A program made the translations under genes and the position numbers. A stretch of DNA of 64,000 nt from positions 1-64,000 of the forward strand of contig RKRR01000157.1 of the NCBI GenBank assembly GCA_007571305.1, in the 5' to 3' direction. The first letter of the stretch is position 1, and every line of letters starts with the position of its first letter. The notes under the pieces were generated by a model. The model saw only the letters and a list, made by a program, of their open reading frames with translations, did no database searches and was not told where the DNA came from. Origin of the DNA: Candidatus Poribacteria bacterium (GTDB taxonomy: Bacteria; Poribacteria; WGA-4E; WGA-3G). Shown here piece by piece: positions 1 through 64,000 of this stretch.

Positions 1-26
1 ATTTTCTTATCTCTATTGTATCACAG

Positions 27-49
27 AAACCCTTTATTTACAAGGGTTT
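27..49. terminator. Small hairpin, possible terminator of an upstream gene
   Basis: An 8-bp perfect inverted repeat (AAACCCTT / AAGGGTTT) with a 7-base loop is followed about ten bases later by a short T run. It could end a gene lying left of the window. The stem is AT-rich and no upstream gene is visible, so the role is uncertain. Confidence 0.3.
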
Positions 50-129
50 ATCGCACTTTTTCAACAACTTTCTACAAGTCCAAAACGACTAATTCCGAAA
101 TTGAATGATATTCACGTATCATCGAAAAG

Positions 130-158
130 TTGATTTTCGCGACTTTTTGTGATATTCT
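130..158 (+). promoter_or_regulatory. Candidate sigma70-type promoter for the dioxygenase gene
   Basis: TTGATT at 130-135 and TATTCT at 153-158 are 17 bases apart and lie about 85 bases before the ATG at 244. Each hexamer departs from consensus at two positions. Inferred from spacing and position only. Confidence 0.35.
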
Positions 159-243
159 TAAGACTGTATTCGTCTTCAAAGAGTCAAAATCTTTTCTGTT
201 TGCAAAGTACCTCAAAGTTGAATTGATCGATAAGGAGAGAGTT

Positions 244-1062
244 ATGCCAGTCTTCGACGCAGAATCCATAGAATTTTGGGAAGAGAACGGTTACGTTGTT
301 GTGCCAGAGGCGGTACCGCTTGAGAATTGCCGAGCCGCGGAAGAGGCGGTCTGGGATTTTCTTGAAATGGACAGGGACAATCCAGACAGCTGGTATCCTG
401 ATCCACCGCGCCGAAGCATCATGGTCGAGATTTATCAACACCAAGCATTATGGGACAATCGCCAATATCCTCGTGTACATGAAGCGTTCTCAGAGATTTG
501 GGATACTGAGAAACTCTGGGTGAGTTTTGATCGGGCAAGTATGAACCCGCCTGAACGTCCGGACTATGAGTTCACCGGTCCCTATTTGCATTGGGATATG
601 TCGTTGGACGATATGCCAGTGCGCTTAAAGGTGCAAGGGGTCTTGTATCTGGCAGATACCCCTGGGAATCAAGGCGCATTTACCTGTATTCCGGGTTTTC
701 ATCGGAAATTGGAAGAATGGTTGAAGGACTTACCAGAGGACGCGAACCCGCGGGAAGTCGTGCGGGACTATCAAACCGAAGCGGTACCAGTTGCTGGGAA
801 AGCTGGAGACTTGGTTATCTGGCATAGCGCATTGCCACACGGTAGTAGCCCGAACTCCGCTGTCCGTCCCCGAATGGCGCAGTACATCACGATGTCGCCA
901 GCCCCTAAGAATGGCAATGCTGAGGCCCGGATTGAAGGATGGCGTGAACGTTTAACAGGACTCGGGAAAGAAGAAAAGGAGAAAGAGCATTACCAGGGCA
1001 AAACAGCCGAGTTGACCCCTTTAGGGAAAAAACTTCTTGGGCTTGAATCATGGGATGCTTAA
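244..1062 (+). CDS. Phytanoyl-CoA dioxygenase family protein
   Basis: A 272-residue cytoplasmic Fe(II)/2-oxoglutarate-dependent oxygenase of the PhyH family, which hydroxylates a C-H bond of an organic substrate while decarboxylating 2-oxoglutarate. The iron triad is visible: H116-W-D118 (in the context HWDMSLDD) and a distal H199 in LPHGSSP, followed about 9-11 residues later by R208/R210, one of which should bind 2-oxoglutarate. The frame is open further upstream, but the ATG at 244 is chosen because AAGGAGAG stands just before it. The gene is monocistronic, with a hairpin directly after the stop. Such families are greatly expanded in marine heterotrophs and the substrate cannot be predicted. 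Confidence 0.9.
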   Translation: MPVFDAESIEFWEENGYVVVPEAVPLENCRAAEEAVWDFLEMDRDNPDSWYPDPPRRSIMVEIYQHQALWDNRQYPRVHEAFSEIWDTEKLWVSFDRASMNPPERPDYEFTGPYLHWDMSLDDMPVRLKVQGVLYLADTPGNQGAFTCIPGFHRKLEEWLKDLPEDANPREVVRDYQTEAVPVAGKAGDLVIWHSALPHGSSPNSAVRPRMAQYITMSPAPKNGNAEARIEGWRERLTGLGKEEKEKEHYQGKTAELTPLGKKLLGLESWDA

Positions 1063-1070
1063 TATTGTCG

Positions 1071-1090
1071 GTGCGGTTTCCTAACCGCAC
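1071..1090 (+). terminator. Palindrome of repeat family C, likely terminator
   Basis: GTGCGGTT / AACCGCAC form an 8-bp stem with a 4-base loop starting 8 bases after the dioxygenase stop codon. An A-rich rather than T-rich stretch follows, so rho-independent termination on the plus strand is not certain. Nearly the same palindrome recurs at 52893-52913, also directly after a gene. Confidence 0.4.
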
Positions 1091-1523
1091 TGAACCTGTA
1101 AAAAAATAGAGGTTGAACAGTTCCGACATCTTTTCTGTCAAGTGTTGTCTACGCCTTCGGAAAAGGGGTGTGACGTGATAACGTTAAAGTTTTTTGACCA
1201 CTGCAACGATTGGACAGGATCGGAACGTCTTGAGGCGGAAAGAGAAGAACCCCCAAGGGAGCCTCAAACGTCTACGAACACTCGAGCAGTTTCCGAGAGA
1301 CTCAGTGAGGACTCCACCACGCAGCAGGCATTGAGACGCTCACGCTGACCGGGCCGATGTCTCCAGAACTCCCATCAAGGCAACGTCTTGAGTCGACACT
1401 TCGCGATCAGTTTTCACCCGTGCCATGCAACCTTGACACAATACAGACCCGAAGAAGGACTCCGATCCAGAAGTTGCAAAGCAAGTAGAGCGGTTACTTC
1501 CAAAACCACAGGGATATGACTAA

Positions 1524-1647
1524 ATGAAAAAAAAAAGTTGTCTACAGCCTTGCCACCCTTGCTTTGATTGCTGGCGTTATCGGTTTTACAACCCAACCAC
1601 CTCCAAGACGGAACGCACAAACCGCCGCGGCGACTGAGGGCAAGTGA
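1524..1647 (+). pseudogene. Remnant of a MacA/HlyD-type adaptor: signal peptide only, frameshifted
   Basis: The ATG at 1524 is followed by a run of ten A. Read with a one-base shift after this run, the sequence gives KKKVVYSLATLALIAGVIGF, a typical lipid-facing signal segment, then FTTQPPPRRNAQTAAATEGK and a TGA at 1645. This looks like the N-terminus of a periplasmic adaptor (HlyD/MacA) of the kind that normally precedes a MacB permease; the remaining several hundred residues are missing. The stretch 1091-1523 before it holds no convincing gene, although one frame just before the ATG ends in a protein-like tail (EVAKQVERLLPKPQGYD then stop), suggesting further decayed coding DNA. Confidence 0.45.
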
Positions 1648-1681
1648 CGCTCCATTTCCCGAATGGTCTCTCAAGGTGAAG

Positions 1682-2948
1682 ATGATGAGTCTCCGTGATG
1701 CTGTCGCTGTAGGTATTTCACATCTCGCTCAAAATAGACTCCGTGCTGGGTTATCTATCCTCGGCATCCTCATTGGGATCGCCAGTGTGCTTTGCATGAT
1801 GGCTATCGGCGATGGTGGGAAAAAAATTATCGCTGATGCACTTGAAACCCTCGGAGGGGTTGACCAGATCCAATTACGAAATCTTTACGGAGTCTACCGG
1901 AGAGGACGCTGGCAGCGAATGACCGAACGCCTCAAATATGACGATGCACTCGCAATTGAAGCCGGAGTCCCCAATATCCGATTTGTCTTGCCGAAAAATG
2001 AACAATACCGAGTCCTGGTAACCACCCAAGAAGGTAGACAGTTTCGACCCATTCTGGAAGGTGTGACAGCAGGTTACGCCTTTGGAATGCACTGGCGTGT
2101 CCAGATGGGTAGGTTTCTCTCTGAAAGTGATGTCACCCAAGCCCTACAGGTCTGTGTCTTGGGTAACAATGTCGCTACGGAATTGTTTGGGGAGACATCT
2201 CCGATTGGAAAAGAGGTAAAGATCAAATATCGTGATTGGCGGAAAACTTCTATGAGAGCGCGAGTTATTGGTGTGATGACGGTAAAGGGGAGAAGTCTTG
2301 ATTCTACATGGAGCCTTGATGATGTCATCTGTGTCCCATTGACGACGCACCAACAACGGATTTCCGGCTATGATTATGTAGAACGTATTACGATTTTCAC
2401 AGAGAAAGATGTGGATATGTCTGCGATTCTTGCCGCGGCGCGTGCGGTCATCCGCAAAAGACACCGGAACAGAGATGATTTTATCCGCCATTGGGTTCCC
2501 ACGGGAGACGTGAAACAATTTGCTCATATCCAAAAGGTGATAAAAATCGCTTTGGGGAGCATTGCTGGTTTTTCACTCTTTGTCGGTGGCATCGGCATCA
2601 TGAATATCTGTCTCGTTTCCGCTGGTGAAAAGACGCGAGAGATCGGTTTACGGAAAGCTGTTGGGGCAAGAAGGGTTGATATCTTCTATCAATTCTTAAC
2701 CGAAGCGATGCCTCTGTTTCTGTGGAGGAGTTCTCGGCATTGTGGGTGGTTGGTTCGCCGCGCATGGAATGGCGCGGCTTGCTGTTCGCATCGTGCCGAT
2801 TGTGCCCGAGTGGCCCGTCGTCTTCTCTGTTCCGTGGGTCCTGATTTCTGTTCTCTTTTCGATTTTTATGGGTGTGAGTTTCGGTGTCTACCCCGCAATG
2901 CGGGCGGCACGGCTTTCACCGATTGATGCCCTCCGATCCGAGAAGTAA
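1682..2948 (+). pseudogene. MacB/FtsX-type ABC transporter permease, frameshifted
   Basis: An inner-membrane permease of the MacB family: an N-terminal helix (starting MMSLRDAVAVGISHLAQNRL, with GLSILGILIGIASVL), a MacB periplasmic core domain, and the FtsX segment with the hallmark GGIGIMNI and TREIGLRKAVGA. The frame is broken at about 2711-2716: upstream codons give FYQFLTEAM, then an extra base shifts the frame. The true C-terminal helices (CGGVLGIVGGWFAAHGMARL, then PAMRAARLSPIDALRSEK) continue to the TAA at 2946. Translation without correction gives a Cys/Arg-rich nonsense tail. No ATPase gene is adjacent and the adaptor is reduced to its signal peptide, so the whole exporter appears inactivated. 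A sequencing error could explain the single indel but not the missing partners. Confidence 0.8.
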
Positions 2949-2955
2949 AAAAATC

Positions 2956-3076
2956 AGGACTTACGCAATTTTGACAATAACAGGATCTCTGAACGGGCGA
3001 ACTGACAAAACACACACGCGTTTTCCTGACACAACCTAACAGGTTATGCGACAGAAGCGCAGCCTGCGTAAGCCCT
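2956..3076. mobile_element. MITE-like repeat, family A copy 1
   Basis: A 121-bp non-coding element bounded by inverted termini AGGACTTACGCA and TGCGTAAGCCCT (one mismatch). The interior matches copies at 19230, 21098 and 49089, including ATTTTGACAATAA near the left end and a core CCTAACAGGTTATGC on the right. It starts 7 bases after the permease stop and ends 4 bases before the next remnant. Confidence 0.8.
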
Positions 3077-3080
3077 AAAA

Positions 3081-3245
3081 ATGAAACTTCTACAAGAATT
3101 GATACCCTGGATATTCTTGAGGGCTATTCTCTTCGTTGCCTGCTGGATTCGCGTTCAGGGCGTTTCTAACATTCCAACTGGACAATTTACCGGAAACGAT
3201 CCGTATCTCTACTATTGGCAGGCACAGATCGTCTCACTGTCATGA
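3081..3245 (+). pseudogene. Truncated start of a polytopic membrane protein, possibly STT3/PglB-like
   Basis: A 54-codon frame opening with ATG gives a hydrophobic helix (LIPWIFLRAILFVACWIRV) followed by TGQFTGNDPYLYYWQAQIVS and a stop. A first transmembrane helix followed by an acidic aromatic loop containing a G-N-D-P-Y pattern is what oligosaccharyltransferase STT3/PglB-type proteins show at their N-terminus. The rest of such a protein (several hundred residues) is absent. The family suggestion is tentative; truncation is the firmer statement. Confidence 0.35.
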
Positions 3246-3373
3246 CACGCGGTTTTTTGACAAATGGCTTGCAATGATTTTTAGGGGATCCGAAATTCAG
3301 ACACGGGTGTGCAGGGAATTGGAGTTCCCTCCTACAGAAGAATTGAATGCTTCTACTAGACCGTTCCTTTTCC

Positions 3374-3402
3374 TTGACTTCTGCCTCATTTCCTGTTAAA
3401 CT
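3374..3402 (+). promoter_or_regulatory. Sigma70-type promoter for the TRAP permease gene
   Basis: TTGACT and TAAACT are separated by exactly 17 bases. The implied start would leave a leader of roughly 90 bases before the TTG start at 3500. No other feature was found between 3246 and 3499. Confidence 0.5.
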
Positions 3403-3499
3403 TAAGGCGGTTATGGGATAGTTTTTATTACTCATAGTTTGGCGCGCTTGCAAGGATCGCTAAAATGCTGCGTCTCGGATAACAAATCTATTCAGAGCA

Positions 3500-5536
3500 T
3501 TGAAACAAAAACCCAAAAATTACATCTTTCTTATAGTTTCGGTGCTGCTGTGCCTCTTTATCTTAGCCGAGGTCAACTATCCGCAACTTACACCGCAATC
3601 GGAGTTAGCAGTCTTCGCGATGTTGGGGTTAATAGTGGTATTCTTGAGATACCCTATTCATCCACGTTTCGCGAACAATCGTGTTTTTCGGTTTCTGGAT
3701 GTTGTCTTGATAGGTGGTGTGATTGTCTGTTTCGGCTACGTTCTAAGTCAGACAGAACCGATTTTCCATCCGTTCTGGTTAGACGGTAGGTCTCTCGGTG
3801 ACCGAGCGGGTGCGGAACTGGCACTGGATTACGTCATCGGTGGGATCGGACTTCTCTTAATATTAGAAGCGACCCGCCGTTCTATTGGTGTGACGCTTCC
3901 ACTGCTCTCTCTCGTATTTCTTCTTTATGCCGGTTTTGGACAGTTTATGCCGGATTGGCTATTTCCACATCGCGGCTATTCCGTTCAACGTATCGTGAGT
4001 CAGACTTTTTTACACAGTCAAGGTGCATTTGGCATCGCACTTCGGGTGATGTTCACGTATGTATTTCTGTTTGTTTTGTTTGGGACGTTGTTGGAGCGAA
4101 CAGGGGCAACTAATTATGTCTTGGATTTAGCAAGACGCGTATTCGGCTCGAGTACGGGAGCACCTGCGAAGGTCGCTGTGCTGAGTAGTGGCATGATGGG
4201 ATCGCTATCGGGTTCGGCTGTAGCGAACACGGCAACGACTGGAACGTTCACGATTCCGTTGATGCAACGCTCTGGGTTTCAACCCGCAATAGCAGGCGGA
4301 ATAGAAGCCGCGGCGAGTTCTGGGGGGGCGTTGGTCCCGCCTATTATGGGTGCCGCCGCGTATATGATGCTGGAGATCGTAGAGCCTGCTGTTACGTATC
4401 TGGAGATTATCAAGGCAGCACTGCTTCCAGCAATTCTTTACTATACAGGGATGCTGTGTATTGTACATTTTGCTGCGATAAGTCGGAAGCATGGACCAGG
4501 TACCCATCACAATCCTAAAGAAGCGGCTGAAGACGAATGGCAAGAGAAGAGTGGAAAAGTTCTGACACTGCAAGGAGGTATCTTTCTCTCCGCTTTTGTT
4601 ACGCTCATCGGGGTTCTGTTGATGGGTGCTACGGCGTTCCGTGCAGTGAGTTGGAGTCTGTTGATAGTCGTCGCAATAAGCCTATTGGACTTCGTAATCC
4701 GCCGAATCCGCGGAAGGCAGGTCATAACTGAAAGGCATCGCGATTCGGATATCGCTCCTATCGGTGTTGGTGTTTCGGATTTGCTGAAGGGGATAAACTT
4801 CTTAATATCGCCTTGTGAGCGGGCAGCGCAGAGTGGTGTATCATTGATTGCGGCTGCAGCGTGTGTCGGTATCATCTTAGGTGTCGTGACGCTGACAGGC
4901 ATCGGTGGCAAGTTGCCGTCGGTGCTCTTACCGCTCGCGTCTACGAACCTGATGTTGGCCCTGTTCTTCCTCATGGTTTCAACAATTATTCTGGGGATGG
5001 GCTTGCCTTCATCGGTCTGTTATCTACTGATGGCGATCTTAGTAGGCCCCGTGCTTTTGGATTTGGGAGTGGTTTCGCTTGCGGCGCACTTTTTCATTTT
5101 CTATTTTGGGATGATGTCGATGGTAACCCCGCCTGTCGCATTGGCGGCGTATGCGGCATCTGCTATCGCGGGCTCGGGGATCATGGCGACTGGATTCGCG
5201 GCGTTCAGGTTCGCTCTCGTCGGTTTTGCGCTGCCTTACGCGTTTGTTTTGAGACCTGGATTGCTCTGGTTGAGTGAGAGCGGTGATGCGCCAGCGATAT
5301 GGACAGTTTTCGTAGATTTTTCGCTGACGCTCATCGGGACGGTTATCTTGGCAACTGCTATCGCTGGTTATATTTTTAACAGATTATCGTTTTGGATGCG
5401 CTGCATTCTGTTTGTTGCGGCACTGGTTCTCTTTTTTGCTCCAACGGGTATGCAATTTGTATGGATCCATGCGATTGTAGTGCTTACGAGTGTTGCCATT
5501 TTCTATTTTAATTTTACTTCGCGGAGTTCGGATTGA
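3500..5536 (+). CDS. TRAP transporter fused permease (4TM + 12TM, TAXI type)
   Basis: A 678-residue inner-membrane protein in which the small (DctQ-like) and large (DctM-like) TRAP subunits are fused, as in TAXI-type systems. Many hydrophobic segments are visible. The conserved large-subunit stretches are present: MMGSLSGSAVANTATTGTF, the glycine/proline-rich SSGGALVPPIMGAAAYMM, and later ILGMGLPSSVCYLLMAIL and MMSMVTPPVALAAYAASAI. It would import an organic acid or similar solute using the sodium gradient. No TAXI substrate-binding protein gene is adjacent, so the partner is elsewhere or lost. The start is a TTG with a weak ribosome site; no in-frame ATG precedes the first helix. Confidence 0.88.
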   Translation: MKQKPKNYIFLIVSVLLCLFILAEVNYPQLTPQSELAVFAMLGLIVVFLRYPIHPRFANNRVFRFLDVVLIGGVIVCFGYVLSQTEPIFHPFWLDGRSLGDRAGAELALDYVIGGIGLLLILEATRRSIGVTLPLLSLVFLLYAGFGQFMPDWLFPHRGYSVQRIVSQTFLHSQGAFGIALRVMFTYVFLFVLFGTLLERTGATNYVLDLARRVFGSSTGAPAKVAVLSSGMMGSLSGSAVANTATTGTFTIPLMQRSGFQPAIAGGIEAAASSGGALVPPIMGAAAYMMLEIVEPAVTYLEIIKAALLPAILYYTGMLCIVHFAAISRKHGPGTHHNPKEAAEDEWQEKSGKVLTLQGGIFLSAFVTLIGVLLMGATAFRAVSWSLLIVVAISLLDFVIRRIRGRQVITERHRDSDIAPIGVGVSDLLKGINFLISPCERAAQSGVSLIAAAACVGIILGVVTLTGIGGKLPSVLLPLASTNLMLALFFLMVSTIILGMGLPSSVCYLLMAILVGPVLLDLGVVSLAAHFFIFYFGMMSMVTPPVALAAYAASAIAGSGIMATGFAAFRFALVGFALPYAFVLRPGLLWLSESGDAPAIWTVFVDFSLTLIGTVILATAIAGYIFNRLSFWMRCILFVAALVLFFAPTGMQFVWIHAIVVLTSVAIFYFNFTSRSSD

Positions 5537-5616
5537 AGATTATCGATCTGGAAGGTTTAAGGGACGCACGTAAAATCTAAACGCAGGTTATTTAACCACA
5601 AGGTGTAAGTAAAAAA

Positions 5617-5796
5617 TTGTTGTACTTTTTGCTCGTACTATTATTCGTACTTCATAATGATTTCTGGCTCTGGGAAACCCCGCAGCTTGTTTTAGGGTTG
5701 CCGGTGGGATTGCTCTATCATATAGGGTTCTGTGTTGTCTCGACGTTGCTGATGGCGGCTTTCGTTAAAGCACGGGGGGATTGGGGAGATCGATGA
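5617..5796 (+). CDS. DUF3311 small membrane protein (symporter partner)
   Basis: A 59-codon frame with two transmembrane helices: LYFLLVLLFVLHND, then the short linker FWLWETPQLVLGLPVG, then LLYHIGFCVVSTLLMAAFV, ending KARGDWGDR. This fits DUF3311, a small protein family usually encoded directly before sodium:solute symporters. The start is a TTG (5617 or 5620) with AAGGTG about 11 bases upstream. The stop codon overlaps the start of the next gene (ATGA), so the two are probably translationally coupled and form a two-part transporter. Confidence 0.75.
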   Translation: MLYFLLVLLFVLHNDFWLWETPQLVLGLPVGLLYHIGFCVVSTLLMAAFVKARGDWGDR

Positions 5797-7241
5797 GTCT
5801 TGCAGTCATTTTTATATACCTTGCAATGGTCTTAGTTCTCGGTGCGCTGAGCCATAAACTTTTCCGGAATACCGGAGAAGATTATTTTGTCGCGAGTCGG
5901 ACGATTAATTGGTTTGTCTTGTTGATGACGCTTTTCGGCACGAATATGACTGCGTTCACGATCCTCGGTGCGTCGGGTGAAGCCTACCATAGGGGTATCG
6001 GTGTTTTTGCACTGATGGCTTCTTCCTCGGCGATAGTCGTGCCGTGTGTATTTCTCTTTGTTGGGACTCGTCTATGGCGGCTTGGAAAGCGGTTTGGCTA
6101 TGTGACACAGGTACAATACTTCCGGGACCGGTGGGAGTCTGATGGTTTAGGACTACTCCTTTTCGTTGTGTTTGTGTTGCTGCTCATCCCGTATCTGCTT
6201 ATCGGTGTGATGGGCGGTGGTGGGACATTGGCGACACTCACAGATGGTCAAATTCCACAATGGATGGGGGGGCTACTCATTTGTGCTGTCGTTCTGTGTT
6301 ATGTTACCTACAGCGGTATGCGAGGCACTGCTTGGGTGAACACATTCCAAACGCTCGTTTTCATGACCCTCGGAGGCATCACCTTTTTCGTCATTACGAA
6401 CCGGATGGGTGGGTTTTCAAATGCTATCTCTAAAGTAGACACGGGTTTATTGATGCAGGCGGAGCATATCAAACCGTTAGAACTTTTGACATATCTCTGT
6501 ATTCCGCTCTGTGTCGGCATGTTTCCACATATCTTTTCACACTTCCTAACGGCAAAAGATGTCGGAACGTTCCGTTATGCGATTATTTTGTATCCGTTGT
6601 GTATTGCAGTTGTATGGATTCCGAGCGTGCTGCTGGGAATTCTGGGAAACGTGGATGTCCCAGGTTTGCAGGGGGCACAAGCGAACAATGTGCTCATTCA
6701 GATGATTCATATACACGCCCCTGGCGTTTTAGCCGGATTTTTAGGAGCCGGTGTCTTCGCGGCAATTATGTCATCTTTGGATTCGCAATCGCTTGCTATT
6801 GGGAGTATGTTCACACACGATATTGTTGGGCATTATCGTCAAGAAGCGTTTTCGGAGCAGCAAGGGGTGTGGATAGGACGATTATTTGTGAGCGGCGTAC
6901 TTTGCGTTACCTATCTCCTCTCGCTCATCGCGACACCCAGCATTTTTAGGCTCGCTGTTTGGTCGTTCACTGGGTTTGCAGGTCTCTTTCCAATTGTAGT
7001 TACGGCATTGTTCTGGCAGCGTAGCACAAAATATGGCGTGTTTGCTGCAATCATAAGTGTCATCGTGTTATGGCTCTATTTCTTTCTCCAAAACTGGCAG
7101 ATACCTGGGTATAGTGTCGGTGGCATCGGGATTATGCCTGCTGCGATTTTGGTGGTTGTTTCGTCTGTTGCATTAATAATTGTTTCTTTGTTCACACAAC
7201 CTCCGAAATTACAAACGCTTGAGAAGTTTTTTGATGAATGA
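5793..7241 (+). CDS. Sodium:solute symporter family protein
   Basis: A 482-residue member of the SSS family (PanF/PutP-like) with about 13 hydrophobic segments. Recognisable parts are the N-terminal GEDYFVASRTINWFVLLMT, the sodium-site region TLFGTNMTAFTILGASGEAY, and LGAGVFAAIMSSLDSQSLAI in helix 8, where the SS/D residues of the Na2 site lie. It imports a small organic solute together with sodium; the substrate is not predictable from sequence. The ATG at 5793 is preferred over an upstream in-frame TTG because GGGGAG precedes it and it overlaps the DUF3311 stop. Confidence 0.88.
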   Translation: MSLAVIFIYLAMVLVLGALSHKLFRNTGEDYFVASRTINWFVLLMTLFGTNMTAFTILGASGEAYHRGIGVFALMASSSAIVVPCVFLFVGTRLWRLGKRFGYVTQVQYFRDRWESDGLGLLLFVVFVLLLIPYLLIGVMGGGGTLATLTDGQIPQWMGGLLICAVVLCYVTYSGMRGTAWVNTFQTLVFMTLGGITFFVITNRMGGFSNAISKVDTGLLMQAEHIKPLELLTYLCIPLCVGMFPHIFSHFLTAKDVGTFRYAIILYPLCIAVVWIPSVLLGILGNVDVPGLQGAQANNVLIQMIHIHAPGVLAGFLGAGVFAAIMSSLDSQSLAIGSMFTHDIVGHYRQEAFSEQQGVWIGRLFVSGVLCVTYLLSLIATPSIFRLAVWSFTGFAGLFPIVVTALFWQRSTKYGVFAAIISVIVLWLYFFLQNWQIPGYSVGGIGIMPAAILVVVSSVALIIVSLFTQPPKLQTLEKFFDE

Positions 7242-7301
7242 AGATTGCTAACGAGATACGAAGACTTTGCACCACAAATGCAACTTAAAGTAGAACTAAG
7301 G

Positions 7302-7458
7302 TACCCCAAGTTGCCAGTTGTGTAGCATAGGCTGTTAGCCTGTGCCTTTTCGCACCGAAAATCACACGGAATACACCCAATTTTTCGCAAAAATGAAGAA
7401 TTCTCGCTGAAAACGGGTGTTCGTGGACATGAAACCATATAGGCAGCAACTTGGGTTA
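7302..7458. mobile_element. MITE-like repeat, family B copy 1
   Basis: About 157 bp bounded by TACCCCAAGTTGC and GCAACTTGGGTTA, lying between the symporter and the lipoprotein gene. The left interior (GTAGCATAGGCTGTTAGCCTG) is a variant of the core shared by the family. The right interior (CACACGGAATACACC and GAACGGGTGTTCGTG-like segments) closely matches copy 8 at 55335, so these two form a subfamily. Confidence 0.8.
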
Positions 7459-7486
7459 AGCTAAAAAATAAGGATGGTAACAAACC

Positions 7487-8266
7487 GTGACGCTGAAAAT
7501 ACATATTTCACTGTTCCTGCTGATGGCTTGCGTTTTTGCATGCGGCGGAACCGAAGAGATAATTGAACCCAAATCTGAAAAACCGGCAATGCTGGAATAC
7601 GGCACAGTCTCTGGAACTATCACCGATGCTGGAACAGGAAATCGTATTCCTGGGGCAACTGTGACGCTATTGGAGCAATCCTTTGAAACTGGCGTAGATG
7701 GCAATTACACTTTTCAAGGTATTCTTTACAGAGATGTTCATACTTTGATCGTTGCGGATCCAGATTATAAGCCGTATAGCCAGCCGGTTGTGATTGAACA
7801 GGACCGGTTAGTTGTAGATATTGTATTGACACCGCTAAAGGATCCAGCGGTAGAGATACAGGAATTTTTTGACAATTTTGCAGGGCTCCTTGAATCTGTG
7901 GATATGGAAAACATCAAAGTAATTGAAGCACTTTTCTCGGAAACCTATGTCGCAGCGGACGATCCAGCCACACTTTTTGGCGTAGCATCCGGGATTATTC
8001 CTGAAAATTATGCGGATGTTACTCCGGCAATGACGCAACTTTTTGAGGAGTACATCGCCCTTCAATTCCTATTCCAAGATATAGAGATGGATATAACGCA
8101 TGCCCGGAAGGCGGCGGCGACGCTTCAATTGGATGTTAACGCAGAAAAAGGGGAAGAACGTGACCTAAGGGAGCTCAAAGCCAGTTGCAAGTTTGAATTC
8201 CGCCGTGAAGAGAGAGATTGGAAGATTGTGCATTGGCAACTATTTGAATTAGATATCCGCTTATAA
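7487..8266 (+). CDS. Lipoprotein with carboxypeptidase-regulatory-like domain
   Basis: A 259-residue protein exported as a lipoprotein: the N-terminus has a hydrophobic core and two possible lipobox cysteines (LLMAC and VFAC, the latter followed by GG). Residues about 40-115 form a CarboxypepD-regulatory-like beta-sandwich (GTVSGTITDAGTGNRIPGATVTL ... DGNYTFQGIL). Residues 120-259 resemble a small alpha+beta domain of the NTF2/SnoaL kind, ending in DWKIVHWQLFELDIRL, but this is only a shape impression. The start is GTG with a GGATGG site. Function unknown; probably a periplasmic or surface binding protein. Confidence 0.7.
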   Translation: MTLKIHISLFLLMACVFACGGTEEIIEPKSEKPAMLEYGTVSGTITDAGTGNRIPGATVTLLEQSFETGVDGNYTFQGILYRDVHTLIVADPDYKPYSQPVVIEQDRLVVDIVLTPLKDPAVEIQEFFDNFAGLLESVDMENIKVIEALFSETYVAADDPATLFGVASGIIPENYADVTPAMTQLFEEYIALQFLFQDIEMDITHARKAAATLQLDVNAEKGEERDLRELKASCKFEFRREERDWKIVHWQLFELDIRL

Positions 8267-8346
8267 TTGCCGTTGTTGCAGGAAACCTGGTTTTTGATGC
8301 TATACCCTTATTTCAGGAAACCTGCGTAACATTATCCCGTAAGCCG

Positions 8347-9228
8347 CTATAGGCTTGCACGAGGAGCGCAAGGCGCATTAAAAAACAAAAAATTTGCGAG
8401 GTCTGCAAATTCCGTGATATCCAATGTTTCGGCGCGCCGCTCTGGTGCGATGTCGAGTTCTTCAAAGGCAGTTTCTAATACCTTCGCCGATGCTAGTCTA
8501 CTTCTCACCAATGTGTTTTTTAGCATCTTCCGCCGTGTTCGAAACGCTGTCCGTACGACTTTAAAGAAGAATTGCTCATTTTCAACCCAAACCTTTGGAT
8601 TTTCGCGCATTGTCAGTTTTAGGAGGGCAGAGTCTACTTTGGGTGCCGGATAAAAATTTTCTGGCGACAGAGTAGCGATGAGGGTCGCATCAGTACGATA
8701 AGCGACACCGATTGTCAATGCGCCGTAATCCTTTCCTCCCGGTTCAGCAACAATCCTTTCAGCGACTTCCTTCTGCATCATCAATACGCAGCTCTGAATT
8801 TGTTTGTGATGATCGAGCAGCTTCCACAAGATTGGGGTCGTAATGCTGTAAGGCAGGTTCGCTATGACCTTCTTAACTGTAGTGGGCGCGTTCTCTGTGT
8901 CGCAACAGAATAGGGAATGGAGTTCCAGTTTGAGGATATCGGCGTTAAGGAGTTGAATGTGTGAATCTGTTGAGAATTGAGCTGCTAATGCCTTGTATAG
9001 TAACTCGTCCACCTCAACGGCAATTACGCGTTTGGCACGCCGTGCCAAAGCGTCCGTAAGGCACCCTAAACCGGCACCAATTTCTATGACTGTATCAGTG
9101 TCTGTGAGTTTTCCTGCTTGGACGATAATTTCGAGAACTTCTGGATTAACGAGGAAGTTTTGTCCTAATTTTTTTTTGGGGCGAGTGTGATTGTGCTGAA
9201 AAAAATCGCGGACCTGTTGGTGGTTCAT
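8347..9228 (-). CDS. rsmA: 16S rRNA dimethyladenosine transferase RsmA (KsgA)
   Basis: A 293-residue SAM-dependent enzyme that dimethylates A1518 and A1519 in helix 45 of 16S rRNA late in small-subunit assembly. The family start KKKLGQNFLVNPEVL, the SAM loop EIGAGLG (residues 49-55), VEVDE, and the catalytic motif IV NLPY (residues 124-127) are all present, and the length is typical. It lies 38 bases downstream of coaBC on the same strand and is probably cotranscribed with it. Confidence 0.95.
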   Translation of the reverse strand: MNHQQVRDFFQHNHTRPKKKLGQNFLVNPEVLEIIVQAGKLTDTDTVIEIGAGLGCLTDALARRAKRVIAVEVDELLYKALAAQFSTDSHIQLLNADILKLELHSLFCCDTENAPTTVKKVIANLPYSITTPILWKLLDHHKQIQSCVLMMQKEVAERIVAEPGGKDYGALTIGVAYRTDATLIATLSPENFYPAPKVDSALLKLTMRENPKVWVENEQFFFKVVRTAFRTRRKMLKNTLVRSRLASAKVLETAFEELDIAPERRAETLDITEFADLANFLFFNAPCAPRASL

Positions 9229-9266
9229 TTTTAGGAAGGCTTTGTAAGTTCAATTTCCTGCACAGC

Positions 9267-10499
9267 TTATTTCGTTTTGTTTCGCAGGGAGACAACTTTC
9301 GTTAGAATAGCATCTGCCACGTCGCTCTTTGAAGAACGTGGGAGTTGTTCGCAGGTGCCGTCTCGGTCCAGCAAGGTTACGATATTCGTATCGACTTCGA
9401 ATCCGGCTCCCTCCGCAAGGATGTCATTCGCGACAATGAGATCGCAGTTTTTACGTATCAATTTCTTTTTGGCGTTCTCGAGAAGGTCGTTGGTTTCGGC
9501 AGCAAAGCAAACGAGAATTTGGTTCGTTTTCTGTTCGCCAAGAGCCTGCGCGATGTCTGGATTCCTTTCAAGTGGCAGTGTCAAAGTTTCTGTAGTTTTT
9601 TTGATTTTATGCGGTGTGAATTCGCTCGGTCGATAATCAGCAGGCGCGCCCGCCATGATGACAATGTCTGTTTCGTTGTAAGCTTGCAGGACTGCATCGT
9701 ACATCTCAAGCGTCGTCTCGACATGCTGGGTTTCAATGCCGATGGGGGGAGGGACAGTGGCAGTGCCGCTAATCAGGCGCACCTCTGCGCCGCGCTGTGC
9801 AGCCGCTTCAGCAATGGCATATCCCATTTTGCCGCTAGAGCGATTGGTAATAAATCGGACAGGATCGATATATTCACGCGTCGCCCCTGCTGTGACAAGA
9901 ACGCGGGTTCCTCGTAAATCATGTGCTTCAACCTTGGAGGGCATGTCTGATCTCGAAACGAGAACATCCCGTATCCGCTGCAGGATTGCCTCTACTGTAT
10001 TCAGCCGTCCTGTTCCTTCATAACCGCATGCTAAGTCCCCACTGGCAGGTTCAATGAAATGTACCCCGTGTGTTTTCAAAGTGTTGATATTCCGTTGCAC
10101 ATACGGATTGTGGTACATATACCCATTCATTGCAGGTGCGAGGAGGACTGGGCAGTGAACGGAAACAGCAACGGTGGAAAGCGCGTCATCAGCAATGCCG
10201 TTTGCCATTTTACCGATAATGTTCGCTGTGGCAGGGACGATTGCGAGGAGATCCGCACGGTCAGAGAGGTCTATATGCGGAGGTTTCCAGTCTGTTCCAG
10301 CATCAAATAGGTTCAGGAGGACAGGATTCCGAGAGATGACTTGGAATTGCAATGGTTGCACAAGACGCGTCGCGTTTTCTGTCATGACAACATGGACAGA
10401 TGCACCGCCTTTGACGAGTTGGCTTGCCACGTCAATTGATTTGTGGATGGCTATACCGCCTGTGACACCTAAGATAATCGTCCCCTCTCTCAATTCCAT
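9267..10499 (-). CDS. coaBC: Bifunctional phosphopantothenoylcysteine decarboxylase/synthetase CoaBC
   Basis: A 410-residue flavoenzyme of coenzyme A synthesis. The CoaC half (about 1-190) starts with TIILGVTGGIAIHKS and contains PAMNGYMYHNPYVQ and ACGYEGTGRL. The CoaB half starts with VTAGATREYIDPVRFITN and carries the dimer motif SSGKMGYAIA and PADYRPSEFTPHKIKK. The frame extends 13 codons further to an ATG at 10538, but that ATG lies in DNA belonging to repeat family E at the edge of a family B insertion, and family members begin a few residues before the ILGVTGG strand, so 10499 is chosen. In many bacteria rpoZ lies between gmk and coaBC; here that space holds only repeats. Confidence 0.93.
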   Translation of the reverse strand: MELREGTIILGVTGGIAIHKSIDVASQLVKGGASVHVVMTENATRLVQPLQFQVISRNPVLLNLFDAGTDWKPPHIDLSDRADLLAIVPATANIIGKMANGIADDALSTVAVSVHCPVLLAPAMNGYMYHNPYVQRNINTLKTHGVHFIEPASGDLACGYEGTGRLNTVEAILQRIRDVLVSRSDMPSKVEAHDLRGTRVLVTAGATREYIDPVRFITNRSSGKMGYAIAEAAAQRGAEVRLISGTATVPPPIGIETQHVETTLEMYDAVLQAYNETDIVIMAGAPADYRPSEFTPHKIKKTTETLTLPLERNPDIAQALGEQKTNQILVCFAAETNDLLENAKKKLIRKNCDLIVANDILAEGAGFEVDTNIVTLLDRDGTCEQLPRSSKSDVADAILTKVVSLRNKTK

Positions 10500-10523
10500 T
10501 TTTTTAACGATGGCTTCCTTAAC

Positions 10524-10840
10524 TGTGCTCCATTCCATTCACCCAAGTTGCCAGTTTGTAGCATAACCTGTTAGGTTGTGCATAAATGTCCACAGGAGAC
10601 CCACGGTTTCCTATGCTACAAAAACATCTAAATACTGAAGGCTTTTCGCTGAAAAATGGCATCTATAGGTTTCCTAAAAACTTGTCCTTAGCAACTTGGG
10701 GTACATTAGGCGCAGGTTTTCGATGAGGTCGCAACTGGGATAGGGATCTGTACGGTTTTTAAGATAGACTCATGGAAAAGCTCGCGACTCGGATCCGGAA
10801 ACGGGTGAACCTTCAAAACTCGATACTTACCCGCAGGGTA
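10524..10840 (-). repeat. Repeat family E element interrupted by family B copy 2
   Basis: Read on the minus strand, the left part has ACCCTGCGGGTAAG and AAAACCTGCGCCTAATG, and the right part continues AATGGAATGGAGCACAG. Uninterrupted E elements at 53807-54010 and 32105-32366 carry these pieces contiguously (for example AAAACCTGCTTGTAAT followed directly by CCAATGGAGCACAG). The B element at 10541-10702 therefore sits within an E element, with AATG on both sides as a possible target duplication. No gene was seen in 10703-10895. Confidence 0.6.
10541..10702. mobile_element. MITE-like repeat, family B copy 2 (nested)
   Basis: About 162 bp with ends ACCCAAGTTGC and GCAACTTGGGGT and the family core GTAGCATAACCTGTTAGG next to the left end. 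It splits a family E element upstream of coaBC. Confidence 0.85.
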
Positions 10841-10895
10841 AAATTAAAGTATTTGCATGGGTTTTGAGAGACAACTTGAAATACCAAATTTGGAT

Positions 10896-11549
10896 TTAAT
10901 CTACACTGTCAATTTCGAATAAAGGGTTGATTGTCTCTATGAGTTTCGTATCAATGCGGGATCGCTCGGCAGTGATAATCGTCTGAATTTGTTGAACTGT
11001 CTGCTTGATTGCCCCCTGTGGGTTGCTAACCCAATAGTCGTAATGCCGAATCATACGGACTTCGAATTTTGCTATATCCAATCGTTGTTTCCGTTCCCTC
11101 TCCGATTCTGTTTTTCTTTTGCGGAGGCGTTTTTCCAAGATAGCGAATGATGGCGGGACAATAAAGATGAGAATACTTCTTGCCGGCGTGAGGTCCTTTG
11201 CTCGGACTTCCAAAGAACCCTGGACCTCAATCTCTAAGATAGAATCTTTCCCAGCTTCGCGGGCATCAACAACTTCAGATTTAAGCGTGCCGTAGAGGTT
11301 GTCACCATATTTTGCCCATTCTAAGAAACGGTCTTGCTGAATGGACTTCTCGAATTCCGCTTTTGACAAAAAGTGATAATCAATGCCATCTTTCTCACCG
11401 CGACGTGGTGGGCGCGTTGTTGCGGAAACAGATAACTGTAGAGTTTCATCCGACTTACAGAGGGCATCTATGACCGTGCTTTTCCCTGACCCAGAAGGAC
11501 CGGAGATAATGATGACAAGGTTCGGTTTATAGAAGTGCGTGTTCACCAT
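10896..11549 (-). CDS. gmk: Guanylate kinase
   Basis: A 217-residue cytosolic enzyme phosphorylating GMP/dGMP to GDP/dGDP with ATP. The P-loop SGPSGSGKST is at residues 16-25, the GMP-binding segment SATTRPPRRGEKDGIDYHFL follows, then YGT in NLYGT and the lid KRKTESERERKQRL. The C-terminal tail (INPLFEIDSVD) is about 10 residues longer than usual. The start codon directly abuts the inverted terminus of a family F repeat, so the promoter must lie in or beyond that repeat. Confidence 0.95.
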   Translation of the reverse strand: MVNTHFYKPNLVIIISGPSGSGKSTVIDALCKSDETLQLSVSATTRPPRRGEKDGIDYHFLSKAEFEKSIQQDRFLEWAKYGDNLYGTLKSEVVDAREAGKDSILEIEVQGSLEVRAKDLTPARSILIFIVPPSFAILEKRLRKRKTESERERKQRLDIAKFEVRMIRHYDYWVSNPQGAIKQTVQQIQTIITAERSRIDTKLIETINPLFEIDSVD

Positions 11550-11668
11550 TTTTTAACGATTGTTTTTGCGTTGCTGCGTCCGTTGCCAGAGCAATAATTT
11601 AAGTCATCTCAGACAATTTTAGATCGGGGTGGACAACGAACACCCCGCCCAGACATAATCGTTAAAAA
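11549..11668. mobile_element. MITE-like repeat, family F copy 1
   Basis: About 120 bp with perfect inverted ends TTTTTAACGATT and AATCGTTAAAAA. The interior shares GCTGCGTCCGTTG, an AATTTTAGA segment and CAGACAT with the copy at 51251. It fills the whole space between gmk and the ferredoxin gene. Confidence 0.65.
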
Positions 11669-11670
11669 TA

Positions 11671-12129
11671 TCAATCTGCGGCTTCAGCCAGTTCTACAAG
11701 CACAGGGGATTCAACGCGGATAGCGTCCTTAATACATACCTCTTCGCACAACTTGCAGCCGACACAGTCTTTGGGTTTAACCAATTCGCAGATGCCGAAG
11801 AAGCTTTCGGCGTGTTCGCCGGTCTCTGGGTCCTTGAGTTCAAGGCAATCCCAAGGGCAAATATGGACACAGAAGTCGCAGCCAGAGCAGAGTTCTTCAT
11901 AGATAACAGCGATAGGTCGGTGCGTGGGACGACGAATGAATTTGCACACTTCTCCGAATTGGTCACGGATCGCCTCGACTGGACAGACCATTCCGCACGC
12001 GCTGCAATCAATGCAAATATTCGGATCGATGATGTGTAGCATGTTCCTATCGCCCGTTATTGCATCAACTGGACAGTTTGTCAAACATGCCATACACCCA
12101 ATACACTCGTCAGTGATATAGTATGCCAT
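11671..12129 (-). CDS. Polyferredoxin with four [4Fe-4S] motifs
   Basis: A 152-residue soluble iron-sulfur protein. Four cysteine clusters are visible in order: CIGCMACLTNCP, CIDCSACGMVCP, CSGCDFCVHICP and CVGCKLCEEVC. The first two form a classical bacterial ferredoxin fold and the second two another. It would shuttle low-potential electrons for an oxidoreductase that cannot be identified from context. The frame extends to 12282, but MAYYITDECIGC at 12129 is the family start and has AGGA before it; the promoter at 12182-12210 also lies inside the longer frame, which excludes it. Confidence 0.88.
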   Translation of the reverse strand: MAYYITDECIGCMACLTNCPVDAITGDRNMLHIIDPNICIDCSACGMVCPVEAIRDQFGEVCKFIRRPTHRPIAVIYEELCSGCDFCVHICPWDCLELKDPETGEHAESFFGICELVKPKDCVGCKLCEEVCIKDAIRVESPVLVELAEAAD

Positions 12130-12181
12130 AAATTTTTTCCTATATTTCGGCAGAATCTTTACGAATACACTTAATGCATAT

Positions 12182-12210
12182 ATTTTAACACAATGTTTAT
12201 AAATTGTCAA
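12182..12210 (-). promoter_or_regulatory. Sigma70-type promoter for the ferredoxin gene
   Basis: On the minus strand TTGACA (12210-12205) and TAAAAT (12187-12182) are separated by 17 bases. The -35 box is a perfect consensus and the -10 differs at one base. The region between is strongly AT-rich. Confidence 0.65.
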
Positions 12211-12319
12211 ACGTGTTTTTGTATCAGTAGGGACATTCAGTTCTTCTATAAGAGGGATCTCCGACTTGCTGAGGGTTGACAACTCTCCTGTTGTTATTTT
12301 TTCGGATTATTCGCTATAA

Positions 12320-12482
12320 TAATCCAAGCTGCCAGTTTGTAGCATAACCTGTTAGGTTGTGCGTCTTAAGCACGTAGAAGCCCCATGGTTTCCTACGCTA
12401 CGAACTGCTGCGGCTCCTGAGCGTTTTCAATGAAACATAGCAGACGCATCGCTAAAATTGTGTCCGTAGCAACTTAGGTTAT
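12320..12482. mobile_element. MITE-like repeat, family B copy 3
   Basis: Ends TAATCCAAGCTGC and GCAACTTAGGTTA enclose the core GTAGCATAACCTGTTAGG and the GTTTCCTACGCTACGAA segment. It is followed within 4 bases by copy 4, giving a tandem pair. Confidence 0.8.
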
Positions 12483-12485
12483 AAT

Positions 12486-12596
12486 AACCCACGTTGCTGT
12501 GTACAAGTTTTTAGGGAACCGACGTATGCTGCTTTTCAGCGAAAGTCCTTTATGCACAGGCTAACAGCCTATGCTACATAATGGGCAACTTGGACA
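12486..12596. mobile_element. MITE-like repeat, family B copy 4
   Basis: A shorter variant (about 111 bp) bounded by TAACCCACGTTGC and GCAACTTGGACAA. It has the alternative interior with GCACAGGCTAACAGCC next to the right end instead of the GTTAGGTTGTGC module. It ends about 45 bases before the dehydrogenase gene. Confidence 0.75.
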
Positions 12597-12642
12597 ATAT
12601 AGCATTGCAATTAACTTTTGATTTTTGGAGGAGCAGACTTTA

Positions 12643-13413
12643 ATGGACTTAGGACTGAAAGACAAAGTTGTCGTTGTAACGGGTGCAAGCCGCGGAATCG
12701 GACGTGCTATCGCACACGGTTTCGCTGAAGAGGGGGCACGGCTGAGCATCTGCGGTAGGACCCAAGATACACTCCAGAGTGTAACAGATGAACTGACAGC
12801 GAAAGGGGCTGATGTCTTCGCCAAACTCACGGATGTTACGGATGGTGAACAGGTTGACGTGTTCATAGCAGAAACAGTGGAAACTTATGGCGGCGTTGAT
12901 GTCGTTGTGAACAACGTCGGTGGCAGTCGATGGACTCCTCTGGAAGAGATTTCGGATACCGAATGGCACGAAATTCTCGACCTAAATCTTGTTTCTGCAG
13001 CGCGGGTGAACCGACGCGTGATCCCTGAAATGAAAAAGCAGGGGAGTGGTGCGATCCTGATGATAACCTCTATCTACGGTAGGGAAGGCGGTGGACACAT
13101 CACCTATAACGCTGCGAAAGCCGCCGAGATCAGTATGACAAAGTCGTTGGCAAGAGAGTTGGCACCGGACAATATCCGTGTCAATAGCGTTGCTCCGGGT
13201 TCGATACTCTTTCCCGGTGGGGGGTGGGCGCGCCGCATTGCAGCGGACCCGGAAGCGATGGAAGCCTTTGTAAAAAGCGATATGCCGCTTGGAAGGTTCG
13301 GAAAGCCGGAAGAGATCGCGAATGTCGTTATCTTTCTCGCATCAGAACGCGCAAGTCTTGTAACGGGTGCTTGTGTGAACGTTGATGGCTGTCAGTCGCA
13401 TTCAAATATTTGA
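12643..13413 (+). CDS. Short-chain dehydrogenase/reductase (SDR, classical)
   Basis: A 256-residue NAD(P)-dependent oxidoreductase. The cofactor motif TGASRGIG is at residues 13-20, the NNVGG strand follows, and the catalytic set is a serine in MITSIYG with Y155 and K159 (YNAAK). IRVNSVAPG and the C-terminal LVTGACVNVDG are typical of FabG-like members. The R at position 17 after TGAS and the CGR at the end of the second strand suggest NADP(H). The ATG at 12643 is used because GGAGGAG precedes it. The substrate is unknown; it stands alone between repeats. Confidence 0.9.
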   Translation: MDLGLKDKVVVVTGASRGIGRAIAHGFAEEGARLSICGRTQDTLQSVTDELTAKGADVFAKLTDVTDGEQVDVFIAETVETYGGVDVVVNNVGGSRWTPLEEISDTEWHEILDLNLVSAARVNRRVIPEMKKQGSGAILMITSIYGREGGGHITYNAAKAAEISMTKSLARELAPDNIRVNSVAPGSILFPGGGWARRIAADPEAMEAFVKSDMPLGRFGKPEEIANVVIFLASERASLVTGACVNVDGCQSHSNI

Positions 13414-13456
13414 GACGTTTGCTTGATGGGTAAAGTTTATGAAACAGATCAACACC

Positions 13457-13578
13457 TTACCAACTTTGTAGCATCACCTGTTAGGTTGTGCCCATTTCTG
13501 CACAGGCTAACAGCCTATGCTACATACATGCACAGGAGATCAACGATTTCCTAGTTACAAAGGTGTCAACTTGGGTTA
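13457..13578. mobile_element. MITE-like repeat, family B copy 5
   Basis: About 122 bp. The left end is decayed (TTACCAACTTTGTAGC) but the right end TCAACTTGGGTTA is intact. The interior combines both modules, CACCTGTTAGGTTGTGCCC and GCACAGGCTAACAGCC. The rest of 13414-13659 shows nothing else. Confidence 0.7.
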
Positions 13579-13659
13579 AGATAACGAAACCCAGTGGAGG
13601 GTGATGCTAACTCTGAGGATCCGGCGCGCGCATACTGGCCCTAATCTTTTCGTTTTTCC

Positions 13660-13689
13660 TTGTTTAAAAAGGCATAGGCATATTAAAAT
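13660..13689 (+). promoter_or_regulatory. Candidate promoter for the DUF1501 gene
   Basis: TTGTTT and TAAAAT separated by 18 bases, about 30 bases before the ATG at 13721. The -35 match is partial. Confidence 0.4.
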
Positions 13690-13720
13690 AGTATGAACAT
13701 GATAAACGAGGAGAGTGGAC

Positions 13721-15025
13721 ATGAACGCGAAATTGTGGATCCCAGAATACGACACACCCGAATTGTGGCATACGGAAATCTCGCGCCGCTGTTTTGTCAA
13801 AAGCGGTATCAGCGGTCTTCTGGGACTCGTCGCGATGCAACACTTCAGCTCGAAGAGTCTTGCGCAGCTTGAAGACGTTCTGCCGCGTGCCAAACACTGT
13901 ATCGTGTTATTCATGAGTGGTGGCGCGAGTCAATTAGATACTTTTGATCCCAAACCTGGCACCAAAAATGGCGGTCCTTTTGCACCAATCCCGACAAACG
14001 TTAAAGGCATAGAGGTTTCTGAACACCTTCCGCATATTGCAGAGCAGGCGCACCATCTCTCTATCATCCGATCGATGGTTTCACGTGAAGGCAATCATGA
14101 ACGCGCACGTTATTTGCTACATACCGGTTATGCACCTGGTGGTGCAGTCAGGCACCCAACCCTCGGTTCGCTCACTTCTTATTACCTTGAGGATAACCAC
14201 TCGGATCTTCCGAGTTGCGTTAATATTAATGCTCCGACGTACTCCGGCGGCTTCCTCGGTGCAACGCATGATCCGTTCGTCGTCAAAGATCCGATGAAAC
14301 CTGTAGAGGATATTTCTTATCCTTCACAGATGGATACACACCGTTTTCGCGAACGCTTGAAAATGCTTAAAGCAATTGAGGAAGATTTTATTGCGAAACG
14401 AACTGGGCGCAGCACAGAGGCGCACGAAGCTATTTACAAAAAAGCCGATCAACTCATCAACTCCCCGAAAATAGATGCGTTTCATCTCAATGAAGAACCG
14501 ATGGCTATCCGCGAGGCATACGGTATGAATAAGTTCGGTCAAGGTTGTTTGATGGCGCGTCGGCTTGTAGAGGCTGGAGTCAAATTTATTGAGGTTGCGC
14601 TGGATGGATGGGATACACATGAGAACAACTTTGAGCGGACGAAAGAACTCCTTGCTACGGTAGATCCGGCGTTTGCTATGCTCCTAAGGGATTTGGCTGA
14701 ACGGGATATTCTCGAAGAGACGATTGTCCTGTGGCTTGGCGAATTCGGTCGGACCCCGGAGATTAACGATCAGGATGGACGAGACCATCATACCACTGGC
14801 TGGTCGGCTGTCATAGCGGGCGGGGGTACTCACGGTGGACAAGTGATTGGAAGCACGAATGAAGATGGGACTCAGGTTGTCAGTGGTGCTGTCGGGGTCC
14901 CAGACCTGTTCGCTTCGCTCTGCTTTGCTCTCGGAATCAATCATGATGAAGAGAACTATTCTCGATCCGGACGTCCGATCCGTGTCGTTGACGATGGAAC
15001 GGTGATAGAAGAATTGTTCATATAG
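13721..15025 (+). CDS. DUF1501 family protein with Tat-like signal
   Basis: A 434-residue protein of the DUF1501 family, which has an alkaline-phosphatase/sulfatase-like fold. The N-terminus carries a twin-arginine pattern (ISRRCFVKSGISGLLGLVAM) about 15 residues in, so the protein is probably exported folded. Family landmarks are HCIVLFMSGGASQLDTFDPK, GGAVRHPTLGSL, DGWDTHENNF and GEFGRTPEINDQDGRDHH, where the Asp/His residues of the metal site lie. DUF1501 genes are often paired with DUF1800 or DUF1553/DUF1549 partners; none is adjacent. The biochemical activity of the family is not established. Confidence 0.88.
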   Translation: MNAKLWIPEYDTPELWHTEISRRCFVKSGISGLLGLVAMQHFSSKSLAQLEDVLPRAKHCIVLFMSGGASQLDTFDPKPGTKNGGPFAPIPTNVKGIEVSEHLPHIAEQAHHLSIIRSMVSREGNHERARYLLHTGYAPGGAVRHPTLGSLTSYYLEDNHSDLPSCVNINAPTYSGGFLGATHDPFVVKDPMKPVEDISYPSQMDTHRFRERLKMLKAIEEDFIAKRTGRSTEAHEAIYKKADQLINSPKIDAFHLNEEPMAIREAYGMNKFGQGCLMARRLVEAGVKFIEVALDGWDTHENNFERTKELLATVDPAFAMLLRDLAERDILEETIVLWLGEFGRTPEINDQDGRDHHTTGWSAVIAGGGTHGGQVIGSTNEDGTQVVSGAVGVPDLFASLCFALGINHDEENYSRSGRPIRVVDDGTVIEELFI

Positions 15026-15142
15026 TTATTGGTTGTCCAGTCATCAGTTAAGGAAGGACTTGTAACAATAACTACTTTTTAGACTTCACGTTGGGGAGTG
15101 TTGCAAAGCGTCTCTTACCCGACAACCGATAACTGATAACGA
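15026..15142. repeat. Repeat family D: short TTATC/GACAAC-type repeats
   Basis: The gap between the DUF1501 gene and rsmD holds GTTATTGGTTGTCCAGTCATC at the left and its near-complement CGACAACCGATAACTGATAAC at the right. Pairing of the two would give a long stem across the gap. The same heptamer-like units recur in many other gaps of the window. Confidence 0.55.
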
Positions 15143-15730
15143 ATGAGAGTTATTGCTGGTACATTCAGAGGTAGACGTTTGGCTGCTCCGAAGGGGAATC
15201 GTCTCGTCCGGCCTACTGCCGATCGGGTTAAAGAATCGGTCTTTAGTATTCTGCAGAGACGGATAGTAGATGCAAATTTCCTGGATCTTTGTGCAGGTAC
15301 CGGGAGTATGGGAATTGAAGCGTTAAGCCGTGGCGCGAAACATGTCACGTTTTTGGAGAGATCCCCTCGATGCATAGAGATTATAGAACGCAACCTCCGC
15401 ACGTGTGATCTGCTCACTGAATCCCATGCGCGGTATCATCTGCTCCGTCGCGATGCTGTGAAAGGGATTATGTATCTCTGTAAGCGATCCACTGTGTTTG
15501 AAATTATCTATTTCGATCCGCCGTATGGTATTGATTTAGCACGGGGATCGCAGTTGTATACGACCTGTCTACCACTGCTTGCCAAAGGTTCACTGCTCTG
15601 TCTTGGTGGAATTCTGCTCCTTGAACATGCGAAGCGGCATGTTATGCCGGAGGAAGTCGGCAGTTTGAGGCGGAGTCGGCAAGCACGTTATGGGGATACG
15701 GTTGTATCGTTTTATGAAAAAAATCTGTAG
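15143..15730 (+). CDS. rsmD: 16S rRNA (guanine(966)-N(2))-methyltransferase RsmD
   Basis: A 195-residue SAM-dependent enzyme methylating G966 of 16S rRNA on the assembled small subunit. The family start MRVIAGTFRGRRLAAPKG, the RPTADRVKESVFSIL stretch, the SAM loop DLCAGTGSMGIEALSRGA and the catalytic DPPY (residues 125-128) are all present. In many bacteria coaD follows rsmD; here a cupin gene follows after 45 bases. Confidence 0.95.
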   Translation: MRVIAGTFRGRRLAAPKGNRLVRPTADRVKESVFSILQRRIVDANFLDLCAGTGSMGIEALSRGAKHVTFLERSPRCIEIIERNLRTCDLLTESHARYHLLRRDAVKGIMYLCKRSTVFEIIYFDPPYGIDLARGSQLYTTCLPLLAKGSLLCLGGILLLEHAKRHVMPEEVGSLRRSRQARYGDTVVSFYEKNL

Positions 15731-15775
15731 ATATTAGGCAATATTAAGGCATCTTGTGCTTTAGAGACTGAAAAA

Positions 15776-16513
15776 ATGAAAATTTTGAATCTTCAATCCG
15801 GAACACCCTTTCAAATGGGCAAGGGTAAAAATTGGCGTGTCGTGCATCCCGATATGGGTTCCAAACAATTGACCTTAAATCATGGAGTTCATGCCCCCGG
15901 TCAAGAGTTCACGCAGCATTATCACGATGCATCGGAAGACGCAATTGTCGTTTTAGAAGGCGGTGGAGCTATCCGCCAAGGAGATGTCTATACACCGATT
16001 GCTGAGGGCGATGTCATCTTTGTGCCAGCAGGCGAGGTTCATGGAACGGTGAATACGACACCGAATATGGCGCGTTTAATTAGTTTCCAGGCCCCACCGG
16101 ATATGGCACTCTACCGGGGCGAGCGGGATACCCCAGATACAGCTCCCACACCTCAAGATGGATATCGAAGTAACGTCCAAGTCATCAATATGGCGCGCAG
16201 TGGTCCTGTTTTTGGGAAATCTGTCGAATGGCGAAGTGTAGTCTCTCCACAGAAAGGCTCTATACACCTATCCTTAGATTACATCTCTCTCAACGAAGGT
16301 GAAAACTTTGTACATGAACCGATAGACAGCGAGGCGATTTATGTGCTGAGGGATGGATCTGCTGAAGTGACAACTGATGCTGGAGAGACATGTGATTTGG
16401 AACGACATGATGTCCTCTTCCTCACCCCTGGAGATACCTTTTCACTCTCCCAAGTAGGGGATGGACCCGCGGTGATAATATCTTGTTGGGCAGTTGCCGC
16501 TTCCAGGAATTAA
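15776..16513 (+). CDS. Two-domain cupin protein
   Basis: A 245-residue bicupin. The N-terminal domain has a full metal site: HYHDASEDAIVVLEGG supplies two His and a Glu, and GEVHG supplies the last His. The C-terminal domain repeats the fold (FVHEPIDSEAIYVLRDGSAEV) but lacks part of the ligand set, so it is probably structural. It has no signal peptide. Members include dioxygenases, isomerases and sugar-binding regulators, and nothing here decides between them. It may share a transcript with the GH36-like gene downstream. Confidence 0.8.
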   Translation: MKILNLQSGTPFQMGKGKNWRVVHPDMGSKQLTLNHGVHAPGQEFTQHYHDASEDAIVVLEGGGAIRQGDVYTPIAEGDVIFVPAGEVHGTVNTTPNMARLISFQAPPDMALYRGERDTPDTAPTPQDGYRSNVQVINMARSGPVFGKSVEWRSVVSPQKGSIHLSLDYISLNEGENFVHEPIDSEAIYVLRDGSAEVTTDAGETCDLERHDVLFLTPGDTFSLSQVGDGPAVIISCWAVAASRN

Positions 16514-16519
16514 TGGCTT

Positions 16520-16665
16520 TCAGCAAATTGGCTAACAACTATCAGCCATCGGCTATCAGGTACTTGTACTATCAGCAACCATCGACTGATGGGTTTTCAG
16601 AAAAAATCTCTTTGCTAACTCTAACTGCCGACGGCTATTCTGCTGACAGCCAGTATAAAAAAGGA
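16520..16665. repeat. Repeat family D cluster
   Basis: Several imperfect copies of CTATCAGCCATCGGCTATCAG, AACCATCGACTGATGGG and GCCGACGGCTATTC-like units fill the gap before the glycoside hydrolase gene. Neighbouring units are often inverted (CATCGACTGATG is a local palindrome). Confidence 0.5.
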
Positions 16666-16674
16666 AATTGATGG

Positions 16675-19224
16675 ATGAGATCAGATGTGATAATGACTTC
16701 ACGGCAGGGTAACCTTGCCGTGATAAACCACACTAAGTTTAAGATTACGTTTAACCTTTCAAAAGGAACATGGGATTATATTGATGAGAGTGACGACACA
16801 ATCATCCGAGATGGGTGCACACAAATAACCCTTAACAATGGGAGTGTCGTCAAAACTGAAGACGCTGGCACTCGCGAATTTATCACTGATACTCCGAATA
16901 CTGATGCTTTCGGCCCCTATCACCAAATTCGCTTCTCTCATGAAGCGACAGGTAAAGGGGTTCGAATAAACACCTACCTCAAATGCTACGCTGCACATCC
17001 CGCGATACACCTTAAAGTTGGCGTTGAAAACCTAAAATCGGAGCCCTTACGACTCGAGAGTATAACGGTGCTTGGGGTTTCAGCCAACCGTGGTGCTGTA
17101 TCGCTTGGGGGACTTCCATCAGATTATCATCTCTTTATTAACATGCCGCCTGTTTCCCCTGGTGTCAATAAAAAACTCTATGAAGGATTTCTACTGAGTG
17201 AAACCGACGCTGTGCATCCGAGCAATGATGGTGTGCTTTGCGATACAAAGGGCGGGAAGGCACTCGTCTTCGGTTTCCTGACGACTGATAAATGGTGGCC
17301 CCGAATTCAAGTCGGCTGTCAAAGAAATGGTGGGCGTGGCTCACAGGGACGTGGTAAGAAGTCATCTGAGTCGGATGTTAATCCGTGGGCACTTTATCAC
17401 GAGTGTCGGCAGCAGTGCAACTCCGGTGAGGAAATCACTTCTGAAACTGCTTATATCAACTTCGCAGGTAAAGCATCTGCAGCTTATGAACATTATACTT
17501 CGCTTGTAGCGGCGGGGAATATCGCGCGCGAGGGCAACCGTATTGAGGATAAGTCAACAGGCACGTCCGGCGCGCCAACTGCCGTATGGATGCTTTCCGA
17601 TACAAAAGGATCGATAGATGCCGGTGCTATCCTAACACAAGCAGACGCGCTCGCGGAAAATCCGCTGTTTCAACCGAACTGTCCAGGCGGTATTGATTAT
17701 ATTCAATTAGACGCAATCGCGGAATCGGAATTGGGGATTTTTACGCAAGATTCAGACGCTTCGGTATCGCAAAACCGTGAGGAAGTGCGAGAGATTACCA
17801 GCCACATCCGGGCAAAAGGGTTCAAAGCGGGTATCCGGTTCAGTCCATTCTGTGCAGCACTTAACTCGGAGCTTGTCCAAAAACATCCAGACTATTGTAT
17901 ACGAGAGAGGACTACGTCCCGTGGCGGAAGAAGATCTTCCCGTAATCATCCAGCGCGTAATGGTTACAAACCTGCCACAGTTCATTTACCAGAGAGTGGT
18001 AAAGAGGTCGCCCTCTTGGATGTTTCGCATCCAGAGGTGCAATCACGTATCCGTGAACAAATTAAGCAGGTGGTTAGCGAATGTGGATATTCACTCATCA
18101 ATGTCGACTTTACCGCTTATACGATAAGGCTCACGGATGCTTCACACAACATGCATTGGCATGATAGTGATCTAACCTCAGTCCAACTTTACCGTCTCGC
18201 TGGAAAATTGCTCAAAGATGCTCTCGATGAGACGCGATCGGAAAATACGCTTCAAAAAGATGATGTCCTACTCGCGGGATACAATGCGGTCCCTGGTCCA
18301 TGCATTGGTAGTATTGATGTCAATACGCCGCTCCTTAGTTCTTCTCTGTCTACTGTGAGCACGGCTTCTAATCGGTCAAGCGACATGTGGCATCATCAGC
18401 GTGGCACAAAGCATCGCCTGAGCAGATATGCAGCACATCTGCGGGAGCATAACGTTCTCTGGGGACACGTCTTTGGTGAGATGGCAGTTGATGAGCCACG
18501 CCCTGTCAACGAGGCAATTGTGGAAATGACGGCGGCGGCATTGAGTGGTGGAACAGTTTTCTGTGCAGACCAATTTGCAACACTTACTTCGTCGCGCGCG
18601 GGATACTTAGCGAAAATCTTTCCACTCATAGGCAAAGCCGCCACACCTGTAGATCTTTACGATGAACCTTTTCCCAAAATATGGAGTCTACCCGTGTCAA
18701 CACCTCGTGAAGCGTGGCATATCGCCGCGGTTTTCAACTGGGATGATTACGAGGCTGATGCCTATTTTGAGCTGGAAGTACTTGGGCTACCCGAATCTAA
18801 GGAATTCCTCGTCCATGATTTCTGGATGCGCCAATATCTCGGAAGGGTTTCACAGAGTGTAACTTTGTTGAACATCCCACCCCGTTCTGCTAAACTGCTC
18901 TGCTTCCGTGAAGAACAGGATGTCCCTCAATTGCTCGCCACGGATATGCACTATACACAGGGCGGCGTTGAGATTCTATCTGCTGGTTGGGATGGGCACA
19001 GCCAAAGTTACATGCTCGTCTGTAAACCGCTGAGACAGGCTGACGGAACCTGCTTTATTCATGTCCCCGATGATTATCTACCGATAAATGTGGCAACCTA
19101 TGGAAGCGATTATCAATATAACTGGGACAGACCGATTTGTAGACTAACGTTTACAGGAACGCGACTAGATCAGTTAGTGCACGCCAGCGTTCACTTCGCG
19201 AAAACTTCGGGAGGCAGCTTGTAG
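16675..19224 (+). CDS. GH36-like alpha-galactosidase family hydrolase
   Basis: An 849-residue protein without a signal peptide. The first 270 residues look like a beta-sandwich domain. A TIM-barrel-like region from about residue 300 includes GGIDYIQLDAIAESELGIF, the AKGFKAGIRFSPF strand-loop and SLINVDFTAYTI, whose D is a candidate nucleophile. AAALSGGTVFCAD follows around residue 625, and the C-terminal 170 residues form another beta-rich domain with GLPESKEFLVHDFW. This order matches the GH36/GH31 alpha-galactoside clan. A Ser/Arg-rich insertion (SRGGRRSSRNHPARNGY) interrupts the barrel. Exact specificity cannot be stated. Confidence 0.65.
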   Translation: MRSDVIMTSRQGNLAVINHTKFKITFNLSKGTWDYIDESDDTIIRDGCTQITLNNGSVVKTEDAGTREFITDTPNTDAFGPYHQIRFSHEATGKGVRINTYLKCYAAHPAIHLKVGVENLKSEPLRLESITVLGVSANRGAVSLGGLPSDYHLFINMPPVSPGVNKKLYEGFLLSETDAVHPSNDGVLCDTKGGKALVFGFLTTDKWWPRIQVGCQRNGGRGSQGRGKKSSESDVNPWALYHECRQQCNSGEEITSETAYINFAGKASAAYEHYTSLVAAGNIAREGNRIEDKSTGTSGAPTAVWMLSDTKGSIDAGAILTQADALAENPLFQPNCPGGIDYIQLDAIAESELGIFTQDSDASVSQNREEVREITSHIRAKGFKAGIRFSPFCAALNSELVQKHPDYCIRERTTSRGGRRSSRNHPARNGYKPATVHLPESGKEVALLDVSHPEVQSRIREQIKQVVSECGYSLINVDFTAYTIRLTDASHNMHWHDSDLTSVQLYRLAGKLLKDALDETRSENTLQKDDVLLAGYNAVPGPCIGSIDVNTPLLSSSLSTVSTASNRSSDMWHHQRGTKHRLSRYAAHLREHNVLWGHVFGEMAVDEPRPVNEAIVEMTAAALSGGTVFCADQFATLTSSRAGYLAKIFPLIGKAATPVDLYDEPFPKIWSLPVSTPREAWHIAAVFNWDDYEADAYFELEVLGLPESKEFLVHDFWMRQYLGRVSQSVTLLNIPPRSAKLLCFREEQDVPQLLATDMHYTQGGVEILSAGWDGHSQSYMLVCKPLRQADGTCFIHVPDDYLPINVATYGSDYQYNWDRPICRLTFTGTRLDQLVHASVHFAKTSGGSL

Positions 19225-19229
19225 TTTTC

Positions 19230-19348
19230 AGGATTTACGCAATTTTGACAATAACAAGGTCTCTGAGCGGGCGAACTGACAAAAAACACACGGTTCCCTG
19301 GCACACCCTCACAGGTTATGCTACAGAAGAGCAGACTGCGTAAGTCCT
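19230..19348. mobile_element. MITE-like repeat, family A copy 2
   Basis: 119 bp with ends AGGATTTACGCA and TGCGTAAGTCCT. The interior matches the other A copies at most positions. It begins 5 bases after the hydrolase stop codon. Confidence 0.85.
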
Positions 19349-19403
19349 AAACAGTTTATTGTAGCGTTCTATTCAGTTTGGATTTTAAGGTTGGTATGAG
19401 AAG

Positions 19404-20036
19404 ATGAGCGGTGTTCATACACAAATACAAGCCCTTAAAGCGCGGGCAAGTGTTTGTACAGCCTGTGATTTAGCGAAAATCCGTGCGAATGTTGTTTTCG
19501 GTAGCGGCGATGCCACCGCAAAATTAGCGATTGTTGCGGAGGGACCATCTGCTGCTGATAATCGGACGACCCTTCCATTTTCAGGGCCCGCCGGGGATAT
19601 GCTTGATGATGTTTTAGGAGCGAATGGGTTGACACGTAGCGACATCTGGCTCACAAACATCATTAAGTGTCGTGCAGCAAGTTTTAAAGGGAATGTGTTG
19701 AAGAACCGCCCACCGAAGGCATCAGAAATTAAGGCATGTTCCAAATGGCTTGATGGTGAGTTGACTTTGATGCAGCCTTCAGTGATTCTCTGTATGGGTG
19801 CGCCTGCCGCAAAAGTGCTGATTCATCGCAGTTTTCGCATTACGGAAGAACGTGGTGTCTGGTTTACAGATACCACGTATGCTCCCTTCGCTATGGCGAC
19901 GTTTAACCCTGCCTATGTACTACGGCAGGAGGGTGAGAATTTTACAGCACTGCGACAAGTCGTTGTTGACGACATCGCCGAGGCGGCTCGGAAGTTACAG
20001 GAAGCGGTAGATATTCCAAAACTGACTCTTTTTTAG
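19404..20036 (+). CDS. Uracil-DNA glycosylase superfamily protein, family 4-like
   Basis: A 210-residue protein with the four cysteines expected to bind a [4Fe-4S] cluster (C18 and C21 in CTACDL, C89 in IIKCR, C112 in IKACSKW) and the family body LPFSGPAGDMLDDVL. Family 4 enzymes remove uracil from DNA as the first step of base excision repair. Both active motifs deviate: the usual GEAPG is AEGPS (residues 45-49), and the usual HPA of the leucine-loop motif is NPA (N168-P169-A170). It may be a diverged glycosylase with altered specificity or an inactive homologue. ATG at 19404 fits the family start. Confidence 0.8.
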   Translation: MSGVHTQIQALKARASVCTACDLAKIRANVVFGSGDATAKLAIVAEGPSAADNRTTLPFSGPAGDMLDDVLGANGLTRSDIWLTNIIKCRAASFKGNVLKNRPPKASEIKACSKWLDGELTLMQPSVILCMGAPAAKVLIHRSFRITEERGVWFTDTTYAPFAMATFNPAYVLRQEGENFTALRQVVVDDIAEAARKLQEAVDIPKLTLF

Positions 20037-20107
20037 ATGGTTTGTTGGAGGGTAGAGAAGGAATGCCTCCGGGCGCGTGTGTGAGTTCGTCTATGCCTCG
20101 TTCCTGC

Positions 20108-20899
20108 CTATCTCCTGTACGCTTGCCCTGACTTAATGTCTCCCCAATTTGTCGTGAGTTTCCCCGCCGGTTCGACAGCAAGCGTGTCTTCTAATCCGTT
20201 TTCCATGAGCATCTGAATATCTTCTTCTTCCAGCGCAACATCGAAGAGTAGCATTTCGTCGAACATGCCTTCCCACTCTCTTCCGCCACCGTCCCATGAG
20301 CCGATCCGTCCGGGGCCAAATTCCCCAGGCAAGGGTCCCCATTTCCCCTCTGCATCAAGTTCGCCATCGAAGTAGACGCGGACGAATTCATCGGTGCTGC
20401 TGTAGGCAACTGCGAGATGGAACCATTTATTCAAGATGTCTTTGTCTGCTGTGAAATCTGAGTTGGGCCACCCCGGGTGCCGCACTGGGTTGTTAGAGTG
20501 AATAGCCATTTCCATTTTGTTGTCTGGGCGGAATTGATAATGGACAAATCCAGGTGCCCAACCGTCACGGTTGAAGAAGCATCTCCAGAGTCCAACCCTA
20601 CCCGTCGAATTGAACCATTTCATGAGTGTAAAATCATCAAGCGGTCCAATCTCAGGAACAGTGACCCAAGCATCTTTACCATTGAGTTCAATGGCGTTGC
20701 CAAATTTACCCTTTACCCATTTCGCGCCTCCGACAAGGTCGCCGTCGTTTCCACTGTCGGATGAATCTTTGGCGACTTTTCCACCCGTTTCATCAAACAA
20801 CCACGCTCCGACAATGGATCCCGGATCGATTTCAGCGATACTGACTTGTGCTAACATGAAACCTACCACGATTAAACTGATTGTTGTAAAGTGAGTCAT
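20108..20899 (-). CDS. Secreted LamG/concanavalin-like lectin domain protein
   Basis: A 263-residue protein with a signal peptide (MTHFTTISLIVVGFMLAQVSIAE) and one LamG-type jelly-roll covering most of the rest: GAWLFDETGGKVAKDSSDSG, AWVTVPEIGPLDDFTLMKWF, WFHLAVAYSSTDEFVRVYFDG and GMFDEMLLFDVALEEEDIQ. The C-terminus ends LAVEPAGKLTTNWGDIKSGQ, almost the same tail as the LamG protein at 55741-56550. It probably binds carbohydrate at the cell surface. It converges with the glycosylase gene. A weak promoter-like TAGAAT lies upstream at about 20960. Confidence 0.8.
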   Translation of the reverse strand: MTHFTTISLIVVGFMLAQVSIAEIDPGSIVGAWLFDETGGKVAKDSSDSGNDGDLVGGAKWVKGKFGNAIELNGKDAWVTVPEIGPLDDFTLMKWFNSTGRVGLWRCFFNRDGWAPGFVHYQFRPDNKMEMAIHSNNPVRHPGWPNSDFTADKDILNKWFHLAVAYSSTDEFVRVYFDGELDAEGKWGPLPGEFGPGRIGSWDGGGREWEGMFDEMLLFDVALEEEDIQMLMENGLEDTLAVEPAGKLTTNWGDIKSGQAYRR

Positions 20900-21097
20900 C
20901 TCAGTTCTCCTCTGTTTGTGGGTTATTGATTCCTGAAAACTGGGAAAATACTGCGTTAGATTCTATCATAGATAGTTGAGAAATTGAACATAATTTTGCT
21001 AATTTCATATTGGAGAGGCAGATGTAATAGGCGATTTGATCCCGAGATGAGATAGAAATTACGAACAAGGTTCCCATCCTACTATTTTTTATTAATC

Positions 21098-21216
21098 AGG
21101 ACTGACGCAATTTTGACAATAACAAGGTCTCTGAGAAGGCGAACCCACAAAAAACACACGGTTTCCTGACACAACCGAATAGGTTATGCGACAGAAGAGC
21201 AGCCTGCGCAAGTCCT
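21098..21216. mobile_element. MITE-like repeat, family A copy 3
   Basis: 119 bp with ends AGGACTGACGCA and TGCGCAAGTCCT; the two mismatches to consensus are compensatory, so the ends still pair. It lies in the 600-bp gap before the electron-transfer locus. Apart from the promoters, nothing else was seen between 20900 and 21512. Confidence 0.85.
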
Positions 21217-21264
21217 ATTAATTTAAATTTGTCATATTTCGCAATGTAGAAATTGAAAAATTGG

Positions 21265-21293
21265 TTGACAAACTTTTGAAGACATGTTATAAT
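21265..21293 (+). promoter_or_regulatory. Consensus sigma70-type promoter of the electron-transfer locus
   Basis: TTGACA (21265-21270) and TATAAT (21288-21293) are both perfect consensus hexamers separated by 17 bases. It is the best promoter in the window and points into the Rieske-cytochrome genes, with a leader of about 210 bases. Confidence 0.75.
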
Positions 21294-21416
21294 AATTAAC
21301 GCTCATTGCGCAAAATTGTTTCCGATGAACTCTGCACAATTCTCATCGAATCCATCTGGAATCAATGCGCCTGTCTTATTTGTGTGGGATAGACTTTCAA
21401 ATGTGGAAAGATTTTG

Positions 21417-21446
21417 GTGACATTTACTTGAAATTTGAGTTATAAT
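21417..21446 (+). promoter_or_regulatory. Second, proximal promoter candidate of the electron-transfer locus
   Basis: GTGACA and a perfect TATAAT (21441-21446) are 18 bases apart, about 65 bases before the GTG at 21513. With the upstream promoter this gives a tandem arrangement. Confidence 0.5.
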
Positions 21447-21512
21447 GTTTGCGATTCGCTTTTAGTTTGTAGGTGTGGCGCGTAAGCGTTCTCTACAAGA
21501 TCGGGGGTATAA

Positions 21513-22001
21513 GTGGTATCTCGACGTAAATTTTTTAAATTTCTCGGCTGGGGGAATTTCGTTGCAGCATTGGGCTTGACCTTCGGACCGGGATTGGTTC
21601 GATATTTGTATCCACGTGTGCTGTTTGAACCCTCCTCTGTATTTAAAGCAGGATTTCCAGCAGAATATCCGCCGGGTAGCGTGAGTGAAAAGTTCAAGAA
21701 AGAGCCGTTTGGTGTTTGGATTGTCCGAAAACAGGACGGTGAATTCTACGCGCTCTTAACGATTTGCACACACCTCGGATGCACGCCGCGCTGGCTCGGT
21801 TCTGAAAACAAATTCAAGTGCCCGTGTCACGGTAGCGGTTTCGACCGAGAGGGCATTAACTATGAAGGTCCTGCACCACGACCCCTGGAACGTGTTAAAA
21901 TTACTTTGGCAGAAGATGGACAGCTCGAAATCGACAAGTCTGTGAAGTTTTTAGGTGAGAAGGGGCAATGGACCGATCCAGGCTCCTTTTTGAAGGTCTG
22001 A
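21513..22001 (+). CDS. Rieske iron-sulfur protein of a bc-type complex
   Basis: A 162-residue protein anchored by an N-terminal helix that also carries a twin-arginine pattern (VSRRKFFKFLGWGNFVAAL), so it is probably exported by Tat with its cluster in place. The [2Fe-2S] ligands are C85 and H87 in CTHLGC and C103 and H106 in CPCHGS; C90 and C105 form the usual disulfide. It transfers electrons from quinol at the cytochrome b quinol site to a periplasmic cytochrome. The start is GTG after GGGGGT. It is the first gene of the locus. Confidence 0.93.
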   Translation: MVSRRKFFKFLGWGNFVAALGLTFGPGLVRYLYPRVLFEPSSVFKAGFPAEYPPGSVSEKFKKEPFGVWIVRKQDGEFYALLTICTHLGCTPRWLGSENKFKCPCHGSGFDREGINYEGPAPRPLERVKITLAEDGQLEIDKSVKFLGEKGQWTDPGSFLKV

Positions 22002-22117
22002 AGAAAGGAGAGCATTTGTGCCTGACTCCCTTCAGGTAGAAAAGGCGTTTGGGCGTTGTAGGACGCGGGTTGGAAGTTAGCATCGCAACGTCCCCGCCGA
22101 AACTTGCAAGAAAAAGT

Positions 22118-22888
22118 ATGAACGAAGAACGTAAAGGGCTGAAAGAAAAGATTACGAATTCCGACATTTGGCGTTCTATGTTCCGCCACGGATATGAAGA
22201 CACTGGGCGCCGTTATACCTTACAGGTCCTCCAAAACGTCTGGTTACATCTCCATCCTCCCCGGATTTCTCGCCACGCGCTGAACTTCCGATTCACATGG
22301 TGTATGGGCGGCATCACTTTTCTCATGTTCCTCGTGACAGCCGTCACCGGTGTACTCCTGATGTTCTACTACCGTCCAACAGCTGAATACGCCTTCCACG
22401 ATGTCCAATACCTTGAATTTGACATTCCGTTCGGGATGCTTCTGCGGAACATGCATCGCTGGGCAGCACACGGGATGGTTATCTCGGTGATGCTACATAT
22501 GTTCAGGGTGTTCTTGACAGGCTCATATAAGAAACCTCGAGAATTCAACTGGGCAGTTGGGGTTATTTTGTTGCTCGTGACGTTTTTCCTGAGTTTCACT
22601 GGTTATCTGTTGCCGTGGGACCAGTTGGCGTTTTGGGCGGTGACTGTCGGGACGAACATGGCACGTGCAACACCGGTCTTGGGGCATGAAGGCCCATTCG
22701 CCCCGCAAGACATCACGCAGTCGAACGATGTTCGATTCGCGCTGCTGGCGGGTACGATCGTAGGTCCCTCGACGTTGTTGAGGTTCTATATTTTGCACTG
22801 CGTTGCGGTACCACTGTTGGCAAGTGTTCTGATGGCTTTACATTTCTGGCGTGTCCGTAAAGATGGCGGTATCTCTGGACCTCTGTAA
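22118..22888 (+). CDS. Cytochrome b N-terminal half (cytochrome b6-like)
   Basis: A 256-residue inner-membrane protein with four helices that bind the two b hemes: NMHRWAAHGMVISVMLHMFR supplies one His pair member on helix B and HCVAVPLLASVLMALHFW supplies those of helix D. GYLLPWDQLAFWAVTVGTNM is the quinol-site helix region. The family core starts near LHPPRISRHALNFRFTW. The frame is open back to 22049; the ATG at 22118 is used although its ribosome site is weak. A GTG at 22018 with a good AAGGAGAG site opens only a 20-codon frame ending at 22080, which could be a leader peptide. Confidence 0.9.
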   Translation: MNEERKGLKEKITNSDIWRSMFRHGYEDTGRRYTLQVLQNVWLHLHPPRISRHALNFRFTWCMGGITFLMFLVTAVTGVLLMFYYRPTAEYAFHDVQYLEFDIPFGMLLRNMHRWAAHGMVISVMLHMFRVFLTGSYKKPREFNWAVGVILLLVTFFLSFTGYLLPWDQLAFWAVTVGTNMARATPVLGHEGPFAPQDITQSNDVRFALLAGTIVGPSTLLRFYILHCVAVPLLASVLMALHFWRVRKDGGISGPL

Positions 22889-23010
22889 AATGGCTATCAG
22901 CCGTCGGTTAAGAGAGTTTGGATGCACTCACCTCTCTTGGGATTGACTGCTCATAATTGAGAGGATTTCTTTAAATCCGTATTGATGGCTATGAAAAGGA
23001 GCAGAAAAAT

Positions 23011-23877
23011 ATGGAGCATTTTATAGCACTGGTGACGAAGCCGGATAATGTCCCCATTGTTGCTATTCTCTTTTTGATACCTTATTTCATCTGGCTTTCA
23101 TACCGGCAAGCACGCCAGACAGACAAGGCAGGTGTGCCCTCTGATGCCGCTCTTAATGATAAGGTTTACGTGTGGCCCTATCTGTGCCGGAATGAGTTTA
23201 TCTGCGCTATTATCGTGATGCTTGTGCTCGGTGTATGGTCTATTATGATTGATGCACCGCTTGAGGAACCCAGTGATCCGACGAAGACACCAAATCCCTC
23301 TAAAGCACCGTGGTATTTCCTTGCACTTCAAGAGATGCTCGTTTATTTCGATCCGTGGATTGCCGGAGTGGTGCTCCCAGGGCTGATCATCGCTGGCTTG
23401 ATTGCTATTCCCTACATTGACATTAATCCGAAAGGTAAGGGATATTACACAATAAAGGAACGTCCGTTTGCGCTTGCAGTATTCTCTTTCGGATTCATCG
23501 TTTTATGGATTGTCTTGATGGTCGTCGGTACATTCCTCAGAGGACCTGGATGGAACTTCTTTGCACCGTGGGAAGCGTGGGATCCACATCTTGTTGTCCC
23601 GTTGACCAATGTGAATTTGTCGTATCTTTTCGGTATACGCGATGCGGATACCGCGAACTATTTCGGATTCGCGGTCGTTGCAGGTTATTTCGCGATCGGT
23701 CCCATTTTCTACTTATGGAAGCAAAAGAGTAGCCAATTCTTACAGGAACTTGGTCTTGTTCGGTATATCGTCGTCTCTTTTCTGTTCTTAACGATGCTTG
23801 CACTGCCGATAAAAATGATACTGCGCGTCGCTTTAAATGTAAAATACATCTGGGTGTCTCCGTGGTTCAACATCTAA
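23011..23877 (+). CDS. Cytochrome b C-terminal subunit (subunit IV-like, extended)
   Basis: A 288-residue membrane protein supplying the C-terminal helices of the split cytochrome b. The quinol-site motif appears as KAPWYFLALQEMLVYFDPW, the variant of PEWY found in many bacterial complexes. It is longer than cyanobacterial subunit IV: extra hydrophobic segments follow (ALAVFSFGFIVLWIVLMVVG, NYFGFAVVAGYFAIGPIFYL, YIVVSFLFLTMLALPIKMI). It follows the cytochrome b gene by 122 bases that contain a family D unit. Confidence 0.85.
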   Translation: MEHFIALVTKPDNVPIVAILFLIPYFIWLSYRQARQTDKAGVPSDAALNDKVYVWPYLCRNEFICAIIVMLVLGVWSIMIDAPLEEPSDPTKTPNPSKAPWYFLALQEMLVYFDPWIAGVVLPGLIIAGLIAIPYIDINPKGKGYYTIKERPFALAVFSFGFIVLWIVLMVVGTFLRGPGWNFFAPWEAWDPHLVVPLTNVNLSYLFGIRDADTANYFGFAVVAGYFAIGPIFYLWKQKSSQFLQELGLVRYIVVSFLFLTMLALPIKMILRVALNVKYIWVSPWFNI

Positions 23878-23953
23878 GAATAGTTATCAGTCATCTGTTA
23901 GCAAAGAAGTTTGTGAAAATTAGAACGTCTTTTTTCATTCTTAGCTGAGAGAG

Positions 23954-24045
23954 CGTAAGCCCAACCAACGGGCCGGGCTGGCTTTACGGAAAGGAACGTC
24001 CGAGTCCAAGCCCATTTGAACGAATCACAAGGAAAATTAGAAAAA
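23954..24045 (+). promoter_or_regulatory. Leader hairpin and repeat family G copy 1 before the multiheme gene
   Basis: CGTAAGCC at 23954 pairs with GGCTTTACG at 23980 (one bulge), and AGCCC/GGGCT lies inside it. From 24015 the unit TGAACGAATC, then ACAAGGAAAATTAGAAAAA, leads into the ribosome site. The same unit recurs at 49951-49979 directly before another start codon. Confidence 0.4.
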
Positions 24046-24058
24046 GGGAGAAAATTTC

Positions 24059-27000
24059 GTGAGGAACAAAAAGGAAATTCCTGCTGAGAGTAAGTCGTAT
24101 TCTGCTTTGTTCTTTATTCTATCCGGATTGTTAGGACTGGTGACGATATGGGGATTCTGGGATGAGATGATTACTCGGCGTCCGTGGAAGCAGATCCAGC
24201 AGCAATTTTATCAATATGAGTATGAAAAAACAAGCGCGGAATTAGAGAATACAAAATTGGTTTTGCCTGAACTCCCCACACCTCAAGAACCTGATGCTAA
24301 GGAACTGGGTCGGTTAACGAAGGAGGTCAGGAACGCTCAAGTCGCCTTGGAAGAAGCACTGCAAGAACGCAAATTCCGACAGAGCGAATCCGATGCCATT
24401 AACTATAAATATCAGCATAGTCTCCATGAAGCAAAGGGTAGACACAATGCTACCGTTGACAAATGGCAGAAAAAATTGGCAGATTATGAGTCCCAAATTG
24501 AAGGCGAACTCACTGAAGCCGTTTTGAAAGCAGAAGCAGCCTTTGCAAATGCGAACATAACTTTAGCGAAATTTTATCAAACCAGTGGAGACGCTCCGAG
24601 TGCCCTCAGCACCTATCTCACCGCCCAGAAATATAGTCCTACAGATACGGAAATTACTGCAGGTATCACCGCCGCACAAGCATCCCTTCAATCATTGCAA
24701 ACAGACAAAGCAAAACATGACGAAGTTGAGCGCCTTGAAGAAAAATTGGATTCAGTAGGCGGTATCAAGCGAACCTTCTTGGGGAGTCTGTTAGAAAATC
24801 CTTTCCGTGAAACACGAACCATCGTTCAATACTATCTTGAAGACTTTAGTCATACCGCAGACAGGTGTGCTACCTGTCATTTCTCCGCTGATAAAGCGGG
24901 GTACGAACAGGCCGCACAAGAGATATTTGAGGTGGAAGGTGATGGCGAAAATCCAGTCGTGCATCGTCTCAAACATGCAAGTGTCAAAGTCGGTAGCGAG
25001 AATATTGTAATTGATGGGTTTGAGGCAGAAGCGGATGAATACACATTAGAGGAAAACGGTGCGCTTACCTTTAGTGACGTAGATGTCTTCGGTGAGGTTG
25101 AAGTCTCTTATGAGACCGGCTATCGTTCTGTCCTTCAGACGCATCCGCACCGCGATGTCCTTCTTGACAAACACCCGGTTGATAGATTCGGGTGTACGCT
25201 GTGCCACGGTGGGCAAGGTCAAGCCCTCACAGCGAAATCCGCCCACGCTTTGACGCATGCTGAATACTGGCTTACCCCTGTCCTCGGATTAGATGAGCAT
25301 ACCGGCAGAACATCTGAGGAGACGAAGGGGTATATGGAATCAAACTGTCGCCGCTGCCACGATGGCGTGATGATGTTAGATTACGGCGTGAATCCTGAAA
25401 CGGATGAACCGCAGGACTATGCCCCGAATTTGACGAAGGGATTGGCTCTCTTTGAAGACCTTGGATGCCACGGATGTCATGCTGTTGAAGGGTATAGTGC
25501 GATCGAAGACATTGCGAAAGTCGGGCCATCACTTGCAAAAGTCGGCAGTAAGGTGAAAAATACAGATTGGCTTGAAAGTTGGATTAAGAAACCCGAAGCG
25601 TATCTGGCAAATGCGGCAATGCCGAATTTCTTTCCCGTTGATGGTATGACGCAGATCGTTTATCTTAAAAACGGTGGACAGCGCACTGGCGTTGTTACGA
25701 AGACAGCCAGTGGTATCATCATTAAAACGGACGATGGCACAGAATACCCTTATCCCGATAACTATGTTCTCCGCATTGTGGATGAGGTAAAATCTATCGC
25801 GACGTACCTTGCCGGGATGAGCGATGCGAGTCTTGATGAGTCCAATTCCGATTATTCCACATCCGAAAGTGCTATTAAAGCGGGCGAGGAAACCGTCAAA
25901 ACCGTTGGTTGCCTCACATGTCATGCTGTTGATGGCTTGGGGAGTGATTTTGCGCCAGCACTCGACAGTGTGGGCACAAAAGTTACTGCGAGTTATCTGC
26001 ACCAATGGATAAGTGATCCAAAAGCATACGACCCAGATACCAGTATGCCGAGTTTGCGGTTAAGTAACAGGGAGGTTGACAACGTCGTCGCCTATCTGAT
26101 GAGTTTGCAACAAACAACGACAAACGTGGATACGGACTCCATCGGCGAAGTAGATGTAGCGGAAGGTGAGGCACTCGTCAGGACTTATGGATGTTTCGGT
26201 TGTCACGAGATTCCAGGCTTTGAGAATGAGTCAAAGGTCGGAGCAGATCTCGGTGAGTTCGGAGCGAAATTAGCGGATGAACTTGACTTTGGCGACACAG
26301 TAGGCATTGAGCACAGTTGGACAGGATGGACGATTGGTAAGGTTACCGATCCGCGACGTTATCAAACTCGCCGTATCGTTTCTCGGATGCCGGTCTTCCA
26401 GGTGAGCGATGAGGACGCGAGAGCGATCGCCGTTCTGTTAAAGAGTTTCCAACCTGAGAAGTATCCGCTGAGTTATATCCATAACCGATCCGAGAAATTG
26501 AACGACATTGACGCTGGGAGACGATTAGTAAAGAAATATAACTGCACCGGATGCCACGAGATTGAAGGGGCGGGTGGTGATTATCAGGATATTATCATCG
26601 CGCACGAAGGGTTGGGTGAGATGGTTGCCAAGCAATTGGCACCACCACCGTTGAAAGCGGAGGGCGCAAGAGTGTATCCAGACTGGTTATTTACGTTCCT
26701 CAAAGAACCCTCGGATGTCCGATACGGACTCAAGGTACGGATGCCGACATTTGGATTATCTGATGACGAGGCGACAACGTTGGTCAGGTATTTCTCCGCG
26801 CTTGACGATGAACCGTTCCCTTATGAGACGCTCGAAACGCCAACACCAACGAGTGCTGAATTACGAGTCGGTAAGCAGATTTTTGACGTGCTTCAGTGTA
26901 TCTCCTGCCACCCGGCAAAAGGTGAGGTAATTCCTGAAGGAAGTGACAAAGCAGGACGACCGGATCTTGCGTTGGCAAAAGAACGACTCAAAGCGGATTG

Positions 27001-27169
27001 GCTCATTGACTGGATGAAGGATCCGCAGACGTTCCAACCGGGAACTGCGATGCCGCAAGCGTGGCCCCTTGTTGGTGGACAGCACATGCCACTCGATGGT
27101 TATGCTGGCAATGATGCTGAAAAACAAATTCGACTCGTCCGAGATTATCTCATTTCCTTAGGACGTTAA
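24059..27169 (+). CDS. Membrane-anchored octaheme cytochrome c with coiled-coil domain
   Basis: A 1036-residue protein. One N-terminal helix (ALFFILSGLLGLVTIWGFW) is followed by a charged helical region (about 40-250) with heptad-like character, then eight CxxCH heme sites: C270, C379, C430, C470, C618, C712, C829 and C947 (first residues). The second half looks like repeated cytochrome c modules (CLTCH, CFGCH, CTGCH, CISCH), each with a distal methionine in MP-type segments such as DTSMPSLRLS, SRMPVFQVS, VRMPTFGLS and TAMPQAWPL. An SH3-like insert (QRTGVVTKTASGIIIKTDDG) lies near residue 545. It should take electrons from the Rieske/cytochrome b pair. The start is GTG after GGGAG. Confidence 0.9.
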   Translation: MRNKKEIPAESKSYSALFFILSGLLGLVTIWGFWDEMITRRPWKQIQQQFYQYEYEKTSAELENTKLVLPELPTPQEPDAKELGRLTKEVRNAQVALEEALQERKFRQSESDAINYKYQHSLHEAKGRHNATVDKWQKKLADYESQIEGELTEAVLKAEAAFANANITLAKFYQTSGDAPSALSTYLTAQKYSPTDTEITAGITAAQASLQSLQTDKAKHDEVERLEEKLDSVGGIKRTFLGSLLENPFRETRTIVQYYLEDFSHTADRCATCHFSADKAGYEQAAQEIFEVEGDGENPVVHRLKHASVKVGSENIVIDGFEAEADEYTLEENGALTFSDVDVFGEVEVSYETGYRSVLQTHPHRDVLLDKHPVDRFGCTLCHGGQGQALTAKSAHALTHAEYWLTPVLGLDEHTGRTSEETKGYMESNCRRCHDGVMMLDYGVNPETDEPQDYAPNLTKGLALFEDLGCHGCHAVEGYSAIEDIAKVGPSLAKVGSKVKNTDWLESWIKKPEAYLANAAMPNFFPVDGMTQIVYLKNGGQRTGVVTKTASGIIIKTDDGTEYPYPDNYVLRIVDEVKSIATYLAGMSDASLDESNSDYSTSESAIKAGEETVKTVGCLTCHAVDGLGSDFAPALDSVGTKVTASYLHQWISDPKAYDPDTSMPSLRLSNREVDNVVAYLMSLQQTTTNVDTDSIGEVDVAEGEALVRTYGCFGCHEIPGFENESKVGADLGEFGAKLADELDFGDTVGIEHSWTGWTIGKVTDPRRYQTRRIVSRMPVFQVSDEDARAIAVLLKSFQPEKYPLSYIHNRSEKLNDIDAGRRLVKKYNCTGCHEIEGAGGDYQDIIIAHEGLGEMVAKQLAPPPLKAEGARVYPDWLFTFLKEPSDVRYGLKVRMPTFGLSDDEATTLVRYFSALDDEPFPYETLETPTPTSAELRVGKQIFDVLQCISCHPAKGEVIPEGSDKAGRPDLALAKERLKADWLIDWMKDPQTFQPGTAMPQAWPLVGGQHMPLDGYAGNDAEKQIRLVRDYLISLGR

Positions 27170-27232
27170 TTATTCAGAATTTGGGCATCGTTCTACCTCG
27201 TTTCATTGAAGAAACACCTCTAAATTAAAAAT

Positions 27233-27589
27233 ATGAGACACCTTGCCATCATCGTTGTTATGATTATTGTGTGGCTCAACGGCTTAATCTGGCTGGGTAA
27301 GCAGGTTGACCCGAGCACGAAGTATCAGTCAGAGGTTGAATACAAGTATGCTCGATACTGCGCGGGGTGTCATGGAAACAATGGGGAGGGCGGCGGACGC
27401 ATTGGACGTTTCAAAAAGTTAGATCCGGCAGATCTAACGGACAACGACCTGTGGGACATGCACAGTGAGGAACAATTGCTGGATAGTATCAACACCGGGA
27501 AAAATGATATGCCGGCGTTCTACTACTACCTTGATGATGAAGAGCAGCGCGAGCTTCTCGCCTACATTAAGGAGACGTTTCGTCCGTAA
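27233..27589 (+). CDS. Monoheme cytochrome c, membrane anchored
   Basis: A 118-residue class I cytochrome c. An uncleaved-looking helix (LAIIVVMIIVWLNGLIWLG) is followed by the heme site CAGCHGNNGEGGG (C43) and a late methionine in NDMPAFYYYLDD. It is a likely electron carrier working next to the octaheme protein, from which it is separated by 63 bases. Confidence 0.9.
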   Translation: MRHLAIIVVMIIVWLNGLIWLGKQVDPSTKYQSEVEYKYARYCAGCHGNNGEGGGRIGRFKKLDPADLTDNDLWDMHSEEQLLDSINTGKNDMPAFYYYLDDEEQRELLAYIKETFRP

Positions 27590-27702
27590 CTTGAAAACAG
27601 ATATTTGAAAATTGGATGTAGGTCTATTTGTTTGCATCCTGAGACTTTAGGGTGTTAATATATTGCAGGCTAAATTATAGTATAAAGGAGAAACTAATTA
27701 TT

Positions 27703-28452
27703 ATGAAAGTTTTAGTCGCTTTGCTTGTCTTTGGAATGCTGGCGAGCATTGCGTTTGCAGGCAACATCACCGGTACCGTGATGTATGAGGGGGACGCACC
27801 GGCGCGTCCTGCCTTGACAGCAACCAAGGATCAGCATTGCATTGATGCGGTAACAGGTACGAAGTCCGAGGCACTCGTTGTTTCAACGAGCAAAGGTATT
27901 AAAAACGTCGTTATTTACGCCCGTGTTCGTGGCGCGAAACCTACCGTCCCTGATAAGAACCCGGTGATGGACCAGAAGGCATGCGCTTACTATCCGCATG
28001 TCCTCGCAGTGGTTGCAGGCTCTACTATTGATATTACCTCCAGTGATCCAGTCGCACACAACGTCCATTCTCACGCGAAAAAGAACGACGCGATAAACTA
28101 TCAAATTCCACAGCCCGGCAAAGTCATCCCTCACAAAGTCGCTAAGGCTGAGGAAATTAAGTTCACATGCGATATCCACGCGTGGATGACGGGTTACATC
28201 GTCGCTGTTCCTAACAACTTTTTCACGGTTACCGGTTACAAAAATGCTGATGGCACATGGATCAGTTCAGATGACTATGAGAAATCCGCGGACACTGGTG
28301 CTTATTCAATCGCTGAAGTGCCAGCCGGTAGAGTCCGTGTCGTTGCATGGCATGAAGAACTCGGTTCAGCAAATAAAACTGTTGAAGTGCCAGCAAGTGG
28401 CGATATTGCTGTAAATTTCACAAGTGCTGACTTTAAGAAACGCGCCAAATAA
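27703..28452 (+). CDS. Periplasmic cupredoxin-like protein (copy 1)
   Basis: A 249-residue secreted protein with a clear signal peptide (KVLVALLVFGMLASIAFAG). A plastocyanin-like fold carries a type 1 copper ligand set: His in AHNVHSH, then Cys, His and Met in CDIHAWM. A CarboxypepD-like sheet (GAYSIAEVPAGRVRVVAWHE) follows. It is homologous to the protein at 34933-35715. The ATG at 27703 is used, with AAGGAG upstream; an earlier in-frame start would precede the signal peptide with unrelated residues. Probable one-electron copper carrier of the locus. Confidence 0.85.
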   Translation: MKVLVALLVFGMLASIAFAGNITGTVMYEGDAPARPALTATKDQHCIDAVTGTKSEALVVSTSKGIKNVVIYARVRGAKPTVPDKNPVMDQKACAYYPHVLAVVAGSTIDITSSDPVAHNVHSHAKKNDAINYQIPQPGKVIPHKVAKAEEIKFTCDIHAWMTGYIVAVPNNFFTVTGYKNADGTWISSDDYEKSADTGAYSIAEVPAGRVRVVAWHEELGSANKTVEVPASGDIAVNFTSADFKKRAK

Positions 28453-28519
28453 ATAGTTATCGGTTGTCAGTTATCAGTAACCTTATTAACTGGCAACTGA
28501 CCACTGACAACCACAAAAG
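28453..28519. repeat. Repeat family D spacer
   Basis: AGTTATCGGTTGTCAGTTATC at the left and AACTGACCACTGACAACCAC at the right form an inverted pair that occupies the whole gap between the cupredoxin and CydA-like genes. Confidence 0.55.
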
Positions 28520-30424
28520 ATGATGAAAATAACTAAAAAAAGGATCTATCTCATACTTGGCTGCGTACTGGTTGGTTATGCCTTGTTAGCTGTCGCACCG
28601 GTGTTTGCACAGGACGCGACTGAAGCAGAGTATCGCGCCTTCCCGAAGATCGGTAGCCGAAGTGCCGCATGGATCGCTGCTCAACTCCACCTGTTGTTCG
28701 GATCTTTTATTCTCGGTGTCCCGATGTTTGCCGTTATCATCGAATTTATCGGCTGGAAGACGAAGGACATGCGATACGATCGGATGGCGCAAGAGTTCAT
28801 TAAACTCTGTATGGGCGCGTTTTCGACGACAGCCTTACTCGGTGGGGTTCTCGTCTTCATCCTTATCTGGTGCTATCCCAAAGTCATGACAAAGCTCAGC
28901 GGGATATTTGGACCGACGATGATTTTTTACGTCATCCTATTCTTCGGAGAAACCTTTACGCTTTATCTTTACTCCTATGGATGGGATAAGATGCAGGGAC
29001 GGCATAAAGGATGGCACCTCTTCCTCGGTGTGCTGCTGAATGTATTCGGCACTGCGATTATGTTCGTTTCTAACGCATGGTTGAGTTATCAAACCAGTCC
29101 TGCAACGCAATACGGCGTGCTCTCTGAAGGAAGACGAAAATCCTGGATTGAGGAGAAATTGGCTGCAGATCCGGCACTCACCCCTGAAACCGCTATGGAA
29201 GGTGTCACAAGCCATACGATGGTGCCCCTCCACAACGAAACAACTGGCGAGTTCATGGGGACGGTGTGGGATGCTGTCAACAACTTTACATGGATGCCCG
29301 TTAATATCCATCGCCTCGTCGGTAACATTGCTTTCGGAGGTTCCATTGTAGCCGCCTATGCTGCGTTCCGTTTCCTCGTCGCCAAGACGAAGGAGGACAA
29401 AGCACACTACGATTGGATGGGATATACCGGGAATTTCATCGCACTTTGCGGGCTTATACCACTGCCTTTCCTCGGTTATTGGCTCGGTAGAGAAATCTAC
29501 ATGTTCAATAACACAATGGGCATTAACATGATGGGCAGTCTGTTCTCTTGGCTCTTTATCATTCAGGCGGTGATGATTGGTGTGCTCTTTATTGGGGCAA
29601 ACTATTATCTTTGGTCTGGTATGGGGCGGATTGAAGGGGCGGAGATATATGCTCGATACCGTCCGTATATGATCACCGTTATTATCATCTGTGTCGCAAT
29701 CTGGATGACCCCGCGGACACTCTCTAAGATCTCAACTGCCAGCGAACTGAGCGCGATGGGCGGCGCAAACCACCCACACCTCGGGTTGTTCGGCTTGATG
29801 ACTGCCAAAAATACGGCTGTTAATATCATTATTCTTACGACTTTCTTGAGTTTCCTCTTTTATCGACGTTCAGGTAAGGTGCCTACGGCGAATTGGAAAA
29901 AAATTGGCAATATTGGTATCTCTGCGCTCTTCTTCCTGGCGACAGTCTCAATTGTCGTTATCGGTATCGTCGGATTTAGCGTTCCGACGGATTTGCGTGT
30001 CAATATCCTTACCCCTTATCAGGTCCTGATTGCACTTGCTGTAATGGCTATCGTTACTATTGTGGATATTTTCATGTACCGCAAGGCGACAACATCTGGC
30101 ACTATCAAATGGGGCGAAATGACGGACCGCTCACAATATGTGTTGATTCTCGTTGCAATTACGTTTACGTCCCTCATGGGACTGATGGGATATGCACGCT
30201 CAGGGCTTCGAGAAGCGTGGCATATTTTTGGAGTCATGCAGGATACATCTGCTGATGCTTTTACACCCCTTCTCAGCGAAGCGGTGAACATGGTAGCAAT
30301 CATCATGGTAGTCTTTTTCGCACTTGTCGGGTTTATTTTTTGGCTCGGTTTGTGGGGCGAAAAGAAGAAGCAGGAGGATGCAGTTACCACTGAAGCAGTT
30401 GCGACTGCCGAAGGTGATGACTAA
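28520..30424 (+). CDS. CydA-like cytochrome bd-family membrane protein without the Q-loop motif
   Basis: A 634-residue polytopic protein with a leader-like N-terminus (LLAVAPVFAQ). Two His match conserved heme ligands of cytochrome bd subunit I: H57 in AQLHLLFGSFILGVP and H264 in VNIHRLVGNIAFGGS. The GRQPW quinol-loop signature of true CydA is absent; the corresponding region reads PFLGYWLGREIYMFNNTMG. No cydB follows. Such CydA-like proteins occur in Nitrospira-type respiratory loci, where their role is unsettled. Here it is flanked by cytochromes c and a cupredoxin, so it may exchange electrons with periplasmic carriers rather than oxidise quinol by the bd mechanism. Confidence 0.75.
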   Translation: MMKITKKRIYLILGCVLVGYALLAVAPVFAQDATEAEYRAFPKIGSRSAAWIAAQLHLLFGSFILGVPMFAVIIEFIGWKTKDMRYDRMAQEFIKLCMGAFSTTALLGGVLVFILIWCYPKVMTKLSGIFGPTMIFYVILFFGETFTLYLYSYGWDKMQGRHKGWHLFLGVLLNVFGTAIMFVSNAWLSYQTSPATQYGVLSEGRRKSWIEEKLAADPALTPETAMEGVTSHTMVPLHNETTGEFMGTVWDAVNNFTWMPVNIHRLVGNIAFGGSIVAAYAAFRFLVAKTKEDKAHYDWMGYTGNFIALCGLIPLPFLGYWLGREIYMFNNTMGINMMGSLFSWLFIIQAVMIGVLFIGANYYLWSGMGRIEGAEIYARYRPYMITVIIICVAIWMTPRTLSKISTASELSAMGGANHPHLGLFGLMTAKNTAVNIIILTTFLSFLFYRRSGKVPTANWKKIGNIGISALFFLATVSIVVIGIVGFSVPTDLRVNILTPYQVLIALAVMAIVTIVDIFMYRKATTSGTIKWGEMTDRSQYVLILVAITFTSLMGLMGYARSGLREAWHIFGVMQDTSADAFTPLLSEAVNMVAIIMVVFFALVGFIFWLGLWGEKKKQEDAVTTEAVATAEGDD

Positions 30425-30583
30425 TAGGGGCTAAAGGCGGAACTTTTGCAGGAAGAATTGATGACCAAGGAAGTTAGTAACCCCGATTAAGAATACAGCG
30501 GCATCCGAACCAAAACAGGTCCTTAATCAGAAACCCGCTCGTAATGGAATGGAGAGCGGAGCGAAAACTTAATAGTTAAAAAT

Positions 30584-32095
30584 ATGTCAAGAAATACGCT
30601 CATAAAAATTGCGAGTCTCATCTTAATGGTGGTGAGTTTCATCGCCTATATTGCTGGCGCATCCGCGTTTCCGATTGCTTCGGAGAACCTACTGCCGTGG
30701 TCGGTTTGGTTTCTCATCTCGGTGATCATAAACATCGTTTTATGGTCTAACGTCATGAAACTGTTGACGTTTTCGCTTGCTGTGATATGGTTCTACGCCT
30801 TTGTCGCAGGGCTTGTTCCAGAAAGTTCCACAGCGGTAAATCTGACTTCGCTGGATTGGAGCGATCCGGAAGCAGTCGCTGAGCAAGGTGCTCTGGTATT
30901 TAATGGAAAGGGACAGTGTAGCGCGTGCCATACCGTCGATACCTCCGCCCCGAAAGGGAGATGTCCCGATTTAACAGACATCGGCATTAACGCCGCCAGT
31001 CGCGTCCCAGGCACAGATGCAAAAACTTATCTCATCGAATCACTTTATGAACCCGCTAAATATCTTGTACCCGGATACGGCAAGATTATGCCAGAGATTT
31101 GGAAAGCTCCTATTGCTCTCTCAAAATTGGAGATTGAGGCGGTTATCGCTTATCTCCAGAGTCTCGGTGGTGAGATAGATCCGACACCCTTTGATGAACC
31201 GATAGATCGGGCAGATGCAGGTACAGTTGCAGCAGCGCTCCCACCCGTGCTTACAGGCGATCCGGAACTCGGCAAAAAGGTTTTTGTGACTGCGGCGTGT
31301 ATCTCGTGCCATGCTGTGACAGGTATAGAAAGTCCAGCTGCAGGTGAGACGACTACAGACTTTGAAGTTGTCACTGCGCCAGACCTCTCTGAAATTGCTG
31401 CCTTTAACGACATGCGGTATCTTGAGGAGTCGGTTCTAAAACCCAGCGAGCAAATTGTAAGTGGTTATGGTGCCGTTACCGTTCGTGCGAAAGGAGCCAC
31501 CTATCAAGGCACGCTTGTCTCACAGGATACAGAACAGCTTGTCGTCCGAACCAAAACTGCGGACGGTGTTGAAGAGGAACATACCCTCTTATTGAGCGAA
31601 CTTGATGATGAACCGATTGAGGATCTCACGAATTTGCAGACGAAAGGATATTTTACATTGACGCTAACGCCTGCGGATGCGGAGGTACCAGTAAGTGGTG
31701 AAATTGTTTCAGAAACCGAGGACACCGTGACCCTTAAGGTCGACGGCGAAGATCGGACATTTTCTAAAACAGATGTGAAAAGCCAAATGACCGTTATCAC
31801 TTTTGATGGCGACGAAATTGTGGGCGAGTATGTTTCAGGCACGATGGACGACGACGAAATCATCCTCGTGGTTGATGGAAGCGAAGAAATATTTGATACG
31901 TTTGATCTTGAGGAAGCCACCTTTACCCGTGCCTCTGGTAAAAAGTTGTTCGTCACATCGCCGATGCCCGAAAACTTCCCGCTACTGTTATCGGTATCAG
32001 ATATGAGCAATTTGCTCTCCTTCTTAAGCACGCTTACGGGCGCAGCGGCAGAAGTAGTTTCTGAAGGAGCAGCGGAGGGAACTCCGGCAGAATAA
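30584..32095 (+). CDS. Diheme cytochrome c with N-terminal membrane domain
   Basis: A 503-residue protein. Three N-terminal helices (residues about 5-85) anchor two cytochrome c modules with heme sites CSACHTVD (C112) and CISCHAVT (C239). After the second heme, a beta-rich region (about 300-450) contains at least two similar SH3-like strands: TYQGTLVSQDTEQLVVRTK and GEIVSETEDTVTLKVDG, with a third, GEYVSGTMDDDEIILVVDG. The octaheme protein has the same kind of insert. The tail is Ala/Glu-rich and probably flexible. The leader before it carries a family E 3' end (CGTAATGGAATGGAG) at about 30533. Confidence 0.82.
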   Translation: MSRNTLIKIASLILMVVSFIAYIAGASAFPIASENLLPWSVWFLISVIINIVLWSNVMKLLTFSLAVIWFYAFVAGLVPESSTAVNLTSLDWSDPEAVAEQGALVFNGKGQCSACHTVDTSAPKGRCPDLTDIGINAASRVPGTDAKTYLIESLYEPAKYLVPGYGKIMPEIWKAPIALSKLEIEAVIAYLQSLGGEIDPTPFDEPIDRADAGTVAAALPPVLTGDPELGKKVFVTAACISCHAVTGIESPAAGETTTDFEVVTAPDLSEIAAFNDMRYLEESVLKPSEQIVSGYGAVTVRAKGATYQGTLVSQDTEQLVVRTKTADGVEEEHTLLLSELDDEPIEDLTNLQTKGYFTLTLTPADAEVPVSGEIVSETEDTVTLKVDGEDRTFSKTDVKSQMTVITFDGDEIVGEYVSGTMDDDEIILVVDGSEEIFDTFDLEEATFTRASGKKLFVTSPMPENFPLLLSVSDMSNLLSFLSTLTGAAAEVVSEGAAEGTPAE

Positions 32096-32104
32096 CTTTT
32101 AAAT

Positions 32105-32366
32105 TTACCTTGCGGATAAATAACGCAATTTGAGACTTCCTGCTTTCTACGTTGGAGTTCAAGAACATCCCGTTGAATGCCACACGCTTATTCAGCGTTG
32201 ATTCGCAAAAACCCCTCTACTGCGTTATGAGTTTGCCGTTCGATGTTAGAAGTATGTTTGGAATATTCAAAAACCTGCCTGTAATGAAATTGGGTTGTCC
32301 TTAAATGACATAATTTGTCTTTGCTGGACATTTGGAAGGCAGGGCAGAAACTTAATAATTAAAAAA
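32105..32366 (+). repeat. Repeat family E element filling an intergenic gap
   Basis: The 271-bp gap starts with TTACCTTGCGGATAAATAACG and ends with AAAAACCTGCCTGTAATG and CTTAATAATTAAAAAA directly before the ATG at 32367. The same end blocks occur at 36847-37072 and 53807-54010. No gene was seen. Confidence 0.55.
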
Positions 32367-33143
32367 ATGAAAAGACTGTCGCTCTTCACAATATGTCTCA
32401 TAATTCTGATTGGTTCTTGGGTTGTACTGCGGTTTGCCATTGGTGGCATCGTCTCGGTGCCGATACCGGGCAGCGTGATTGCGATGTATATGGGGTTGAT
32501 TATCATCGCTGTCTTGGTGCATATCTCCGTTGAGGATTCACTCTTTCGCGAATTTTTGCGACCCATCCATGAAACACTCGTCGATAACAATCTCCGTGTC
32601 CGCCGCCGCGTTATCGCGGTGTTAATTCCTCTGTTCTTACTGGGTTATACCCATTCAATTATTGCCCAACGAGCGAATCCACCTGGAAGCCCGCGTGACG
32701 CACACCCATCACCGCCCCTTGAGTTGACCTACAAGGATGAGGTTATTGGTACGATGCAAGATGTCGTGAACCCTTTCCGGCACTATGAAAAAGATGATCC
32801 AGAAGCGTTCAAAGCGCATGTTGAAAACGGTAGACGCGTCTATTATGATAACTGTTTTTACTGCCACGGAGATCATTTGGATGGGCAGGCACATTTCGCA
32901 CCATATCTTCAACCACTTCCCGCTAATTTCCAAGATCCGGGGATTATCCCTAATTTCCAGGAATCTTTCTTCTTTTGGCGGATAGCGAAGGGCGGACCTG
33001 GATTACCTGCAGCGGGGACCCCTTGGGATTCAGCGATGCCTATTTGGGAGAACTACTTGACAAAGGACGAAATTTGGGACGTGATTCTCTTTCTATCCGA
33101 TTACACCGGCTATCAGCCACGAACCTTCGGGGAGGCACACTAA
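32367..33143 (+). CDS. Monoheme cytochrome c with N-terminal transmembrane segments
   Basis: A 258-residue protein. Two or three hydrophobic segments (LSLFTICLIILIGSWVVL, VIAMYMGLIIIAVLVHI, VIAVLIPLFLLGYTHSII) precede a periplasmic cytochrome c domain with CFYCHGDHLDG (C163) and a distal methionine in DSAMPIWENYL. The ATG at 32367 is used; the earlier in-frame start lies in repeat E. Its stop codon is followed immediately by the ATG of the next gene, so the two are coupled. Confidence 0.85.
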   Translation: MKRLSLFTICLIILIGSWVVLRFAIGGIVSVPIPGSVIAMYMGLIIIAVLVHISVEDSLFREFLRPIHETLVDNNLRVRRRVIAVLIPLFLLGYTHSIIAQRANPPGSPRDAHPSPPLELTYKDEVIGTMQDVVNPFRHYEKDDPEAFKAHVENGRRVYYDNCFYCHGDHLDGQAHFAPYLQPLPANFQDPGIIPNFQESFFFWRIAKGGPGLPAAGTPWDSAMPIWENYLTKDEIWDVILFLSDYTGYQPRTFGEAH

Positions 33144-34856
33144 ATGGTAAACAGAAATGTTGTCACTCTCCTGATGCTGGTCTTCGGGCTACTGTGCGCT
33201 GTTATGTTAGTGCACGCCCAGAACGCGCCAGAGGCCTCCGAAAGAGGGAAAGAGGTGTATGAGCAAAGTTGCGCCCATTGCCATGGAACCGAAGGTAGAG
33301 GCGACGGTTCTGCTGCTGAGAATCTCCTTCCAAAACCGAGGGATTTCACACGCGGTTTGTATAAGATTCGTTCTACAGAGAGTGGTCAACTCCCGACGGA
33401 TCAGGATCTCTTTGACATTATTACCATAGGGATGCCCGGATCGTCGATGCCGGGGTGGGAAACCTCCCTAAGTGCCGACGAGCGCTGGGAAGTGGTGGCA
33501 TATATCAAGACCTTTTACAATGGATTTAAAGAGAGTGAAGCACCACCACGGCAAATCAGCTTGGAAGGTAAAATTGCTTACTCTGAGCAGAGCGTGGAAA
33601 CCGGAAAAGAACTTTATGTCGAACTCGGCTGTGTGGAATGCCACGGTAACGTTGGACGAGGGGATGGGACATCTGCCCCTACGTTGACGGATGAATGGGG
33701 CTTCCAGACATGGCCCGCGAATCTCGCCCAAAGTTGGAATTTTCGAGGTGGTGCTGACACTGAAGCCATTTTCAAACGATTCATCGGGGGAATCGCAGGG
33801 TCACCGATGCCCGCGTTTGAAGGCGATAGTTTCTTACATTTCGGGTTGAGTGTAGAGGAATCCAAACGTCTCACCGAATTGGAGAACAAAGACGAAATGA
33901 CGGAGGTAGAGGAAACGGAATCCGAGAAGTTTTACGAAAAGATGGATGTCGCTGTTGACCTCGCGCTCAATCGGGCAGAAGGCATAGAGTTAACTGCAGC
34001 TGAACAGCAAACATACGATGACGCGATGAAAGTCGTCTATGAAAAGAGTTGGCATTTGGCGAACTACGTAAAATCTCTCGCGCCTGAAGAGCGTCCTGAA
34101 CCTGCGATCGGGAAAAATGTTCTCCGCTCGCAATACGTTCAAGGTGAACTGCCCGGAATGGAGGATACCGCGTGGGAAGTGCTTCAATCCAGACACTTCC
34201 CCCTTGTTGGGCAGGTCGTCATCGAACCTCGCCAGTTTAACCCAACAATTGATTCCGTGAACATTAAGTCGTTTTACAATGACACAGAGGTCGCGTTCCT
34301 TTTCATGTGGGATGATCGGACGCACACGACTGGTGACGAAATCGATGAGTCAACAGGGAAACCCCTTGAGGATGCGTTGGCGATTCAATTTCCAGTGAAG
34401 GTGCCGCAAGGTCCCACCGCACCCAAGCCTTATTTTTTGTGGGGTGGTAGACTACCCGTCTATCTGTGGCATTGGAAAGCCTCCGCACCTGAACAGGTGG
34501 TCGAGATCACTGCTAAGGGAATCAACAACGCTGAAGTTCAGGCGGCACAAGGCGCATTACAAGCACAAGGTGCCTACACGGATGGGCAATACAAATTGTG
34601 GGTGAAACGTGCCTTGAAGACCGACGACAAGAAGGACTTGCAACTTGAACCCGGTGTCTTTGTACCTATTGCTTTCTCCGCGTGGGATGGTGCTAACGGC
34701 GATGTTGACACAAAACGGGTCGTGTCCAGTTGGTATACTTTTGTACTTGAACCTGTTCCGTCTTCAAGACGTTTTGTATATCCACCTTTGATTGCAGTTC
34801 TCTCTCTCGGTTTGCTCTTCGGTTTACGGGCAGTCGTACAGCGGAGAAATTCGTAA
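33144..34856 (+). CDS. Diheme cytochrome c fused to an ethylbenzene-dehydrogenase-type heme-binding domain
   Basis: A 570-residue periplasmic protein. A signal peptide (LMLVFGLLCAVMLVHA) is followed by two cytochrome c modules, CAHCHGTEGRGDGS (C43) and CVECHGNVGRGDGT (C163), then from about residue 330 an EB_dh-type domain (WEVLQSRHFPLVGQVVIEP, VAFLFMWDDRTHT, ALAIQFPVKV) that in gamma subunits of DMSO-reductase-family enzymes holds a b heme. A C-terminal helix (YPPLIAVLSLGLLFGL) anchors it. Nitrite oxidoreductase and related gamma subunits share this plan, but no molybdopterin subunit is encoded in the window. Confidence 0.83.
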   Translation: MVNRNVVTLLMLVFGLLCAVMLVHAQNAPEASERGKEVYEQSCAHCHGTEGRGDGSAAENLLPKPRDFTRGLYKIRSTESGQLPTDQDLFDIITIGMPGSSMPGWETSLSADERWEVVAYIKTFYNGFKESEAPPRQISLEGKIAYSEQSVETGKELYVELGCVECHGNVGRGDGTSAPTLTDEWGFQTWPANLAQSWNFRGGADTEAIFKRFIGGIAGSPMPAFEGDSFLHFGLSVEESKRLTELENKDEMTEVEETESEKFYEKMDVAVDLALNRAEGIELTAAEQQTYDDAMKVVYEKSWHLANYVKSLAPEERPEPAIGKNVLRSQYVQGELPGMEDTAWEVLQSRHFPLVGQVVIEPRQFNPTIDSVNIKSFYNDTEVAFLFMWDDRTHTTGDEIDESTGKPLEDALAIQFPVKVPQGPTAPKPYFLWGGRLPVYLWHWKASAPEQVVEITAKGINNAEVQAAQGALQAQGAYTDGQYKLWVKRALKTDDKKDLQLEPGVFVPIAFSAWDGANGDVDTKRVVSSWYTFVLEPVPSSRRFVYPPLIAVLSLGLLFGLRAVVQRRNS

Positions 34857-34932
34857 AAACAACCAACCCTCAGTTATCAGTGCCCAGAGTAAGAGGTGCT
34901 TTAACTGACACTTTACTCATAAAGGAGAAAAA

Positions 34933-35715
34933 ATGAAAACCTATCTGTTAGCAGGGTTCGCCCTGCTTCTTGCATGTTGCTATGTTGGTAATGCTTTTGC
35001 GGCTGACAGCGGTGCTGGCGAAGTGGAAATGTTGGTATTTCCTGATTCCTATAGTGCTGCGAGCGTTAGCAATGGCGGTACAATTAGTGGTGTCGTAACG
35101 TTTGAAGGCGACCTGCCTGAAATGAAAAAGCTTGAAATCACAAAAGATCAGGCGGTCTGCGGTGCTACTGACAAATATGATGAATCGCTTGTCGTTGGTG
35201 AAGGCAACGCTTTAAAAAATACCATTGTCTACCTCATTGACATTTCAAAAGGCAAAGATTTTGACAAAGCCACCAAACTGGAAATTGATCAGAAAGGCTG
35301 CAAGTTCAGTCCGCATGTCCAAATTGTGCCTGTCGGTGTTCGGGTGACGATGCTCAATACCGATAAAGTTAATCACAACGTCCATATCTTCAGTAGTATC
35401 AACAAGCCGGTTAACAAACAGCAGACGAAAAACCGCAGGAAGATGCCTCTTGCTGGTGTAAAAAAAGCAGAAGGCCCTGTGGCTGTAAAATGTGACATTC
35501 ACGGATGGATGTCTGCTTGGATCGCTTACGTTCCACATCCCTATTTTGCTGTGACGAACGAAAAGGGTGAATTTACACTTGAAGGTGTTCCAGCGGGGAC
35601 CTATAAACTCGGGTATTGGCATGAGGCGTGTGGCACAAACAGCGATTCTCCTGCCTCTGTTACCGTGGAAGCCGGCAGTACTGCTACGCAGAATTTCACG
35701 TTGAAACTTAAGTAA
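34933..35715 (+). CDS. Periplasmic cupredoxin-like protein (copy 2)
   Basis: A 260-residue secreted paralogue of the 27703-28452 protein. The signal peptide is MKTYLLAGFALLLACCYVGNAFA. The copper ligand set is again His (NHNVHIF) and Cys-His-Met (CDIHGWM), and a CarboxypepD-like sheet follows (GEFTLEGVPAGTYKLGYWHE). It has an extra 30-residue N-terminal stretch. The ribosome site AAAGGAGAAAAA is strong. The two copies bracket the CydA-like module, suggesting the same carrier duplicated for two partners. Confidence 0.85.
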   Translation: MKTYLLAGFALLLACCYVGNAFAADSGAGEVEMLVFPDSYSAASVSNGGTISGVVTFEGDLPEMKKLEITKDQAVCGATDKYDESLVVGEGNALKNTIVYLIDISKGKDFDKATKLEIDQKGCKFSPHVQIVPVGVRVTMLNTDKVNHNVHIFSSINKPVNKQQTKNRRKMPLAGVKKAEGPVAVKCDIHGWMSAWIAYVPHPYFAVTNEKGEFTLEGVPAGTYKLGYWHEACGTNSDSPASVTVEAGSTATQNFTLKLK

Positions 35716-35940
35716 CTATCAGCAGTCGGTTGTCAGCAGGAATAGCTGTCAGTAGTCTATTTTCAGTTTTCAGTGGACGTTGACGACGTTAGCACGATAA
35801 CTATCGACGTAAGAAACTGATTACTGATTGCCAATATGCCGACCGCCGTCAGTCCGGAGAGGAAACCTTTGTTAAACGAAAACCTCTTAACCGACAACCG
35901 ACAGCCGACAGCCGATAACCAACATGCCGACAATCAAATT
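35716..35940. repeat. Repeat family D cluster overlapping the start of an ABC gene
   Basis: The gap contains CTATCAGCAGTCGGTTGTCAG and similar units; from 35889 the complement form (AACCGACAACCGACAGCCG then ACAGCCGATAACC) continues inside the next reading frame, where it encodes Asn/Asp/Gln-rich residues. Confidence 0.6.
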
Positions 35941-36843
35941 GAGGTAAAAAATCTTTCGCATGACTATCAAACACGGCGCGCACTCGATAGTGTCAGCTTT
36001 AGCGTCTCATGCGGCGAGATTTTTGGACTCCTCGGGCCGAATGGGAGCGGAAAAACTACTCTTTTTAGAATCCTGTCTACACTGATGCCGGTTACCTCCG
36101 GTACTGTTCGTGTCCTCGGGCATGACTTAACCACCGAGGTGAAAGCAGTTCGGAGTCTTTTGGGAGTTGTTTTTCAACACCCAGGACTGGATGATAAACT
36201 CACCGTTATTGAGAATTTGCGGCACCAGGGACACCTCTATGGGCTTGCTGGCAAAACCTTGCGCTACCGAATTTCGGAGCTTCTTGAGCATTTTGGAGTC
36301 TCGGATAGAGCGAAGGAACGGGTTGAACTCTTATCCGGTGGTCTACAAAGACGGGTTGAAATCGCGAAAGCTATGCTCCATTCCCCCCGTGTTCTACTTC
36401 TTGATGAACCGACGAGTGGGTTAGATGTAGCGGCGCGCCGGCAACTCAATGACTATCTTGGTGCACTCGTTGATGGAGAGAATATTCTCGTTCTCCTCAC
36501 AACGCACCTACTGGATGATGCCGAGGTGTGCAACAGAGTCGGTGTTCTGGATGCAGGCAAATTGGTCGCTCTTGGAGAGCCTGATGAACTCAAGGCGCAA
36601 GTCAGTGGCGATGTTATCTTCATAGAGTGCATGGACAACGAGGTCCTCTGTGCCGAAATTACTGAGAGATTTGGCGTTTCGCCGGTGCTGACTGATAATT
36701 TTCTGCGTGTTGAATGTGAACGGGGACATGAGTTCGTCCGAGACTTAGTTGCCACGTTTCCAGATGAGATTCAATCGATTCGATTTGGGAAACCTACACT
36801 GGAGGATGTGTTCACAAAATTAACGGGCAATTCATTTTTTTAG
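35836..36843 (+). CDS. ABC transporter ATP-binding protein (ABC-2 exporter type)
   Basis: A 335-residue ATPase with Walker A GPNGSGKTT, Q-loop VVFQHPG, signature LSGGLQRRVEIAKAM, Walker B VLLLDEPTSGLD and switch His in LTTHLL; the C-terminal 80 residues form the usual DrrA/CcmA-like accessory domain. The first 35 residues (from MPTAVSPERK to QHADNQ) are encoded by family D repeats and are not part of the fold. True initiation could be the ATG at 35836 or a TTG at 35872. It pairs with the permease at 37073. Its place between cytochrome and oxidase genes suggests export of something for oxidase or copper assembly, which is speculation. Confidence 0.87.
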   Translation: MPTAVSPERKPLLNENLLTDNRQPTADNQHADNQIEVKNLSHDYQTRRALDSVSFSVSCGEIFGLLGPNGSGKTTLFRILSTLMPVTSGTVRVLGHDLTTEVKAVRSLLGVVFQHPGLDDKLTVIENLRHQGHLYGLAGKTLRYRISELLEHFGVSDRAKERVELLSGGLQRRVEIAKAMLHSPRVLLLDEPTSGLDVAARRQLNDYLGALVDGENILVLLTTHLLDDAEVCNRVGVLDAGKLVALGEPDELKAQVSGDVIFIECMDNEVLCAEITERFGVSPVLTDNFLRVECERGHEFVRDLVATFPDEIQSIRFGKPTLEDVFTKLTGNSFF

Positions 36844-36846
36844 TTT

Positions 36847-37072
36847 TTCCTTGCGGTTGAATGATAGGTAACTGAAATTTGGATGACTGTGCTTATAGCG
36901 TTGAAGAAACACTGGATTTCGTCTGGGGATAGACGAAATCTATTCCTTGTATCACATTACAAAAAACCTTCTATTACATTCCTGGCTTGGGTTTCAATGT
37001 TACGACATGTAGGATGTTCAGAAACCTGCTTGAAACGAAGTGAGGGCAGTCCAGGAGCCCATAAATTAAAAA
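36847..37072 (+). repeat. Repeat family E element between ABC ATPase and permease genes
   Basis: TTCCTTGCGGTTGAATGATAGG at the left and AGAAACCTGCTTGAAACG and ATAAATTAAAAA at the right match the other E elements. A perfect inverted repeat ATTTCGTC / GACGAAAT lies at about 36916-36941. No gene was seen. Confidence 0.55.
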
Positions 37073-37852
37073 ATGCAGAGAGTCCTGCTACCAATTGGAA
37101 CGATATGGTGGCGCGAAATCGTTAGATTTTTTCGCCAACGGAGCCGACTCTTCAGTGCTATCGCGCAACCCTTAGTATTTTGGCTCCTCATCGGGAGTGG
37201 TTTGAGTGCTTCTTTTCAACCCGCTGGTACAGCGGACGGTCTCAGTTATATTGAGTACTTTTATCCCGGTATCGTTGTTTTGGTCTTGCTTTTTACGTCC
37301 ATTTTCGCTACAATCTCTGTCGTGAATGATCGGCGCGAAGGTTTCTTGCAGGGCATACTCGTCGCTCCGGTGCCAAGGTGGCGCATTGTGCTTGCCCAAG
37401 CATTAGGGGGGACGACATTAGCACTTTTACAAGGGGTGTTGCTACTCATAATCGCACCCATGACCGGCATCCGATTCGGCGTAGCATCGCTCTTTGCTAC
37501 GCTCGGTGTGATGGCACTTTTAGCGTTTGGCTTGACGAATCTCGGACTACTCATCGCGTGGCGGATGGACTCAACGCAAGGGTTTCATGCAATTATGAAT
37601 CTCCTGTTGATTCCGATATGGCTGCTCTCTGGCGCGTTTTTCCCGAGTACGGGTGTGCCCGGTTGGTTAGAATGGACAATGAAACTCAATCCGTTAACGT
37701 ATGGGCTCGCCGCTTTCCGGCAGAGCCTCTATCTTGATACTACCGTGAAAGCAATTGGAGAGGTACCAACTTGGGCACTTTCTATGCTAATTACCGGTCT
37801 GTTTTGTGCTTTAGTGTCCGTGGGAGCAATGCTTACCTCGTCAGAGAAATAG
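37073..37852 (+). CDS. ABC-2 type transporter permease
   Basis: A 259-residue inner-membrane protein with six hydrophobic segments, among them LVFWLLIGSGLSASF, YFYPGIVVLVLLFTSIFATI, VASLFATLGVMALLAFGLTN and NLLLIPIWLLSGAFFPSTGVP. The last is the family's ABC-2 signature region, followed by NPLTYGLAAFRQSLY. It forms an exporter with the ATPase upstream. The ATG directly follows an E-element end and has no clear ribosome site. Confidence 0.88.
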   Translation: MQRVLLPIGTIWWREIVRFFRQRSRLFSAIAQPLVFWLLIGSGLSASFQPAGTADGLSYIEYFYPGIVVLVLLFTSIFATISVVNDRREGFLQGILVAPVPRWRIVLAQALGGTTLALLQGVLLLIIAPMTGIRFGVASLFATLGVMALLAFGLTNLGLLIAWRMDSTQGFHAIMNLLLIPIWLLSGAFFPSTGVPGWLEWTMKLNPLTYGLAAFRQSLYLDTTVKAIGEVPTWALSMLITGLFCALVSVGAMLTSSEK

Positions 37853-37984
37853 TTATCAGTTACAAGAGGAATTTAATAGTCCTAACCGCTCTTTCTGACG
37901 ACTGATAACTCTTAAATCTTGTTAGAAACAAAATTTCACGCGTTTTCACTTTTCAATAAGTGAGAGCGCTGTTAAGGAGGACTT

Positions 37985-38650
37985 ATGCTGCAATGGCTCC
38001 CAGAGAACGTGTCAACGTTCGGGCAAAGCGTTGATAGCCTCTTTTACGGTATTTACTATCTTACCCTTGTTGTGTTTATCCTTGTGATGGGAACCCTTAT
38101 CGTTTTCCTGATTAAGTATCGCCATCAGGAGGGGAAGAGGGCGGACTACATTGAAGGTAGCACAACGCTGGAAATTACCTGGACAGCCGCCACAACGGTA
38201 ATTGTCTTTGGACTCGCGATGCTCAGTTACCCGCAGTGGAACAATATTAAGTCGCCCACACAATTTCCTGAGAATCCAGATGTTGTTGTCCAGGTCAGTG
38301 GAAAACAGTTTAACTGGGATATGACCTATCCGGGTCCCGATAACGAATTCGGGACGGATGATGACTTGGACTTGGAAAACGAGTTGCATGTGCCGATCAA
38401 CGCGGTCGTGCATATCCGCTTAACCGCTGAGGATGTCATCCACAGTTTTTTTGTGCCACAATTGCGTCTGAAACAGGATGCCCTGCCCAACCGATTTATC
38501 GATGTCTGGTTTGAGGCAACAAAAGCAGGTCGTTATGAAATTCCGTGTGCCGAATTGTGTGGATTTGGACACTCCGGGATGCTCGGGTATCTCAATGTGC
38601 ATACGCAAGACGACTATGATGCTTGGGTACAAGAAAGATGGCCTCAGTAG
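37985..38650 (+). CDS. coxB: Cytochrome c oxidase subunit II
   Basis: A 221-residue protein with two transmembrane helices (YGIYYLTLVVFILVMGTLIV, TTVIVFGLAMLSY) and a periplasmic CuA cupredoxin domain. The CuA site CAELCGFGHSGM gives C188, C192, H196 and M199, and the upstream His is in DVIHSFFVP. No cytochrome c domain is fused, so it is an aa3-type rather than caa3-type subunit. A strong AAGGAGG precedes the ATG. It starts the terminal-oxidase block. Confidence 0.95.
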   Translation: MLQWLPENVSTFGQSVDSLFYGIYYLTLVVFILVMGTLIVFLIKYRHQEGKRADYIEGSTTLEITWTAATTVIVFGLAMLSYPQWNNIKSPTQFPENPDVVVQVSGKQFNWDMTYPGPDNEFGTDDDLDLENELHVPINAVVHIRLTAEDVIHSFFVPQLRLKQDALPNRFIDVWFEATKAGRYEIPCAELCGFGHSGMLGYLNVHTQDDYDAWVQERWPQ

Positions 38651-38670
38651 GCTGAAGGAGAACAAGAACG

Positions 38671-40494
38671 ATGCACGATAACGAACATGCGTCACATCAT
38701 CACGAAGAAAGTTTTATTAGCAAATACATCTTTTCGCTCGACCACAAGACGATCGGTAAGCAATTCCTTATCTACGGACTGATTATGTTTTTCCTCGGTG
38801 GCGGGCTTGCACTCCTCTTTAGATGGCAACTCGCTTATCCAGAAAAACCTCTACCTATCATCGGGGCATCGCAGCAGTACATGGATGAAGGTGAAGTTGT
38901 CACCGGTGCTGACAGGATGTGGGAGAGAATTTATGAATCCGAGAAAGAGGAATGGCTTGAGGTGAACATGCCCAACGGGGTTGTCGAACCGGCATTTTAC
39001 AACATGCTGTTCACGATGCATGCCACTATTATGGTGTTCTTCGTCGTAGTCCCTATTTTGGTGGGTGCTTTCGGGAATTTCCTAATTCCGTTGATGATCG
39101 GTACACGGGATATGGCATTTCCTGTTCTCAACATGCTCTCCTTTTGGCTGGCAGTCGTAGCGGCCATTGTAATGACGGTTGGGTTCTTTGTACCCGGCGG
39201 ACACGCCGCTGCAGGATGGACAGGCTACGCGCCTCTTTCTTCTGATGCACAGTGGACAGGAGTCGACTGGGGACAGAACCTCTGGGCAATTAGTCTGCTC
39301 ATTCAGGGGTTTTCCTCGTTGGTGGGATCTATTAACTACATCACGACAATTATCAATATGCGCGCACCTGGGATGACGTTCTTCCGACTCCCGTTAGTCG
39401 TCTGGTCTCTGTTCATCGTCGCGATCCTGTTGCTACTCGCCTTCCCTGTGTTGTCATCTGCGCTTGCACTTCTCATCTTTGATAGACTTGCGGGAACGAC
39501 GTTCTTTACTGCAACAGCAGAAGGTGGCGGCGACCCGCTCTTGTGGCAGCATCTCTTCTGGTTCTTCGGACACCCTGAAGTTTATATCCTCATCTTACCC
39601 GGTATGGGTATCGCTTCTGAATTAATTGCCGTCTTTTCACGGAAACCGATCTTCGGATACCGTTCCATGGTTTACGCAATGATCTCCATCGCGTTTTTGG
39701 GATGGATTGTCTGGGGACACCACATGTTCCAAAGCGGGATGCGTCCCGGACTCGGTTCTGTGTTTATGACAACAACGATGCTCATTGCAGTGCCTTCGGC
39801 TATCAAAACATTTAACTGGCTGGGGACGATGTTCCGGGGTGCAATTAAATTCACGACACCAATGCTGCACGGTATCGCTTTCGTCTCAATGTTTGTGATT
39901 GGTGGGTTGAGCGGTATATACATGGCGAATACACCGGTCGACATCTTCATCCACGATACATATTACATTGTCGCGCACATTCACTACGTTGTGTTTGGTG
40001 GAAGTCTGTTCGCTATTTTCGGCGGCATCATTTTCTGGTTCCCGAAGATGTACGGACGCTATATGAACGATGTACTCTCCAAAATTCATTTTTGGTTGAC
40101 GTTCGTCGCGTTCAACTGCACCTTCTTCCCGATGCATATTCTGGGTGTAGGAGGGCACATGCGGCGTATCTCTAACCCGATGCAATATGAATTCCTGCAA
40201 GGGTTTGAAGGTATGAACATCTTTATCACAATGAGTGCGTTTACCCTGGGATTTGCCCAGTTGATATTGGTCTTTAACTTCTTCTGGAGCATTTACCGTG
40301 GAAAGGTTGCTGAACAGAATCCGTGGCAGGTAACCACCTTGGAGTGGGAGGCACCTACACCTGTACCGCACGGCAATTTCGGTCAAATTCCGACCGTCTA
40401 CCGTGGTCCTTATGAATACAGTGTTCCGGGTGAAGAGCATGATTGGACTCCGCAGGCGCAGCCTGAACATGCCCCCGCGACCAGTGGCGACTAA
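38671..40494 (+). CDS. coxA: Cytochrome c oxidase subunit I
   Basis: A 607-residue 12-helix protein binding heme a and the heme a3-CuB site, reducing oxygen and pumping protons. Family landmarks are HATIMVFFVVVPILVGAFGN, the helix VI motif FWFFGHPEVYILILPG with the Glu and cross-linked Tyr of A-type oxidases, WGHHMF (CuB histidines) and HDTYYIVAHIHYV. A loop after the first helix (about residues 70-105) is longer than in well-known enzymes. It follows coxB by 20 bases. Confidence 0.97.
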   Translation: MHDNEHASHHHEESFISKYIFSLDHKTIGKQFLIYGLIMFFLGGGLALLFRWQLAYPEKPLPIIGASQQYMDEGEVVTGADRMWERIYESEKEEWLEVNMPNGVVEPAFYNMLFTMHATIMVFFVVVPILVGAFGNFLIPLMIGTRDMAFPVLNMLSFWLAVVAAIVMTVGFFVPGGHAAAGWTGYAPLSSDAQWTGVDWGQNLWAISLLIQGFSSLVGSINYITTIINMRAPGMTFFRLPLVVWSLFIVAILLLLAFPVLSSALALLIFDRLAGTTFFTATAEGGGDPLLWQHLFWFFGHPEVYILILPGMGIASELIAVFSRKPIFGYRSMVYAMISIAFLGWIVWGHHMFQSGMRPGLGSVFMTTTMLIAVPSAIKTFNWLGTMFRGAIKFTTPMLHGIAFVSMFVIGGLSGIYMANTPVDIFIHDTYYIVAHIHYVVFGGSLFAIFGGIIFWFPKMYGRYMNDVLSKIHFWLTFVAFNCTFFPMHILGVGGHMRRISNPMQYEFLQGFEGMNIFITMSAFTLGFAQLILVFNFFWSIYRGKVAEQNPWQVTTLEWEAPTPVPHGNFGQIPTVYRGPYEYSVPGEEHDWTPQAQPEHAPATSGD

Positions 40495-40501
40495 ATGGGA
40501 G

Positions 40502-40529
40502 GTAGGTGCTGTTGGAGCTCTGCGCCTAC
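40502..40529. promoter_or_regulatory. Intergenic hairpin after coxA
   Basis: GTAGGTGC and GCGCCTAC pair (with one G-T) across a 12-base loop 8 bases after the coxA stop. No T run follows. It may be an attenuating or mRNA-stabilising stem between coxA and ctaA. Confidence 0.35.
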
Positions 40530-40552
40530 TTGCTGCTCTGTAAAAATGTAGC

Positions 40553-41524
40553 ATGAAAGACGACACCAGTTATAGCCCATGGCTACACAGAATAGCCCGT
40601 TTCACCGCAGGCGCGACTTTCTTATTAATTGTCATTGGTGGGATTGTCACAAGTACCGAGTCCGGATTGGCTGTTCCTGATTGGCCCACAACCTTTGGAC
40701 ACAATATGTTTCTTTATCCACTCTCGGAGATGGTGGGCGGCATCTTATATGAGCATAGTCATCGGCTCATGGGCTCTCTCGTAGGACTGTTGACAATCGG
40801 TCTCTTTGTTTTTCTTCTGGTAAGAGATCCCCGCAGATGGCTGAAATGGCTTGGGCTTGCTGCTTTGGTCTCCGTTATTGTACAGGGTGTTCTCGGTGGA
40901 CTTCGGGTTACACAGATTAATCTCAACTTTGCGATAGTGCATGCATGCCTTGCACAAGCGTTCTTTGCTCTTCTTTGTGGAATCGCTTGGTTCACCTCTC
41001 GCGAGTGGTGGCAAGACTTTCATGCAGCAAATTCTGGCTTGCAAGTTACGCCAAGAAGTGAGCCCCTGATTGCGTCAGCACAGAAGTTGCGCCGGTTAAG
41101 CCTGATTACGACGGGCCTTATTTACGTGCAACTCATCTTTGGCGCGATTTTGAGACATACCGGGAGCAGACTTGATGCCCATCTTCTCTTTGCGTTCTTG
41201 GTCGCGCTACATATCTTTTTGTTAGCAAGACGTGTGCTTGAGGTAAATGGGGGCACACAGGGAATAGGCCAGGCGATGCCGCTGGTATTGCTCGGTCTGC
41301 TTGTTGTTCAATTGATGCTCGGCACTGGGGCGTTTTTCGCGAAACTTACGGCATTCGGAGAAACATTCGCAACTGGACTTACGGTTACGATCACGACTGC
41401 ACACGTCGCAGTCGGTGCGCTTCTGTTGGTGAGCAGTTTTGTGCTTACGCTGAGAATCTACCGATTCACTGATGCATCGGTAGGTGTCGGTGCACCCGCG
41501 AGTGATGTGCTGGTCACAGAATGA
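40553..41524 (+). CDS. ctaA: Heme A synthase CtaA
   Basis: A 323-residue, eight-helix membrane enzyme that oxidises the C8 methyl of heme O to give heme A. Landmarks are GGIVTSTESGLAVPDWPTTF, EHSHRLMGSLVGL (heme-binding His pair region), HACLAQAFFALLCG and, in the second half, HLLFAFLVALHIF and TTAHVAVGALLLV. It belongs with ctaB and coxAB, and the set shows that the oxidase uses heme A. Confidence 0.93.
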   Translation: MKDDTSYSPWLHRIARFTAGATFLLIVIGGIVTSTESGLAVPDWPTTFGHNMFLYPLSEMVGGILYEHSHRLMGSLVGLLTIGLFVFLLVRDPRRWLKWLGLAALVSVIVQGVLGGLRVTQINLNFAIVHACLAQAFFALLCGIAWFTSREWWQDFHAANSGLQVTPRSEPLIASAQKLRRLSLITTGLIYVQLIFGAILRHTGSRLDAHLLFAFLVALHIFLLARRVLEVNGGTQGIGQAMPLVLLGLLVVQLMLGTGAFFAKLTAFGETFATGLTVTITTAHVAVGALLLVSSFVLTLRIYRFTDASVGVGAPASDVLVTE

Positions 41525-41534
41525 GACAAAGATA

Positions 41535-42449
41535 ATGCGTCCAACAACGATAACATTGCCAGACAATACGGATACGGCGAAACAGGCTGTTTTTGCGCCC
41601 AGTGTCGCAGACTTTATCGAACTCGTCAAGCCGAGATTAGTGGTGATGATACTCATTACAACCGCCGCGGGTTTCTATCTCGGTGCACAGCAGACAGTTG
41701 ATTGGCTGCGATGCCTACATACACTTGTCGGGGCAGGATTGACTGCCGCTGGGGTCTTAGGACTTAACCAATACCTTGAACGCGATGTAGACGCTCGAAT
41801 GAAACGAACGCAAGAGAGACCCCTCCCTGGCGGTAGAATGAATCCCTTGACCGCCCTTCTTGTCGGTGCTGTCCTCACAGGCGGTGGGATGCTTTACTTG
41901 ACGTTTATCGTCAATGTGCTGAGTGGTTTTGTTATTTCGCTGATAGTTGTGAGTTATCTGTTTCTCTATACACCGCTCAAGCGAAAAACCTCACTGTGTA
42001 CGCTTATTGGTGCTGTGCCGGGTGCGCTCCCACCTGTTGTCGGATGGGTTGCATCACGGGGGGCACTCACAGGTGAGGCGTGGGTGCTGTTCACGATACT
42101 CTTTTTGTGGCAGTTGCCACACTCTCTCGCAATAGCTTATATCTATCGTGAGGACTACGCAAAAGCGGGATTCCGTTTGTTGCCTGTCATTCATCCGGAT
42201 GGGACGAGCACGTGCCGTCAAATTGTGGTTAACTGCGTCGCACTCATCGGAATAGGATTGTTACCCACGTTGTATCACATCGCCGGAACTGTCTACTTCT
42301 TCACAGCACTACTGGCGGGTGTGGCGTTTCTGGCAGTCGGGATATATTTGGCACGCACACGTTCGGTAAAAGCCGCCCGCTATCTGCTCTATGCTTCACT
42401 GGTCTATCTGCCGTTGGTATATATCACGATGGCGTTGGACAAGATGTAA
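41535..42449 (+). CDS. ctaB: Protoheme IX farnesyltransferase CtaB
   Basis: A 304-residue UbiA-family membrane prenyltransferase converting heme B to heme O with farnesyl diphosphate. The two aspartate motifs are visible: NQYLERDVDARMKRTQERPL and, later, YIYREDYAKAGFRLLPV. ELVKPRLVVMILITTAAGF is the family start. The frame opens earlier inside ctaA, but the ATG at 41535, just after the ctaA stop, is the sensible start. Confidence 0.93.
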   Translation: MRPTTITLPDNTDTAKQAVFAPSVADFIELVKPRLVVMILITTAAGFYLGAQQTVDWLRCLHTLVGAGLTAAGVLGLNQYLERDVDARMKRTQERPLPGGRMNPLTALLVGAVLTGGGMLYLTFIVNVLSGFVISLIVVSYLFLYTPLKRKTSLCTLIGAVPGALPPVVGWVASRGALTGEAWVLFTILFLWQLPHSLAIAYIYREDYAKAGFRLLPVIHPDGTSTCRQIVVNCVALIGIGLLPTLYHIAGTVYFFTALLAGVAFLAVGIYLARTRSVKAARYLLYASLVYLPLVYITMALDKM

Positions 42450-42466
42450 TCGGGGATCTGTAGATT

Positions 42467-42709
42467 ATGAGCAAATTGGAGCATCGCAAGCGAAATCGCC
42501 GCCTCGGACTTATCTTGTGTCTGCTGTTTGTAGGGCTGTTTGCCATTGTAACAGTATCTATGATTACAGGCAGCAAAGCACCTCAATCTGTTGAGAATGT
42601 TATCAGAGGTTTTGTCGTCCCTGTTTTAGGTATTATCGGATTGCTACTGATTGTCGCGGCGGTAATTGAAATAGTTGTTCGGATTGTAAGAAATAGGGTG
42701 CGTGAGTGA
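42467..42709 (+). CDS. Small membrane protein of the oxidase cluster, unknown function
   Basis: An 80-residue protein with a basic N-terminus (SKLEHRKRNRRLG) and two transmembrane helices (LILCLLFVGLFAIVTVSMI and VVPVLGIIGLLLIVAAVIEIVV), ending in another basic stretch. Its stop overlaps the next start (TGATG). I do not recognise a family; position suggests a small oxidase subunit or assembly factor. Confidence 0.65.
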   Translation: MSKLEHRKRNRRLGLILCLLFVGLFAIVTVSMITGSKAPQSVENVIRGFVVPVLGIIGLLLIVAAVIEIVVRIVRNRVRE

Positions 42710-43287
42710 TGGCACAGATACACCAACGTTCACCCTTGAGCAACGCACGCTTGGGTATATTAGTCCTGCTGGGTGCAGAGACGATGCTGTTTTCAGGGCT
42801 TATCGGTACATTTCTCGTCTTTCGAGTCGGGAATGTCACTTGGCCCCCACCATCGCATATCGGGATTGAACTACCGCGCGCGATAACCGGCATCAACACT
42901 GTCCTTCTTTTATTGAGCGGCTACACGATGTTTCAAGCGCGCCGCGCCATTCAGAATGACCGAGTGAAGCAACTCCGCACATGGCTTTTGCTGACAGGAG
43001 GGCTTGGCTTACTCTTCCTCGGTGTGCAGGGAAGCGAGTGGGTGCAGCTGATTCGCAACGGGCTTACGCTCCAATCTGGGGTCTATGGCGGCATCTTTTA
43101 TGTACTCATCGGATGCCATGCTGTTCATGTCCTGAGTGCTGTTATCTGGCTGTTCATCGTTTTCGGTATGGCGGTGGCAGGACGTTTCTCTGCTGAACGT
43201 TACATAGGCATTGATACTTGTACGATCTACTGGATTTTTGTTGTCGCCCTCTGGCCGATTCTCTATGTTTTGGTGTATCTCTCGTAA
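42709..43287 (+). CDS. Cytochrome c oxidase subunit III-like protein (first copy)
   Basis: A 192-residue, five-helix member of the COX3 family: LGILVLLGAETMLFSGLIGTF, WPPPSHIGIELPRAITGINTV, LFLGVQGSEWVQLIRNGLTL, FYVLIGCHAVHVLSAVIWL and IYWIFVVALWPILYVLVYL. It is shorter and more diverged than the second copy at 43610. The ATG overlaps the previous stop by one base. Two subunit III genes in one cluster suggest either a split role or two oxidase forms sharing subunit I. Confidence 0.88.
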   Translation: MAQIHQRSPLSNARLGILVLLGAETMLFSGLIGTFLVFRVGNVTWPPPSHIGIELPRAITGINTVLLLLSGYTMFQARRAIQNDRVKQLRTWLLLTGGLGLLFLGVQGSEWVQLIRNGLTLQSGVYGGIFYVLIGCHAVHVLSAVIWLFIVFGMAVAGRFSAERYIGIDTCTIYWIFVVALWPILYVLVYLS

Positions 43288-43300
43288 AGGAATTGTTGGA

Positions 43301-43591
43301 ATGCATAAATTGTTTTTTTGGGCATCTGCCTTGATACTTGTTATGTTCCTCGTACCGATGTCTCTTGAGGCGTGTCCCGGCTGTAAAACGCTTGACGACC
43401 CTATCGGTAAAGGTTTTAATTGGAGTATCCTTTTTATGATAGCGATGCCTTTCACTGTTTTCGGTCTCATCGGCGGCACTATTTTTTTACAATGGAACGG
43501 TTATCGGTTATCGGTTATCGGTAGTCGGTTAAAGAAAGATTTTCTCCGCATCAGAAATTTCCTTAACCGACAACCAGCAACTGACAATTAA
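43301..43591 (+). CDS. Small exported protein with CPGC motif, C-terminus extended by a repeat
   Basis: A 96-residue protein: a signal peptide (KLFFWASALILVMFLVPMSLEA), immediately a CPGC pair (ACPGCKTLDDP), then a helix (GFNWSILFMIAMPFTVFGLIGGTIFL). Small proteins of this design sit in oxidase clusters of several phyla, and the cysteine pair invites a role in copper delivery, which is inference. The last 29 residues (GYRLSVIGSRLKKDF to QPATDN) are encoded by a family D repeat and are probably dispensable. Confidence 0.72.
   Translation: MHKLFFWASALILVMFLVPMSLEACPGCKTLDDPIGKGFNWSILFMIAMPFTVFGLIGGTIFLQWNGYRLSVIGSRLKKDFLRIRNFLNRQPATDN
43499..43590. repeat. Repeat family D array forming the 3' end of a gene
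   Basis: Three consecutive GGTTATC units are followed by GGTAGTCGGTTAAAGAAA, and about 30 bases later the complement AATTTCCTTAACCGACAACC appears. The arms can pair into a long hairpin. The stop codon of the CPGC gene lies at its right edge. Confidence 0.65.
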
Positions 43592-43609
43592 CAAAGGAGT
43601 TTAAATATA

Positions 43610-44260
43610 GTGGAACACGCTACCACTTCGGATCATACTGAAGACGTATATGAACCTTCACTGACGCCGGATAGCCTCGGTAAACTCGGCATGTGGATCT
43701 TTCTCGTCGGGGATACCATGTCGTTTGGTGCGTTGCTGGCGGCTTATGCCGCTATCCGGGCAGGTGCGGGTGTAATCGGTTGGGTCCCACCAAGCGAGAT
43801 TCTCGGTATTAACCTAACTGCGTTTATGACATTCCTGTTGATATGCAGTAGTGTCACGATGGTGAAAGCACTGGAGTCGATTCAGAACGGCAATGTCTCG
43901 CGCATGTGCATGTTCCTTGGATTGACGATCGGGGGAGGCGTAATCTTTCTTGGGTTACAGGCTTACGAATGGTATCATCTGATCACCCACGGATTGACCC
44001 TTACGGGTATTCCCGACCACGGGTTATCAGGTGCCGCAATTAGTGGCTCAACGCTTTTTGGTCCCACTTTTTACACCATCACAGGTTTCCACGGGATGCA
44101 CGTAACCGGTGGTGTCATTTATCTCTTGGTTATTTTCATAAATGGCTTACGCGGCAGATATACCGCCGAGTTTAACCACGAGGTAGAAATCGTCGGGCTT
44201 TACTGGCACTTCGTTGACCTGATCTGGATTATGGTTTTCACCTTCATCTATCTACTGTAG
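43610..44260 (+). CDS. coxC: Cytochrome c oxidase subunit III (second copy)
   Basis: A 216-residue COX3 protein starting at a GTG with AAAGGAG upstream. Landmarks: LGMWIFLVGDTMSFGALLAAY, GWVPPSEILGINLTAFMTFL, LGLQAYEWYHLITHGLTL, FYTITGFHGMHVTGGVIYL and VGLYWHFVDLIWIMVFTFIYL, the last being the family's C-terminal signature. It is the better match to canonical subunit III and directly precedes subunit IV. Confidence 0.93.
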   Translation: MEHATTSDHTEDVYEPSLTPDSLGKLGMWIFLVGDTMSFGALLAAYAAIRAGAGVIGWVPPSEILGINLTAFMTFLLICSSVTMVKALESIQNGNVSRMCMFLGLTIGGGVIFLGLQAYEWYHLITHGLTLTGIPDHGLSGAAISGSTLFGPTFYTITGFHGMHVTGGVIYLLVIFINGLRGRYTAEFNHEVEIVGLYWHFVDLIWIMVFTFIYLL

Positions 44261-44271
44261 GAGGAATGAAA

Positions 44272-44607
44272 ATGGCAGAAAACGGACACCAAGAGCATCC
44301 AAAGTATTTCAAAATTTTCTGGTGGCTTCTTGCACTCACCATTATTGAGGTGGCTGTGGCGATACCGGAATACTCGGTTGTTTTAAAAGCCATCCTGCTC
44401 ATCGGACTGGCATGTTCCAAAGCCGCTTTAGTTGCTATCTATTTCATGCATCTGAAGTTTGAAAAGAGAACGTTGACGGTTATTGTACTGACACCTTTTA
44501 TTATCTGTGTTTTTCTCGTCATCATGCTGATGCCTGATCTCACGACAGATGATCGGCACGAAGGGATAGAGAAACCCGTGGAAGTCGCTGATACGTCCGT
44601 TCACTAA
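44272..44607 (+). CDS. Cytochrome c oxidase subunit IV (prokaryotic type)
   Basis: A 111-residue protein with three helices (FFKIFWWLLALTIIEVAVAI-like start, VVLKAILLIGLACSKAALVAIYFMHLKFE, LTVIVLTPFIICVFLVIMLM). The segment KAALVAIYFMHLKFE is the family hallmark. Of two nearby ATGs, 44272 is spaced properly from TAGGAGG; 44266 is too close. Confidence 0.87.
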   Translation: MAENGHQEHPKYFKIFWWLLALTIIEVAVAIPEYSVVLKAILLIGLACSKAALVAIYFMHLKFEKRTLTVIVLTPFIICVFLVIMLMPDLTTDDRHEGIEKPVEVADTSVH

Positions 44608-44627
44608 CTATTGGTTGGGTGTTGGAT

Positions 44628-45266
44628 ATGGAGACACAAGTCGAAGATGCCGGTAAAGTTAAACGGAAGCTCGATAAAAGCACCCTCATTTGGGTGGCAC
44701 TCGGTGTCATCATTATCGGCATCGCGGGAATCAATTTATGGTCGGTATTTGACACTAAATCGGAGGTGCAGATCTCTAAAACTGCCGCTGTCAACGTGCC
44801 AGACTTTCGCCTGACAACACAACTCGGAGAGCCATTAACGCTGTCTGACATGAAGGGCAAAATTTGGGTCGCAGACTTTATCTTCACCAATTGCCCAACC
44901 ATTTGTCCGGCAATGACACAGGAGATGGCGCGCCTTCAGTCCGAATTTGTTGCAGACCCTGTCTATTTCGTCTCCTTCTCTGTGGATCCAGAGCGGGATA
45001 CGTCAAGTGTCCTCTCACGCTACGCAAAGACTTATGGTGCTGACGATAGACGTTGGTATTTTCTTACGGGGGATAAGACGCATATCTATCAGTTAGCCGA
45101 AGAAGGGTTCAGTTTAGCCGCGGGGCACAACGGCACCGAAATACTGCATAGTTCACGGTTTGCTCTCATTACGCCAGATGGAAACATCTATGGCTACTAC
45201 GATAGTCGAAGCAAACCGGCATTGCTGCGCCTACGGCGAGATGTCAAAGCACTCCTCGGAAGATGA
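44628..45266 (+). CDS. SCO1/SenC copper chaperone
   Basis: A 212-residue thioredoxin-fold protein anchored by one helix (STLIWVALGVIIIGIAGINL). The copper site is C89 and C93 (NCPTICPAM) with H174 (ILHSSRF). It loads CuA of subunit II, consistent with its place after the oxidase genes. A GTG at 44619 is an alternative start three codons earlier. Confidence 0.92.
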   Translation: METQVEDAGKVKRKLDKSTLIWVALGVIIIGIAGINLWSVFDTKSEVQISKTAAVNVPDFRLTTQLGEPLTLSDMKGKIWVADFIFTNCPTICPAMTQEMARLQSEFVADPVYFVSFSVDPERDTSSVLSRYAKTYGADDRRWYFLTGDKTHIYQLAEEGFSLAAGHNGTEILHSSRFALITPDGNIYGYYDSRSKPALLRLRRDVKALLGR

Positions 45267-45391
45267 TTTTTTATCTATTCGTCCTGCGTTCGATTCGGTT
45301 TGGTTTGAACTAACTGGCTCCTCTACGTAACTCCGTCCAATCTTACAGGTTGGACTACACGGTTTAGCCAAGTCGATTTGTTTAGAGGCAA

Positions 45392-45676
45392 ATGATAAAC
45401 AGTATCCCAGGTCTGTTGATTTCAGTAGCGGCTTTTGTAGTTCATTTCACGTTCGGGTTTTACCGTGGACGGTTTAAAAGGTTTAGCCGTCCGTGGAGCA
45501 GGTGCCTCTACATACCGATTGTTATTAACATCGTTGTGCGGCGTTTTGTTCTCCACTGGGACTGGCAAACTGCGATGATTTATCTATGGCCCGCAACGTT
45601 GATCGCCCATATCCTCGGTGGATTTCTGGGGGCTCGTTACAGAATAGATGAACAGGATAGAATACGGAAACCATAG
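45392..45676 (+). CDS. Small hydrophobic protein, unknown function
   Basis: A 94-residue protein with about three hydrophobic stretches (GLLISVAAFVVHFTFGFY, CLYIPIVINIVVRRFVL, MIYLWPATLIAHILGGFLGA) and Arg-rich loops between them. I recognise no family. It follows SCO after 125 bases that include a solo GAACTAACTGG segment and no gene. Confidence 0.5.
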   Translation: MINSIPGLLISVAAFVVHFTFGFYRGRFKRFSRPWSRCLYIPIVINIVVRRFVLHWDWQTAMIYLWPATLIAHILGGFLGARYRIDEQDRIRKP

Positions 45677-45834
45677 CCCCTAAGCCTTTATAAGAGAATT
45701 GCGATAGGGGAGCGTCTCTTAGGGAAGGCGCGTGAAATATGCAACCTATGTTATTCTCTCGCAACGCTTTCTAACGATTAGGTTTTCGCAAAAATTTCAA
45801 TGCTTGTTGTTCTCCTGCAAGGAAAAATAAAAAG

Positions 45835-47739
45835 ATGATAAAAAAAATCTACGTACCTGTTGACAATTCGGACTACTCGGACGCAAGTGTTGCTCTGGCA
45901 GTTGCGTTCGCGAGGAAGTTCGGCTCCCAATTGGTAGGTTCACACGTTTACGCCGCAAAAATGCACGATGTTCGCTTTAAACAGATGGAGTACACCCTGC
46001 CAGAGGAGTACCAAGACGAGGTCGAGCTTGAAAAACAGCGTCGTATCCACGATACGCTCATTACGATGGGACTGCAACTCATCTCGGACTCCTATCTTGA
46101 GGTGATGAAGCAGAAGTGCACTGAATTCGGGATCCCGTTTGAACCGAAAATGCCGGAAGGCAAACACTTTATAAAACTCGTTGAGGATATTCAGGAAAGC
46201 GATTACGATCTTGTGATTATGGGTGCACTCGGTATGGGTGCTGTCAAGGATAGTCTCATCGGTGGTGTCTGTGAACGCGTCGTCCGCCGTATTAATACCG
46301 ATATGCTTATCGTCCGGGACCTGGAACCTATCGAAAAAAGTGAAGGAAATATTCTCGTCGGGATTGATGGAAGTCCAGAGTCTTTTTCAGGCTTGAAAAC
46401 TGCGATACAGCTCGGACATAAGTTCAACAAACAGGTCGAAGCCGTCGGTGTCTACGATCCCTATCTACACTATATTGTCTTCAATTCTGTTGTGAATGTG
46501 CTCACGGAACGCGCCGCACGGACTTTCAGATTTAAAGAGCAGGAGCAACTCCACGAAGAGGTGATTGATACTGGCTTAGCAAAAATCTATCAATCGCATT
46601 TGGAGGTTGCACGCTCCATCGCAAAAGAGGAACACGACTACACCCTAAAAATTACCCTGCTTGATGGCAAAGCCTACGAAAAAATTCTACAATACGCCCG
46701 AAAAACAGATCCGTGGCTCCTCGTCTTAGGCAGAATCGGTGTCCACAGTGAACAGGATATGGACATCGGTAGCACCGCCGAGAATCTATTGCGCCTTGCC
46801 CCTTGCAACGTCCTCCTATCGAGCCAACGTTATTTCCCACAAATAGATGTGAAAGCGGAAGAGACGCTCGTCTGGACACAGGAGGCTTTGGACAGGATGG
46901 AGAAGGCACCATCCCTTGTCCGTGGCATTGCCAAGACAGCCGTCCATCGGTTTGCTATAGAGCGCGGACATTCTGTCATCACTGAGAGTGTCATTGACAT
47001 GGCGATGGAAGCGATCATGCCGCAGCGTGCCTCTGAAAAATTGACCCGCGTCGCAAAAGAGATCGCTGAACAGAAGGTACTCGAGTCGGATGCCGTCCGA
47101 ACGTACATCTGTTCCGAATGTGGCTACGCCGCACACAACCAACAACCCGTGAAATGTCCTGTTTGTAGTTCATCGCCGGAGCGTTTTCAGCGGGTGGACA
47201 AGGGATCATTGCAGAATATTGCTGTGGACGAAGGTGGCACTGCTGAGGAAGAGACATTTGATGGCGTGCGGCTCCAATGGTCGGAACAGGCGAAAAAGGC
47301 GTTGCGAAGTGTTCCGCGCGGCTATATGCGCCGAAACGTCAAAGCACGTATCGAGAAATCCGCACGTTCTCAAAAGATTGCCACTATCACAAACGCCTTC
47401 GCAACCGAAATTATTGATGACAGCATGGGTGAAGCGGCGGCAGTCCGTGAAGATGCTCCCGAACTTAGAGCCATGCAAGCGCAGACCGACGCTCGGAACA
47501 CTGAAGTCGTTCGAGGTTTTGAGAGTCCGGTGTCGTGGACCCAAGAGGCAATCGAACGTTTGAATTTAGTACCTGCCGGATTTATGCGGAATATCACGCA
47601 GACCCGAATTGAACAGCGAGCACAAGAGAACAACATTACCCAAATTACGCTTGATTTCGCTGCACGGGTCATTGAAGACGGCAGGAGTCTCGCCAATGAG
47701 GTACTTGGTCAGTACTATCAACAGTCAAACCAGGATTGA
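45835..47739 (+). CDS. Tandem universal stress protein fused to rubredoxin and three PCP_red domains
   Basis: A 634-residue soluble protein of unusual architecture. Two Usp domains (about 1-160 and 172-330) come first; the first has the nucleotide-loop pattern GALGMGAVKDSLIGGV and the second GRIGVHSEQDMDIGSTAENLL. Then three PCP_red helical domains (the fold found at the C-terminus of BchB, about 343-395, 478-530 and 565-620), recognisable from WTQEALDRMEKAPSLVRG, WSEQAKKALRSVPRGYMR and WTQEAIERLNLVPAGFMR. A rubredoxin-like C4 site (C426, C429, C441, C444) sits between the first two. No photosynthesis gene is present. A redox- or iron-linked regulatory role for the oxidase locus is plausible but unproved. 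Confidence 0.85.
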   Translation: MIKKIYVPVDNSDYSDASVALAVAFARKFGSQLVGSHVYAAKMHDVRFKQMEYTLPEEYQDEVELEKQRRIHDTLITMGLQLISDSYLEVMKQKCTEFGIPFEPKMPEGKHFIKLVEDIQESDYDLVIMGALGMGAVKDSLIGGVCERVVRRINTDMLIVRDLEPIEKSEGNILVGIDGSPESFSGLKTAIQLGHKFNKQVEAVGVYDPYLHYIVFNSVVNVLTERAARTFRFKEQEQLHEEVIDTGLAKIYQSHLEVARSIAKEEHDYTLKITLLDGKAYEKILQYARKTDPWLLVLGRIGVHSEQDMDIGSTAENLLRLAPCNVLLSSQRYFPQIDVKAEETLVWTQEALDRMEKAPSLVRGIAKTAVHRFAIERGHSVITESVIDMAMEAIMPQRASEKLTRVAKEIAEQKVLESDAVRTYICSECGYAAHNQQPVKCPVCSSSPERFQRVDKGSLQNIAVDEGGTAEEETFDGVRLQWSEQAKKALRSVPRGYMRRNVKARIEKSARSQKIATITNAFATEIIDDSMGEAAAVREDAPELRAMQAQTDARNTEVVRGFESPVSWTQEAIERLNLVPAGFMRNITQTRIEQRAQENNITQITLDFAARVIEDGRSLANEVLGQYYQQSNQD

Positions 47740-47789
47740 TATCCGCTTCATCCTAAAGCGTGGAGATTCCTTTGCTCCGTATCTTATAA

Positions 47790-47955
47790 TAACTCAACTT
47801 GCCATCTGTGTAGCATCACCTGTTAGGTTGTGCATCTTAGGCACGCAGGAGACCCACGGTCTCCTACACTACGAAATGCCTCCGAATCATGGAACCGTTT
47901 GAGTGAAAATGGGAATGGCTGCCTAAAATCTTGTGAGTAGCAACCTGGGGTGTAA
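47790..47955. mobile_element. MITE-like repeat, family B copy 6
   Basis: Ends TAACTCAACTTGCC and GCAACCTGGGGTG, with core GTAGCATCACCTGTTAGG and the GGTCTCCTACACTACGAA segment. It closely resembles copy 7 at 49735 in its right half (GGCTGCCTAAAATCTT). Confidence 0.8.
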
Positions 47956-47960
47956 TAGTG

Positions 47961-48023
47961 GACAAAAGTTCCAGAAGTTTGTAGGATATAGGTAATGTTA
48001 CTCTGTTATAGGTAACTTTTGTC
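47961..48023 (+). promoter_or_regulatory. Inverted-repeat element before the methyltransferase gene
   Basis: A perfect 10-bp inverted pair GACAAAAGTT (47961-47970) and AACTTTTGTC (48014-48023) encloses a direct repeat of TATAGGTAA (47987 and 48007, 20 bases apart). The direct-repeat spacing of two helical turns suits an operator. The methyltransferase ATG follows 26 bases later. Confidence 0.5.
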
Positions 48024-48049
48024 AATTGGTACGTTCTTAGGAGATTTAC

Positions 48050-49051
48050 ATGGGATCCCAAGATTCTCGCGTTGAGACATTTGAAGCTGCAACGGGTATT
48101 TTCGACAGGCCACGTCAGATTACGGTTTCAGATACCTATAACACCGATGTGGACGTTGTTCTCTTTAATGGAGATTGTAGCGAACTGCTAAAGAACATTC
48201 CCTCAAATTCAGTAGATTTAGTCATTACATCTCCCCCATACAACATCGGGAAAAAATACGAGAAGCAAACGTCCTTACAGTCATATCTAAAAAATCAGGA
48301 ACCGGTAATTGCGGAAATGGATCGGGTGCTTGCTGCGACTGGAAGTCTCTGCTGGCAAGTGGGAAATTACGTCCAAAAAGGTGAAGTATTTCCGCTCGAC
48401 ATTTATTTTTATGAGATTTTCAAACGCTATGGCTTAAAACTACGGAATCGAATTATCTGGCGGTTTAATCACGGACTGCACTGCACAAAGCGATTCTCAG
48501 GTCGATATGAAACTATTTTGTGGTTCACGAAAAACGATACGTATGTTTTCAATCTCGACGCAGTGCGTGTTCCCGCAAAGTACCCAGGCAAACGACATTT
48601 CAAAGGTCCAAAGCGAGGCCAACTTTCAGGGAACCCGCTTGGCAAGAATCCTTCTGATATTTGGGATGTTGTCACACAAGGCTGGGAAGAAGGTGTTTGG
48701 GATATTCCAAACGTCAAAGCGAATCATCCAGAGAAAACAGAACATCCATGTCAGTTTCCAGTCGAGTTAGTCCAGCGATGTGTTTTGGCACTCACACAAC
48801 CTGACGGAACTGTTTTAGACCCATATTGTGGTGTCGGATCTACTATTATCGCTGCCTTACAGCATGATCGAAAGGCGATTGCCGCTGAACAGGATTCAAC
48901 CTATGTAGATATTATTCGTGAGAGGCTACAGTTATTTGCAGAGAATAAATTACCTCTCCGTCCTCTTGGAAAACCCATTCACAAACCAACGAAAAAAGAC
49001 CGTGTTGCCCAGATACCATTGGAATTGATGTTTAAAGAAATTGAGCAGTAA
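48050..49051 (+). CDS. Site-specific DNA methyltransferase (beta class, N4-cytosine or N6-adenine)
   Basis: A 333-residue SAM-dependent enzyme. The catalytic motif IV, TSPPYNIGKKY, is near residue 63 and precedes the SAM motif I region, LDPYCGVGSTIIAALQHDRKAIAAEQD, near residue 262; this order defines the beta class. SPPY is more usual for N4-cytosine enzymes, but adenine methylation is not excluded. The target-recognition region lies between. No restriction endonuclease is recognisable next to it. The gene following the A-family repeat is of unknown function. An orphan or regulatory methyltransferase is the simplest reading. Confidence 0.9.
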   Translation: MGSQDSRVETFEAATGIFDRPRQITVSDTYNTDVDVVLFNGDCSELLKNIPSNSVDLVITSPPYNIGKKYEKQTSLQSYLKNQEPVIAEMDRVLAATGSLCWQVGNYVQKGEVFPLDIYFYEIFKRYGLKLRNRIIWRFNHGLHCTKRFSGRYETILWFTKNDTYVFNLDAVRVPAKYPGKRHFKGPKRGQLSGNPLGKNPSDIWDVVTQGWEEGVWDIPNVKANHPEKTEHPCQFPVELVQRCVLALTQPDGTVLDPYCGVGSTIIAALQHDRKAIAAEQDSTYVDIIRERLQLFAENKLPLRPLGKPIHKPTKKDRVAQIPLELMFKEIEQ

Positions 49052-49088
49052 CTATTTTTGGATAAACTGTAAGTGTTAATTAACTGGC

Positions 49089-49209
49089 AGGACTTACGCA
49101 ATTTTGACAATAATCCAGTCTATGAGAAGGCGAACTGACAAAAAATACACACGGTTTCCTGACACAACCTAACAGGTTATGCTACAGAAGCTCAGCAGGC
49201 GTAAGTCCT
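49089..49209. mobile_element. MITE-like repeat, family A copy 4
   Basis: 121 bp starting AGGACTTACGCA and ending GGCGTAAGTCCT, with the family interior. It separates the methyltransferase from the next gene. Confidence 0.85.
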
Positions 49210-49235
49210 GACTGGTTCAGATGGAGAAAGAAATT

Positions 49236-49664
49236 ATGAGTGAAATCCCAACGGTCACATTCCAAATCCTTGGTCCAAATGAAGGTGTTGCGGAAGGCTC
49301 ACATCGAGGTTTATGGTTTAAGGTGAAATCGGATCCCCCGCCCCCAGAGAATCTTGTCGTTGGTTTGAAAGTCCGCTCGCCTAATGGCGAGGCTCAGCAG
49401 TCCGGCACTGTCATGATTTTGAAACATGAAAGCCATTCCGCAGATCTTTTTTTCAAAACAGAGGAAAGTAAAGTTGATGTATGGTTGGAGATTGAACCTT
49501 TTGATTCTCTCGCCAAATTAGAGTTTCCTATTTTCACAAACGAGGGCTATGTTATAGAGACTGGACACAAGTTTTTGGAATACAACGTGGGTAGTTTGTC
49601 GAAAATGATGCCTTATCAGTCGAACGGTCCTGAGCGAGGCGTGTGGACAAACAAAGATCAATAA
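49236..49664 (+). CDS. Hypothetical protein, beta-rich
   Basis: A 142-residue protein with no signal peptide or membrane helix. It is built of alternating strands (TVTFQILGPNEGVAEG, RGLWFKVKSDPPPPENLVVGLKV, GTVMILKHESHSADLFFK) like an immunoglobulin-fold domain. I recognise no family. A start at 49221 (five codons earlier) is possible. Proximity to the methyltransferase could mean a functional link, but a MITE-like element lies between them. Confidence 0.6.
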   Translation: MSEIPTVTFQILGPNEGVAEGSHRGLWFKVKSDPPPPENLVVGLKVRSPNGEAQQSGTVMILKHESHSADLFFKTEESKVDVWLEIEPFDSLAKLEFPIFTNEGYVIETGHKFLEYNVGSLSKMMPYQSNGPERGVWTNKDQ

Positions 49665-49734
49665 TTCACAGGTGTTAAGTCAAGTCGGTTAGGTCGCCTT
49701 CCGCTGCACTTATAGGCTACAACCTCGGGTATAA

Positions 49735-49870
49735 TAACCCAAGTTGCCAGTTTGTCGCATAACCTGTTAGGTTGTGCATCTTAAGCCTGCAGGAGACCAA
49801 CGGTCTCCTACGCTACGAAATGAAAAATGGGACGGGCTGCCTAAAATCTTCTGAGTAGCAACTTGGGTTA
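49735..49870. mobile_element. MITE-like repeat, family B copy 7
   Basis: 136 bp with the best-preserved ends of the family: TAACCCAAGTTGCCAG and GCAACTTGGGTTA, flanked on both sides by TATAATA-like sequence. The interior has GTCGCATAACCTGTTAGG. The rest of 49665-49950 shows nothing else. Confidence 0.88.
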
Positions 49871-49950
49871 TAATAGAGAACTAAAGTGCCAAGCCATAGC
49901 TGAAAACGAGGGCGGGTATAGAGAGAAGAACCTCCTTCTCAAAATTTGTC

Positions 49951-49979
49951 TGAACGAATCGTAAGGAAAATTAGAAAAA
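49951..49979 (+). repeat. Repeat family G copy 2, leader of the PQQ-like gene
   Basis: TGAACGAATC followed by GTAAGGAAAATTAGAAAAA runs straight into the ATG at 49979. It differs from the copy at 24015-24045 at two positions. The AAGGAAAA part may act as the ribosome site. Confidence 0.5.
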
Positions 49980-51250
49980 TGCAACATATCCTAAAAAATA
50001 CGCTAATATTCTTACTTGGGGTGTTCACCCTTATAGGGTCTTTGTCTGCCGGCAATTGGCACCAGTGGCGTGGACCGAACAATGATGGTGTCAGCCAAGA
50101 GACCGATGCACCTATCCACTGGAGCCGAACCGAGAATGTTCGTTGGCGTTTGCCACTTCTCGGCGCTGCCGCCTCTACCCCCGTTGTCTGGGAAGATAAA
50201 ATTTTCCTCACCTCTGCTGAAGGCGATGCACTTGTTCTGATGTGTATCAGCACCGAAGGCGAAGAGCTCTGGAAGCGGACTTTAGGACACGGTAACCGTG
50301 TCATCCGCGGAGGCGAAGGCAATTCTGCCGCTCCGTCTCCTGTGACAGATGGCGAACACGTCTGGGCATTCCTCGGTACTGGGGATCTCGCCTGCTACGA
50401 TTTCGATGGCAATCAGGTTTGGCATACCAATCTCGCCGACCGTTACGGTAGGTTCAACCTCTATTTCGTTATGTCAGCAACCCCACTGCTGGATAGGGAT
50501 CGGCTTTACGTCCAGCTCATCCATAGCAATGCGTGGCTCGTGCTGGCACTCGACAAAATGACAGGAAAAGAGATCTGGAAGCATAACCGCAAAAGCGACG
50601 CAACTGAGGAGTGTGAACACGCCTATACTTCTCCTATTCTTTACCGCGATTCAGAAAGTGAATATCTCGTTGTACACGGCGCAGACTATGTTACCGCGCA
50701 CAGTCTTGAGGATGGCAGTGAAATCTGGCGATGTGGGGATCTAAATCCGAAAGATAGGTATAACGACACTCTCCGATTCGTCGCTTCCCCGGTTGCAATG
50801 GAGGGACTCATCGTCGTTCCCTCTGCGAAAAATGGACCTGTTGTGGGCATTGATCCGGCAGCACAAGGTGATATCACGAACACTAAATGGCAACGTTGGA
50901 AACTTCGACAAGGGACACCAGATGTTCCCTCTCCGCTTATCCACGACGGTTTAGTTTATCTCTGTCGGGAAAACGGGGATCTGATATGTCTTGATGCCGA
51001 GACCGGCGAGCAACTCTATCGTGAGCGGACACATCGCCACCGACATCGCGCCTCACCGATCTATGCGAACGGGTTCGTCTATCTTACATCTCGGGACGGT
51101 GTTATCACCGTTGTGAAAGCGGGACGTGACTTTGAAGTTGTTGCCAGCAACTCAATAGGAGAAATTATCGCGGCATCTCCCGTTCTCTCAAACGGGAGGC
51201 TCTATCTGCGCAGTTATAAGGCACTCTATGCGATCGGTCGGAAGGAATGA
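49979..51250 (+). CDS. Exported PQQ-like beta-propeller protein
   Basis: A 423-residue protein with a signal peptide (LIFLLGVFTLIGSLSAG) and the sequence WHQWRGPNNDGVSQE, which opens a large group of outer-surface propeller proteins in Planctomycetes and related phyla. Several blades with the pattern of tryptophan-docking repeats are visible (ALDKMTGKEIWKHNRK, HSLEDGSEIWRCGD, CLDAETGEQLYRERT). No dehydrogenase catalytic residues are evident, so it is more likely a structural or binding propeller than a quinoprotein enzyme. The ATG at 49979 is chosen because the upstream in-frame start lies inside repeat G. Confidence 0.82.
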   Translation: MQHILKNTLIFLLGVFTLIGSLSAGNWHQWRGPNNDGVSQETDAPIHWSRTENVRWRLPLLGAAASTPVVWEDKIFLTSAEGDALVLMCISTEGEELWKRTLGHGNRVIRGGEGNSAAPSPVTDGEHVWAFLGTGDLACYDFDGNQVWHTNLADRYGRFNLYFVMSATPLLDRDRLYVQLIHSNAWLVLALDKMTGKEIWKHNRKSDATEECEHAYTSPILYRDSESEYLVVHGADYVTAHSLEDGSEIWRCGDLNPKDRYNDTLRFVASPVAMEGLIVVPSAKNGPVVGIDPAAQGDITNTKWQRWKLRQGTPDVPSPLIHDGLVYLCRENGDLICLDAETGEQLYRERTHRHRHRASPIYANGFVYLTSRDGVITVVKAGRDFEVVASNSIGEIIAASPVLSNGRLYLRSYKALYAIGRKE

Positions 51251-51400
51251 TTTTCTAACAATTCAATATGAGCTGCTGCGTCCGTTGTCCTTGCAGATGC
51301 TCAATCTTTAAGGAACTTTTCAAACCGAAAACATGTCCTTTAACCAATTTTAGAACGAGATTGACAGCGGAAATCCCGCTCAGACATCATCGTTAGAAAG
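51251..51400. mobile_element. MITE-like repeat, family F copy 2
   Basis: About 150 bp with ends TTTCTAACAAT and ATCGTTAGAAA (one mismatch) and the shared interior GCTGCGTCCGTTG. It lies exactly between the propeller gene and the Mrp gene, ending at the ATG of the latter. A solo TTTCTAACGATTAGG end also occurs at about 45771. Confidence 0.65.
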
Positions 51401-52288
51401 ATGAAAAGTTACAAAGAGTTACCAAGCGATGCCGGCTCCAATATTATCGGACAAGTCACGGCACAGGTGAACCGTGTCCAGAAACGACTCGCCTCGGTCA
51501 AACACACAGTCGCAATTATGAGCGGGAAAGGTGGTGTTGGCAAAAGTTCACTCACCGCGAACCTCGCCGCAGCACTTACACTGAAGGGTAACACAGTCGG
51601 GGTTGTGGATGCCGACATCAACGGACCTACGCTCGCCAAGATGATGGGGGTGCGTAACGCTACTTTGGGATACACACCCGCTGGAGTCAAGCCTGCTGTT
51701 ACCGCTCTCGGCACCAAACTTATCTCTATGGATTTACTCTTGGCAGAAGATGATGCTCCGGTCCTCTGGAATGCTCACACCCAAAAGGATGCGTTCACGT
51801 GGCGTAGCACGATGGAGGTCAGCGCGCTCCGGGAATTCATCGCCGATACCGAGTGGGGATCCCTGGATTATCTTCTGCTGGATTTGCCACCCGGAACCGA
51901 GCGACTTCCAAACGTAGTAGAACTTGTCCCTGACCTTGGCGGTGTGGTCGTCGTAACAATCCCGTCAGAGGTATCGCAACTCATTGTGAAAAAATCGGTA
52001 ACAATGGCAAAAGACGTTCTGAATATCCCAATCATCGGCGTTGTCGAAAATATGGCTTTCTATGTCTGTCAGCACTGTGGCGAGGAGGAACCGCTCTTTT
52101 CTGCTGGCGAGGCACTGGATACTGCATTCCAGCAGGTGATCCTCGGAAGTGTCCCCTTTGATCCACGACTCGCCCGTTCTGGTGACGACGGAACGCTTTA
52201 TCTTGATGAATACCCGGACGCGCCCGCGAGCAAGGCACTCATGCAGGTAGCTGAAAAAGTTCAAGCGTTTTTGAAGAAAAGTCCGTGA
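51401..52288 (+). CDS. Mrp/NBP35 (ApbC-type) iron-sulfur carrier ATPase
   Basis: A 295-residue deviant P-loop ATPase: MSGKGGVGKSSLTANLAAAL (P-loop at about 42-50), VVDADINGPTLAKMMGV, and LLDLPPGTE. C223 and C226 (YVCQHCGEEE) form the CxxC that holds a bridging [4Fe-4S] cluster at the dimer interface. It delivers iron-sulfur clusters to target proteins. The N-terminal DUF59/MIP18 domain of many bacterial Mrp proteins is missing. A PCP_red protein is encoded 53 bases downstream. Confidence 0.9.
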   Translation: MKSYKELPSDAGSNIIGQVTAQVNRVQKRLASVKHTVAIMSGKGGVGKSSLTANLAAALTLKGNTVGVVDADINGPTLAKMMGVRNATLGYTPAGVKPAVTALGTKLISMDLLLAEDDAPVLWNAHTQKDAFTWRSTMEVSALREFIADTEWGSLDYLLLDLPPGTERLPNVVELVPDLGGVVVVTIPSEVSQLIVKKSVTMAKDVLNIPIIGVVENMAFYVCQHCGEEEPLFSAGEALDTAFQQVILGSVPFDPRLARSGDDGTLYLDEYPDAPASKALMQVAEKVQAFLKKSP

Positions 52289-52341
52289 AATACTCACATT
52301 GTTTAACAGCAAGGAAAAATTAAAAAGGAAAGTTTGAAAAA

Positions 52342-52872
52342 ATGAAGTTCTTATGTACAGACTGTGACACGGCGATGAAATTTAAAGACGTAACCCGTCC
52401 CGAACAAGGCTCCGTGACAGCACTTTTTGAGTGTCCTGACTGCTTTACAGAGATCGCCATGTTCCTCAATCCGTCGGAGACTCAGATGCTAAAATCCTTG
52501 GATCTCAAACTGGGTGGGAACAACGAGGCAGCGCAGCCGATGCAGATGGTGCGTTCACAGTTAGAAACCGCAAAAACCGAAGCGATGCCTAACGAGTTTT
52601 CCGCAGAAGTGAGTTCGGGCGGAACTGCTGAAGGTGGCAAATGCCCCTTTACCTCTGTCATCTCGGACGCATTTCAGGAGGAACCAGAACGTGTCGAGCC
52701 GACCGGTCCCGTCTGGTCAGCAGAGGCACTTGAACGCTTAGAACGGATTCCGGCGTTTGTCCGTCCTATGGCGAAGATGGGGATTGAGAGTTTCGCGAAA
52801 GACAACAGATACGATGAGATTACAGGCGAAGTCATGGATGCCGCACGCGGAAACTTCCCCACACAATTCTAA
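52342..52872 (+). CDS. Zinc-ribbon and PCP_red domain protein
   Basis: A 176-residue protein. Two CxxC pairs near the N-terminus (CTDCDTAMKF, FECPDCFTEI) make a zinc ribbon. After a linker, residues 130-176 form a PCP_red domain (VWSAEALERLERIPAFVRPM, SFAKDNRYDEITGEVMDAAR). It is the second PCP_red protein in the window and follows the Mrp ATPase with short spacing, so the two are probably one operon. This suggests handling of iron-sulfur clusters; the domain's biochemical role outside chlorophyll synthesis is unknown. Confidence 0.8.
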   Translation: MKFLCTDCDTAMKFKDVTRPEQGSVTALFECPDCFTEIAMFLNPSETQMLKSLDLKLGGNNEAAQPMQMVRSQLETAKTEAMPNEFSAEVSSGGTAEGGKCPFTSVISDAFQEEPERVEPTGPVWSAEALERLERIPAFVRPMAKMGIESFAKDNRYDEITGEVMDAARGNFPTQF

Positions 52873-52886
52873 TGCCGATCCCCAAC

Positions 52887-52980
52887 AAGGTAGGTGCGGT
52901 TTCTAACCGCACCCTCAATATTCGAATTCGCTTGTAGATTGGGTTGAACGCAGTGAAACCCAACACTAGCCCCTACCTTT
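52887..52980. terminator. Nested palindromes between convergent genes, bidirectional terminator
   Basis: GGTGCGGTT / AACCGCACC (52893-52913) and TTGGGTT / AACCCAA (52939-52963) are enclosed by an outer pair AAGGTAG / CTACCTT. The element lies between the stop codons of two convergent genes, as a shared terminator would. The first stem repeats the palindrome at 1071-1090. Confidence 0.55.
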
Positions 52981-52995
52981 AAGGAGTGGATGCCA

Positions 52996-53796
52996 TCACT
53001 CCTCAAGTTGATGCACAACAGCGAGTGGCGTTGCGGCGAGTAGACCTGCATCAATCGGAATAGTGACACCGGAGATCCATTTCGATTCGTCACTGGCGAG
53101 AAAAACGGTTGCCCAGGCGACATCCCAAGCAGTTCCTTCCGTACCGAGTGGTCCGATGAGTCGTCGCCGTTCCCGCTCCGCTTCACTCAAATACGGCGCA
53201 GGGAATGACGCGTAAAGATGTCCAGGCGCGATGCAATTCACTCGAATGTTGTCTCGTCCATGATGAACTGCCATCACTGTTGTTGCAGAAATCATCCCAC
53301 CTTTCGCAGCCGCGTATGGCAAATTCCGAGAGGAACCCGCACGCAGTGCATCGATAGACGAGACATTGATAATTGAACCTCCGCCTGCCTCAGCCATCCG
53401 AGGCACCGCATGCTTGCATGCCATAATCATGCTTTTGAGATTGACATCCATGACTCTGTCCCACTTCTCTTCGTCCACTTGTGTGACTACCCCGGAGCCG
53501 CCAAGTCCTACGTTGTTGAAGAGGACGTTCACTTTGCCAAAATGTTCGACGGCGGCTTCTACCATTCCAGCACAGGCTTCCTCTGTAGACAGATCACCGA
53601 TGAACACCGATGCTTCGCCTCCTTCTGCCTCGATCTCTGCAAGCGTAGTGTTGGCGTTCTCAGGGGAGATGTCCGCTAACAATACTTTCGCACCCTCTCT
53701 TGCGAAGAGCATTGAGGTCGCATAGCCGGTGCCGTCCACTTCTCCTTTTCTGCCTGCACCTGTAACAATTGCAACTTTCCCATTCAATCGGTCCAT
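52996..53796 (-). CDS. Short-chain dehydrogenase/reductase (SDR)
   Basis: A 266-residue NAD(P)-dependent oxidoreductase. The cofactor motif is widened (TGAGRKGEVDGTGYA), as in a subgroup of SDRs with an insertion in the glycine loop. LLADIS at the end of the second strand, with its Asp, suggests NAD(H). NNVGLGG, INVSSID and YAAAK supply the usual catalytic Ser, Tyr and Lys. The C-terminus ISGVTIPIDAGLLA is typical. Substrate unknown. It lies downstream of the Gfo/Idh/MocA gene, separated by a family E element. Confidence 0.9.
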   Translation of the reverse strand: MDRLNGKVAIVTGAGRKGEVDGTGYATSMLFAREGAKVLLADISPENANTTLAEIEAEGGEASVFIGDLSTEEACAGMVEAAVEHFGKVNVLFNNVGLGGSGVVTQVDEEKWDRVMDVNLKSMIMACKHAVPRMAEAGGGSIINVSSIDALRAGSSRNLPYAAAKGGMISATTVMAVHHGRDNIRVNCIAPGHLYASFPAPYLSEAERERRRLIGPLGTEGTAWDVAWATVFLASDESKWISGVTIPIDAGLLAATPLAVVHQLEE

Positions 53797-53806
53797 ATTT
53801 TAGATG

Positions 53807-54010
53807 TTCCTTGCGGGTAAGTAACGTGAGTTGGAATTCTCACGTGCCTTTTTCTATAGTCGCCCGCGCCGTTGTTGCGGGCTTGCGTGTTTAGGTGGAA
53901 GGTTGAAAAATTGGTAGTCCATTCTTCCTTTCTAATGATCCAATCGTGGCTTGAGCGAAAACCTGCTTGTAATCCAATGGAGCACAGTGAAGATGCCATG
54001 GATTAAAAAC
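53807..54010 (+). repeat. Repeat family E element, intact copy
   Basis: It starts TTCCTTGCGGGTAAGTAACG, contains the inverted pair CGTGAG...CTCACG (about 53825-53845) and CGCCCGC / GCGGGC, and ends AAAACCTGCTTGTAAT, CCAATGGAGCACAG and GGATTAAAAACC. It lies in the gap between two minus-strand genes but in plus orientation, so it is not simply a leader of either. Confidence 0.55.
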
Positions 54011-54030
54011 CGTTGCCCGCAAATTTGCAT

Positions 54031-55200
54031 TTAGCCAATCCCTAACTTATCGTTAATCTCCTTCTGGTAGCCTTCCAGTTCGCAATTTTCGATCTCTGCA
54101 ATCGTCACTGGACGACCGAACCACCCTGATTCGTAGACTGCCATGCAGATGGCTTCCGACCGCATGCCTTCGACGGCATCCACTTCCGGTTTACCGCCGC
54201 TCCGAATGGCATCGGCGAAGTATTTCAGTTCAATCGCGACGGTGTCTTCCACACCGCCCGGGAAGTAGTATTCCCGTTCCGAGTCGCTGAGGCTATCCGT
54301 GAATTCCTGCATGAGATCATCGTTGGAGATCGGTTCGCCGCCGCGCGGCACCAACCCCTGGTTCCAATCGAGCGAGCCTTTGCTGCCGTAAACAGTGTGT
54401 TGACGGAAACTGTGTCCGGGGGCAGAGCCGACCCATGTCCACTGTGCTGTAACGCCCTGCTCAAACTTGATGGTAGCGATCATCGCGTCCTCAACGTCAA
54501 CAGCGTATCCACCTTCTCTGTCTGCTGGGTTATCGTAGCGGAAAGGTTCATAAGCCTTGTTGATTGCATAGACCTCCTCGGCTTCCATACCGAGGATATA
54601 GCGCATCAGATCCGTGAAATGCACGCCGCCGTCTAATGCCCAACCGCCGCCTGCGTCCATCTTGAAGTTGCGCCAACCCCATTTTCCTAAGCCTTCACCG
54701 ACCTCTACCCAGAAGAACATACGCGGATCACCGATACGTCCTTGAGCGACTGCCCAACTGCGGGTGCGTTGGATGCGCGCCAGACGATAATTTTCAGCGA
54801 CAGAGATAATCTTGTCGTTTCGAGCCGCGGCGTCCATCATCAGTTGACATGCCCGCATTGTGATACCGAACGGCTTTTCAATAATAACATGTTTTCCAGC
54901 CTCGAGCGCAGGTACGGCAAGAGTGTGATGGGCACTATGCAGGGCACAGATGTCAACACACTCCAAATCAGGGTGCTTCGCTAACATCTCATCGAGTTCT
55001 GTGTAGACGGCTGGTTTCGTACCACCTTGGAATTCGTGTGCCTGATTTGCTCGTTCTTCAGCACGTTCCACTGCGATGTCACACGCCGCTACAATTTCAT
55101 AATCTCTGATTCCTTTCGACCAGAGTTCGCTATACCCACCCATGTGCGCACCGGACATACCACCGCATCCGACTAATCCCATTTTAATTCGTTCTGCCAT
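54031..55200 (-). CDS. Gfo/Idh/MocA family oxidoreductase
   Basis: A 389-residue NAD(P)-dependent sugar or cyclitol oxidoreductase. The Rossmann motif is VGCGGMSGAHMGGY near the start; the family lysine sits in VIIEKPFG, and a His-rich region (GGVHFTDLMRYILG) completes the active site. The C-terminal half is the usual alpha/beta domain. The ATG at 55200 is chosen: AAGGAGACT precedes it and a good promoter lies further up. Probable role in catabolism of a sugar derivative. Confidence 0.9.
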   Translation of the reverse strand: MAERIKMGLVGCGGMSGAHMGGYSELWSKGIRDYEIVAACDIAVERAEERANQAHEFQGGTKPAVYTELDEMLAKHPDLECVDICALHSAHHTLAVPALEAGKHVIIEKPFGITMRACQLMMDAAARNDKIISVAENYRLARIQRTRSWAVAQGRIGDPRMFFWVEVGEGLGKWGWRNFKMDAGGGWALDGGVHFTDLMRYILGMEAEEVYAINKAYEPFRYDNPADREGGYAVDVEDAMIATIKFEQGVTAQWTWVGSAPGHSFRQHTVYGSKGSLDWNQGLVPRGGEPISNDDLMQEFTDSLSDSEREYYFPGGVEDTVAIELKYFADAIRSGGKPEVDAVEGMRSEAICMAVYESGWFGRPVTIAEIENCELEGYQKEINDKLGIG

Positions 55201-55268
55201 GTAAGTCTCCTTATGTATCTCTCGTAATTTACGCGGACCCAACACGTTTCAACAAGTGAACATGCGAA

Positions 55269-55297
55269 ATTATATGTGCCCCCCAATCTCATGTCAA
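55269..55297 (-). promoter_or_regulatory. Consensus sigma70-type promoter for the Gfo/Idh/MocA gene
   Basis: On the minus strand TTGACA (55297-55292) and TATAAT (55274-55269), both perfect consensus, are 17 bases apart; the spacer has a run of six G. The implied leader is about 60 bases. Confidence 0.72.
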
Positions 55298-55334
55298 CAT
55301 TTTTATCTCTGGGTAGAGCCATTCAGTGCTACTG

Positions 55335-55491
55335 TAACCCAGCTTGCTACCTTATAGCATAACCTGTTAGGTTGTGCATCTTCGCACCGAAGACGACACG
55401 GAATACACCTAATCTTTCACAAAAATGAAGGATACTCTCTGAAGAACGGGTGTTCGTGTATCTGAAATCATAGAGGTAGCAAATTGGGTTA
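55335..55491. mobile_element. MITE-like repeat, family B copy 8
   Basis: Ends TAACCCAGCTTGC and GCAAATTGGGTTA; the interior resembles copy 1 (CACACGGAATACACC, AACGGGTGTTCGTG). It is followed after 3 bases by copy 9. Confidence 0.8.
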
Positions 55492-55494
55492 CTA

Positions 55495-55648
55495 TAACCT
55501 AACGTGCTACGGACAAGTTTTAGACAGATGCTGTTTTTCAGTGAAAACCCTTCAGTATTTGGATACTTTCACAGCGTCCACTTAAGTTTGTGCCCATTTA
55601 TGCACAGGAAACCGACAGCCTATGCTACATAACTCACAACTTAGGTTA
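55495..55648. mobile_element. MITE-like repeat, family B copy 9
   Basis: Ends TAACCTAACGTGC and CACAACTTAGGTTA; the right interior (TTATGCACAGGAAACCGACAG, then CCTATGCTACATAA) resembles copy 4. Copies 8 and 9 together repeat the tandem arrangement seen for copies 3 and 4. Nothing else was seen in 55298-55740. Confidence 0.75.
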
Positions 55649-55740
55649 CTATAGGAGCAATCTCCGCCTTGTGATACATTAGGATGGTTGACTTAACATT
55701 CGTGTTCTGGTAGAATACCGCAATAAAGGGGGATATGACG

Positions 55741-56550
55741 ATGTGTACTACAGATACAAAATTCATCTATAGTCTCAAGTGTCTTTTCATCGCAATAACG
55801 GTTTTGGCACTGCTCGGTGGTCTGTCTACGGAGGCAGCGGTTGATGAACACACCGTCGCTGTCTGGCTCTTTGAGGAGGGAAGTGGAGATGTCGTGAAAG
55901 ACGTTTCCGGTAACGGGCACGATGGCGAATTCGCGGGGAAACCTGAATGGGTCAAGGCAAAATTCGGTGGAGGATTGGAATTTCCTGGAAATGACAGTGG
56001 GTATGTTGTTGTCAAGTCCACTAAAAAACTGGAGTTAGAAACGCTCAGTATTGAAGCGTGGGTCAAAGTAGCAGAGGGCACAGGGAAATGGCAGGGCATC
56101 ATCTGTAAACAGCAGGCGGGGTGCAACAATCGAAACTACGGTATCTGGGTTCATGTAGATCAGCATGTGCTGCATTCAGAAATTGGAGCAAATGGAGCGT
56201 GTGGATTTAGTATAGATGGCACAACCAAGATCACCGATGACAAGTGGCATCATCTCGCCTTTACCTATGATGGCAAAATGGGGCGGGCTTATGTCGATGG
56301 TGAATTGGAGATCGAAGCACCGAATGGCACCACATTTCAGAGTGCAGATCCGATTACAATCGGTGTGCCGAACCTCAATAACGCGAATGGATTGAAAGGT
56401 GTCATTGACGAGGTACGCATCTCCAATGTCGCACGAACCGAAGAGGAAATTCAAGAAGCGATGGATGTCGGATTAGCCGCAATTCTCAGTGTTGAACCCA
56501 GTGGCAAACTCGCAACACGTTGGGGATACCTTAAAAAACATGCACCATAA
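55741..56550 (+). CDS. Secreted LamG domain protein (second copy)
   Basis: A 269-residue protein with a signal peptide (LKCLFIAITVLALLGGLSTEA) and one LamG/concanavalin-like domain (VAVWLFEEGSGDVVKDVSGN, LELETLSIEAWVKVAEGTG, WHHLAFTYDGKMGRAYVDGE, GVIDEVRISNVARTEEEIQ). Its last residues SVEPSGKLATRWGYLKKHAP match the tail of the protein at 20108-20899. The ATG at 55741 is better spaced from AAAGGGGG than one two codons earlier. Likely a surface or periplasmic sugar-binding protein. Confidence 0.85.
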   Translation: MCTTDTKFIYSLKCLFIAITVLALLGGLSTEAAVDEHTVAVWLFEEGSGDVVKDVSGNGHDGEFAGKPEWVKAKFGGGLEFPGNDSGYVVVKSTKKLELETLSIEAWVKVAEGTGKWQGIICKQQAGCNNRNYGIWVHVDQHVLHSEIGANGACGFSIDGTTKITDDKWHHLAFTYDGKMGRAYVDGELEIEAPNGTTFQSADPITIGVPNLNNANGLKGVIDEVRISNVARTEEEIQEAMDVGLAAILSVEPSGKLATRWGYLKKHAP

Positions 56551-56570
56551 GATCCTTCAAAGCCGGTAGG

Positions 56571-56743
56571 TAACCCAGGTTGCTACTATACCCTAAGTTG
56601 CTACCTTATAGCATCACCTGTTAGGTTGTGCATCTTCGGACGCAGGAGACCCACGGTTTCCTACGCTACATAATTTGTGCACATTTATGCACAGGCTGAC
56701 AGCCTATGCTACGGAACTGGCAACTTGCGTTAAGGTTACTATA
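56571..56743. mobile_element. MITE-like repeat, family B copy 10 with an extra left end
   Basis: A left terminus TAACCCAGGTTGCTAC is followed directly by a second one, TACCCTAAGTTGCTAC (from 56589), then a full interior containing both modules and the right end GGCAACTTGCGTTA. This looks like insertion of one B element into another followed by loss of the outer remainder. Confidence 0.75.
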
Positions 56744-56751
56744 AACGAAAA

Positions 56752-57969
56752 ATGGAGAACAGATTGAGGAAAATATTAATCTACTTATATCTACTGTTGT
56801 TTTGTGGCACTCTACTCGCTTTCGGACAAGGACTACCAATAGCGGTGCCAGAGGAGGTGGGTGTTTCTACCAAACGCCTCAAACGCATTCGACCTCTCCT
56901 GCAAGATTATGTCAATTCAGGACAACTGCCTGGATTCCTGACGGTCGTGGCGAGACGCGGAAAAATCGTTCATTTTGAGACCATCGGCAGGCGAGACGTT
57001 GAGGAGGACAAACCCGTTGAGCCAAATACGATATTCCGTATCTATTCCATGTCTAAACCGATTACCAGTGTTGCAGTGATGATGCTTTATGAAGAAGGAC
57101 ATTTTCAACTCGGTACCCCCGTCTCCAAATTTATTCCTCAGTTTGAGAACATGAAGGTCTACAACGAGGACCAGACTGAAATCTTGGATACGAAGAAAGA
57201 GGTAACTATCAAACACCTCCTCATGCATACCGCTGGGTTGACTTACGGCTGGGGCAATAAACCTGTTGATGAACGCTACAAAGAACTCAAAATCTTTGAG
57301 ACCGGCTCGACATTAGTTGATATGGTAAAAAAACTCGGCAGTATCCCGCTCGTTCACGAACCGGGTGAAAGATGGACTTATGGTGTCTCAACGGATGTGC
57401 TCGGTTACCTCGTGGAGGTGGTTTCAGGGATGCCGTTTGAAGAGTTTCTCCAAGCGCGCCTCTTTGGTCCCCTCGGTATGGTAGACACAGCGTTCTCAGT
57501 GCCACCGGAGAAAGTGAACAGGTTTGCGGCACTCTATAGACCGAATAAAGAGAATGGACTGGAACGTGTCGAAAATGCCCCGCTCGCGAACGATGAAATC
57601 AGTTTTTTCCCATCAGGCGGTGGGGGCCTCGTTTCAACCGCTGCAGATTATATGTGATTTTGTCAAATGTTGCTCAATGGCGGTGCGTTAGACGGTGTCC
57701 GCATATTGGGCAAAAAGACGGTTGAACTCATGCGCTACCCCCATCATGATGATTGGTTTGGACTCGGTTTTGCTGTCGTCACGGATAAGGAACCCCCAAA
57801 CATTCTGGAGTCCGTAGGGAATTTCAGTTGGGGTGGTGCTGCCGCTACCACCTTCTGGATCGACCCTGAGGAAGAATTAATCGGCTTGCTTATGACGCAG
57901 CTCCTCAGAAACCCTTACCCTTTCCAGCAACAATTCAAAGTCTTAACCTATCAGGCACTCACTGAATAG
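56752..57969 (+). pseudogene. Serine hydrolase (class C beta-lactamase fold) with in-frame stop
   Basis: A 405-codon reading frame interrupted by TGA at 57655-57657 (codon 302). The paralogue at 58068 reads CGA (Arg) at the same place in the sequence DYMRFCQMLLNGG; after the stop the frame here continues FCQMLLNGGALDGVRILGKK to a normal end at 57969. A signal peptide (LLLFCGTLLAFGQG) and the catalytic S99-M-S-K102 are intact, but the truncated product would lose about 100 residues of the fold, including most of the final sheet and helix. Family members are esterases, D-aminopeptidases and penicillin-binding proteins. First of four tandem copies. Confidence 0.88.
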
Positions 57970-58067
57970 TATCTGTCAGACCAGCGATTTTCAATATCCG
58001 GTTATACATATCACAGCGGGCTATTTCTTGTGGTAACTGATAACTGGCAAGCATCTCGTAGGAGATT

Positions 58068-59390
58068 TTGAAGGTTCCAATATTGAAAGAGGAAAACGAA
58101 TTGAGAAAATTATTCGTCTACATATATGTATTACTGTTTTGTACCACCACACTCGTTTTCGGACAAGGTCTTCCGATGGAGGTACCGAAGGATGCCGGTG
58201 TTTCTGCTGAACGTCTTGCACACATCCGTCCAGCCATGCAAAATTATGTTGATGACGGACGTATACCGGGCTTCCTGACGGTCGTGGCAAGACGCGGAAA
58301 AATCGTTCACTTTGAAACCATCGGTATGCGAGATATTGAAAATAATAAACCTATTGAAGCAGACACAATATTTCGTATCCATTCTATGTCGAAACCGATT
58401 ACCAGTGTTGTGGTGATGATGCTTTATGAAGAAGGACATTTTCAACTCGACACGGCTGTGTCCGATTTCATCCCAGAATTTAAAAGTATGAAGGTCTACA
58501 ACGAGGATCAGACCGAAATTTTAGATGCGAAGAAAGAGGTAACCATCAAACATCTTCTCATGCATACCGCTGGGTTAGTCTACGGCTGGGGCAATGAATC
58601 GATCGATAAACGTTATCAGAAGGCGAACCTTTTTCAGCCCGGCACCCCGCTCGGGGATACAGTGAAGAAACTTAGCGAAATCCCACTCGCTCATGAACCC
58701 GGTGAAAAGTGGACTTATGGTGTCTCAACGGATGTGCTCGGCTATCTCGTGGAAGTGGTTTCAGGAATGCCGTTTGAAGAATTCCTCCAAACACGCCTGT
58801 TTGAACCCCTCGGTATGGTAGACACCGCATTTTCAGTGCCTATAGGGAAGTTGGACAGGTTTGCTGCAGTGTATCAACTGACGACAAAAGACAGAATGAA
58901 AGGTAGTAAAGAGAAAGAAAAATGGATGACAGGTGATAAAAAAGAAAAAATGAAGTTGGAACGTGTGGATAAAGATCCACGACTCGAGAGCGGTGAGATC
59001 CGTTTCTTTCCAGGGGGAGGTGGCGGACTCGTCTCAACTGCTTCGGATTATATGCGATTTTGTCAGATGTTACTCAATGGAGGCGAACTCGACGGTGTCC
59101 GCATACTAAAGAAAGAAACGGTTGAACTCATGCGCTACCCCCATCACGATGGTTGGTTTGGACTCGGTTTTTCTGTCGTAAGGGATAAGACATCGAAAGA
59201 TAGGGATGATAAAGAACCTAAAGATACACCTGAGTCTATAGGAAGTTACAGTTGGGGCGGTGCCGCCGGTACCCTCTTCTGGATTGATCCTGAAAAAGAG
59301 TTGATCGGTTTGCTCATGACGCAAATCAGTGACGTGTCCTCTTCCCATGATCAGTTTAAAGTGCTAACCTATGAGGCACTCACGGAATAG
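58068..59390 (+). CDS. Secreted serine hydrolase, class C beta-lactamase/esterase family (copy 2)
   Basis: A protein of about 440 residues. A signal peptide (LFVYIYVLLFCTTTLVFGQG) precedes the hydrolase fold: SMSKPIT with the nucleophilic Ser and Lys, the Tyr in WTYGVSTDVLGYLVEVVSG, and GGGGLVSTASDYMRF. Two Lys/Asp-rich insertions absent from the other copies occur at about residues 265-300 (TTKDRMKGSKEKEK, GDKKEKMKLERVDK) and 375-385 (KTSKDRDDKEPKD). The start may be the TTG at 58068 or, more likely, the TTG at 58101, which has AAAGAGGA at the right distance and corresponds to the N-terminus of copy 1. Substrate unknown. Confidence 0.85.
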   Translation: MKVPILKEENELRKLFVYIYVLLFCTTTLVFGQGLPMEVPKDAGVSAERLAHIRPAMQNYVDDGRIPGFLTVVARRGKIVHFETIGMRDIENNKPIEADTIFRIHSMSKPITSVVVMMLYEEGHFQLDTAVSDFIPEFKSMKVYNEDQTEILDAKKEVTIKHLLMHTAGLVYGWGNESIDKRYQKANLFQPGTPLGDTVKKLSEIPLAHEPGEKWTYGVSTDVLGYLVEVVSGMPFEEFLQTRLFEPLGMVDTAFSVPIGKLDRFAAVYQLTTKDRMKGSKEKEKWMTGDKKEKMKLERVDKDPRLESGEIRFFPGGGGGLVSTASDYMRFCQMLLNGGELDGVRILKKETVELMRYPHHDGWFGLGFSVVRDKTSKDRDDKEPKDTPESIGSYSWGGAAGTLFWIDPEKELIGLLMTQISDVSSSHDQFKVLTYEALTE

Positions 59391-59468
59391 TAGTCAGTCG
59401 TGCTGAATGCTACACGTGCATTCAGCGTTGATTCTCTACGTACTGACGACTACCCTATAGGAGACTTA

Positions 59469-60650
59469 ATGACAATATATGAAGGGTTACCGCGAGCGAT
59501 TCCTGAAGATGTGGGCGTATCGACCTCGCGGTTGGAACGTATTGCACCTATCATGCAAGGCTATGTTGACAACGGAAAGATCCCTTGTGCCTTGACAATG
59601 GTAGCACGTAAAGGCAAACTCGTCCATTTTGAAAAGTTTGGGATGCAGGATGTCGCTGCCGCCAAACCCGTAGAATATAACACCATTTTCCGCATCTACT
59701 CGATGACGAAGCCAATTACCAGCCTCGCAGTGATGATGCTCTATGAGGAAGGACATTTTCAACTCAGCACACCGGTTGCCGAATTTGTTCCCGCTTTCCA
59801 GGACATGAAAGTCTACACTGAAGATGGCAGTGCTATTGTTGATGCGGCGCGCGAGGTGACAATAAAACATTTACTCACACATACTGCTGGGCTTATCTAT
59901 GAGAGTGATCGGGAGGATCACCCGATTGATCAGCAATATGAGGATGCCGACCTCTATGGCGGTGACCTCGCGAATATGATACAGAAACTCGGAAGTATTC
60001 CACTCTTTCACCATCCAGGTGACGCATGGAAGTACGGTATGTCTACCGACGTGCTCGGTTACCTTGTAGGGATCGTCTCCGGTATGCCGTTTGAGACGTT
60101 TTTGAAGACTCGTATTTTTCAGCCTTTAGGCATGAACGACACAGGCTTTTCGGTGCCAGTTAAAAATGCTGACCGATATTCGAAGGTCTACGAATTCGGA
60201 GGAGATGGGGAGCTTCAGGCAATTGAAAAGGTCCACGCTGCAACTGGACCGCTGACTTTTTTTCATTCTGGTGGCGGAGGGCTACAATCGACCGCACCGG
60301 ACTACCTCCGCTTCTGCCAGATGATACTCAACGGTGGTGAACTCGACGGCGTACGGTTGCTTGGAAGGAAGACGGTTGAACTTATCACGATGGACCATAT
60401 TTCTAACAGTTGGCAACCCAATCAGAGAACCGGGTCCGGTTTCGGACTTGGGTTCGCCGTTGTCACGGATGTCGCTGAAACGCATACACTCGGTTCTTTG
60501 GGAACTTGCGGTTGGGGAGGCATGGCTAGTACCACGTTTTGGATTGATCCTGTGGAAGAGTTGATCGGCGTTTTTATGACACAATTGGTCGGTGCCGATT
60601 CACCGTTCCACGCCCAATTCCGGGTACTTGCCTATCAAGCATTAACTTGA
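59469..60650 (+). CDS. Serine hydrolase, class C beta-lactamase/esterase family (copy 3, no signal peptide)
   Basis: A 393-residue paralogue lacking a signal peptide: translation from the ATG at 59469 (TAGGAGACTTA upstream) starts MTIYEGLPRAIPEDVGVSTS, directly at the domain. The active site SMTKPITSLAVMMLYEEGH, the Tyr in WKYGMSTDVLGYLVGIVSG and HSGGGGLQSTAPDYLRF are intact, and so is the C-terminal sheet (WGGMASTTFWIDPVEELIGV). It is probably cytoplasmic, unlike copies 1 and 2. Confidence 0.88.
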   Translation: MTIYEGLPRAIPEDVGVSTSRLERIAPIMQGYVDNGKIPCALTMVARKGKLVHFEKFGMQDVAAAKPVEYNTIFRIYSMTKPITSLAVMMLYEEGHFQLSTPVAEFVPAFQDMKVYTEDGSAIVDAAREVTIKHLLTHTAGLIYESDREDHPIDQQYEDADLYGGDLANMIQKLGSIPLFHHPGDAWKYGMSTDVLGYLVGIVSGMPFETFLKTRIFQPLGMNDTGFSVPVKNADRYSKVYEFGGDGELQAIEKVHAATGPLTFFHSGGGGLQSTAPDYLRFCQMILNGGELDGVRLLGRKTVELITMDHISNSWQPNQRTGSGFGLGFAVVTDVAETHTLGSLGTCGWGGMASTTFWIDPVEELIGVFMTQLVGADSPFHAQFRVLAYQALT

Positions 60651-60728
60651 TAAGCGTTATCACAAGAGGACCTGGTGTATATCGGGACCTCTTAACTGAC
60701 AACTGATAATTTCTCATGGGAGGCTTCT

Positions 60729-61907
60729 ATGGCGAGATATGGATATGAAGGATTACCGCGCGCAGTGCCTGAAGAGGTAGGCATATCAACATCACGATTG
60801 GAACGCATCGCTCCGGTCATGCAAGGCTGGGTTGACGATGGAAAAATCCCCGGTGCGCTAACGATGATAGCGCGTGAAGGCAAACTTGTCCATTTTGAAA
60901 AGTTCGGTATGCAGGATGTTGCCACTGCAGAACCGCTGGAATTTGATACTATTTTCCGCATTTATTCAATGACGAAGCCGATTACCAGCCTCGCAGTGAT
61001 GATGCTCTATGAAGAGGGACATTTTCAACTCAACACCCCTGTCTCCGAATTTATTCCCGCTTTCAGAGATATGAAAGTCTATGCTGAAGGTGGAGAGGCT
61101 GTTGTTGACGCAGAAAGCGAAATGACGATAAAGCATCTGCTCACGCATACTTCTGGACTTATCTATGGCGGTGAGGGAGATCATCCGATTCATCAGCAGT
61201 ATAGAGATGCCAACTTTTATGGATCTACACTCCGAGGAATGTCAAAGAAACTCGGGGCTATTCCTCTTGCTTATCATCCCGGTGCTTCGTGGAGTTACGG
61301 TATGTCTACCGATGTCCTCGGGCATTTCGTCGAAGTGGTTTCTGGGATGCCGTTTGCACAGTTTTTAAAAAGAAAAATCTTTGACCCCTTGGATATGCCA
61401 GATACTGCCTTCTCTGTTTCCAGCAGGAAGGGGGACCGGTATGCGACCCTATACGAACCTGCTGAAGATGGCGGTATTCAAGTCATTGAAAACGCACTTG
61501 TTTCCAGCGGACCGCGCAGCTTTTTCCATTCTGGGGGTGCGGGGCTACAGTCAACCGCGGCGGATTACCTTCGCTTCTGCCAAATGCTACTCAACGATGG
61601 TGAACTTGATGGGGTTCGATTGCTTGGAAGGAAAACCGTTGAACTCATTAGAATGAACCATATCTCTGACGAGTGGCAGCCACTTGAGAGAATAGGATGC
61701 GGTTTCGGACTTGGGTTCGCTGTCGTCACGGATGTTGCTGAAACGCATGCTCCGGGTTCCTTAGGAACTTACAGTTGGGGTGGACTCGCAAGTACGACAT
61801 TTTGGATTGATCCTGGAAGATTTAATCGGCATCCTGATGACGCAATTGATAGGCGACTCACCGTTCCACGCCCAATTCCGAGTCCTTACCTATCAGGCGA
61901 TTATTGA
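60729..61907 (+). CDS. Serine hydrolase family (copy 4), frameshifted at the C-terminus
   Basis: A 392-residue paralogue closest to copy 3, also without a signal peptide, starting at an ATG preceded by GGGAGG. The active site (SMTKPITSLA), WSYGMSTDVLGHFVEVVSG and HSGGAGLQSTAADYLRF are intact. After TTFWIDPG the product runs into unrelated residues (RFNRHPDDAIDRRLTVPRP). A two-base deletion near 61815 explains this: the other frame continues EDLIGILMTQLIGDSPFHAQ and QFRVLTYQAI, as in copy 3, and then stays open to a TGA at 61951 that overlaps the next ATG. The final strand and helix are therefore lost unless this is a sequence error. Confidence 0.85.
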   Translation: MARYGYEGLPRAVPEEVGISTSRLERIAPVMQGWVDDGKIPGALTMIAREGKLVHFEKFGMQDVATAEPLEFDTIFRIYSMTKPITSLAVMMLYEEGHFQLNTPVSEFIPAFRDMKVYAEGGEAVVDAESEMTIKHLLTHTSGLIYGGEGDHPIHQQYRDANFYGSTLRGMSKKLGAIPLAYHPGASWSYGMSTDVLGHFVEVVSGMPFAQFLKRKIFDPLDMPDTAFSVSSRKGDRYATLYEPAEDGGIQVIENALVSSGPRSFFHSGGAGLQSTAADYLRFCQMLLNDGELDGVRLLGRKTVELIRMNHISDEWQPLERIGCGFGLGFAVVTDVAETHAPGSLGTYSWGGLASTTFWIDPGRFNRHPDDAIDRRLTVPRPIPSPYLSGDY

Positions 61908-61949
61908 TAAAACTTGTAAAGAGGCTCCAAGTAAAAAGGAAGAAATATT

Positions 61950-62561
61950 ATGAAAATAGCAGTCGTAACCGGTGAACACGGATTTCAGGAAAAACAATTT
62001 GATGCCGTATTTGAAAGTATGGAGGATGTTCAATTCGTCCGGGAAGATCTGGACGACTTTGTAGACGACCCAAGCCAAAAGGACTACGATGCTGTTGTCT
62101 TTTACAATTTTCACCGCCCCTATCCCACGGATGCGCAAGCACAGGCTATTCTCGGTATAACGGAACGCGGGCAAGGCATGGTAATTCTACATCACGCCAT
62201 CTTAGCGTTTCCAGAATGGGATGCCTATTCCGAAATGTGCGGTATCCATGAACGCGACTTTGGATACCATCCTCGGCAGACGTTACAGGTGCAAATCGCC
62301 GATGCGACTCACCCAATCACGGAAGGTCTCGCCGAATGGGAGATGGGTGACGAAACCTATACCATGAAATCCGCTGGGGATGATAGTTCGATCCTGTTGA
62401 CAGTCGATCATCCAAATAGTATGGATGTGTTGGGATGGGCGCGTGAGTACGGCCATTCTCGTATCTTTTGTTTTCAGAGCGGACACGACGATGTTACCTT
62501 TTCTAATCCAAACTTCCGAGAGGTACTGAAGCGCGGCATTCACTGGTGCACCAAAACGTAA
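61950..62561 (+). CDS. ThuA-like domain protein
   Basis: A 203-residue protein of the ThuA family, a class-I glutamine-amidotransferase-like fold without amidotransferase activity. Visible landmarks: KIAVVTGEHGFQEKQFDAVF, YDAVVFYNFHRP, GQGMVILHHAILAFPEWDAY, and DATHPITEGLAEWEMGDETY and GHSRIFCFQSGHDD. Family members occur in trehalose/sugar catabolism or alongside Gfo/Idh/MocA oxidoreductases; one such gene is 7 kb upstream. AAGGAAG precedes the ATG. Confidence 0.88.
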   Translation: MKIAVVTGEHGFQEKQFDAVFESMEDVQFVREDLDDFVDDPSQKDYDAVVFYNFHRPYPTDAQAQAILGITERGQGMVILHHAILAFPEWDAYSEMCGIHERDFGYHPRQTLQVQIADATHPITEGLAEWEMGDETYTMKSAGDDSSILLTVDHPNSMDVLGWAREYGHSRIFCFQSGHDDVTFSNPNFREVLKRGIHWCTKT

Positions 62562-62606
62562 TAGAAGGGAGAGGAAAAATGGAAGTCTCCCATCTTTCCA
62601 ACCAAA

Positions 62607-62747
62607 TCTGTAGCCCGTAATGGAATGGAGGGCAGATATATGGAAGGCACGTCAAAGGTTCAAATTCACGGCGTTTCTCCGCAAGGTATCATAAAAATTC
62701 TTTTTTTCCTTTTAACGATATTCACAAACGCAGATGGAGAGAGAGTG
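62607..62747 (+). repeat. Family E 3' fragment and leader of the epimerase gene
   Basis: TGTAGCCCGTAATGGAATGGAG matches the right block of E elements (compare 30533 and 53970). An open frame from the ATG at 62625 runs through it into the epimerase, but it encodes an unrelated stretch and the AGATGGAGAGAGAG ribosome site before 62748 points to the downstream start. Confidence 0.45.
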
Positions 62748-63743
62748 ATGGCGCATACAATGTATTCAGTAGCCGTAGAAACAGTCAGTGGTTTTCAAGT
62801 TCACTACCTCCAGCAAGATGGAAAGGCTGTCGCTGAGGTCGTTCCTGCGCTTGGGAACAACTGCTACGCCTTCAAGGTCGCAGATGGGGATACTTGGTTG
62901 AACGTGATAGATGTCCCACCGGATCTCGCTACCTTGGAGGAACGTCCGACTGCTTACGGTAATCCGATTCTGTTTCCCTTCCCCAATCGCATCCGCAACG
63001 GTACGTGGCAGTTTGAAGGAGAGACCTATCAGTTCGACAAAGCACCGGATTCTCCAACGACAATCCACGGTTTGTTGTTGAATCTGCCGTATCAGGTTGA
63101 AAGCCATATCGCCGATGAAAACGGAGCAATACTCGTCTGCTCACTTAATTCTCAAGATTTCCCCGATGTCAGTTGTCAGTATCCGTTCCCTTTCAGAATT
63201 GAGATTACCTATGCACTCAAAGATGCCGTGCTAACGATGGGGATTGCTGTGAAAAATATAGGGGATCGGAATATGCCGATGGGGTTTGGTATCCACCCGT
63301 ATTTTCGCGTAGACCTCAGCACCGAGGCAAATGCCGCCGAAGCAATAATTACCGTCCCTGCTGCGAAGTATTGGGAATTAGACGAGGTCCTCGTACCAAC
63401 CGGTACACAACATCATGTCGCTGACACACTGGATCTCCGAAATGGACAACCGTTCGCGAAACTGAAGCTCGACCATGTTTTTACGGACGTGCAATTGGTT
63501 GATGGTGTCAGTCGATGCCTCATTGAAAATAAAGATACAGGATACGGCATGGTGATGGAATCGGATGCACAATTCAGGGAGCTCGTTGTCTATACGCCGC
63601 CTGATAGAGATGCCATCTGTTTTGAGCCCTATACCTGTCCGACGGATGCCATCAATTTGGAGGCAAGAGGTATTCCTGCAGGTGTGATAGTGCTTGCTCC
63701 TGATGAAACCTTTTCTGGAACTGTCCGCTTCATGCTCCAATGA
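62748..63743 (+). CDS. Aldose 1-epimerase family protein (galactose mutarotase-like)
   Basis: A 331-residue cytosolic protein with the galactose-mutarotase-like beta-sandwich. Landmarks: AEVVPALGNNCYAFKV, NPILFPFPNRIRNGTW (substrate Arg/Asn region), IHGLLLNLPYQV with the first active-site His, MGFGIHPYFRVD with the second, and CFEPYTCPTDAINLE with the catalytic Glu. It interconverts sugar anomers. Its stop overlaps the next ATG (ATGA). Confidence 0.88.
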   Translation: MAHTMYSVAVETVSGFQVHYLQQDGKAVAEVVPALGNNCYAFKVADGDTWLNVIDVPPDLATLEERPTAYGNPILFPFPNRIRNGTWQFEGETYQFDKAPDSPTTIHGLLLNLPYQVESHIADENGAILVCSLNSQDFPDVSCQYPFPFRIEITYALKDAVLTMGIAVKNIGDRNMPMGFGIHPYFRVDLSTEANAAEAIITVPAAKYWELDEVLVPTGTQHHVADTLDLRNGQPFAKLKLDHVFTDVQLVDGVSRCLIENKDTGYGMVMESDAQFRELVVYTPPDRDAICFEPYTCPTDAINLEARGIPAGVIVLAPDETFSGTVRFMLQ

Positions 63744-64000
63744 AACTTATCGTACTGCTACTTTTTCCAGTTTTGCTGCTAATCCCGCAACCTTCTATAG
63801 CAATCCGAGAGGGAACAGCGACTGCTGAGGTTTTTATTAAGCACTACGCGCAGTCCGGTGATTATGGCAGGTTCGCTCTCTGGCAGGAAGCCGCGGCAGA
63901 GTGTCTCACACACATCTCTGTTCCGATGAGCGAAATTGTGTACGACTACTACAAAAAGTACGGCTACGAGAAATGGGCAGCGCGGGCGAAGAAAGAAGTT
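63740..64000 (+). CDS. Exported protein, partial, cut by the window end
   Basis: The first 87 codons of a gene whose ATG overlaps the epimerase stop. The N-terminus is a signal peptide (KLIVLLLFPVLLLIPQPSIA), followed by IREGTATAEVFIKHYAQSGD and helical, charged sequence ending YEKWAARAKKEV. There is no stop before the window ends. I do not recognise the family; translational coupling suggests a link with the epimerase. Confidence 0.65.
   Translation, partial: MKLIVLLLFPVLLLIPQPSIAIREGTATAEVFIKHYAQSGDYGRFALWQEAAAECLTHISVPMSEIVYDYYKKYGYEKWAARAKKEV

Follow-up and report, generated by a model that had tools for sequence, protein, structure and literature searches.

A cluster termed bd-like_3/alt_NxrC_2 lies beside nitrite oxidoreductase (NXR) in Nitrospira and has counterparts in Nitrospina and in anammox bacteria (PMC6606698, PMC3578206, PMC8026999). 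As far as these descriptions go, the bd-like protein of the cluster has 14 helices and lacks a quinol site. Also encoded are two cytochromes of the c type, a monoheme and a diheme protein according to the Nitrospina paper and a diheme and a triheme protein according to PMC8026999, and an NxrC-like protein that carries two hemes c and a single helix. The Nitrospina paper adds a zinc-finger protein and a pair of cupredoxin-like proteins. A further bd-like protein, accompanied by a periplasmic cytochrome b, belongs to the TO_1 complex of Candidatus Manganitrophus, which in the available description is known from Nitrospirota (PMC9040806).

The window analyzed here, a stretch of 64,000 nucleotides from a 94% complete Candidatus Poribacteria MAG, was found to contain 24 + strand genes at 21513–47739 (coding share 92%), organized in three separable parts: Rieske, cytochrome b and octaheme genes; a CydA-like module; and an aa3 oxidase with assembly genes. 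Each redox or assembly gene named in the preliminary description was borne out by ORFs and Pfam matches, as was its statement that all genes point the same way (24/24), and three + strand ORFs missing from its list were added (43211–43591, 45392–45676, and 45835–47739). The features are as follows:

21265–21293, +: sigma-70-type promoter with extended −10 (TG), 12/12, TTGACA-17-TATAAT
21513–22001, +: Rieske iron-sulfur protein (PF00355, E = 6.5e-12)
22049–22888, +: cytochrome b, N-terminal half (PF00033, E = 5e-45)
23011–23877, +: cytochrome b, C-terminal half (PF00032, E = 4e-7)
24059–27169, +: octaheme cytochrome c, 1036 aa (8 CxxCH; PF00034/PF13442)
27233–27589, +: small monoheme cytochrome c (PF13442, E = 1e-12)
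27652–28452, +: cupredoxin-like protein 1, first gene of the module (motif CxxHxxM; CDIHAWM)
28520–30424, +: CydA-like (bd-like) core, 634 aa (PF01654, E = 3e-17, residues 46–327 only)
30584–32095, +: membrane-anchored diheme cytochrome c (Pfam, CxxCH, hydrophobic segments)
32295–33143, +: membrane-anchored monoheme cytochrome c (Pfam, CxxCH, hydrophobic segments)
33144–34856, +: NxrC-like protein with two heme c domains, EB_dh and a C-terminal helix (PF09459, E = 2e-16)
34933–35715, +: cupredoxin-like protein 2 (motif CxxHxxM; CDIHGWM; reciprocal best match in relative G045)
35836–36843, +: ABC-2 exporter ATPase (PF00005)
37073–37852, +: ABC-2 exporter permease (PF01061)
37985–38650, +: CoxB, without heme c motif (no CxxCH; PF00116, PF02790)
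38671–40494, +: CoxA (PF00115, sole such match in the genome)
40553–41524, +: CtaA heme A synthase (PF02628)
41484–42449, +: CtaB heme O synthase, ORF start overlapping ctaA (PF01040)
42706–43287, +: CoxC copy 1 (PF00510)
43211–43591, +: 126-aa ORF, between the coxC copies in relatives too (no Pfam match)
43610–44260, +: CoxC copy 2 (PF00510)
44266–44607, +: Cox subunit IV (PF03626)
44619–45266, +: SCO1/SenC copper chaperone (PF02630)
45392–45676, +: 94-aa ORF, after sco in most relatives reached, absent in G032
45835–47739, +: protein with two Usp, three PCP_red and a zinc ribbon (relative within the NXR-like cluster of G045)

The octaheme cytochrome c consists partly of class I-type domains behind an N-terminal hydrophobic segment (15–33). 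Within the module, the diheme and monoheme cytochromes c each have three hydrophobic segments in their N-terminal part; the start of the monoheme protein is uncertain, as 259–269 of its 282 residues align among genus relatives. The NxrC-like protein has 2 CxxCH motifs, a hydrophobic segment at 547–565 and the EB_dh domain of the heme b-containing gamma subunit of type II DMSO reductases, and it matched TIGR03477 with E = 6e-24, under the model's cut-off. The names of both cupredoxins come from motif and similarity; Pfam gave them, within the E-value limit used, only CarboxypepD_reg/fn3-type matches. The oxidase (37985–45266) was classified as an aa3-type cytochrome c oxidase by its CoxA, COX2-type CoxB, CoxC and heme A synthesis genes, and it matched TIGR02891 with E = 3e-187 at 623 bits, below the cut-off of 671.

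The search for the same gene order elsewhere in the phylum, proposed in the preliminary description, showed collinear genes in all 50 loci of public relatives as far as each extends, which is more than chance, with per-gene identities to order-level relatives of ~46–94%, mostly 60–80%. The consensus promoter claimed earlier was recovered at 21265 as a 12/12 match with TG preceding the −10 box, and a looser form (TTGAC, 16–18 nt, TANAAT) was found ahead of the Rieske gene in 22 of 26 close relatives and in 0 of 12 more distant ones; promoter-like sites overall were not enriched over shuffles (22 vs 21.3, and 10 vs 11.8). Intergenic gaps of 120–256 bp occur at 10 of the 23 junctions, a 13-pair terminator-like repeat lies between the ABC genes (36913–36942), and terminator-like sites on both strands exceeded shuffles from 38000 onward (19 vs 10.0).

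The CydA-like gene was present in 67 of 84 genomes of the phylum, and a syntenic module of the same make-up in 66 of the 69 genomes of families f1, f2, and f4. All three genomes of sister family f3 have Rieske, cytochrome b and octaheme genes near coxA and lack the module. Since this family keeps the outer parts, 1 and 3, but has no part 2, the middle module is a cassette. A palindrome of 16 bp was found in sister lineages to precede Rieske and the gene of cupredoxin-like protein 1 (cup1). With at most one mismatch it was present before Rieske in 13/13 sister-lineage loci and before cup1 in 18/18, and before none of the other 14 genes tested, which included coxB, coxA, and ctaA and, among the cox genes, stopped at ctaA. 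Both sites were mapped in 5/5 such genomes, with no further exact copy there. Because the palindrome precedes only Rieske and cup1 among the tested genes, the module in these lineages is probably a unit of its own, controlled together with the bc complex and not with the aa3 oxidase.

These data bear on whether all 26 kb form one operon for one fixed bc/CydA-like/aa3 supercomplex, which would agree with the 24 same-strand genes in kept order, with the single strong promoter kept in the genus, and with the supercomplexes suggested, as far as the published account goes, for a similar Nitrospira region. However, f3 has the bc-octaheme genes and coxA with the module missing, distinct conserved sites lie 5′ of Rieske and cup1, and unrelated genes are inserted in several relatives, so that we regard a single operon as very unlikely; a supercomplex is possible. 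The preliminary description had treated the 26 kb as one unit and had named separate occurrence of module and oxidase in relatives as the observation that would speak against it. The single unit was not supported. Such separation was partly found, since 3/3 f3 genomes lack the module and the palindrome marks two starts in sister lineages.

Comparison of the predicted fold of the CydA-like protein (a model of moderate quality, pLDDT 61) with ten bd-oxidase subunit I entries gave VIA-align Z values of 21.7–23.9 over 314–328 residues at rmsd 3.8–4.3. In alignment with E. coli CydA, H57 and H264 correspond to H19 and H186 and are thus kept, and the quinol-loop residues K252/E257 are lost. Glycine occupies the position of E445, which we take to be the heme b595 ligand, and tyrosine that of E99, and no clear counterpart of M393 was seen; the alignment is uncertain in its C-terminal part, and another alignment covered residues 44–189 only. 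Because of these three positions, the bd-type O2 site may be missing. The protein has 14 hydrophobic segments vs 8–9 in two canonical CydA. CydB (PF02322) was matched neither in the window genome nor in the single-contig relative G032, and no second CydA-like gene or CydA′ partner was found, the 94% complete genome having one PF01654 match. Thus, the protein shares the subunit I fold and the histidines with canonical cytochrome bd (CydAB), but differs from it in having no CydB, no quinol-loop residues and a diverged C-terminal half.

The OR-N family (CydAA′) of the cytochrome bd superfamily was reportedly described by Murali in 2021. Published accounts, as far as they go, place it as a branch of that superfamily and propose its enzymes as CydA/CydA′ pairs (PMC10839748, PMC12342949). 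By description, the window protein resembles this family as a CydA homolog without a quinol site, putatively fed by cytochrome c, but is encoded by a single CydA-like gene and not by such a pair. The likeness to the TO_1 complex is likewise by description.

The next-best fold neighbors were membrane subunits of alternative complex III (Z 16.9–18.1). This would suit a CydA-like complex with a novel site for electron exchange with quinone, which might act as an alternative complex III or run in reverse and carry electrons from cytochrome c to quinone; such quinone exchange was proposed for bd-like proteins of Nitrospina and Nitrospira in the accounts available. We nevertheless consider it quite unlikely: the quinol-loop residues checked are gone, a second complex III looks redundant beside the neighboring bc genes, and reverse transport is unexpected in organisms described, as far as the literature goes, as carbohydrate degraders. 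As regards an ActB-type iron-sulfur/molybdopterin-like subunit, PF00384, which is not an ActB model, had no match on contig C81.

The preliminary description had seen no place for the middle module in a textbook chain; that it lacks a known place was not supported. The composition of the module matches the bd-like/alternative-NxrC cluster beside NXR, a kind already known, by published descriptions and not by sequence comparison: the bd-like protein with 14 segments, the mono- and diheme cytochromes, the NxrC-like protein with its helix and two hemes c, both cupredoxins and a zinc-ribbon protein are all encoded here. Unlike that cluster, which includes NXR alpha/beta and TorD genes, the window has none of these; the module sits between bc complex and aa3 oxidase, and it has the palindrome in common with the bc genes in poribacterial sister lineages. 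A poribacterial relative, G045, does have a divergent module copy adjoining NXR-like genes. Six window proteins formed reciprocal pairs with this cluster (16 vs 9 proteins compared), among them cupredoxin-like protein 2; in G045 the gene for the NxrC-like protein comes before that for the CydA-like protein, whereas in the window it comes after it.

The module might then be a relic of an NXR cluster, drifting without function after NXR loss, given that NXR-like genes adjoin the G045 copy and none occur in module-bearing f1, f2, and f4, where full-length NxrB relatives were found in 0/69 genomes. However, over 51 sequences the CydA-like protein averages 74% identity per column and keeps invariant histidines, the gene order is kept in 50/50 loci, and an in-frame stop was seen in only one (G036) of the 67 phylum genomes with a match. 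This conservation disfavors a relic, which we find hardly credible.

The reading that we prefer, with about even chances of being right, is that of three linked blocks in which the module is a cytochrome-c-fed, quinol-independent bd-like branch ending on O2. Block 1, with Rieske, the split cytochrome b and the octaheme and small cytochromes c, is a bc-type quinol:cytochrome c reductase; block 2 (cupredoxin, CydA-like, diheme c, monoheme c, NxrC-like diheme/EB_dh, cupredoxin) is the bd-like/alternative-NxrC module without NXR; and block 3 is an aa3 oxidase with its assembly genes. High-potential electrons would pass from the bc/octaheme side to the membrane cytochromes and cupredoxins and on to the CydA-like protein as a second branch ending on O2, the O2-reducing step being the weakest part and unproven. 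We infer the electron direction, the physical complex and the co-regulation. Against this reading stand the changes at the positions of E445, E99 and M393, the single CydA-like gene where OR-N enzymes are proposed as pairs, the moderate quality of the structure model, the absence of the palindrome in the window's own genus and the same-strand unrelated genes that interrupt the locus in several relatives. As regards the preliminary description, its real and conserved redox module stands, with a dedicated branch or branch point most plausible.

Alternatively, the module could be an electron-entry hub and not an oxidase, taking electrons from a periplasmic dehydrogenase via EB_dh/diheme to cytochromes and cupredoxins and then to aa3, with the CydA-like protein mainly an anchor or heme b relay. 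In type II molybdoenzymes, EB_dh/TIGR03477 domains form the heme b subunits, the alternative NxrC was proposed, in the published accounts available, as an anchor for NXR, the b595 ligand is possibly lost, and the block is flanked by bc genes on one side and oxidase genes on the other. Yet neither a type II DMSO-reductase alpha nor an NxrB relative was found in the window genome, an incomplete MAG in which PF00384 matched at three places, with the type II DMSO-reductase model best at none. The partner would moreover need to be conserved over 66 genomes yet unlinked, and the palindrome places the module with bc and not with coxBA. A hub thus seems rather unlikely.

Conserved neighbors of bd-like proteins in nitrifiers and anammox bacteria are usually interpreted via nitrite oxidation. 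Three poribacterial families carry the module in 66/69 genomes, syntenic and NXR-free, which suggests that the module serves its own function; apparently it has a use independent of NXR. Tentatively, and with some doubt, the 'NXR cluster' module could even be a bc-complex partner and not an NXR accessory: a bc-dependent, CydB-free, quinol-independent bd-like oxidase fed by a five-heme-c/cupredoxin relay, NXR-free in Poribacteria and with a dedicated operator shared only with bc genes in sister lineages of the window's genus. The palindrome provides a regulatory clue linking module and bc complex, and one phylum offers a comparative system in which the module occurs with NXR-like genes, the module occurs without such genes, and bc-aa3 occurs without the module.

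The gene list of the preliminary description was borne out by ORFs and by Pfam and family profile matches: 24 genes were found on one strand (+) from 21513 to 47739 in a 4.8-Mb MAG (200 contigs, 94.4% complete). A Rieske, split cytochrome b and octaheme cytochrome block is followed by the module (first cupredoxin-like gene cup1, CydA-like gene, diheme and monoheme cytochromes c, NxrC-like diheme/EB_dh protein, second cupredoxin-like gene cup2) and by the aa3 oxidase with its assembly genes. CoxA and the CydA-like gene were the sole matches in the genome to PF00115 and PF01654, respectively, in profile searches. The promoter proposed before the Rieske gene scores 12/12 against the consensus. 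Of 26 close relatives, 22 share a looser version, against 0 of 12 more distantly related ones, and within the genus the site is therefore probably genuine.

Features at and near the window locus
21265: consensus promoter before the Rieske gene
35836-37852, + strand: ABC-2 exporter pair directly 5′ of coxB, retained in module-bearing relatives
43211-43591: 126-aa ORF overlapping coxC1, retained in relatives, without Pfam match
45835-47739, + strand: protein combining two Usp and three PCP_red domains with a zinc ribbon, last in the locus of relatives; a Usp protein in the NXR-like cluster of genome G045 is related to it
58068-61907, + strand: three successive genes of the beta-lactamase-fold (PF00144) family, likely a tandem expansion

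Searched with the CydA-like protein, named genomes yielded 50 public loci, all titled Poribacteria, and the gene order described for the window was collinear in 50/50 as far as each extends, the shortest covering two genes. The same order was found in regions of eight genomes, further or overlapping, four each from the genus and the order, and the regions of G036, G037, G051 and G069 also agree. Where the stretch is long enough, the order runs on through coxBA-ctaAB-coxC-coxC-coxIV-SCO and then a Usp gene, with about 6 kb separating SCO from Usp in G032. Chance association of the locus genes was rejected on the strength of the 50 collinear loci, and an assembly artefact because the single-contig genomes G010, G022, G032, G005 and G069 agree.

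Of 634 pairs of adjacent genes, 17 are separated by more than 900 bp (998-3594 bp); they come from nine loci, of which three belong to the window's genus group. Insertions within the locus were seen in L058, L060, L063, L064 and L065 (family f4 type) and in L039, L040 and L044 (window's genus), and all inserted ORFs longer than 128 aa share the locus strand. By sequence reading, the inserted genes encode a dicarboxylate-type symporter, periplasmic binding proteins, an adenine methylase plus HNH-type protein and, in L044, an IscB-like protein. In loci L046 and L115 a diheme-cytochrome-like stretch breaks up the coxB match; these lineages possibly carry a heme c domain within CoxB.

Within the phylum, the CydA-like gene was present in 67 of 84 genomes. 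The three f1 genomes without it are multi-contig drafts.

Genomes with the CydA-like gene per family (E≤1e-30)
f1: 55/58
f2: 2/2
f4: 9/9
f3: 0/3
f5: 1/6
rest: 0/6

A plasmid search outside Poribacteria returned two Niallia records only, at 22% coverage, and no viral contig matched the CydA-like protein. The one genome scan yielded nothing but Poribacteria; as its seed peptides were Poribacteria-derived, this does not imply absence elsewhere.

The PF01654 match is confined to residues 46-327 of the CydA-like protein. The protein contains 14 hydrophobic segments, of which the first may serve as a signal anchor. A first structure model from 8 sequences (pLDDT 39) was dropped. The second (pLDDT 61), built on 51 sequences, those of the window, G045 and 49 loci (all 50 but L029), matched bd-oxidase subunit I with Z 21.7-23.9 and an rmsd of about 4 Å over about 320 residues; fold neighbours beyond rank 13 were treated as unspecific helical bundles. 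In a global MAFFT alignment, H19, H186 and E107 of E. coli CydA were kept (as H57, H264 and E144), E99, K252, E257 and E445 were lost, and M393 was without clear counterpart. Residues H57, H166, H264, H296, H418 and H568 were invariant in the 51 sequences. A profile comparison with canonical CydA aligned residues 44-189 and no more, so that the putative ligand assignments in the C-terminal half, which rest on the global alignment, are weak.

No CydB was found in the window genome or in the single-contig relative G032, and canonical cytochrome bd was rejected as the identity of the protein on the residue alignment and the CydB search. In the 40 genomes searched, CydB-family matches were present in 22 and a weaker second CydA match elsewhere in the genome in 20, compared to the CydA-like gene in 33 of the same 40; judged by these counts, canonical bd is accessory in these genomes.

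The module fits, by description, bd-like/NxrC clusters reported for nitrite oxidizers. In the passages concerned of PMC3578206, the Nitrospina cluster comprises NxrC, mono- and diheme cytochromes, two cupredoxins and a zinc-finger protein, and its bd-like protein has 14 helices, with the Q-loop replaced by three helices and without the quinol residues. The corresponding passages on Nitrospira (PMC6606698; see also PMC8026999) list alt_NxrC_2 (one helix, two hemes), two membrane cytochromes c and bd-like_3. Quinone exchange by the CydA-like complex seems to us unlikely.

In the relative G045, a MAG of family f5 (79% complete), a CydA-like gene (39% identity) lies inside an NXR-like cluster.

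Further members of the G045 cluster
type II DMSO-reductase alpha: best model TIGR03479 (E=2e-112, under the cut-off of the model)
beta subunit: best model TIGR03478 (E=2e-73, likewise under the cut-off)
TorD/NarJ-like protein: PF02613
also two NxrC-like proteins, a diheme and a monoheme cytochrome, a Usp protein and a cupredoxin-like protein

By family models the enzyme would be type II DMSO-reductase/NXR-like; it may or may not oxidize nitrite. A comparison of 16 window with 9 G045 proteins gave six reciprocal best matches (CydA-like, diheme c, monoheme c, EB_dh, cupredoxin 2 and Usp). A stray contig is made less likely by the 72-73% identity of G045 NxrB to its counterparts in three further f5 genomes, none of which gave a CydA-like match (E≤1e-30). 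NXR/type II DMSO-reductase-like clusters without the module were seen in L129, L131 and L132 (G046-G048, f5), with a catalytic ORF of about 1150-1165 aa accompanied by NxrB; in G046 a cupredoxin-like gene follows the NxrC-like gene. Nitrite oxidation or nitrate reduction is possible in family f5, as far as these clusters can be read.

In the window genome, the four PF00384 matches fall at three places, which hold a formate dehydrogenase/assimilatory nitrate reductase-type protein (with nitrite/sulfite reductase-type and transporter-type neighbours by sequence reading), a formate dehydrogenase that exceeds the TIGR01591 cut-off and carries an in-frame TGA, and NuoG. After this and an NxrB relative search, an NXR elsewhere in the genome was rejected. 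Of the 84 phylum genomes, 4 have a full-length NxrB relative, and each of these belongs to f5; in f1, f2 and f4 (69 genomes) none was found, and the matches there are weak and partial, in four f4 genomes.

The module is a cassette. All three f3 genomes contain the Rieske, the split cytochrome b and an octaheme cytochrome with 8 CxxCH (1063-1065 aa). Next come a protein of 258-268 aa, one of 267-272 aa resembling cupredoxin 2, and coxA; neither the CydA-like protein nor the module cytochromes gave a match. Since CoxA of f3 is 45-47% identical and the cox order differs, this may not be the exact ancestral state.

Outside the window's genus group (CydA under 79% identity), a 16-bp palindrome was found upstream of Rieske in 13/13 loci (11 exact, 2 with one mismatch) and of cup1 in 18/18 (9 exact, 9 with one mismatch), and was absent within 250 bp upstream of 14 other tested genes, cytb_N to ctaA. 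Two cross-match rows are excluded: L056 'cup1' (matched cup2; cup1 past the contig) and L058 'cup2' (matched cup1). With them, the raw counts are 18/19 for cup1 and 1/10 for cup2. For G069, G026, G027, G029 and G032, mapping placed the two sites at Rieske and cup1, exact save one mismatch at Rieske of G032.

Palindrome positions
L069: 2692 and 9024
G069, contig C1: 1505775 and 1511799

The five mapped genomes (G069, G026, G027, G029 and G032) contain no further exact copy, and none was found in G025 (module-less, f3), G045, G051, G010 or the window genome. With up to 2 mismatches, eight genomes had 3 to 6 sites each versus 0 to 2 for the reversed control; three of the eight, without exact copy, still had 3-5. 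One 1-mismatch site each lies away from the locus in G026 and G029. In the window's genus group, such a site precedes cup1 in 1/28 rows (L071) and Rieske in 0/26; there the palindrome is gone and the consensus promoter precedes Rieske. Because the palindrome precedes Rieske and cup1 and not the other genes tested, it suggests that in the sister lineages these form two units under one dedicated putative regulator, with coxBA unmarked.

The bc complex and octaheme cytochrome would pass electrons to the small cytochrome c or the cupredoxins, which would supply both the aa3 oxidase and the module hemes, and a relay of five hemes c and one heme b (predicted from EB_dh) would lead to the CydA-like core. 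We think that O2 would be the acceptor of this core, because the bd fold and two histidines are kept and published relatives are, in the passages concerned, interpreted as terminal oxidases. That the E445 equivalent seems to be lost genuinely weighs against O2. An electron hub feeding aa3 is to us the less likely reading. We favour a cytochrome-c-fed bd-like branch.

Literature matches listed for Poribacteria terminal oxidases, respiration, NXR and cytochrome bd do not describe the module; subscription papers lie mostly outside them. OR-N proteins, the quinol-site-less family of the cytochrome bd superfamily, are reported, in the part of the source concerned, from Nitrospinota apparently not oxidizing nitrite, so NXR-independence as such is not new. 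The kind of module is already known, and the Poribacteria variant is one without NXR, set between bc and aa3, and sharing a palindrome with the bc genes in sister lineages.

Follow-up and report, generated by a model that had tools for sequence, protein, structure and literature searches.

The window analysed here is a stretch of 64,000 nucleotides from a Candidatus Poribacteria bacterium, and the gene of interest is an open frame with an ATG start (45835..47739, plus strand) which encodes a protein of 634 aa. This protein is a Usp-Usp-PCP_red-rubredoxin-PCP_red-PCP_red fusion, an assignment based on Pfam, on orthologues of the same architecture in eight phyla and on an AF2 model. In the Pfam search, Usp was matched by two stretches (E 2e-36, 126.1 bits vs a cut-off of 24) and PCP_red (PF08369) by three (E 1.5e-28, 98.9 bits vs 32.5), and the rubredoxin-like RUBY_RBDX family scored slightly below its cut-off at residues 424-451 (E 3.6e-5, 23.6 bits vs 26.5). 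This weak call is strengthened by the relatives, because Usp, PCP_red and RUBY_RBDX were all matched in 15 of 15 relatives from eight phyla (best RUBY_RBDX E 4.1e-9), and the four Cys of the site are invariant among the fusion relatives. The domains, all on the plus strand, are Usp domain 1 (residues 1-162; 45835..46320) and Usp domain 2 (residues 170-330; 46342..46824; motif GRIGVHSEQDMDIGS), PCP_red repeat 1 (residues 347-391; 46873..47007), the rubredoxin-like CxxC...CxxC site (residues 424-451; 47104..47187; C426, C429, C441 and C444), PCP_red repeat 2 (residues 482-526; 47278..47412) and PCP_red repeat 3 (residues 568-612; 47536..47670). The Usp domains and the rubredoxin-like site rest on Pfam and alignment, and each PCP_red repeat was also matched by a separate genome-wide search (46873-47001, 47278-47400 and 47536-47658, respectively). 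Both the domain order and the three PCP_red helical segments, which had been proposed in the earlier note, are supported by profiles and relatives. A ferritin-like di-iron domain, which is a trait of rubrerythrin, had no Pfam match in the fusion.

The Usp pair of the fusion shares its fold with tandem universal stress proteins such as Rv2623, UspE and TTHA0350. Using the AF2 model (mean pLDDT 74), the top Foldseek matches were tandem Usp structures (E 3e-15), ATP-bound TTHA0350 being among those that resemble the pair, and the ATP-type motifs are also shared. In all 31 aligned members, one or both Usp domains carry the predicted ATP-binding motif G-x2-G-x9-G-(S/T). In domain 1, all aligned non-Poribacteria relatives have G-x2-G-x9-G-S, but the last residue is G in the window's protein, which carries the motif in domain 2 only. 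Compared with the known tandem proteins, the fusion has two distinctive features, namely the PCP_red/rubredoxin tail and two hyperconserved insertions of ~55 residues, neither of which was covered by PDB sequence matches to Usp proteins. Insertion 1 lies in Usp domain 1 (residues 36-90; 45940..46104, plus strand) with a long AF2 helix at 62-97, and insertion 2 lies in Usp domain 2 (residues 205-257; 46447..46605, plus strand) with an AF2 helix at 234-267. When column identities were averaged over nine lineages, the conservation maximum of the fusion fell in these two insertions, which contain many His, Asp and Glu. The mean was 89% across phyla for insertion 1 (invariant H37, Y39, H44, D45, E52, E58, H72 and D73) and 90% for insertion 2 (invariant Y207, D208, H212, E237, H240, E241, E242, D245 and H255), as against 76% and 81% for the whole Usp domains 1 and 2, 65-73% for the PCP_red repeats and 62% for the rubredoxin site. 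Because their conservation is so high, the alignment suggests that the insertions are a candidate site for a ligand, a metal or a partner. Judging from the same kind of comparison, the three PCP_red repeats are old: against their own counterparts across phyla, repeats 1, 2 and 3 have mean identities of 60%, 51% and 51%, and repeats of different position are 15-34% identical to one another.

The fusion is not peculiar to Poribacteria but is spread over no fewer than eight phyla. Scanning 84,980 species genomes gave 541 pattern matches, and fusion relatives are encoded at at least 490 of these species-level genome loci. Of the 80 loci that were kept, 52 belong to Poribacteria at 75-94% identity and 28 to others at 52-58% (best segment), and nearly the whole fusion is covered by the matches in almost all of them. 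The labels of the others are Acidobacteria, Calditrichia, Methylomirabilota/Rokubacteria, Rhodothermales/Bacteroidota, Planctomycetota, TA06 and Proteobacteria, making eight phylum-level labels together with Poribacteria. In plasmid records, the search for the fusion returned only matches to the Usp halves, at ~25% identity. Tandem-PCP_red proteins of 219-240 aa that have no Usp were also seen in Rokubacteria (L178:6672-7394 and L179:4193-4852).

Several further genes accompany the fusion and form with it what we call the PCP_red cassette. In most cassettes, a Mrp/ApbC-type P-loop ATPase is encoded near the fusion (in the window 51401..52288, plus strand; Pfam ParA 2.3e-69 and neighbourhoods). 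In the window, it is directly followed by a zinc-ribbon protein with a C-terminal PCP_red (52342..52872, plus strand; PCP_red 9.3e-16 by Pfam, and alignment). Mrp proteins are Fe-S carriers. In the Mrp alignment, Walker A is invariant, and the CxxC is lost in the Mrp of one Rokubacteria cassette (L135:13951-14808), which weakens the carrier role in that member. Two CxxC pairs are invariant in the zinc-ribbon-PCP_red protein, and its CPF motif is nearly so. In other Poribacteria, the genes stand in a single run of Cox genes with Sco, the fusion, Mrp, the zinc-ribbon-PCP_red protein, a CopD-like membrane protein, a radical SAM-PCP_red protein and a small PCP_red protein. This run is broken in the window genus, where the radical SAM part has relocated to a contig other than that of the remaining cassette genes; contig C104 carries the radical SAM/SPASM-PCP_red protein and a small PCP_red protein of 137 aa, whose family has a conserved ETCxH motif. 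Neither these three further PCP_red proteins nor the two Usp insertions had been noticed in the earlier note. In 20 distant carrier genomes, blast confirmed the radical SAM-PCP_red protein in 16, with 2 further likely cases, and the same counts were obtained for the zinc-ribbon-PCP_red protein (16 verified, 2 more likely). A DNA methyltransferase gene (N6_N4_Mtase; 48050-49051), lying between the fusion and the other cassette genes in the window, is probably an insertion, because it is present in L054 and absent in L053. A ChdC-like (PF06778) gene adjoins the cassette in two Poribacteria lineages (L045:17991-18746 and G036:C10:4494-4805), and a divergent ChdC-like gene is also found near CtaA in the Poribacteria of group f3, which have no cassette. 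A search of open-access full text returned no publication on the fusion, the cassette or PCP_red outside dark-operative protochlorophyllide reductase (DPOR), in line with the remark of the earlier note that the architecture was not recognised from described systems.

PCP_red is the C-terminal domain of BchB/ChlB in DPOR, and structures 2kru, 2xdq_B, 2ynm_D and 3aek_B match it. A further likeness to DPOR is that the cassette Mrp is a P-loop ATPase of the broad class of BchL. In contrast to DPOR, the cassette has no BchB catalytic domain, its PCP_red domains are borne by a tandem Usp, a radical SAM enzyme and a zinc ribbon, and its carriers are not chlorophyll makers, as judged by the PCP_red marker. 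In the window's genome, which is 94% complete, PCP_red gave six matches. Because all six were assigned to four proteins other than BchB, this PCP_red search yielded no BchB/ChlB, and a hidden DPOR was rejected. The earlier note had stated that no chlorophyll gene is present, and in this sense a chlorophyll-type reductase was indeed not found. The NCBIfam equivalogs of DPOR subunit B scored 57.6 bits (vs 509) and 51.1 bits (vs 490) against the fusion, matching it only over the last ~55 profile positions, and off-cluster PCP_red matches of 430-540 aa, seen in five distant genomes, turned out to belong to the radical SAM protein and not to BchB. A published pre-screen for phototrophs, which is followed by a pathway check, includes PF08369 and lists it with the phototrophy Pfams of highest prevalence (PMC12815261). 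The cassette carriers would clear this pre-screen as false positives. PF08369 is widespread among bacteria lacking a chlorophyll-type reductase and is therefore, by itself, an unsafe marker of phototrophy.

The gene that co-occurs with the cassette encodes a cytochrome bd-like membrane protein (28520..30424, plus strand) and sits 17 kb upstream of the fusion. Its score against Cyt_bd_oxida_I (3e-17; 62.8 bits) is above the Pfam cut-off of 26.2, and its profile hits structures of CydA across the N-terminal ~230 residues (5doq_A, 1.5e-17). The top nine Foldseek matches of its AF2 model were all bd oxidase chains, although the model is poor and carries little weight (pLDDT 53, five sequences). 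The bd-like gene is followed on the plus strand by genes for a diheme cytochrome c (30584..32095; Pfam, two CxxCH), a monoheme cytochrome c (32295..33143; Pfam, one CxxCH) and an alt-NxrC-like protein which joins cytochrome c to a heme b domain of the ethylbenzene-dehydrogenase type (33144..34856; EB_dh 2e-16, two CxxCH), and the CxxCH counts of two, one and two recur beside the bd-like gene in Calditrichia, Rhodothermales and the poribacterial genome G056. The same parts as in window 28520-34856 make up the bd-like oxidase/alt-NxrC module of Nitrospira, Nitrospina and Kuenenia, according to the passages that describe it (PMC3578206, PMC6606698), but no nitrite oxidoreductase was noticed beside the window module. 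The OR-N CydA family (PMC10839748, PMC12342949) is a further candidate relative. The passages on that module and on the OR-N CydA family make no mention of a link to a PCP_red cassette, and the passages concerned call the bd-like proteins of Nitrospira, Nitrospina and anammox bacteria enigmatic, with subunits and function unproven (PMC3578206, PMC6606698, PMC10839748). Upstream in the window, a 1036-aa multiheme cytochrome c with 8 CxxCH (24059-27169) comes after genes for Rieske, cytochrome b and cytochrome b C-terminal-domain proteins (21513-23877).

As shown here, the presence of the cassette follows that of the bd-like gene. Among 80 Rhodothermales genomes, PCP_red and the bd-like protein occur in exactly the same 21 and neither occurs in the other 59. 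In the phylum Poribacteria, the bd-like gene is present in 7 of 7 genomes with PCP_red (G000, G022, G064, G044, G036, G038 and G056) and in 0 of 13 without it; G056 differs from its congener G057 in both genes at once. All eight distant cassette carriers tested also have the bd-like gene. The hypergeometric values of 1e-19 (Rhodothermales) and 1.3e-5, calculated before allowing for relatedness and linkage, overstate the evidence, because the genes often lie within ~14-25 kb of one another, many of the genomes are MAGs and incomplete, and related genomes do not count as independent. Since the genes are often physically linked, block transfer or loss also inflates the counts, but tight linkage may account for only part of the pattern, because several distant genomes have the parts on separate contigs. 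The aa3 oxidase genes adjoin the fusion in Poribacteria, Rokubacteria and Methylomirabilota, and the earlier note had placed the fusion at the end of the oxidase genes. That a lone fusion has this oxidase as its partner is not supported: heme A synthase (CtaA) occurs without the PCP_red cassette in three f3 Poribacteria and in four other genomes of the same class (G054, G057, G058 and G059), one Rhodothermaceae cassette carrier (a MAG) showed no CtaA, and the bd-like gene and the cassette go together in every genome tested. The adjacent aa3 oxidase/heme A synthase was therefore rejected as the main client. In Calditrichia and Rhodothermales, the bd-like protein with its three cytochromes stands beside the fusion in place of the aa3 genes. 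Taken together, the cassette is quite probably a dedicated accessory of the bd-like module.

The same distribution bears on two other explanations. First, the fusion could be an ordinary universal stress protein to which zinc-ribbon and small helical domains were added, and its gene neighbourhood an accident of operon history. Each domain is known singly and most are common, but the full-length order is kept in eight phyla at 52-59% identity, and the strict co-occurrence with the partners and the bd-like gene largely refutes this explanation, which we regard as very improbable. Second, the cassette proteins could belong to the bd-like complex as stable subunits in the cytosol which carry electrons or nucleotides to it and have no part in assembly. 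The one-to-one co-occurrence with the bd-like gene would be expected in this case, and the conservation is similar to that of the oxidase subunit CoxA. However, radical SAM and Mrp proteins typify biosynthesis and are not stoichiometric electron carriers, and the separate contig of the radical SAM part in the window genus also speaks against stable subunits, so that we consider this quite unlikely.

Radical_SAM, SPASM and PCP_red were all found in 10 of 10 aligned proteins of the radical SAM partner, and the best NCBIfam scores were those of AhbD (heme b synthase, TIGR04545; 319.2 bits) and NirJ2 (309 bits), both under the equivalog cut-offs of 500. The partner thus has the Radical_SAM plus SPASM core of AhbD and NirJ/NirJ2 but differs from them in these sub-threshold scores, in its C-terminal PCP_red and in the presence of ferrochelatase in the genome. 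SPASM enzymes modify peptides too, which counts against a heme cofactor. It could accordingly be supposed that the radical SAM/SPASM-PCP_red protein modifies a peptide or a protein residue (RiPP-like or a cytochrome cross-link) with the fusion as its chaperone; peptide maturases often have a SPASM domain, and scores were obtained with many models of such maturases, but the top-scoring models are the heme-modifying AhbD and NirJ2, no precursor-peptide gene was noticed, and we think that a peptide or protein substrate is improbable. As radical SAM enzymes, AhbD and NirJ work on heme-type side chains (PMC7242693).

We tentatively propose, as a reading that falls just short of being probable, that the job of the cassette is to produce, insert or look after a cofactor, possibly of heme type, for the bd-like module, and that the fusion acts as a putative ATP- and metal-binding hub. 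Besides the co-occurrence, this reading is favoured by the recurring partners, the AhbD and NirJ2 scores of the radical SAM protein, the ChdC-like gene next to the cassette in two Poribacteria lineages and the conserved His, Asp and Glu of the Usp insertions. The cassette would be a cytosolic accessory system serving the bd-like subunit, the diheme and monoheme cytochromes c and the cytochrome c/EB_dh protein, and the cofactor would most likely be a modified or specially delivered heme. In such a system, the AhbD/NirJ2-like radical SAM enzyme may alter a tetrapyrrole, Mrp and the zinc-ribbon protein may provide Fe-S or metal, and PCP_red could be a shared docking or tetrapyrrole-contact module which gathers the cassette parts. 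Usp domains bind nucleotides, and the tandem Usp could gate the handover of the cofactor via the bound nucleotide, while the rubredoxin site of the fusion may relay electrons or sense the redox state. The domains of the cassette are all known already and it would rank with cofactor-biogenesis cassettes, but there is a real chance of something categorically new.

The earlier note had offered two roles, a cofactor-insertion factor for the upstream heme proteins and an energy- or redox-sensing regulator. Of these, cofactor insertion fits better, because the radical SAM partner is AhbD/NirJ2-like and the locus lies among oxidase and heme genes in several phyla. In a pure sensor, the tandem Usp would bind ATP/AMP, the rubredoxin site would sense redox or oxygen and the PCP_red repeats would bind partners, thereby regulating the respiratory module. 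The tandem Usp fold with its ATP-type motifs agrees with this, and in Nitrospira marina, Usp proteins that adjoin respiratory operons rise at low O2 (PMC8115632). However, a sensor leaves the radical SAM/SPASM enzyme, Mrp and the further PCP_red proteins that travel along unexplained, and a DNA-binding or output domain was not found; we therefore regard a sensor as unlikely.

It counts against the cofactor reading that the cassette is probably not needed for ordinary heme b, because the window's genome already encodes ferrochelatase together with one protein of HemN type and a divergent one that is ChdC-like; HemF is absent from it. The idea that the radical SAM-PCP_red protein is the genome's sole coproheme decarboxylase is weakened by the same three proteins, the last of which is also present in the cassette-less f3 genomes. 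A stronger form of the proposal, which we hold to be rather doubtful, is that the PCP_red cassette makes and inserts a modified heme (e.g. a chlorin or a side-chain-trimmed heme) used solely by the bd-like module, and would thus represent an undescribed tetrapyrrole pathway. If true, this pathway would extend over at least eight phyla and possibly to nitrite oxidisers and anammox bacteria, and PCP_red would be a general docking domain for tetrapyrrole handling which is shared by chlorophyll synthesis. A dedicated cassette would also give a direct and testable handle on the cofactor and assembly of the enigmatic bd-like proteins. Elsewhere in the window, tandem ORFs at 56752-61907 resemble serine beta-lactamase-family proteins and are probably duplicated, two of them being confirmed by Pfam.
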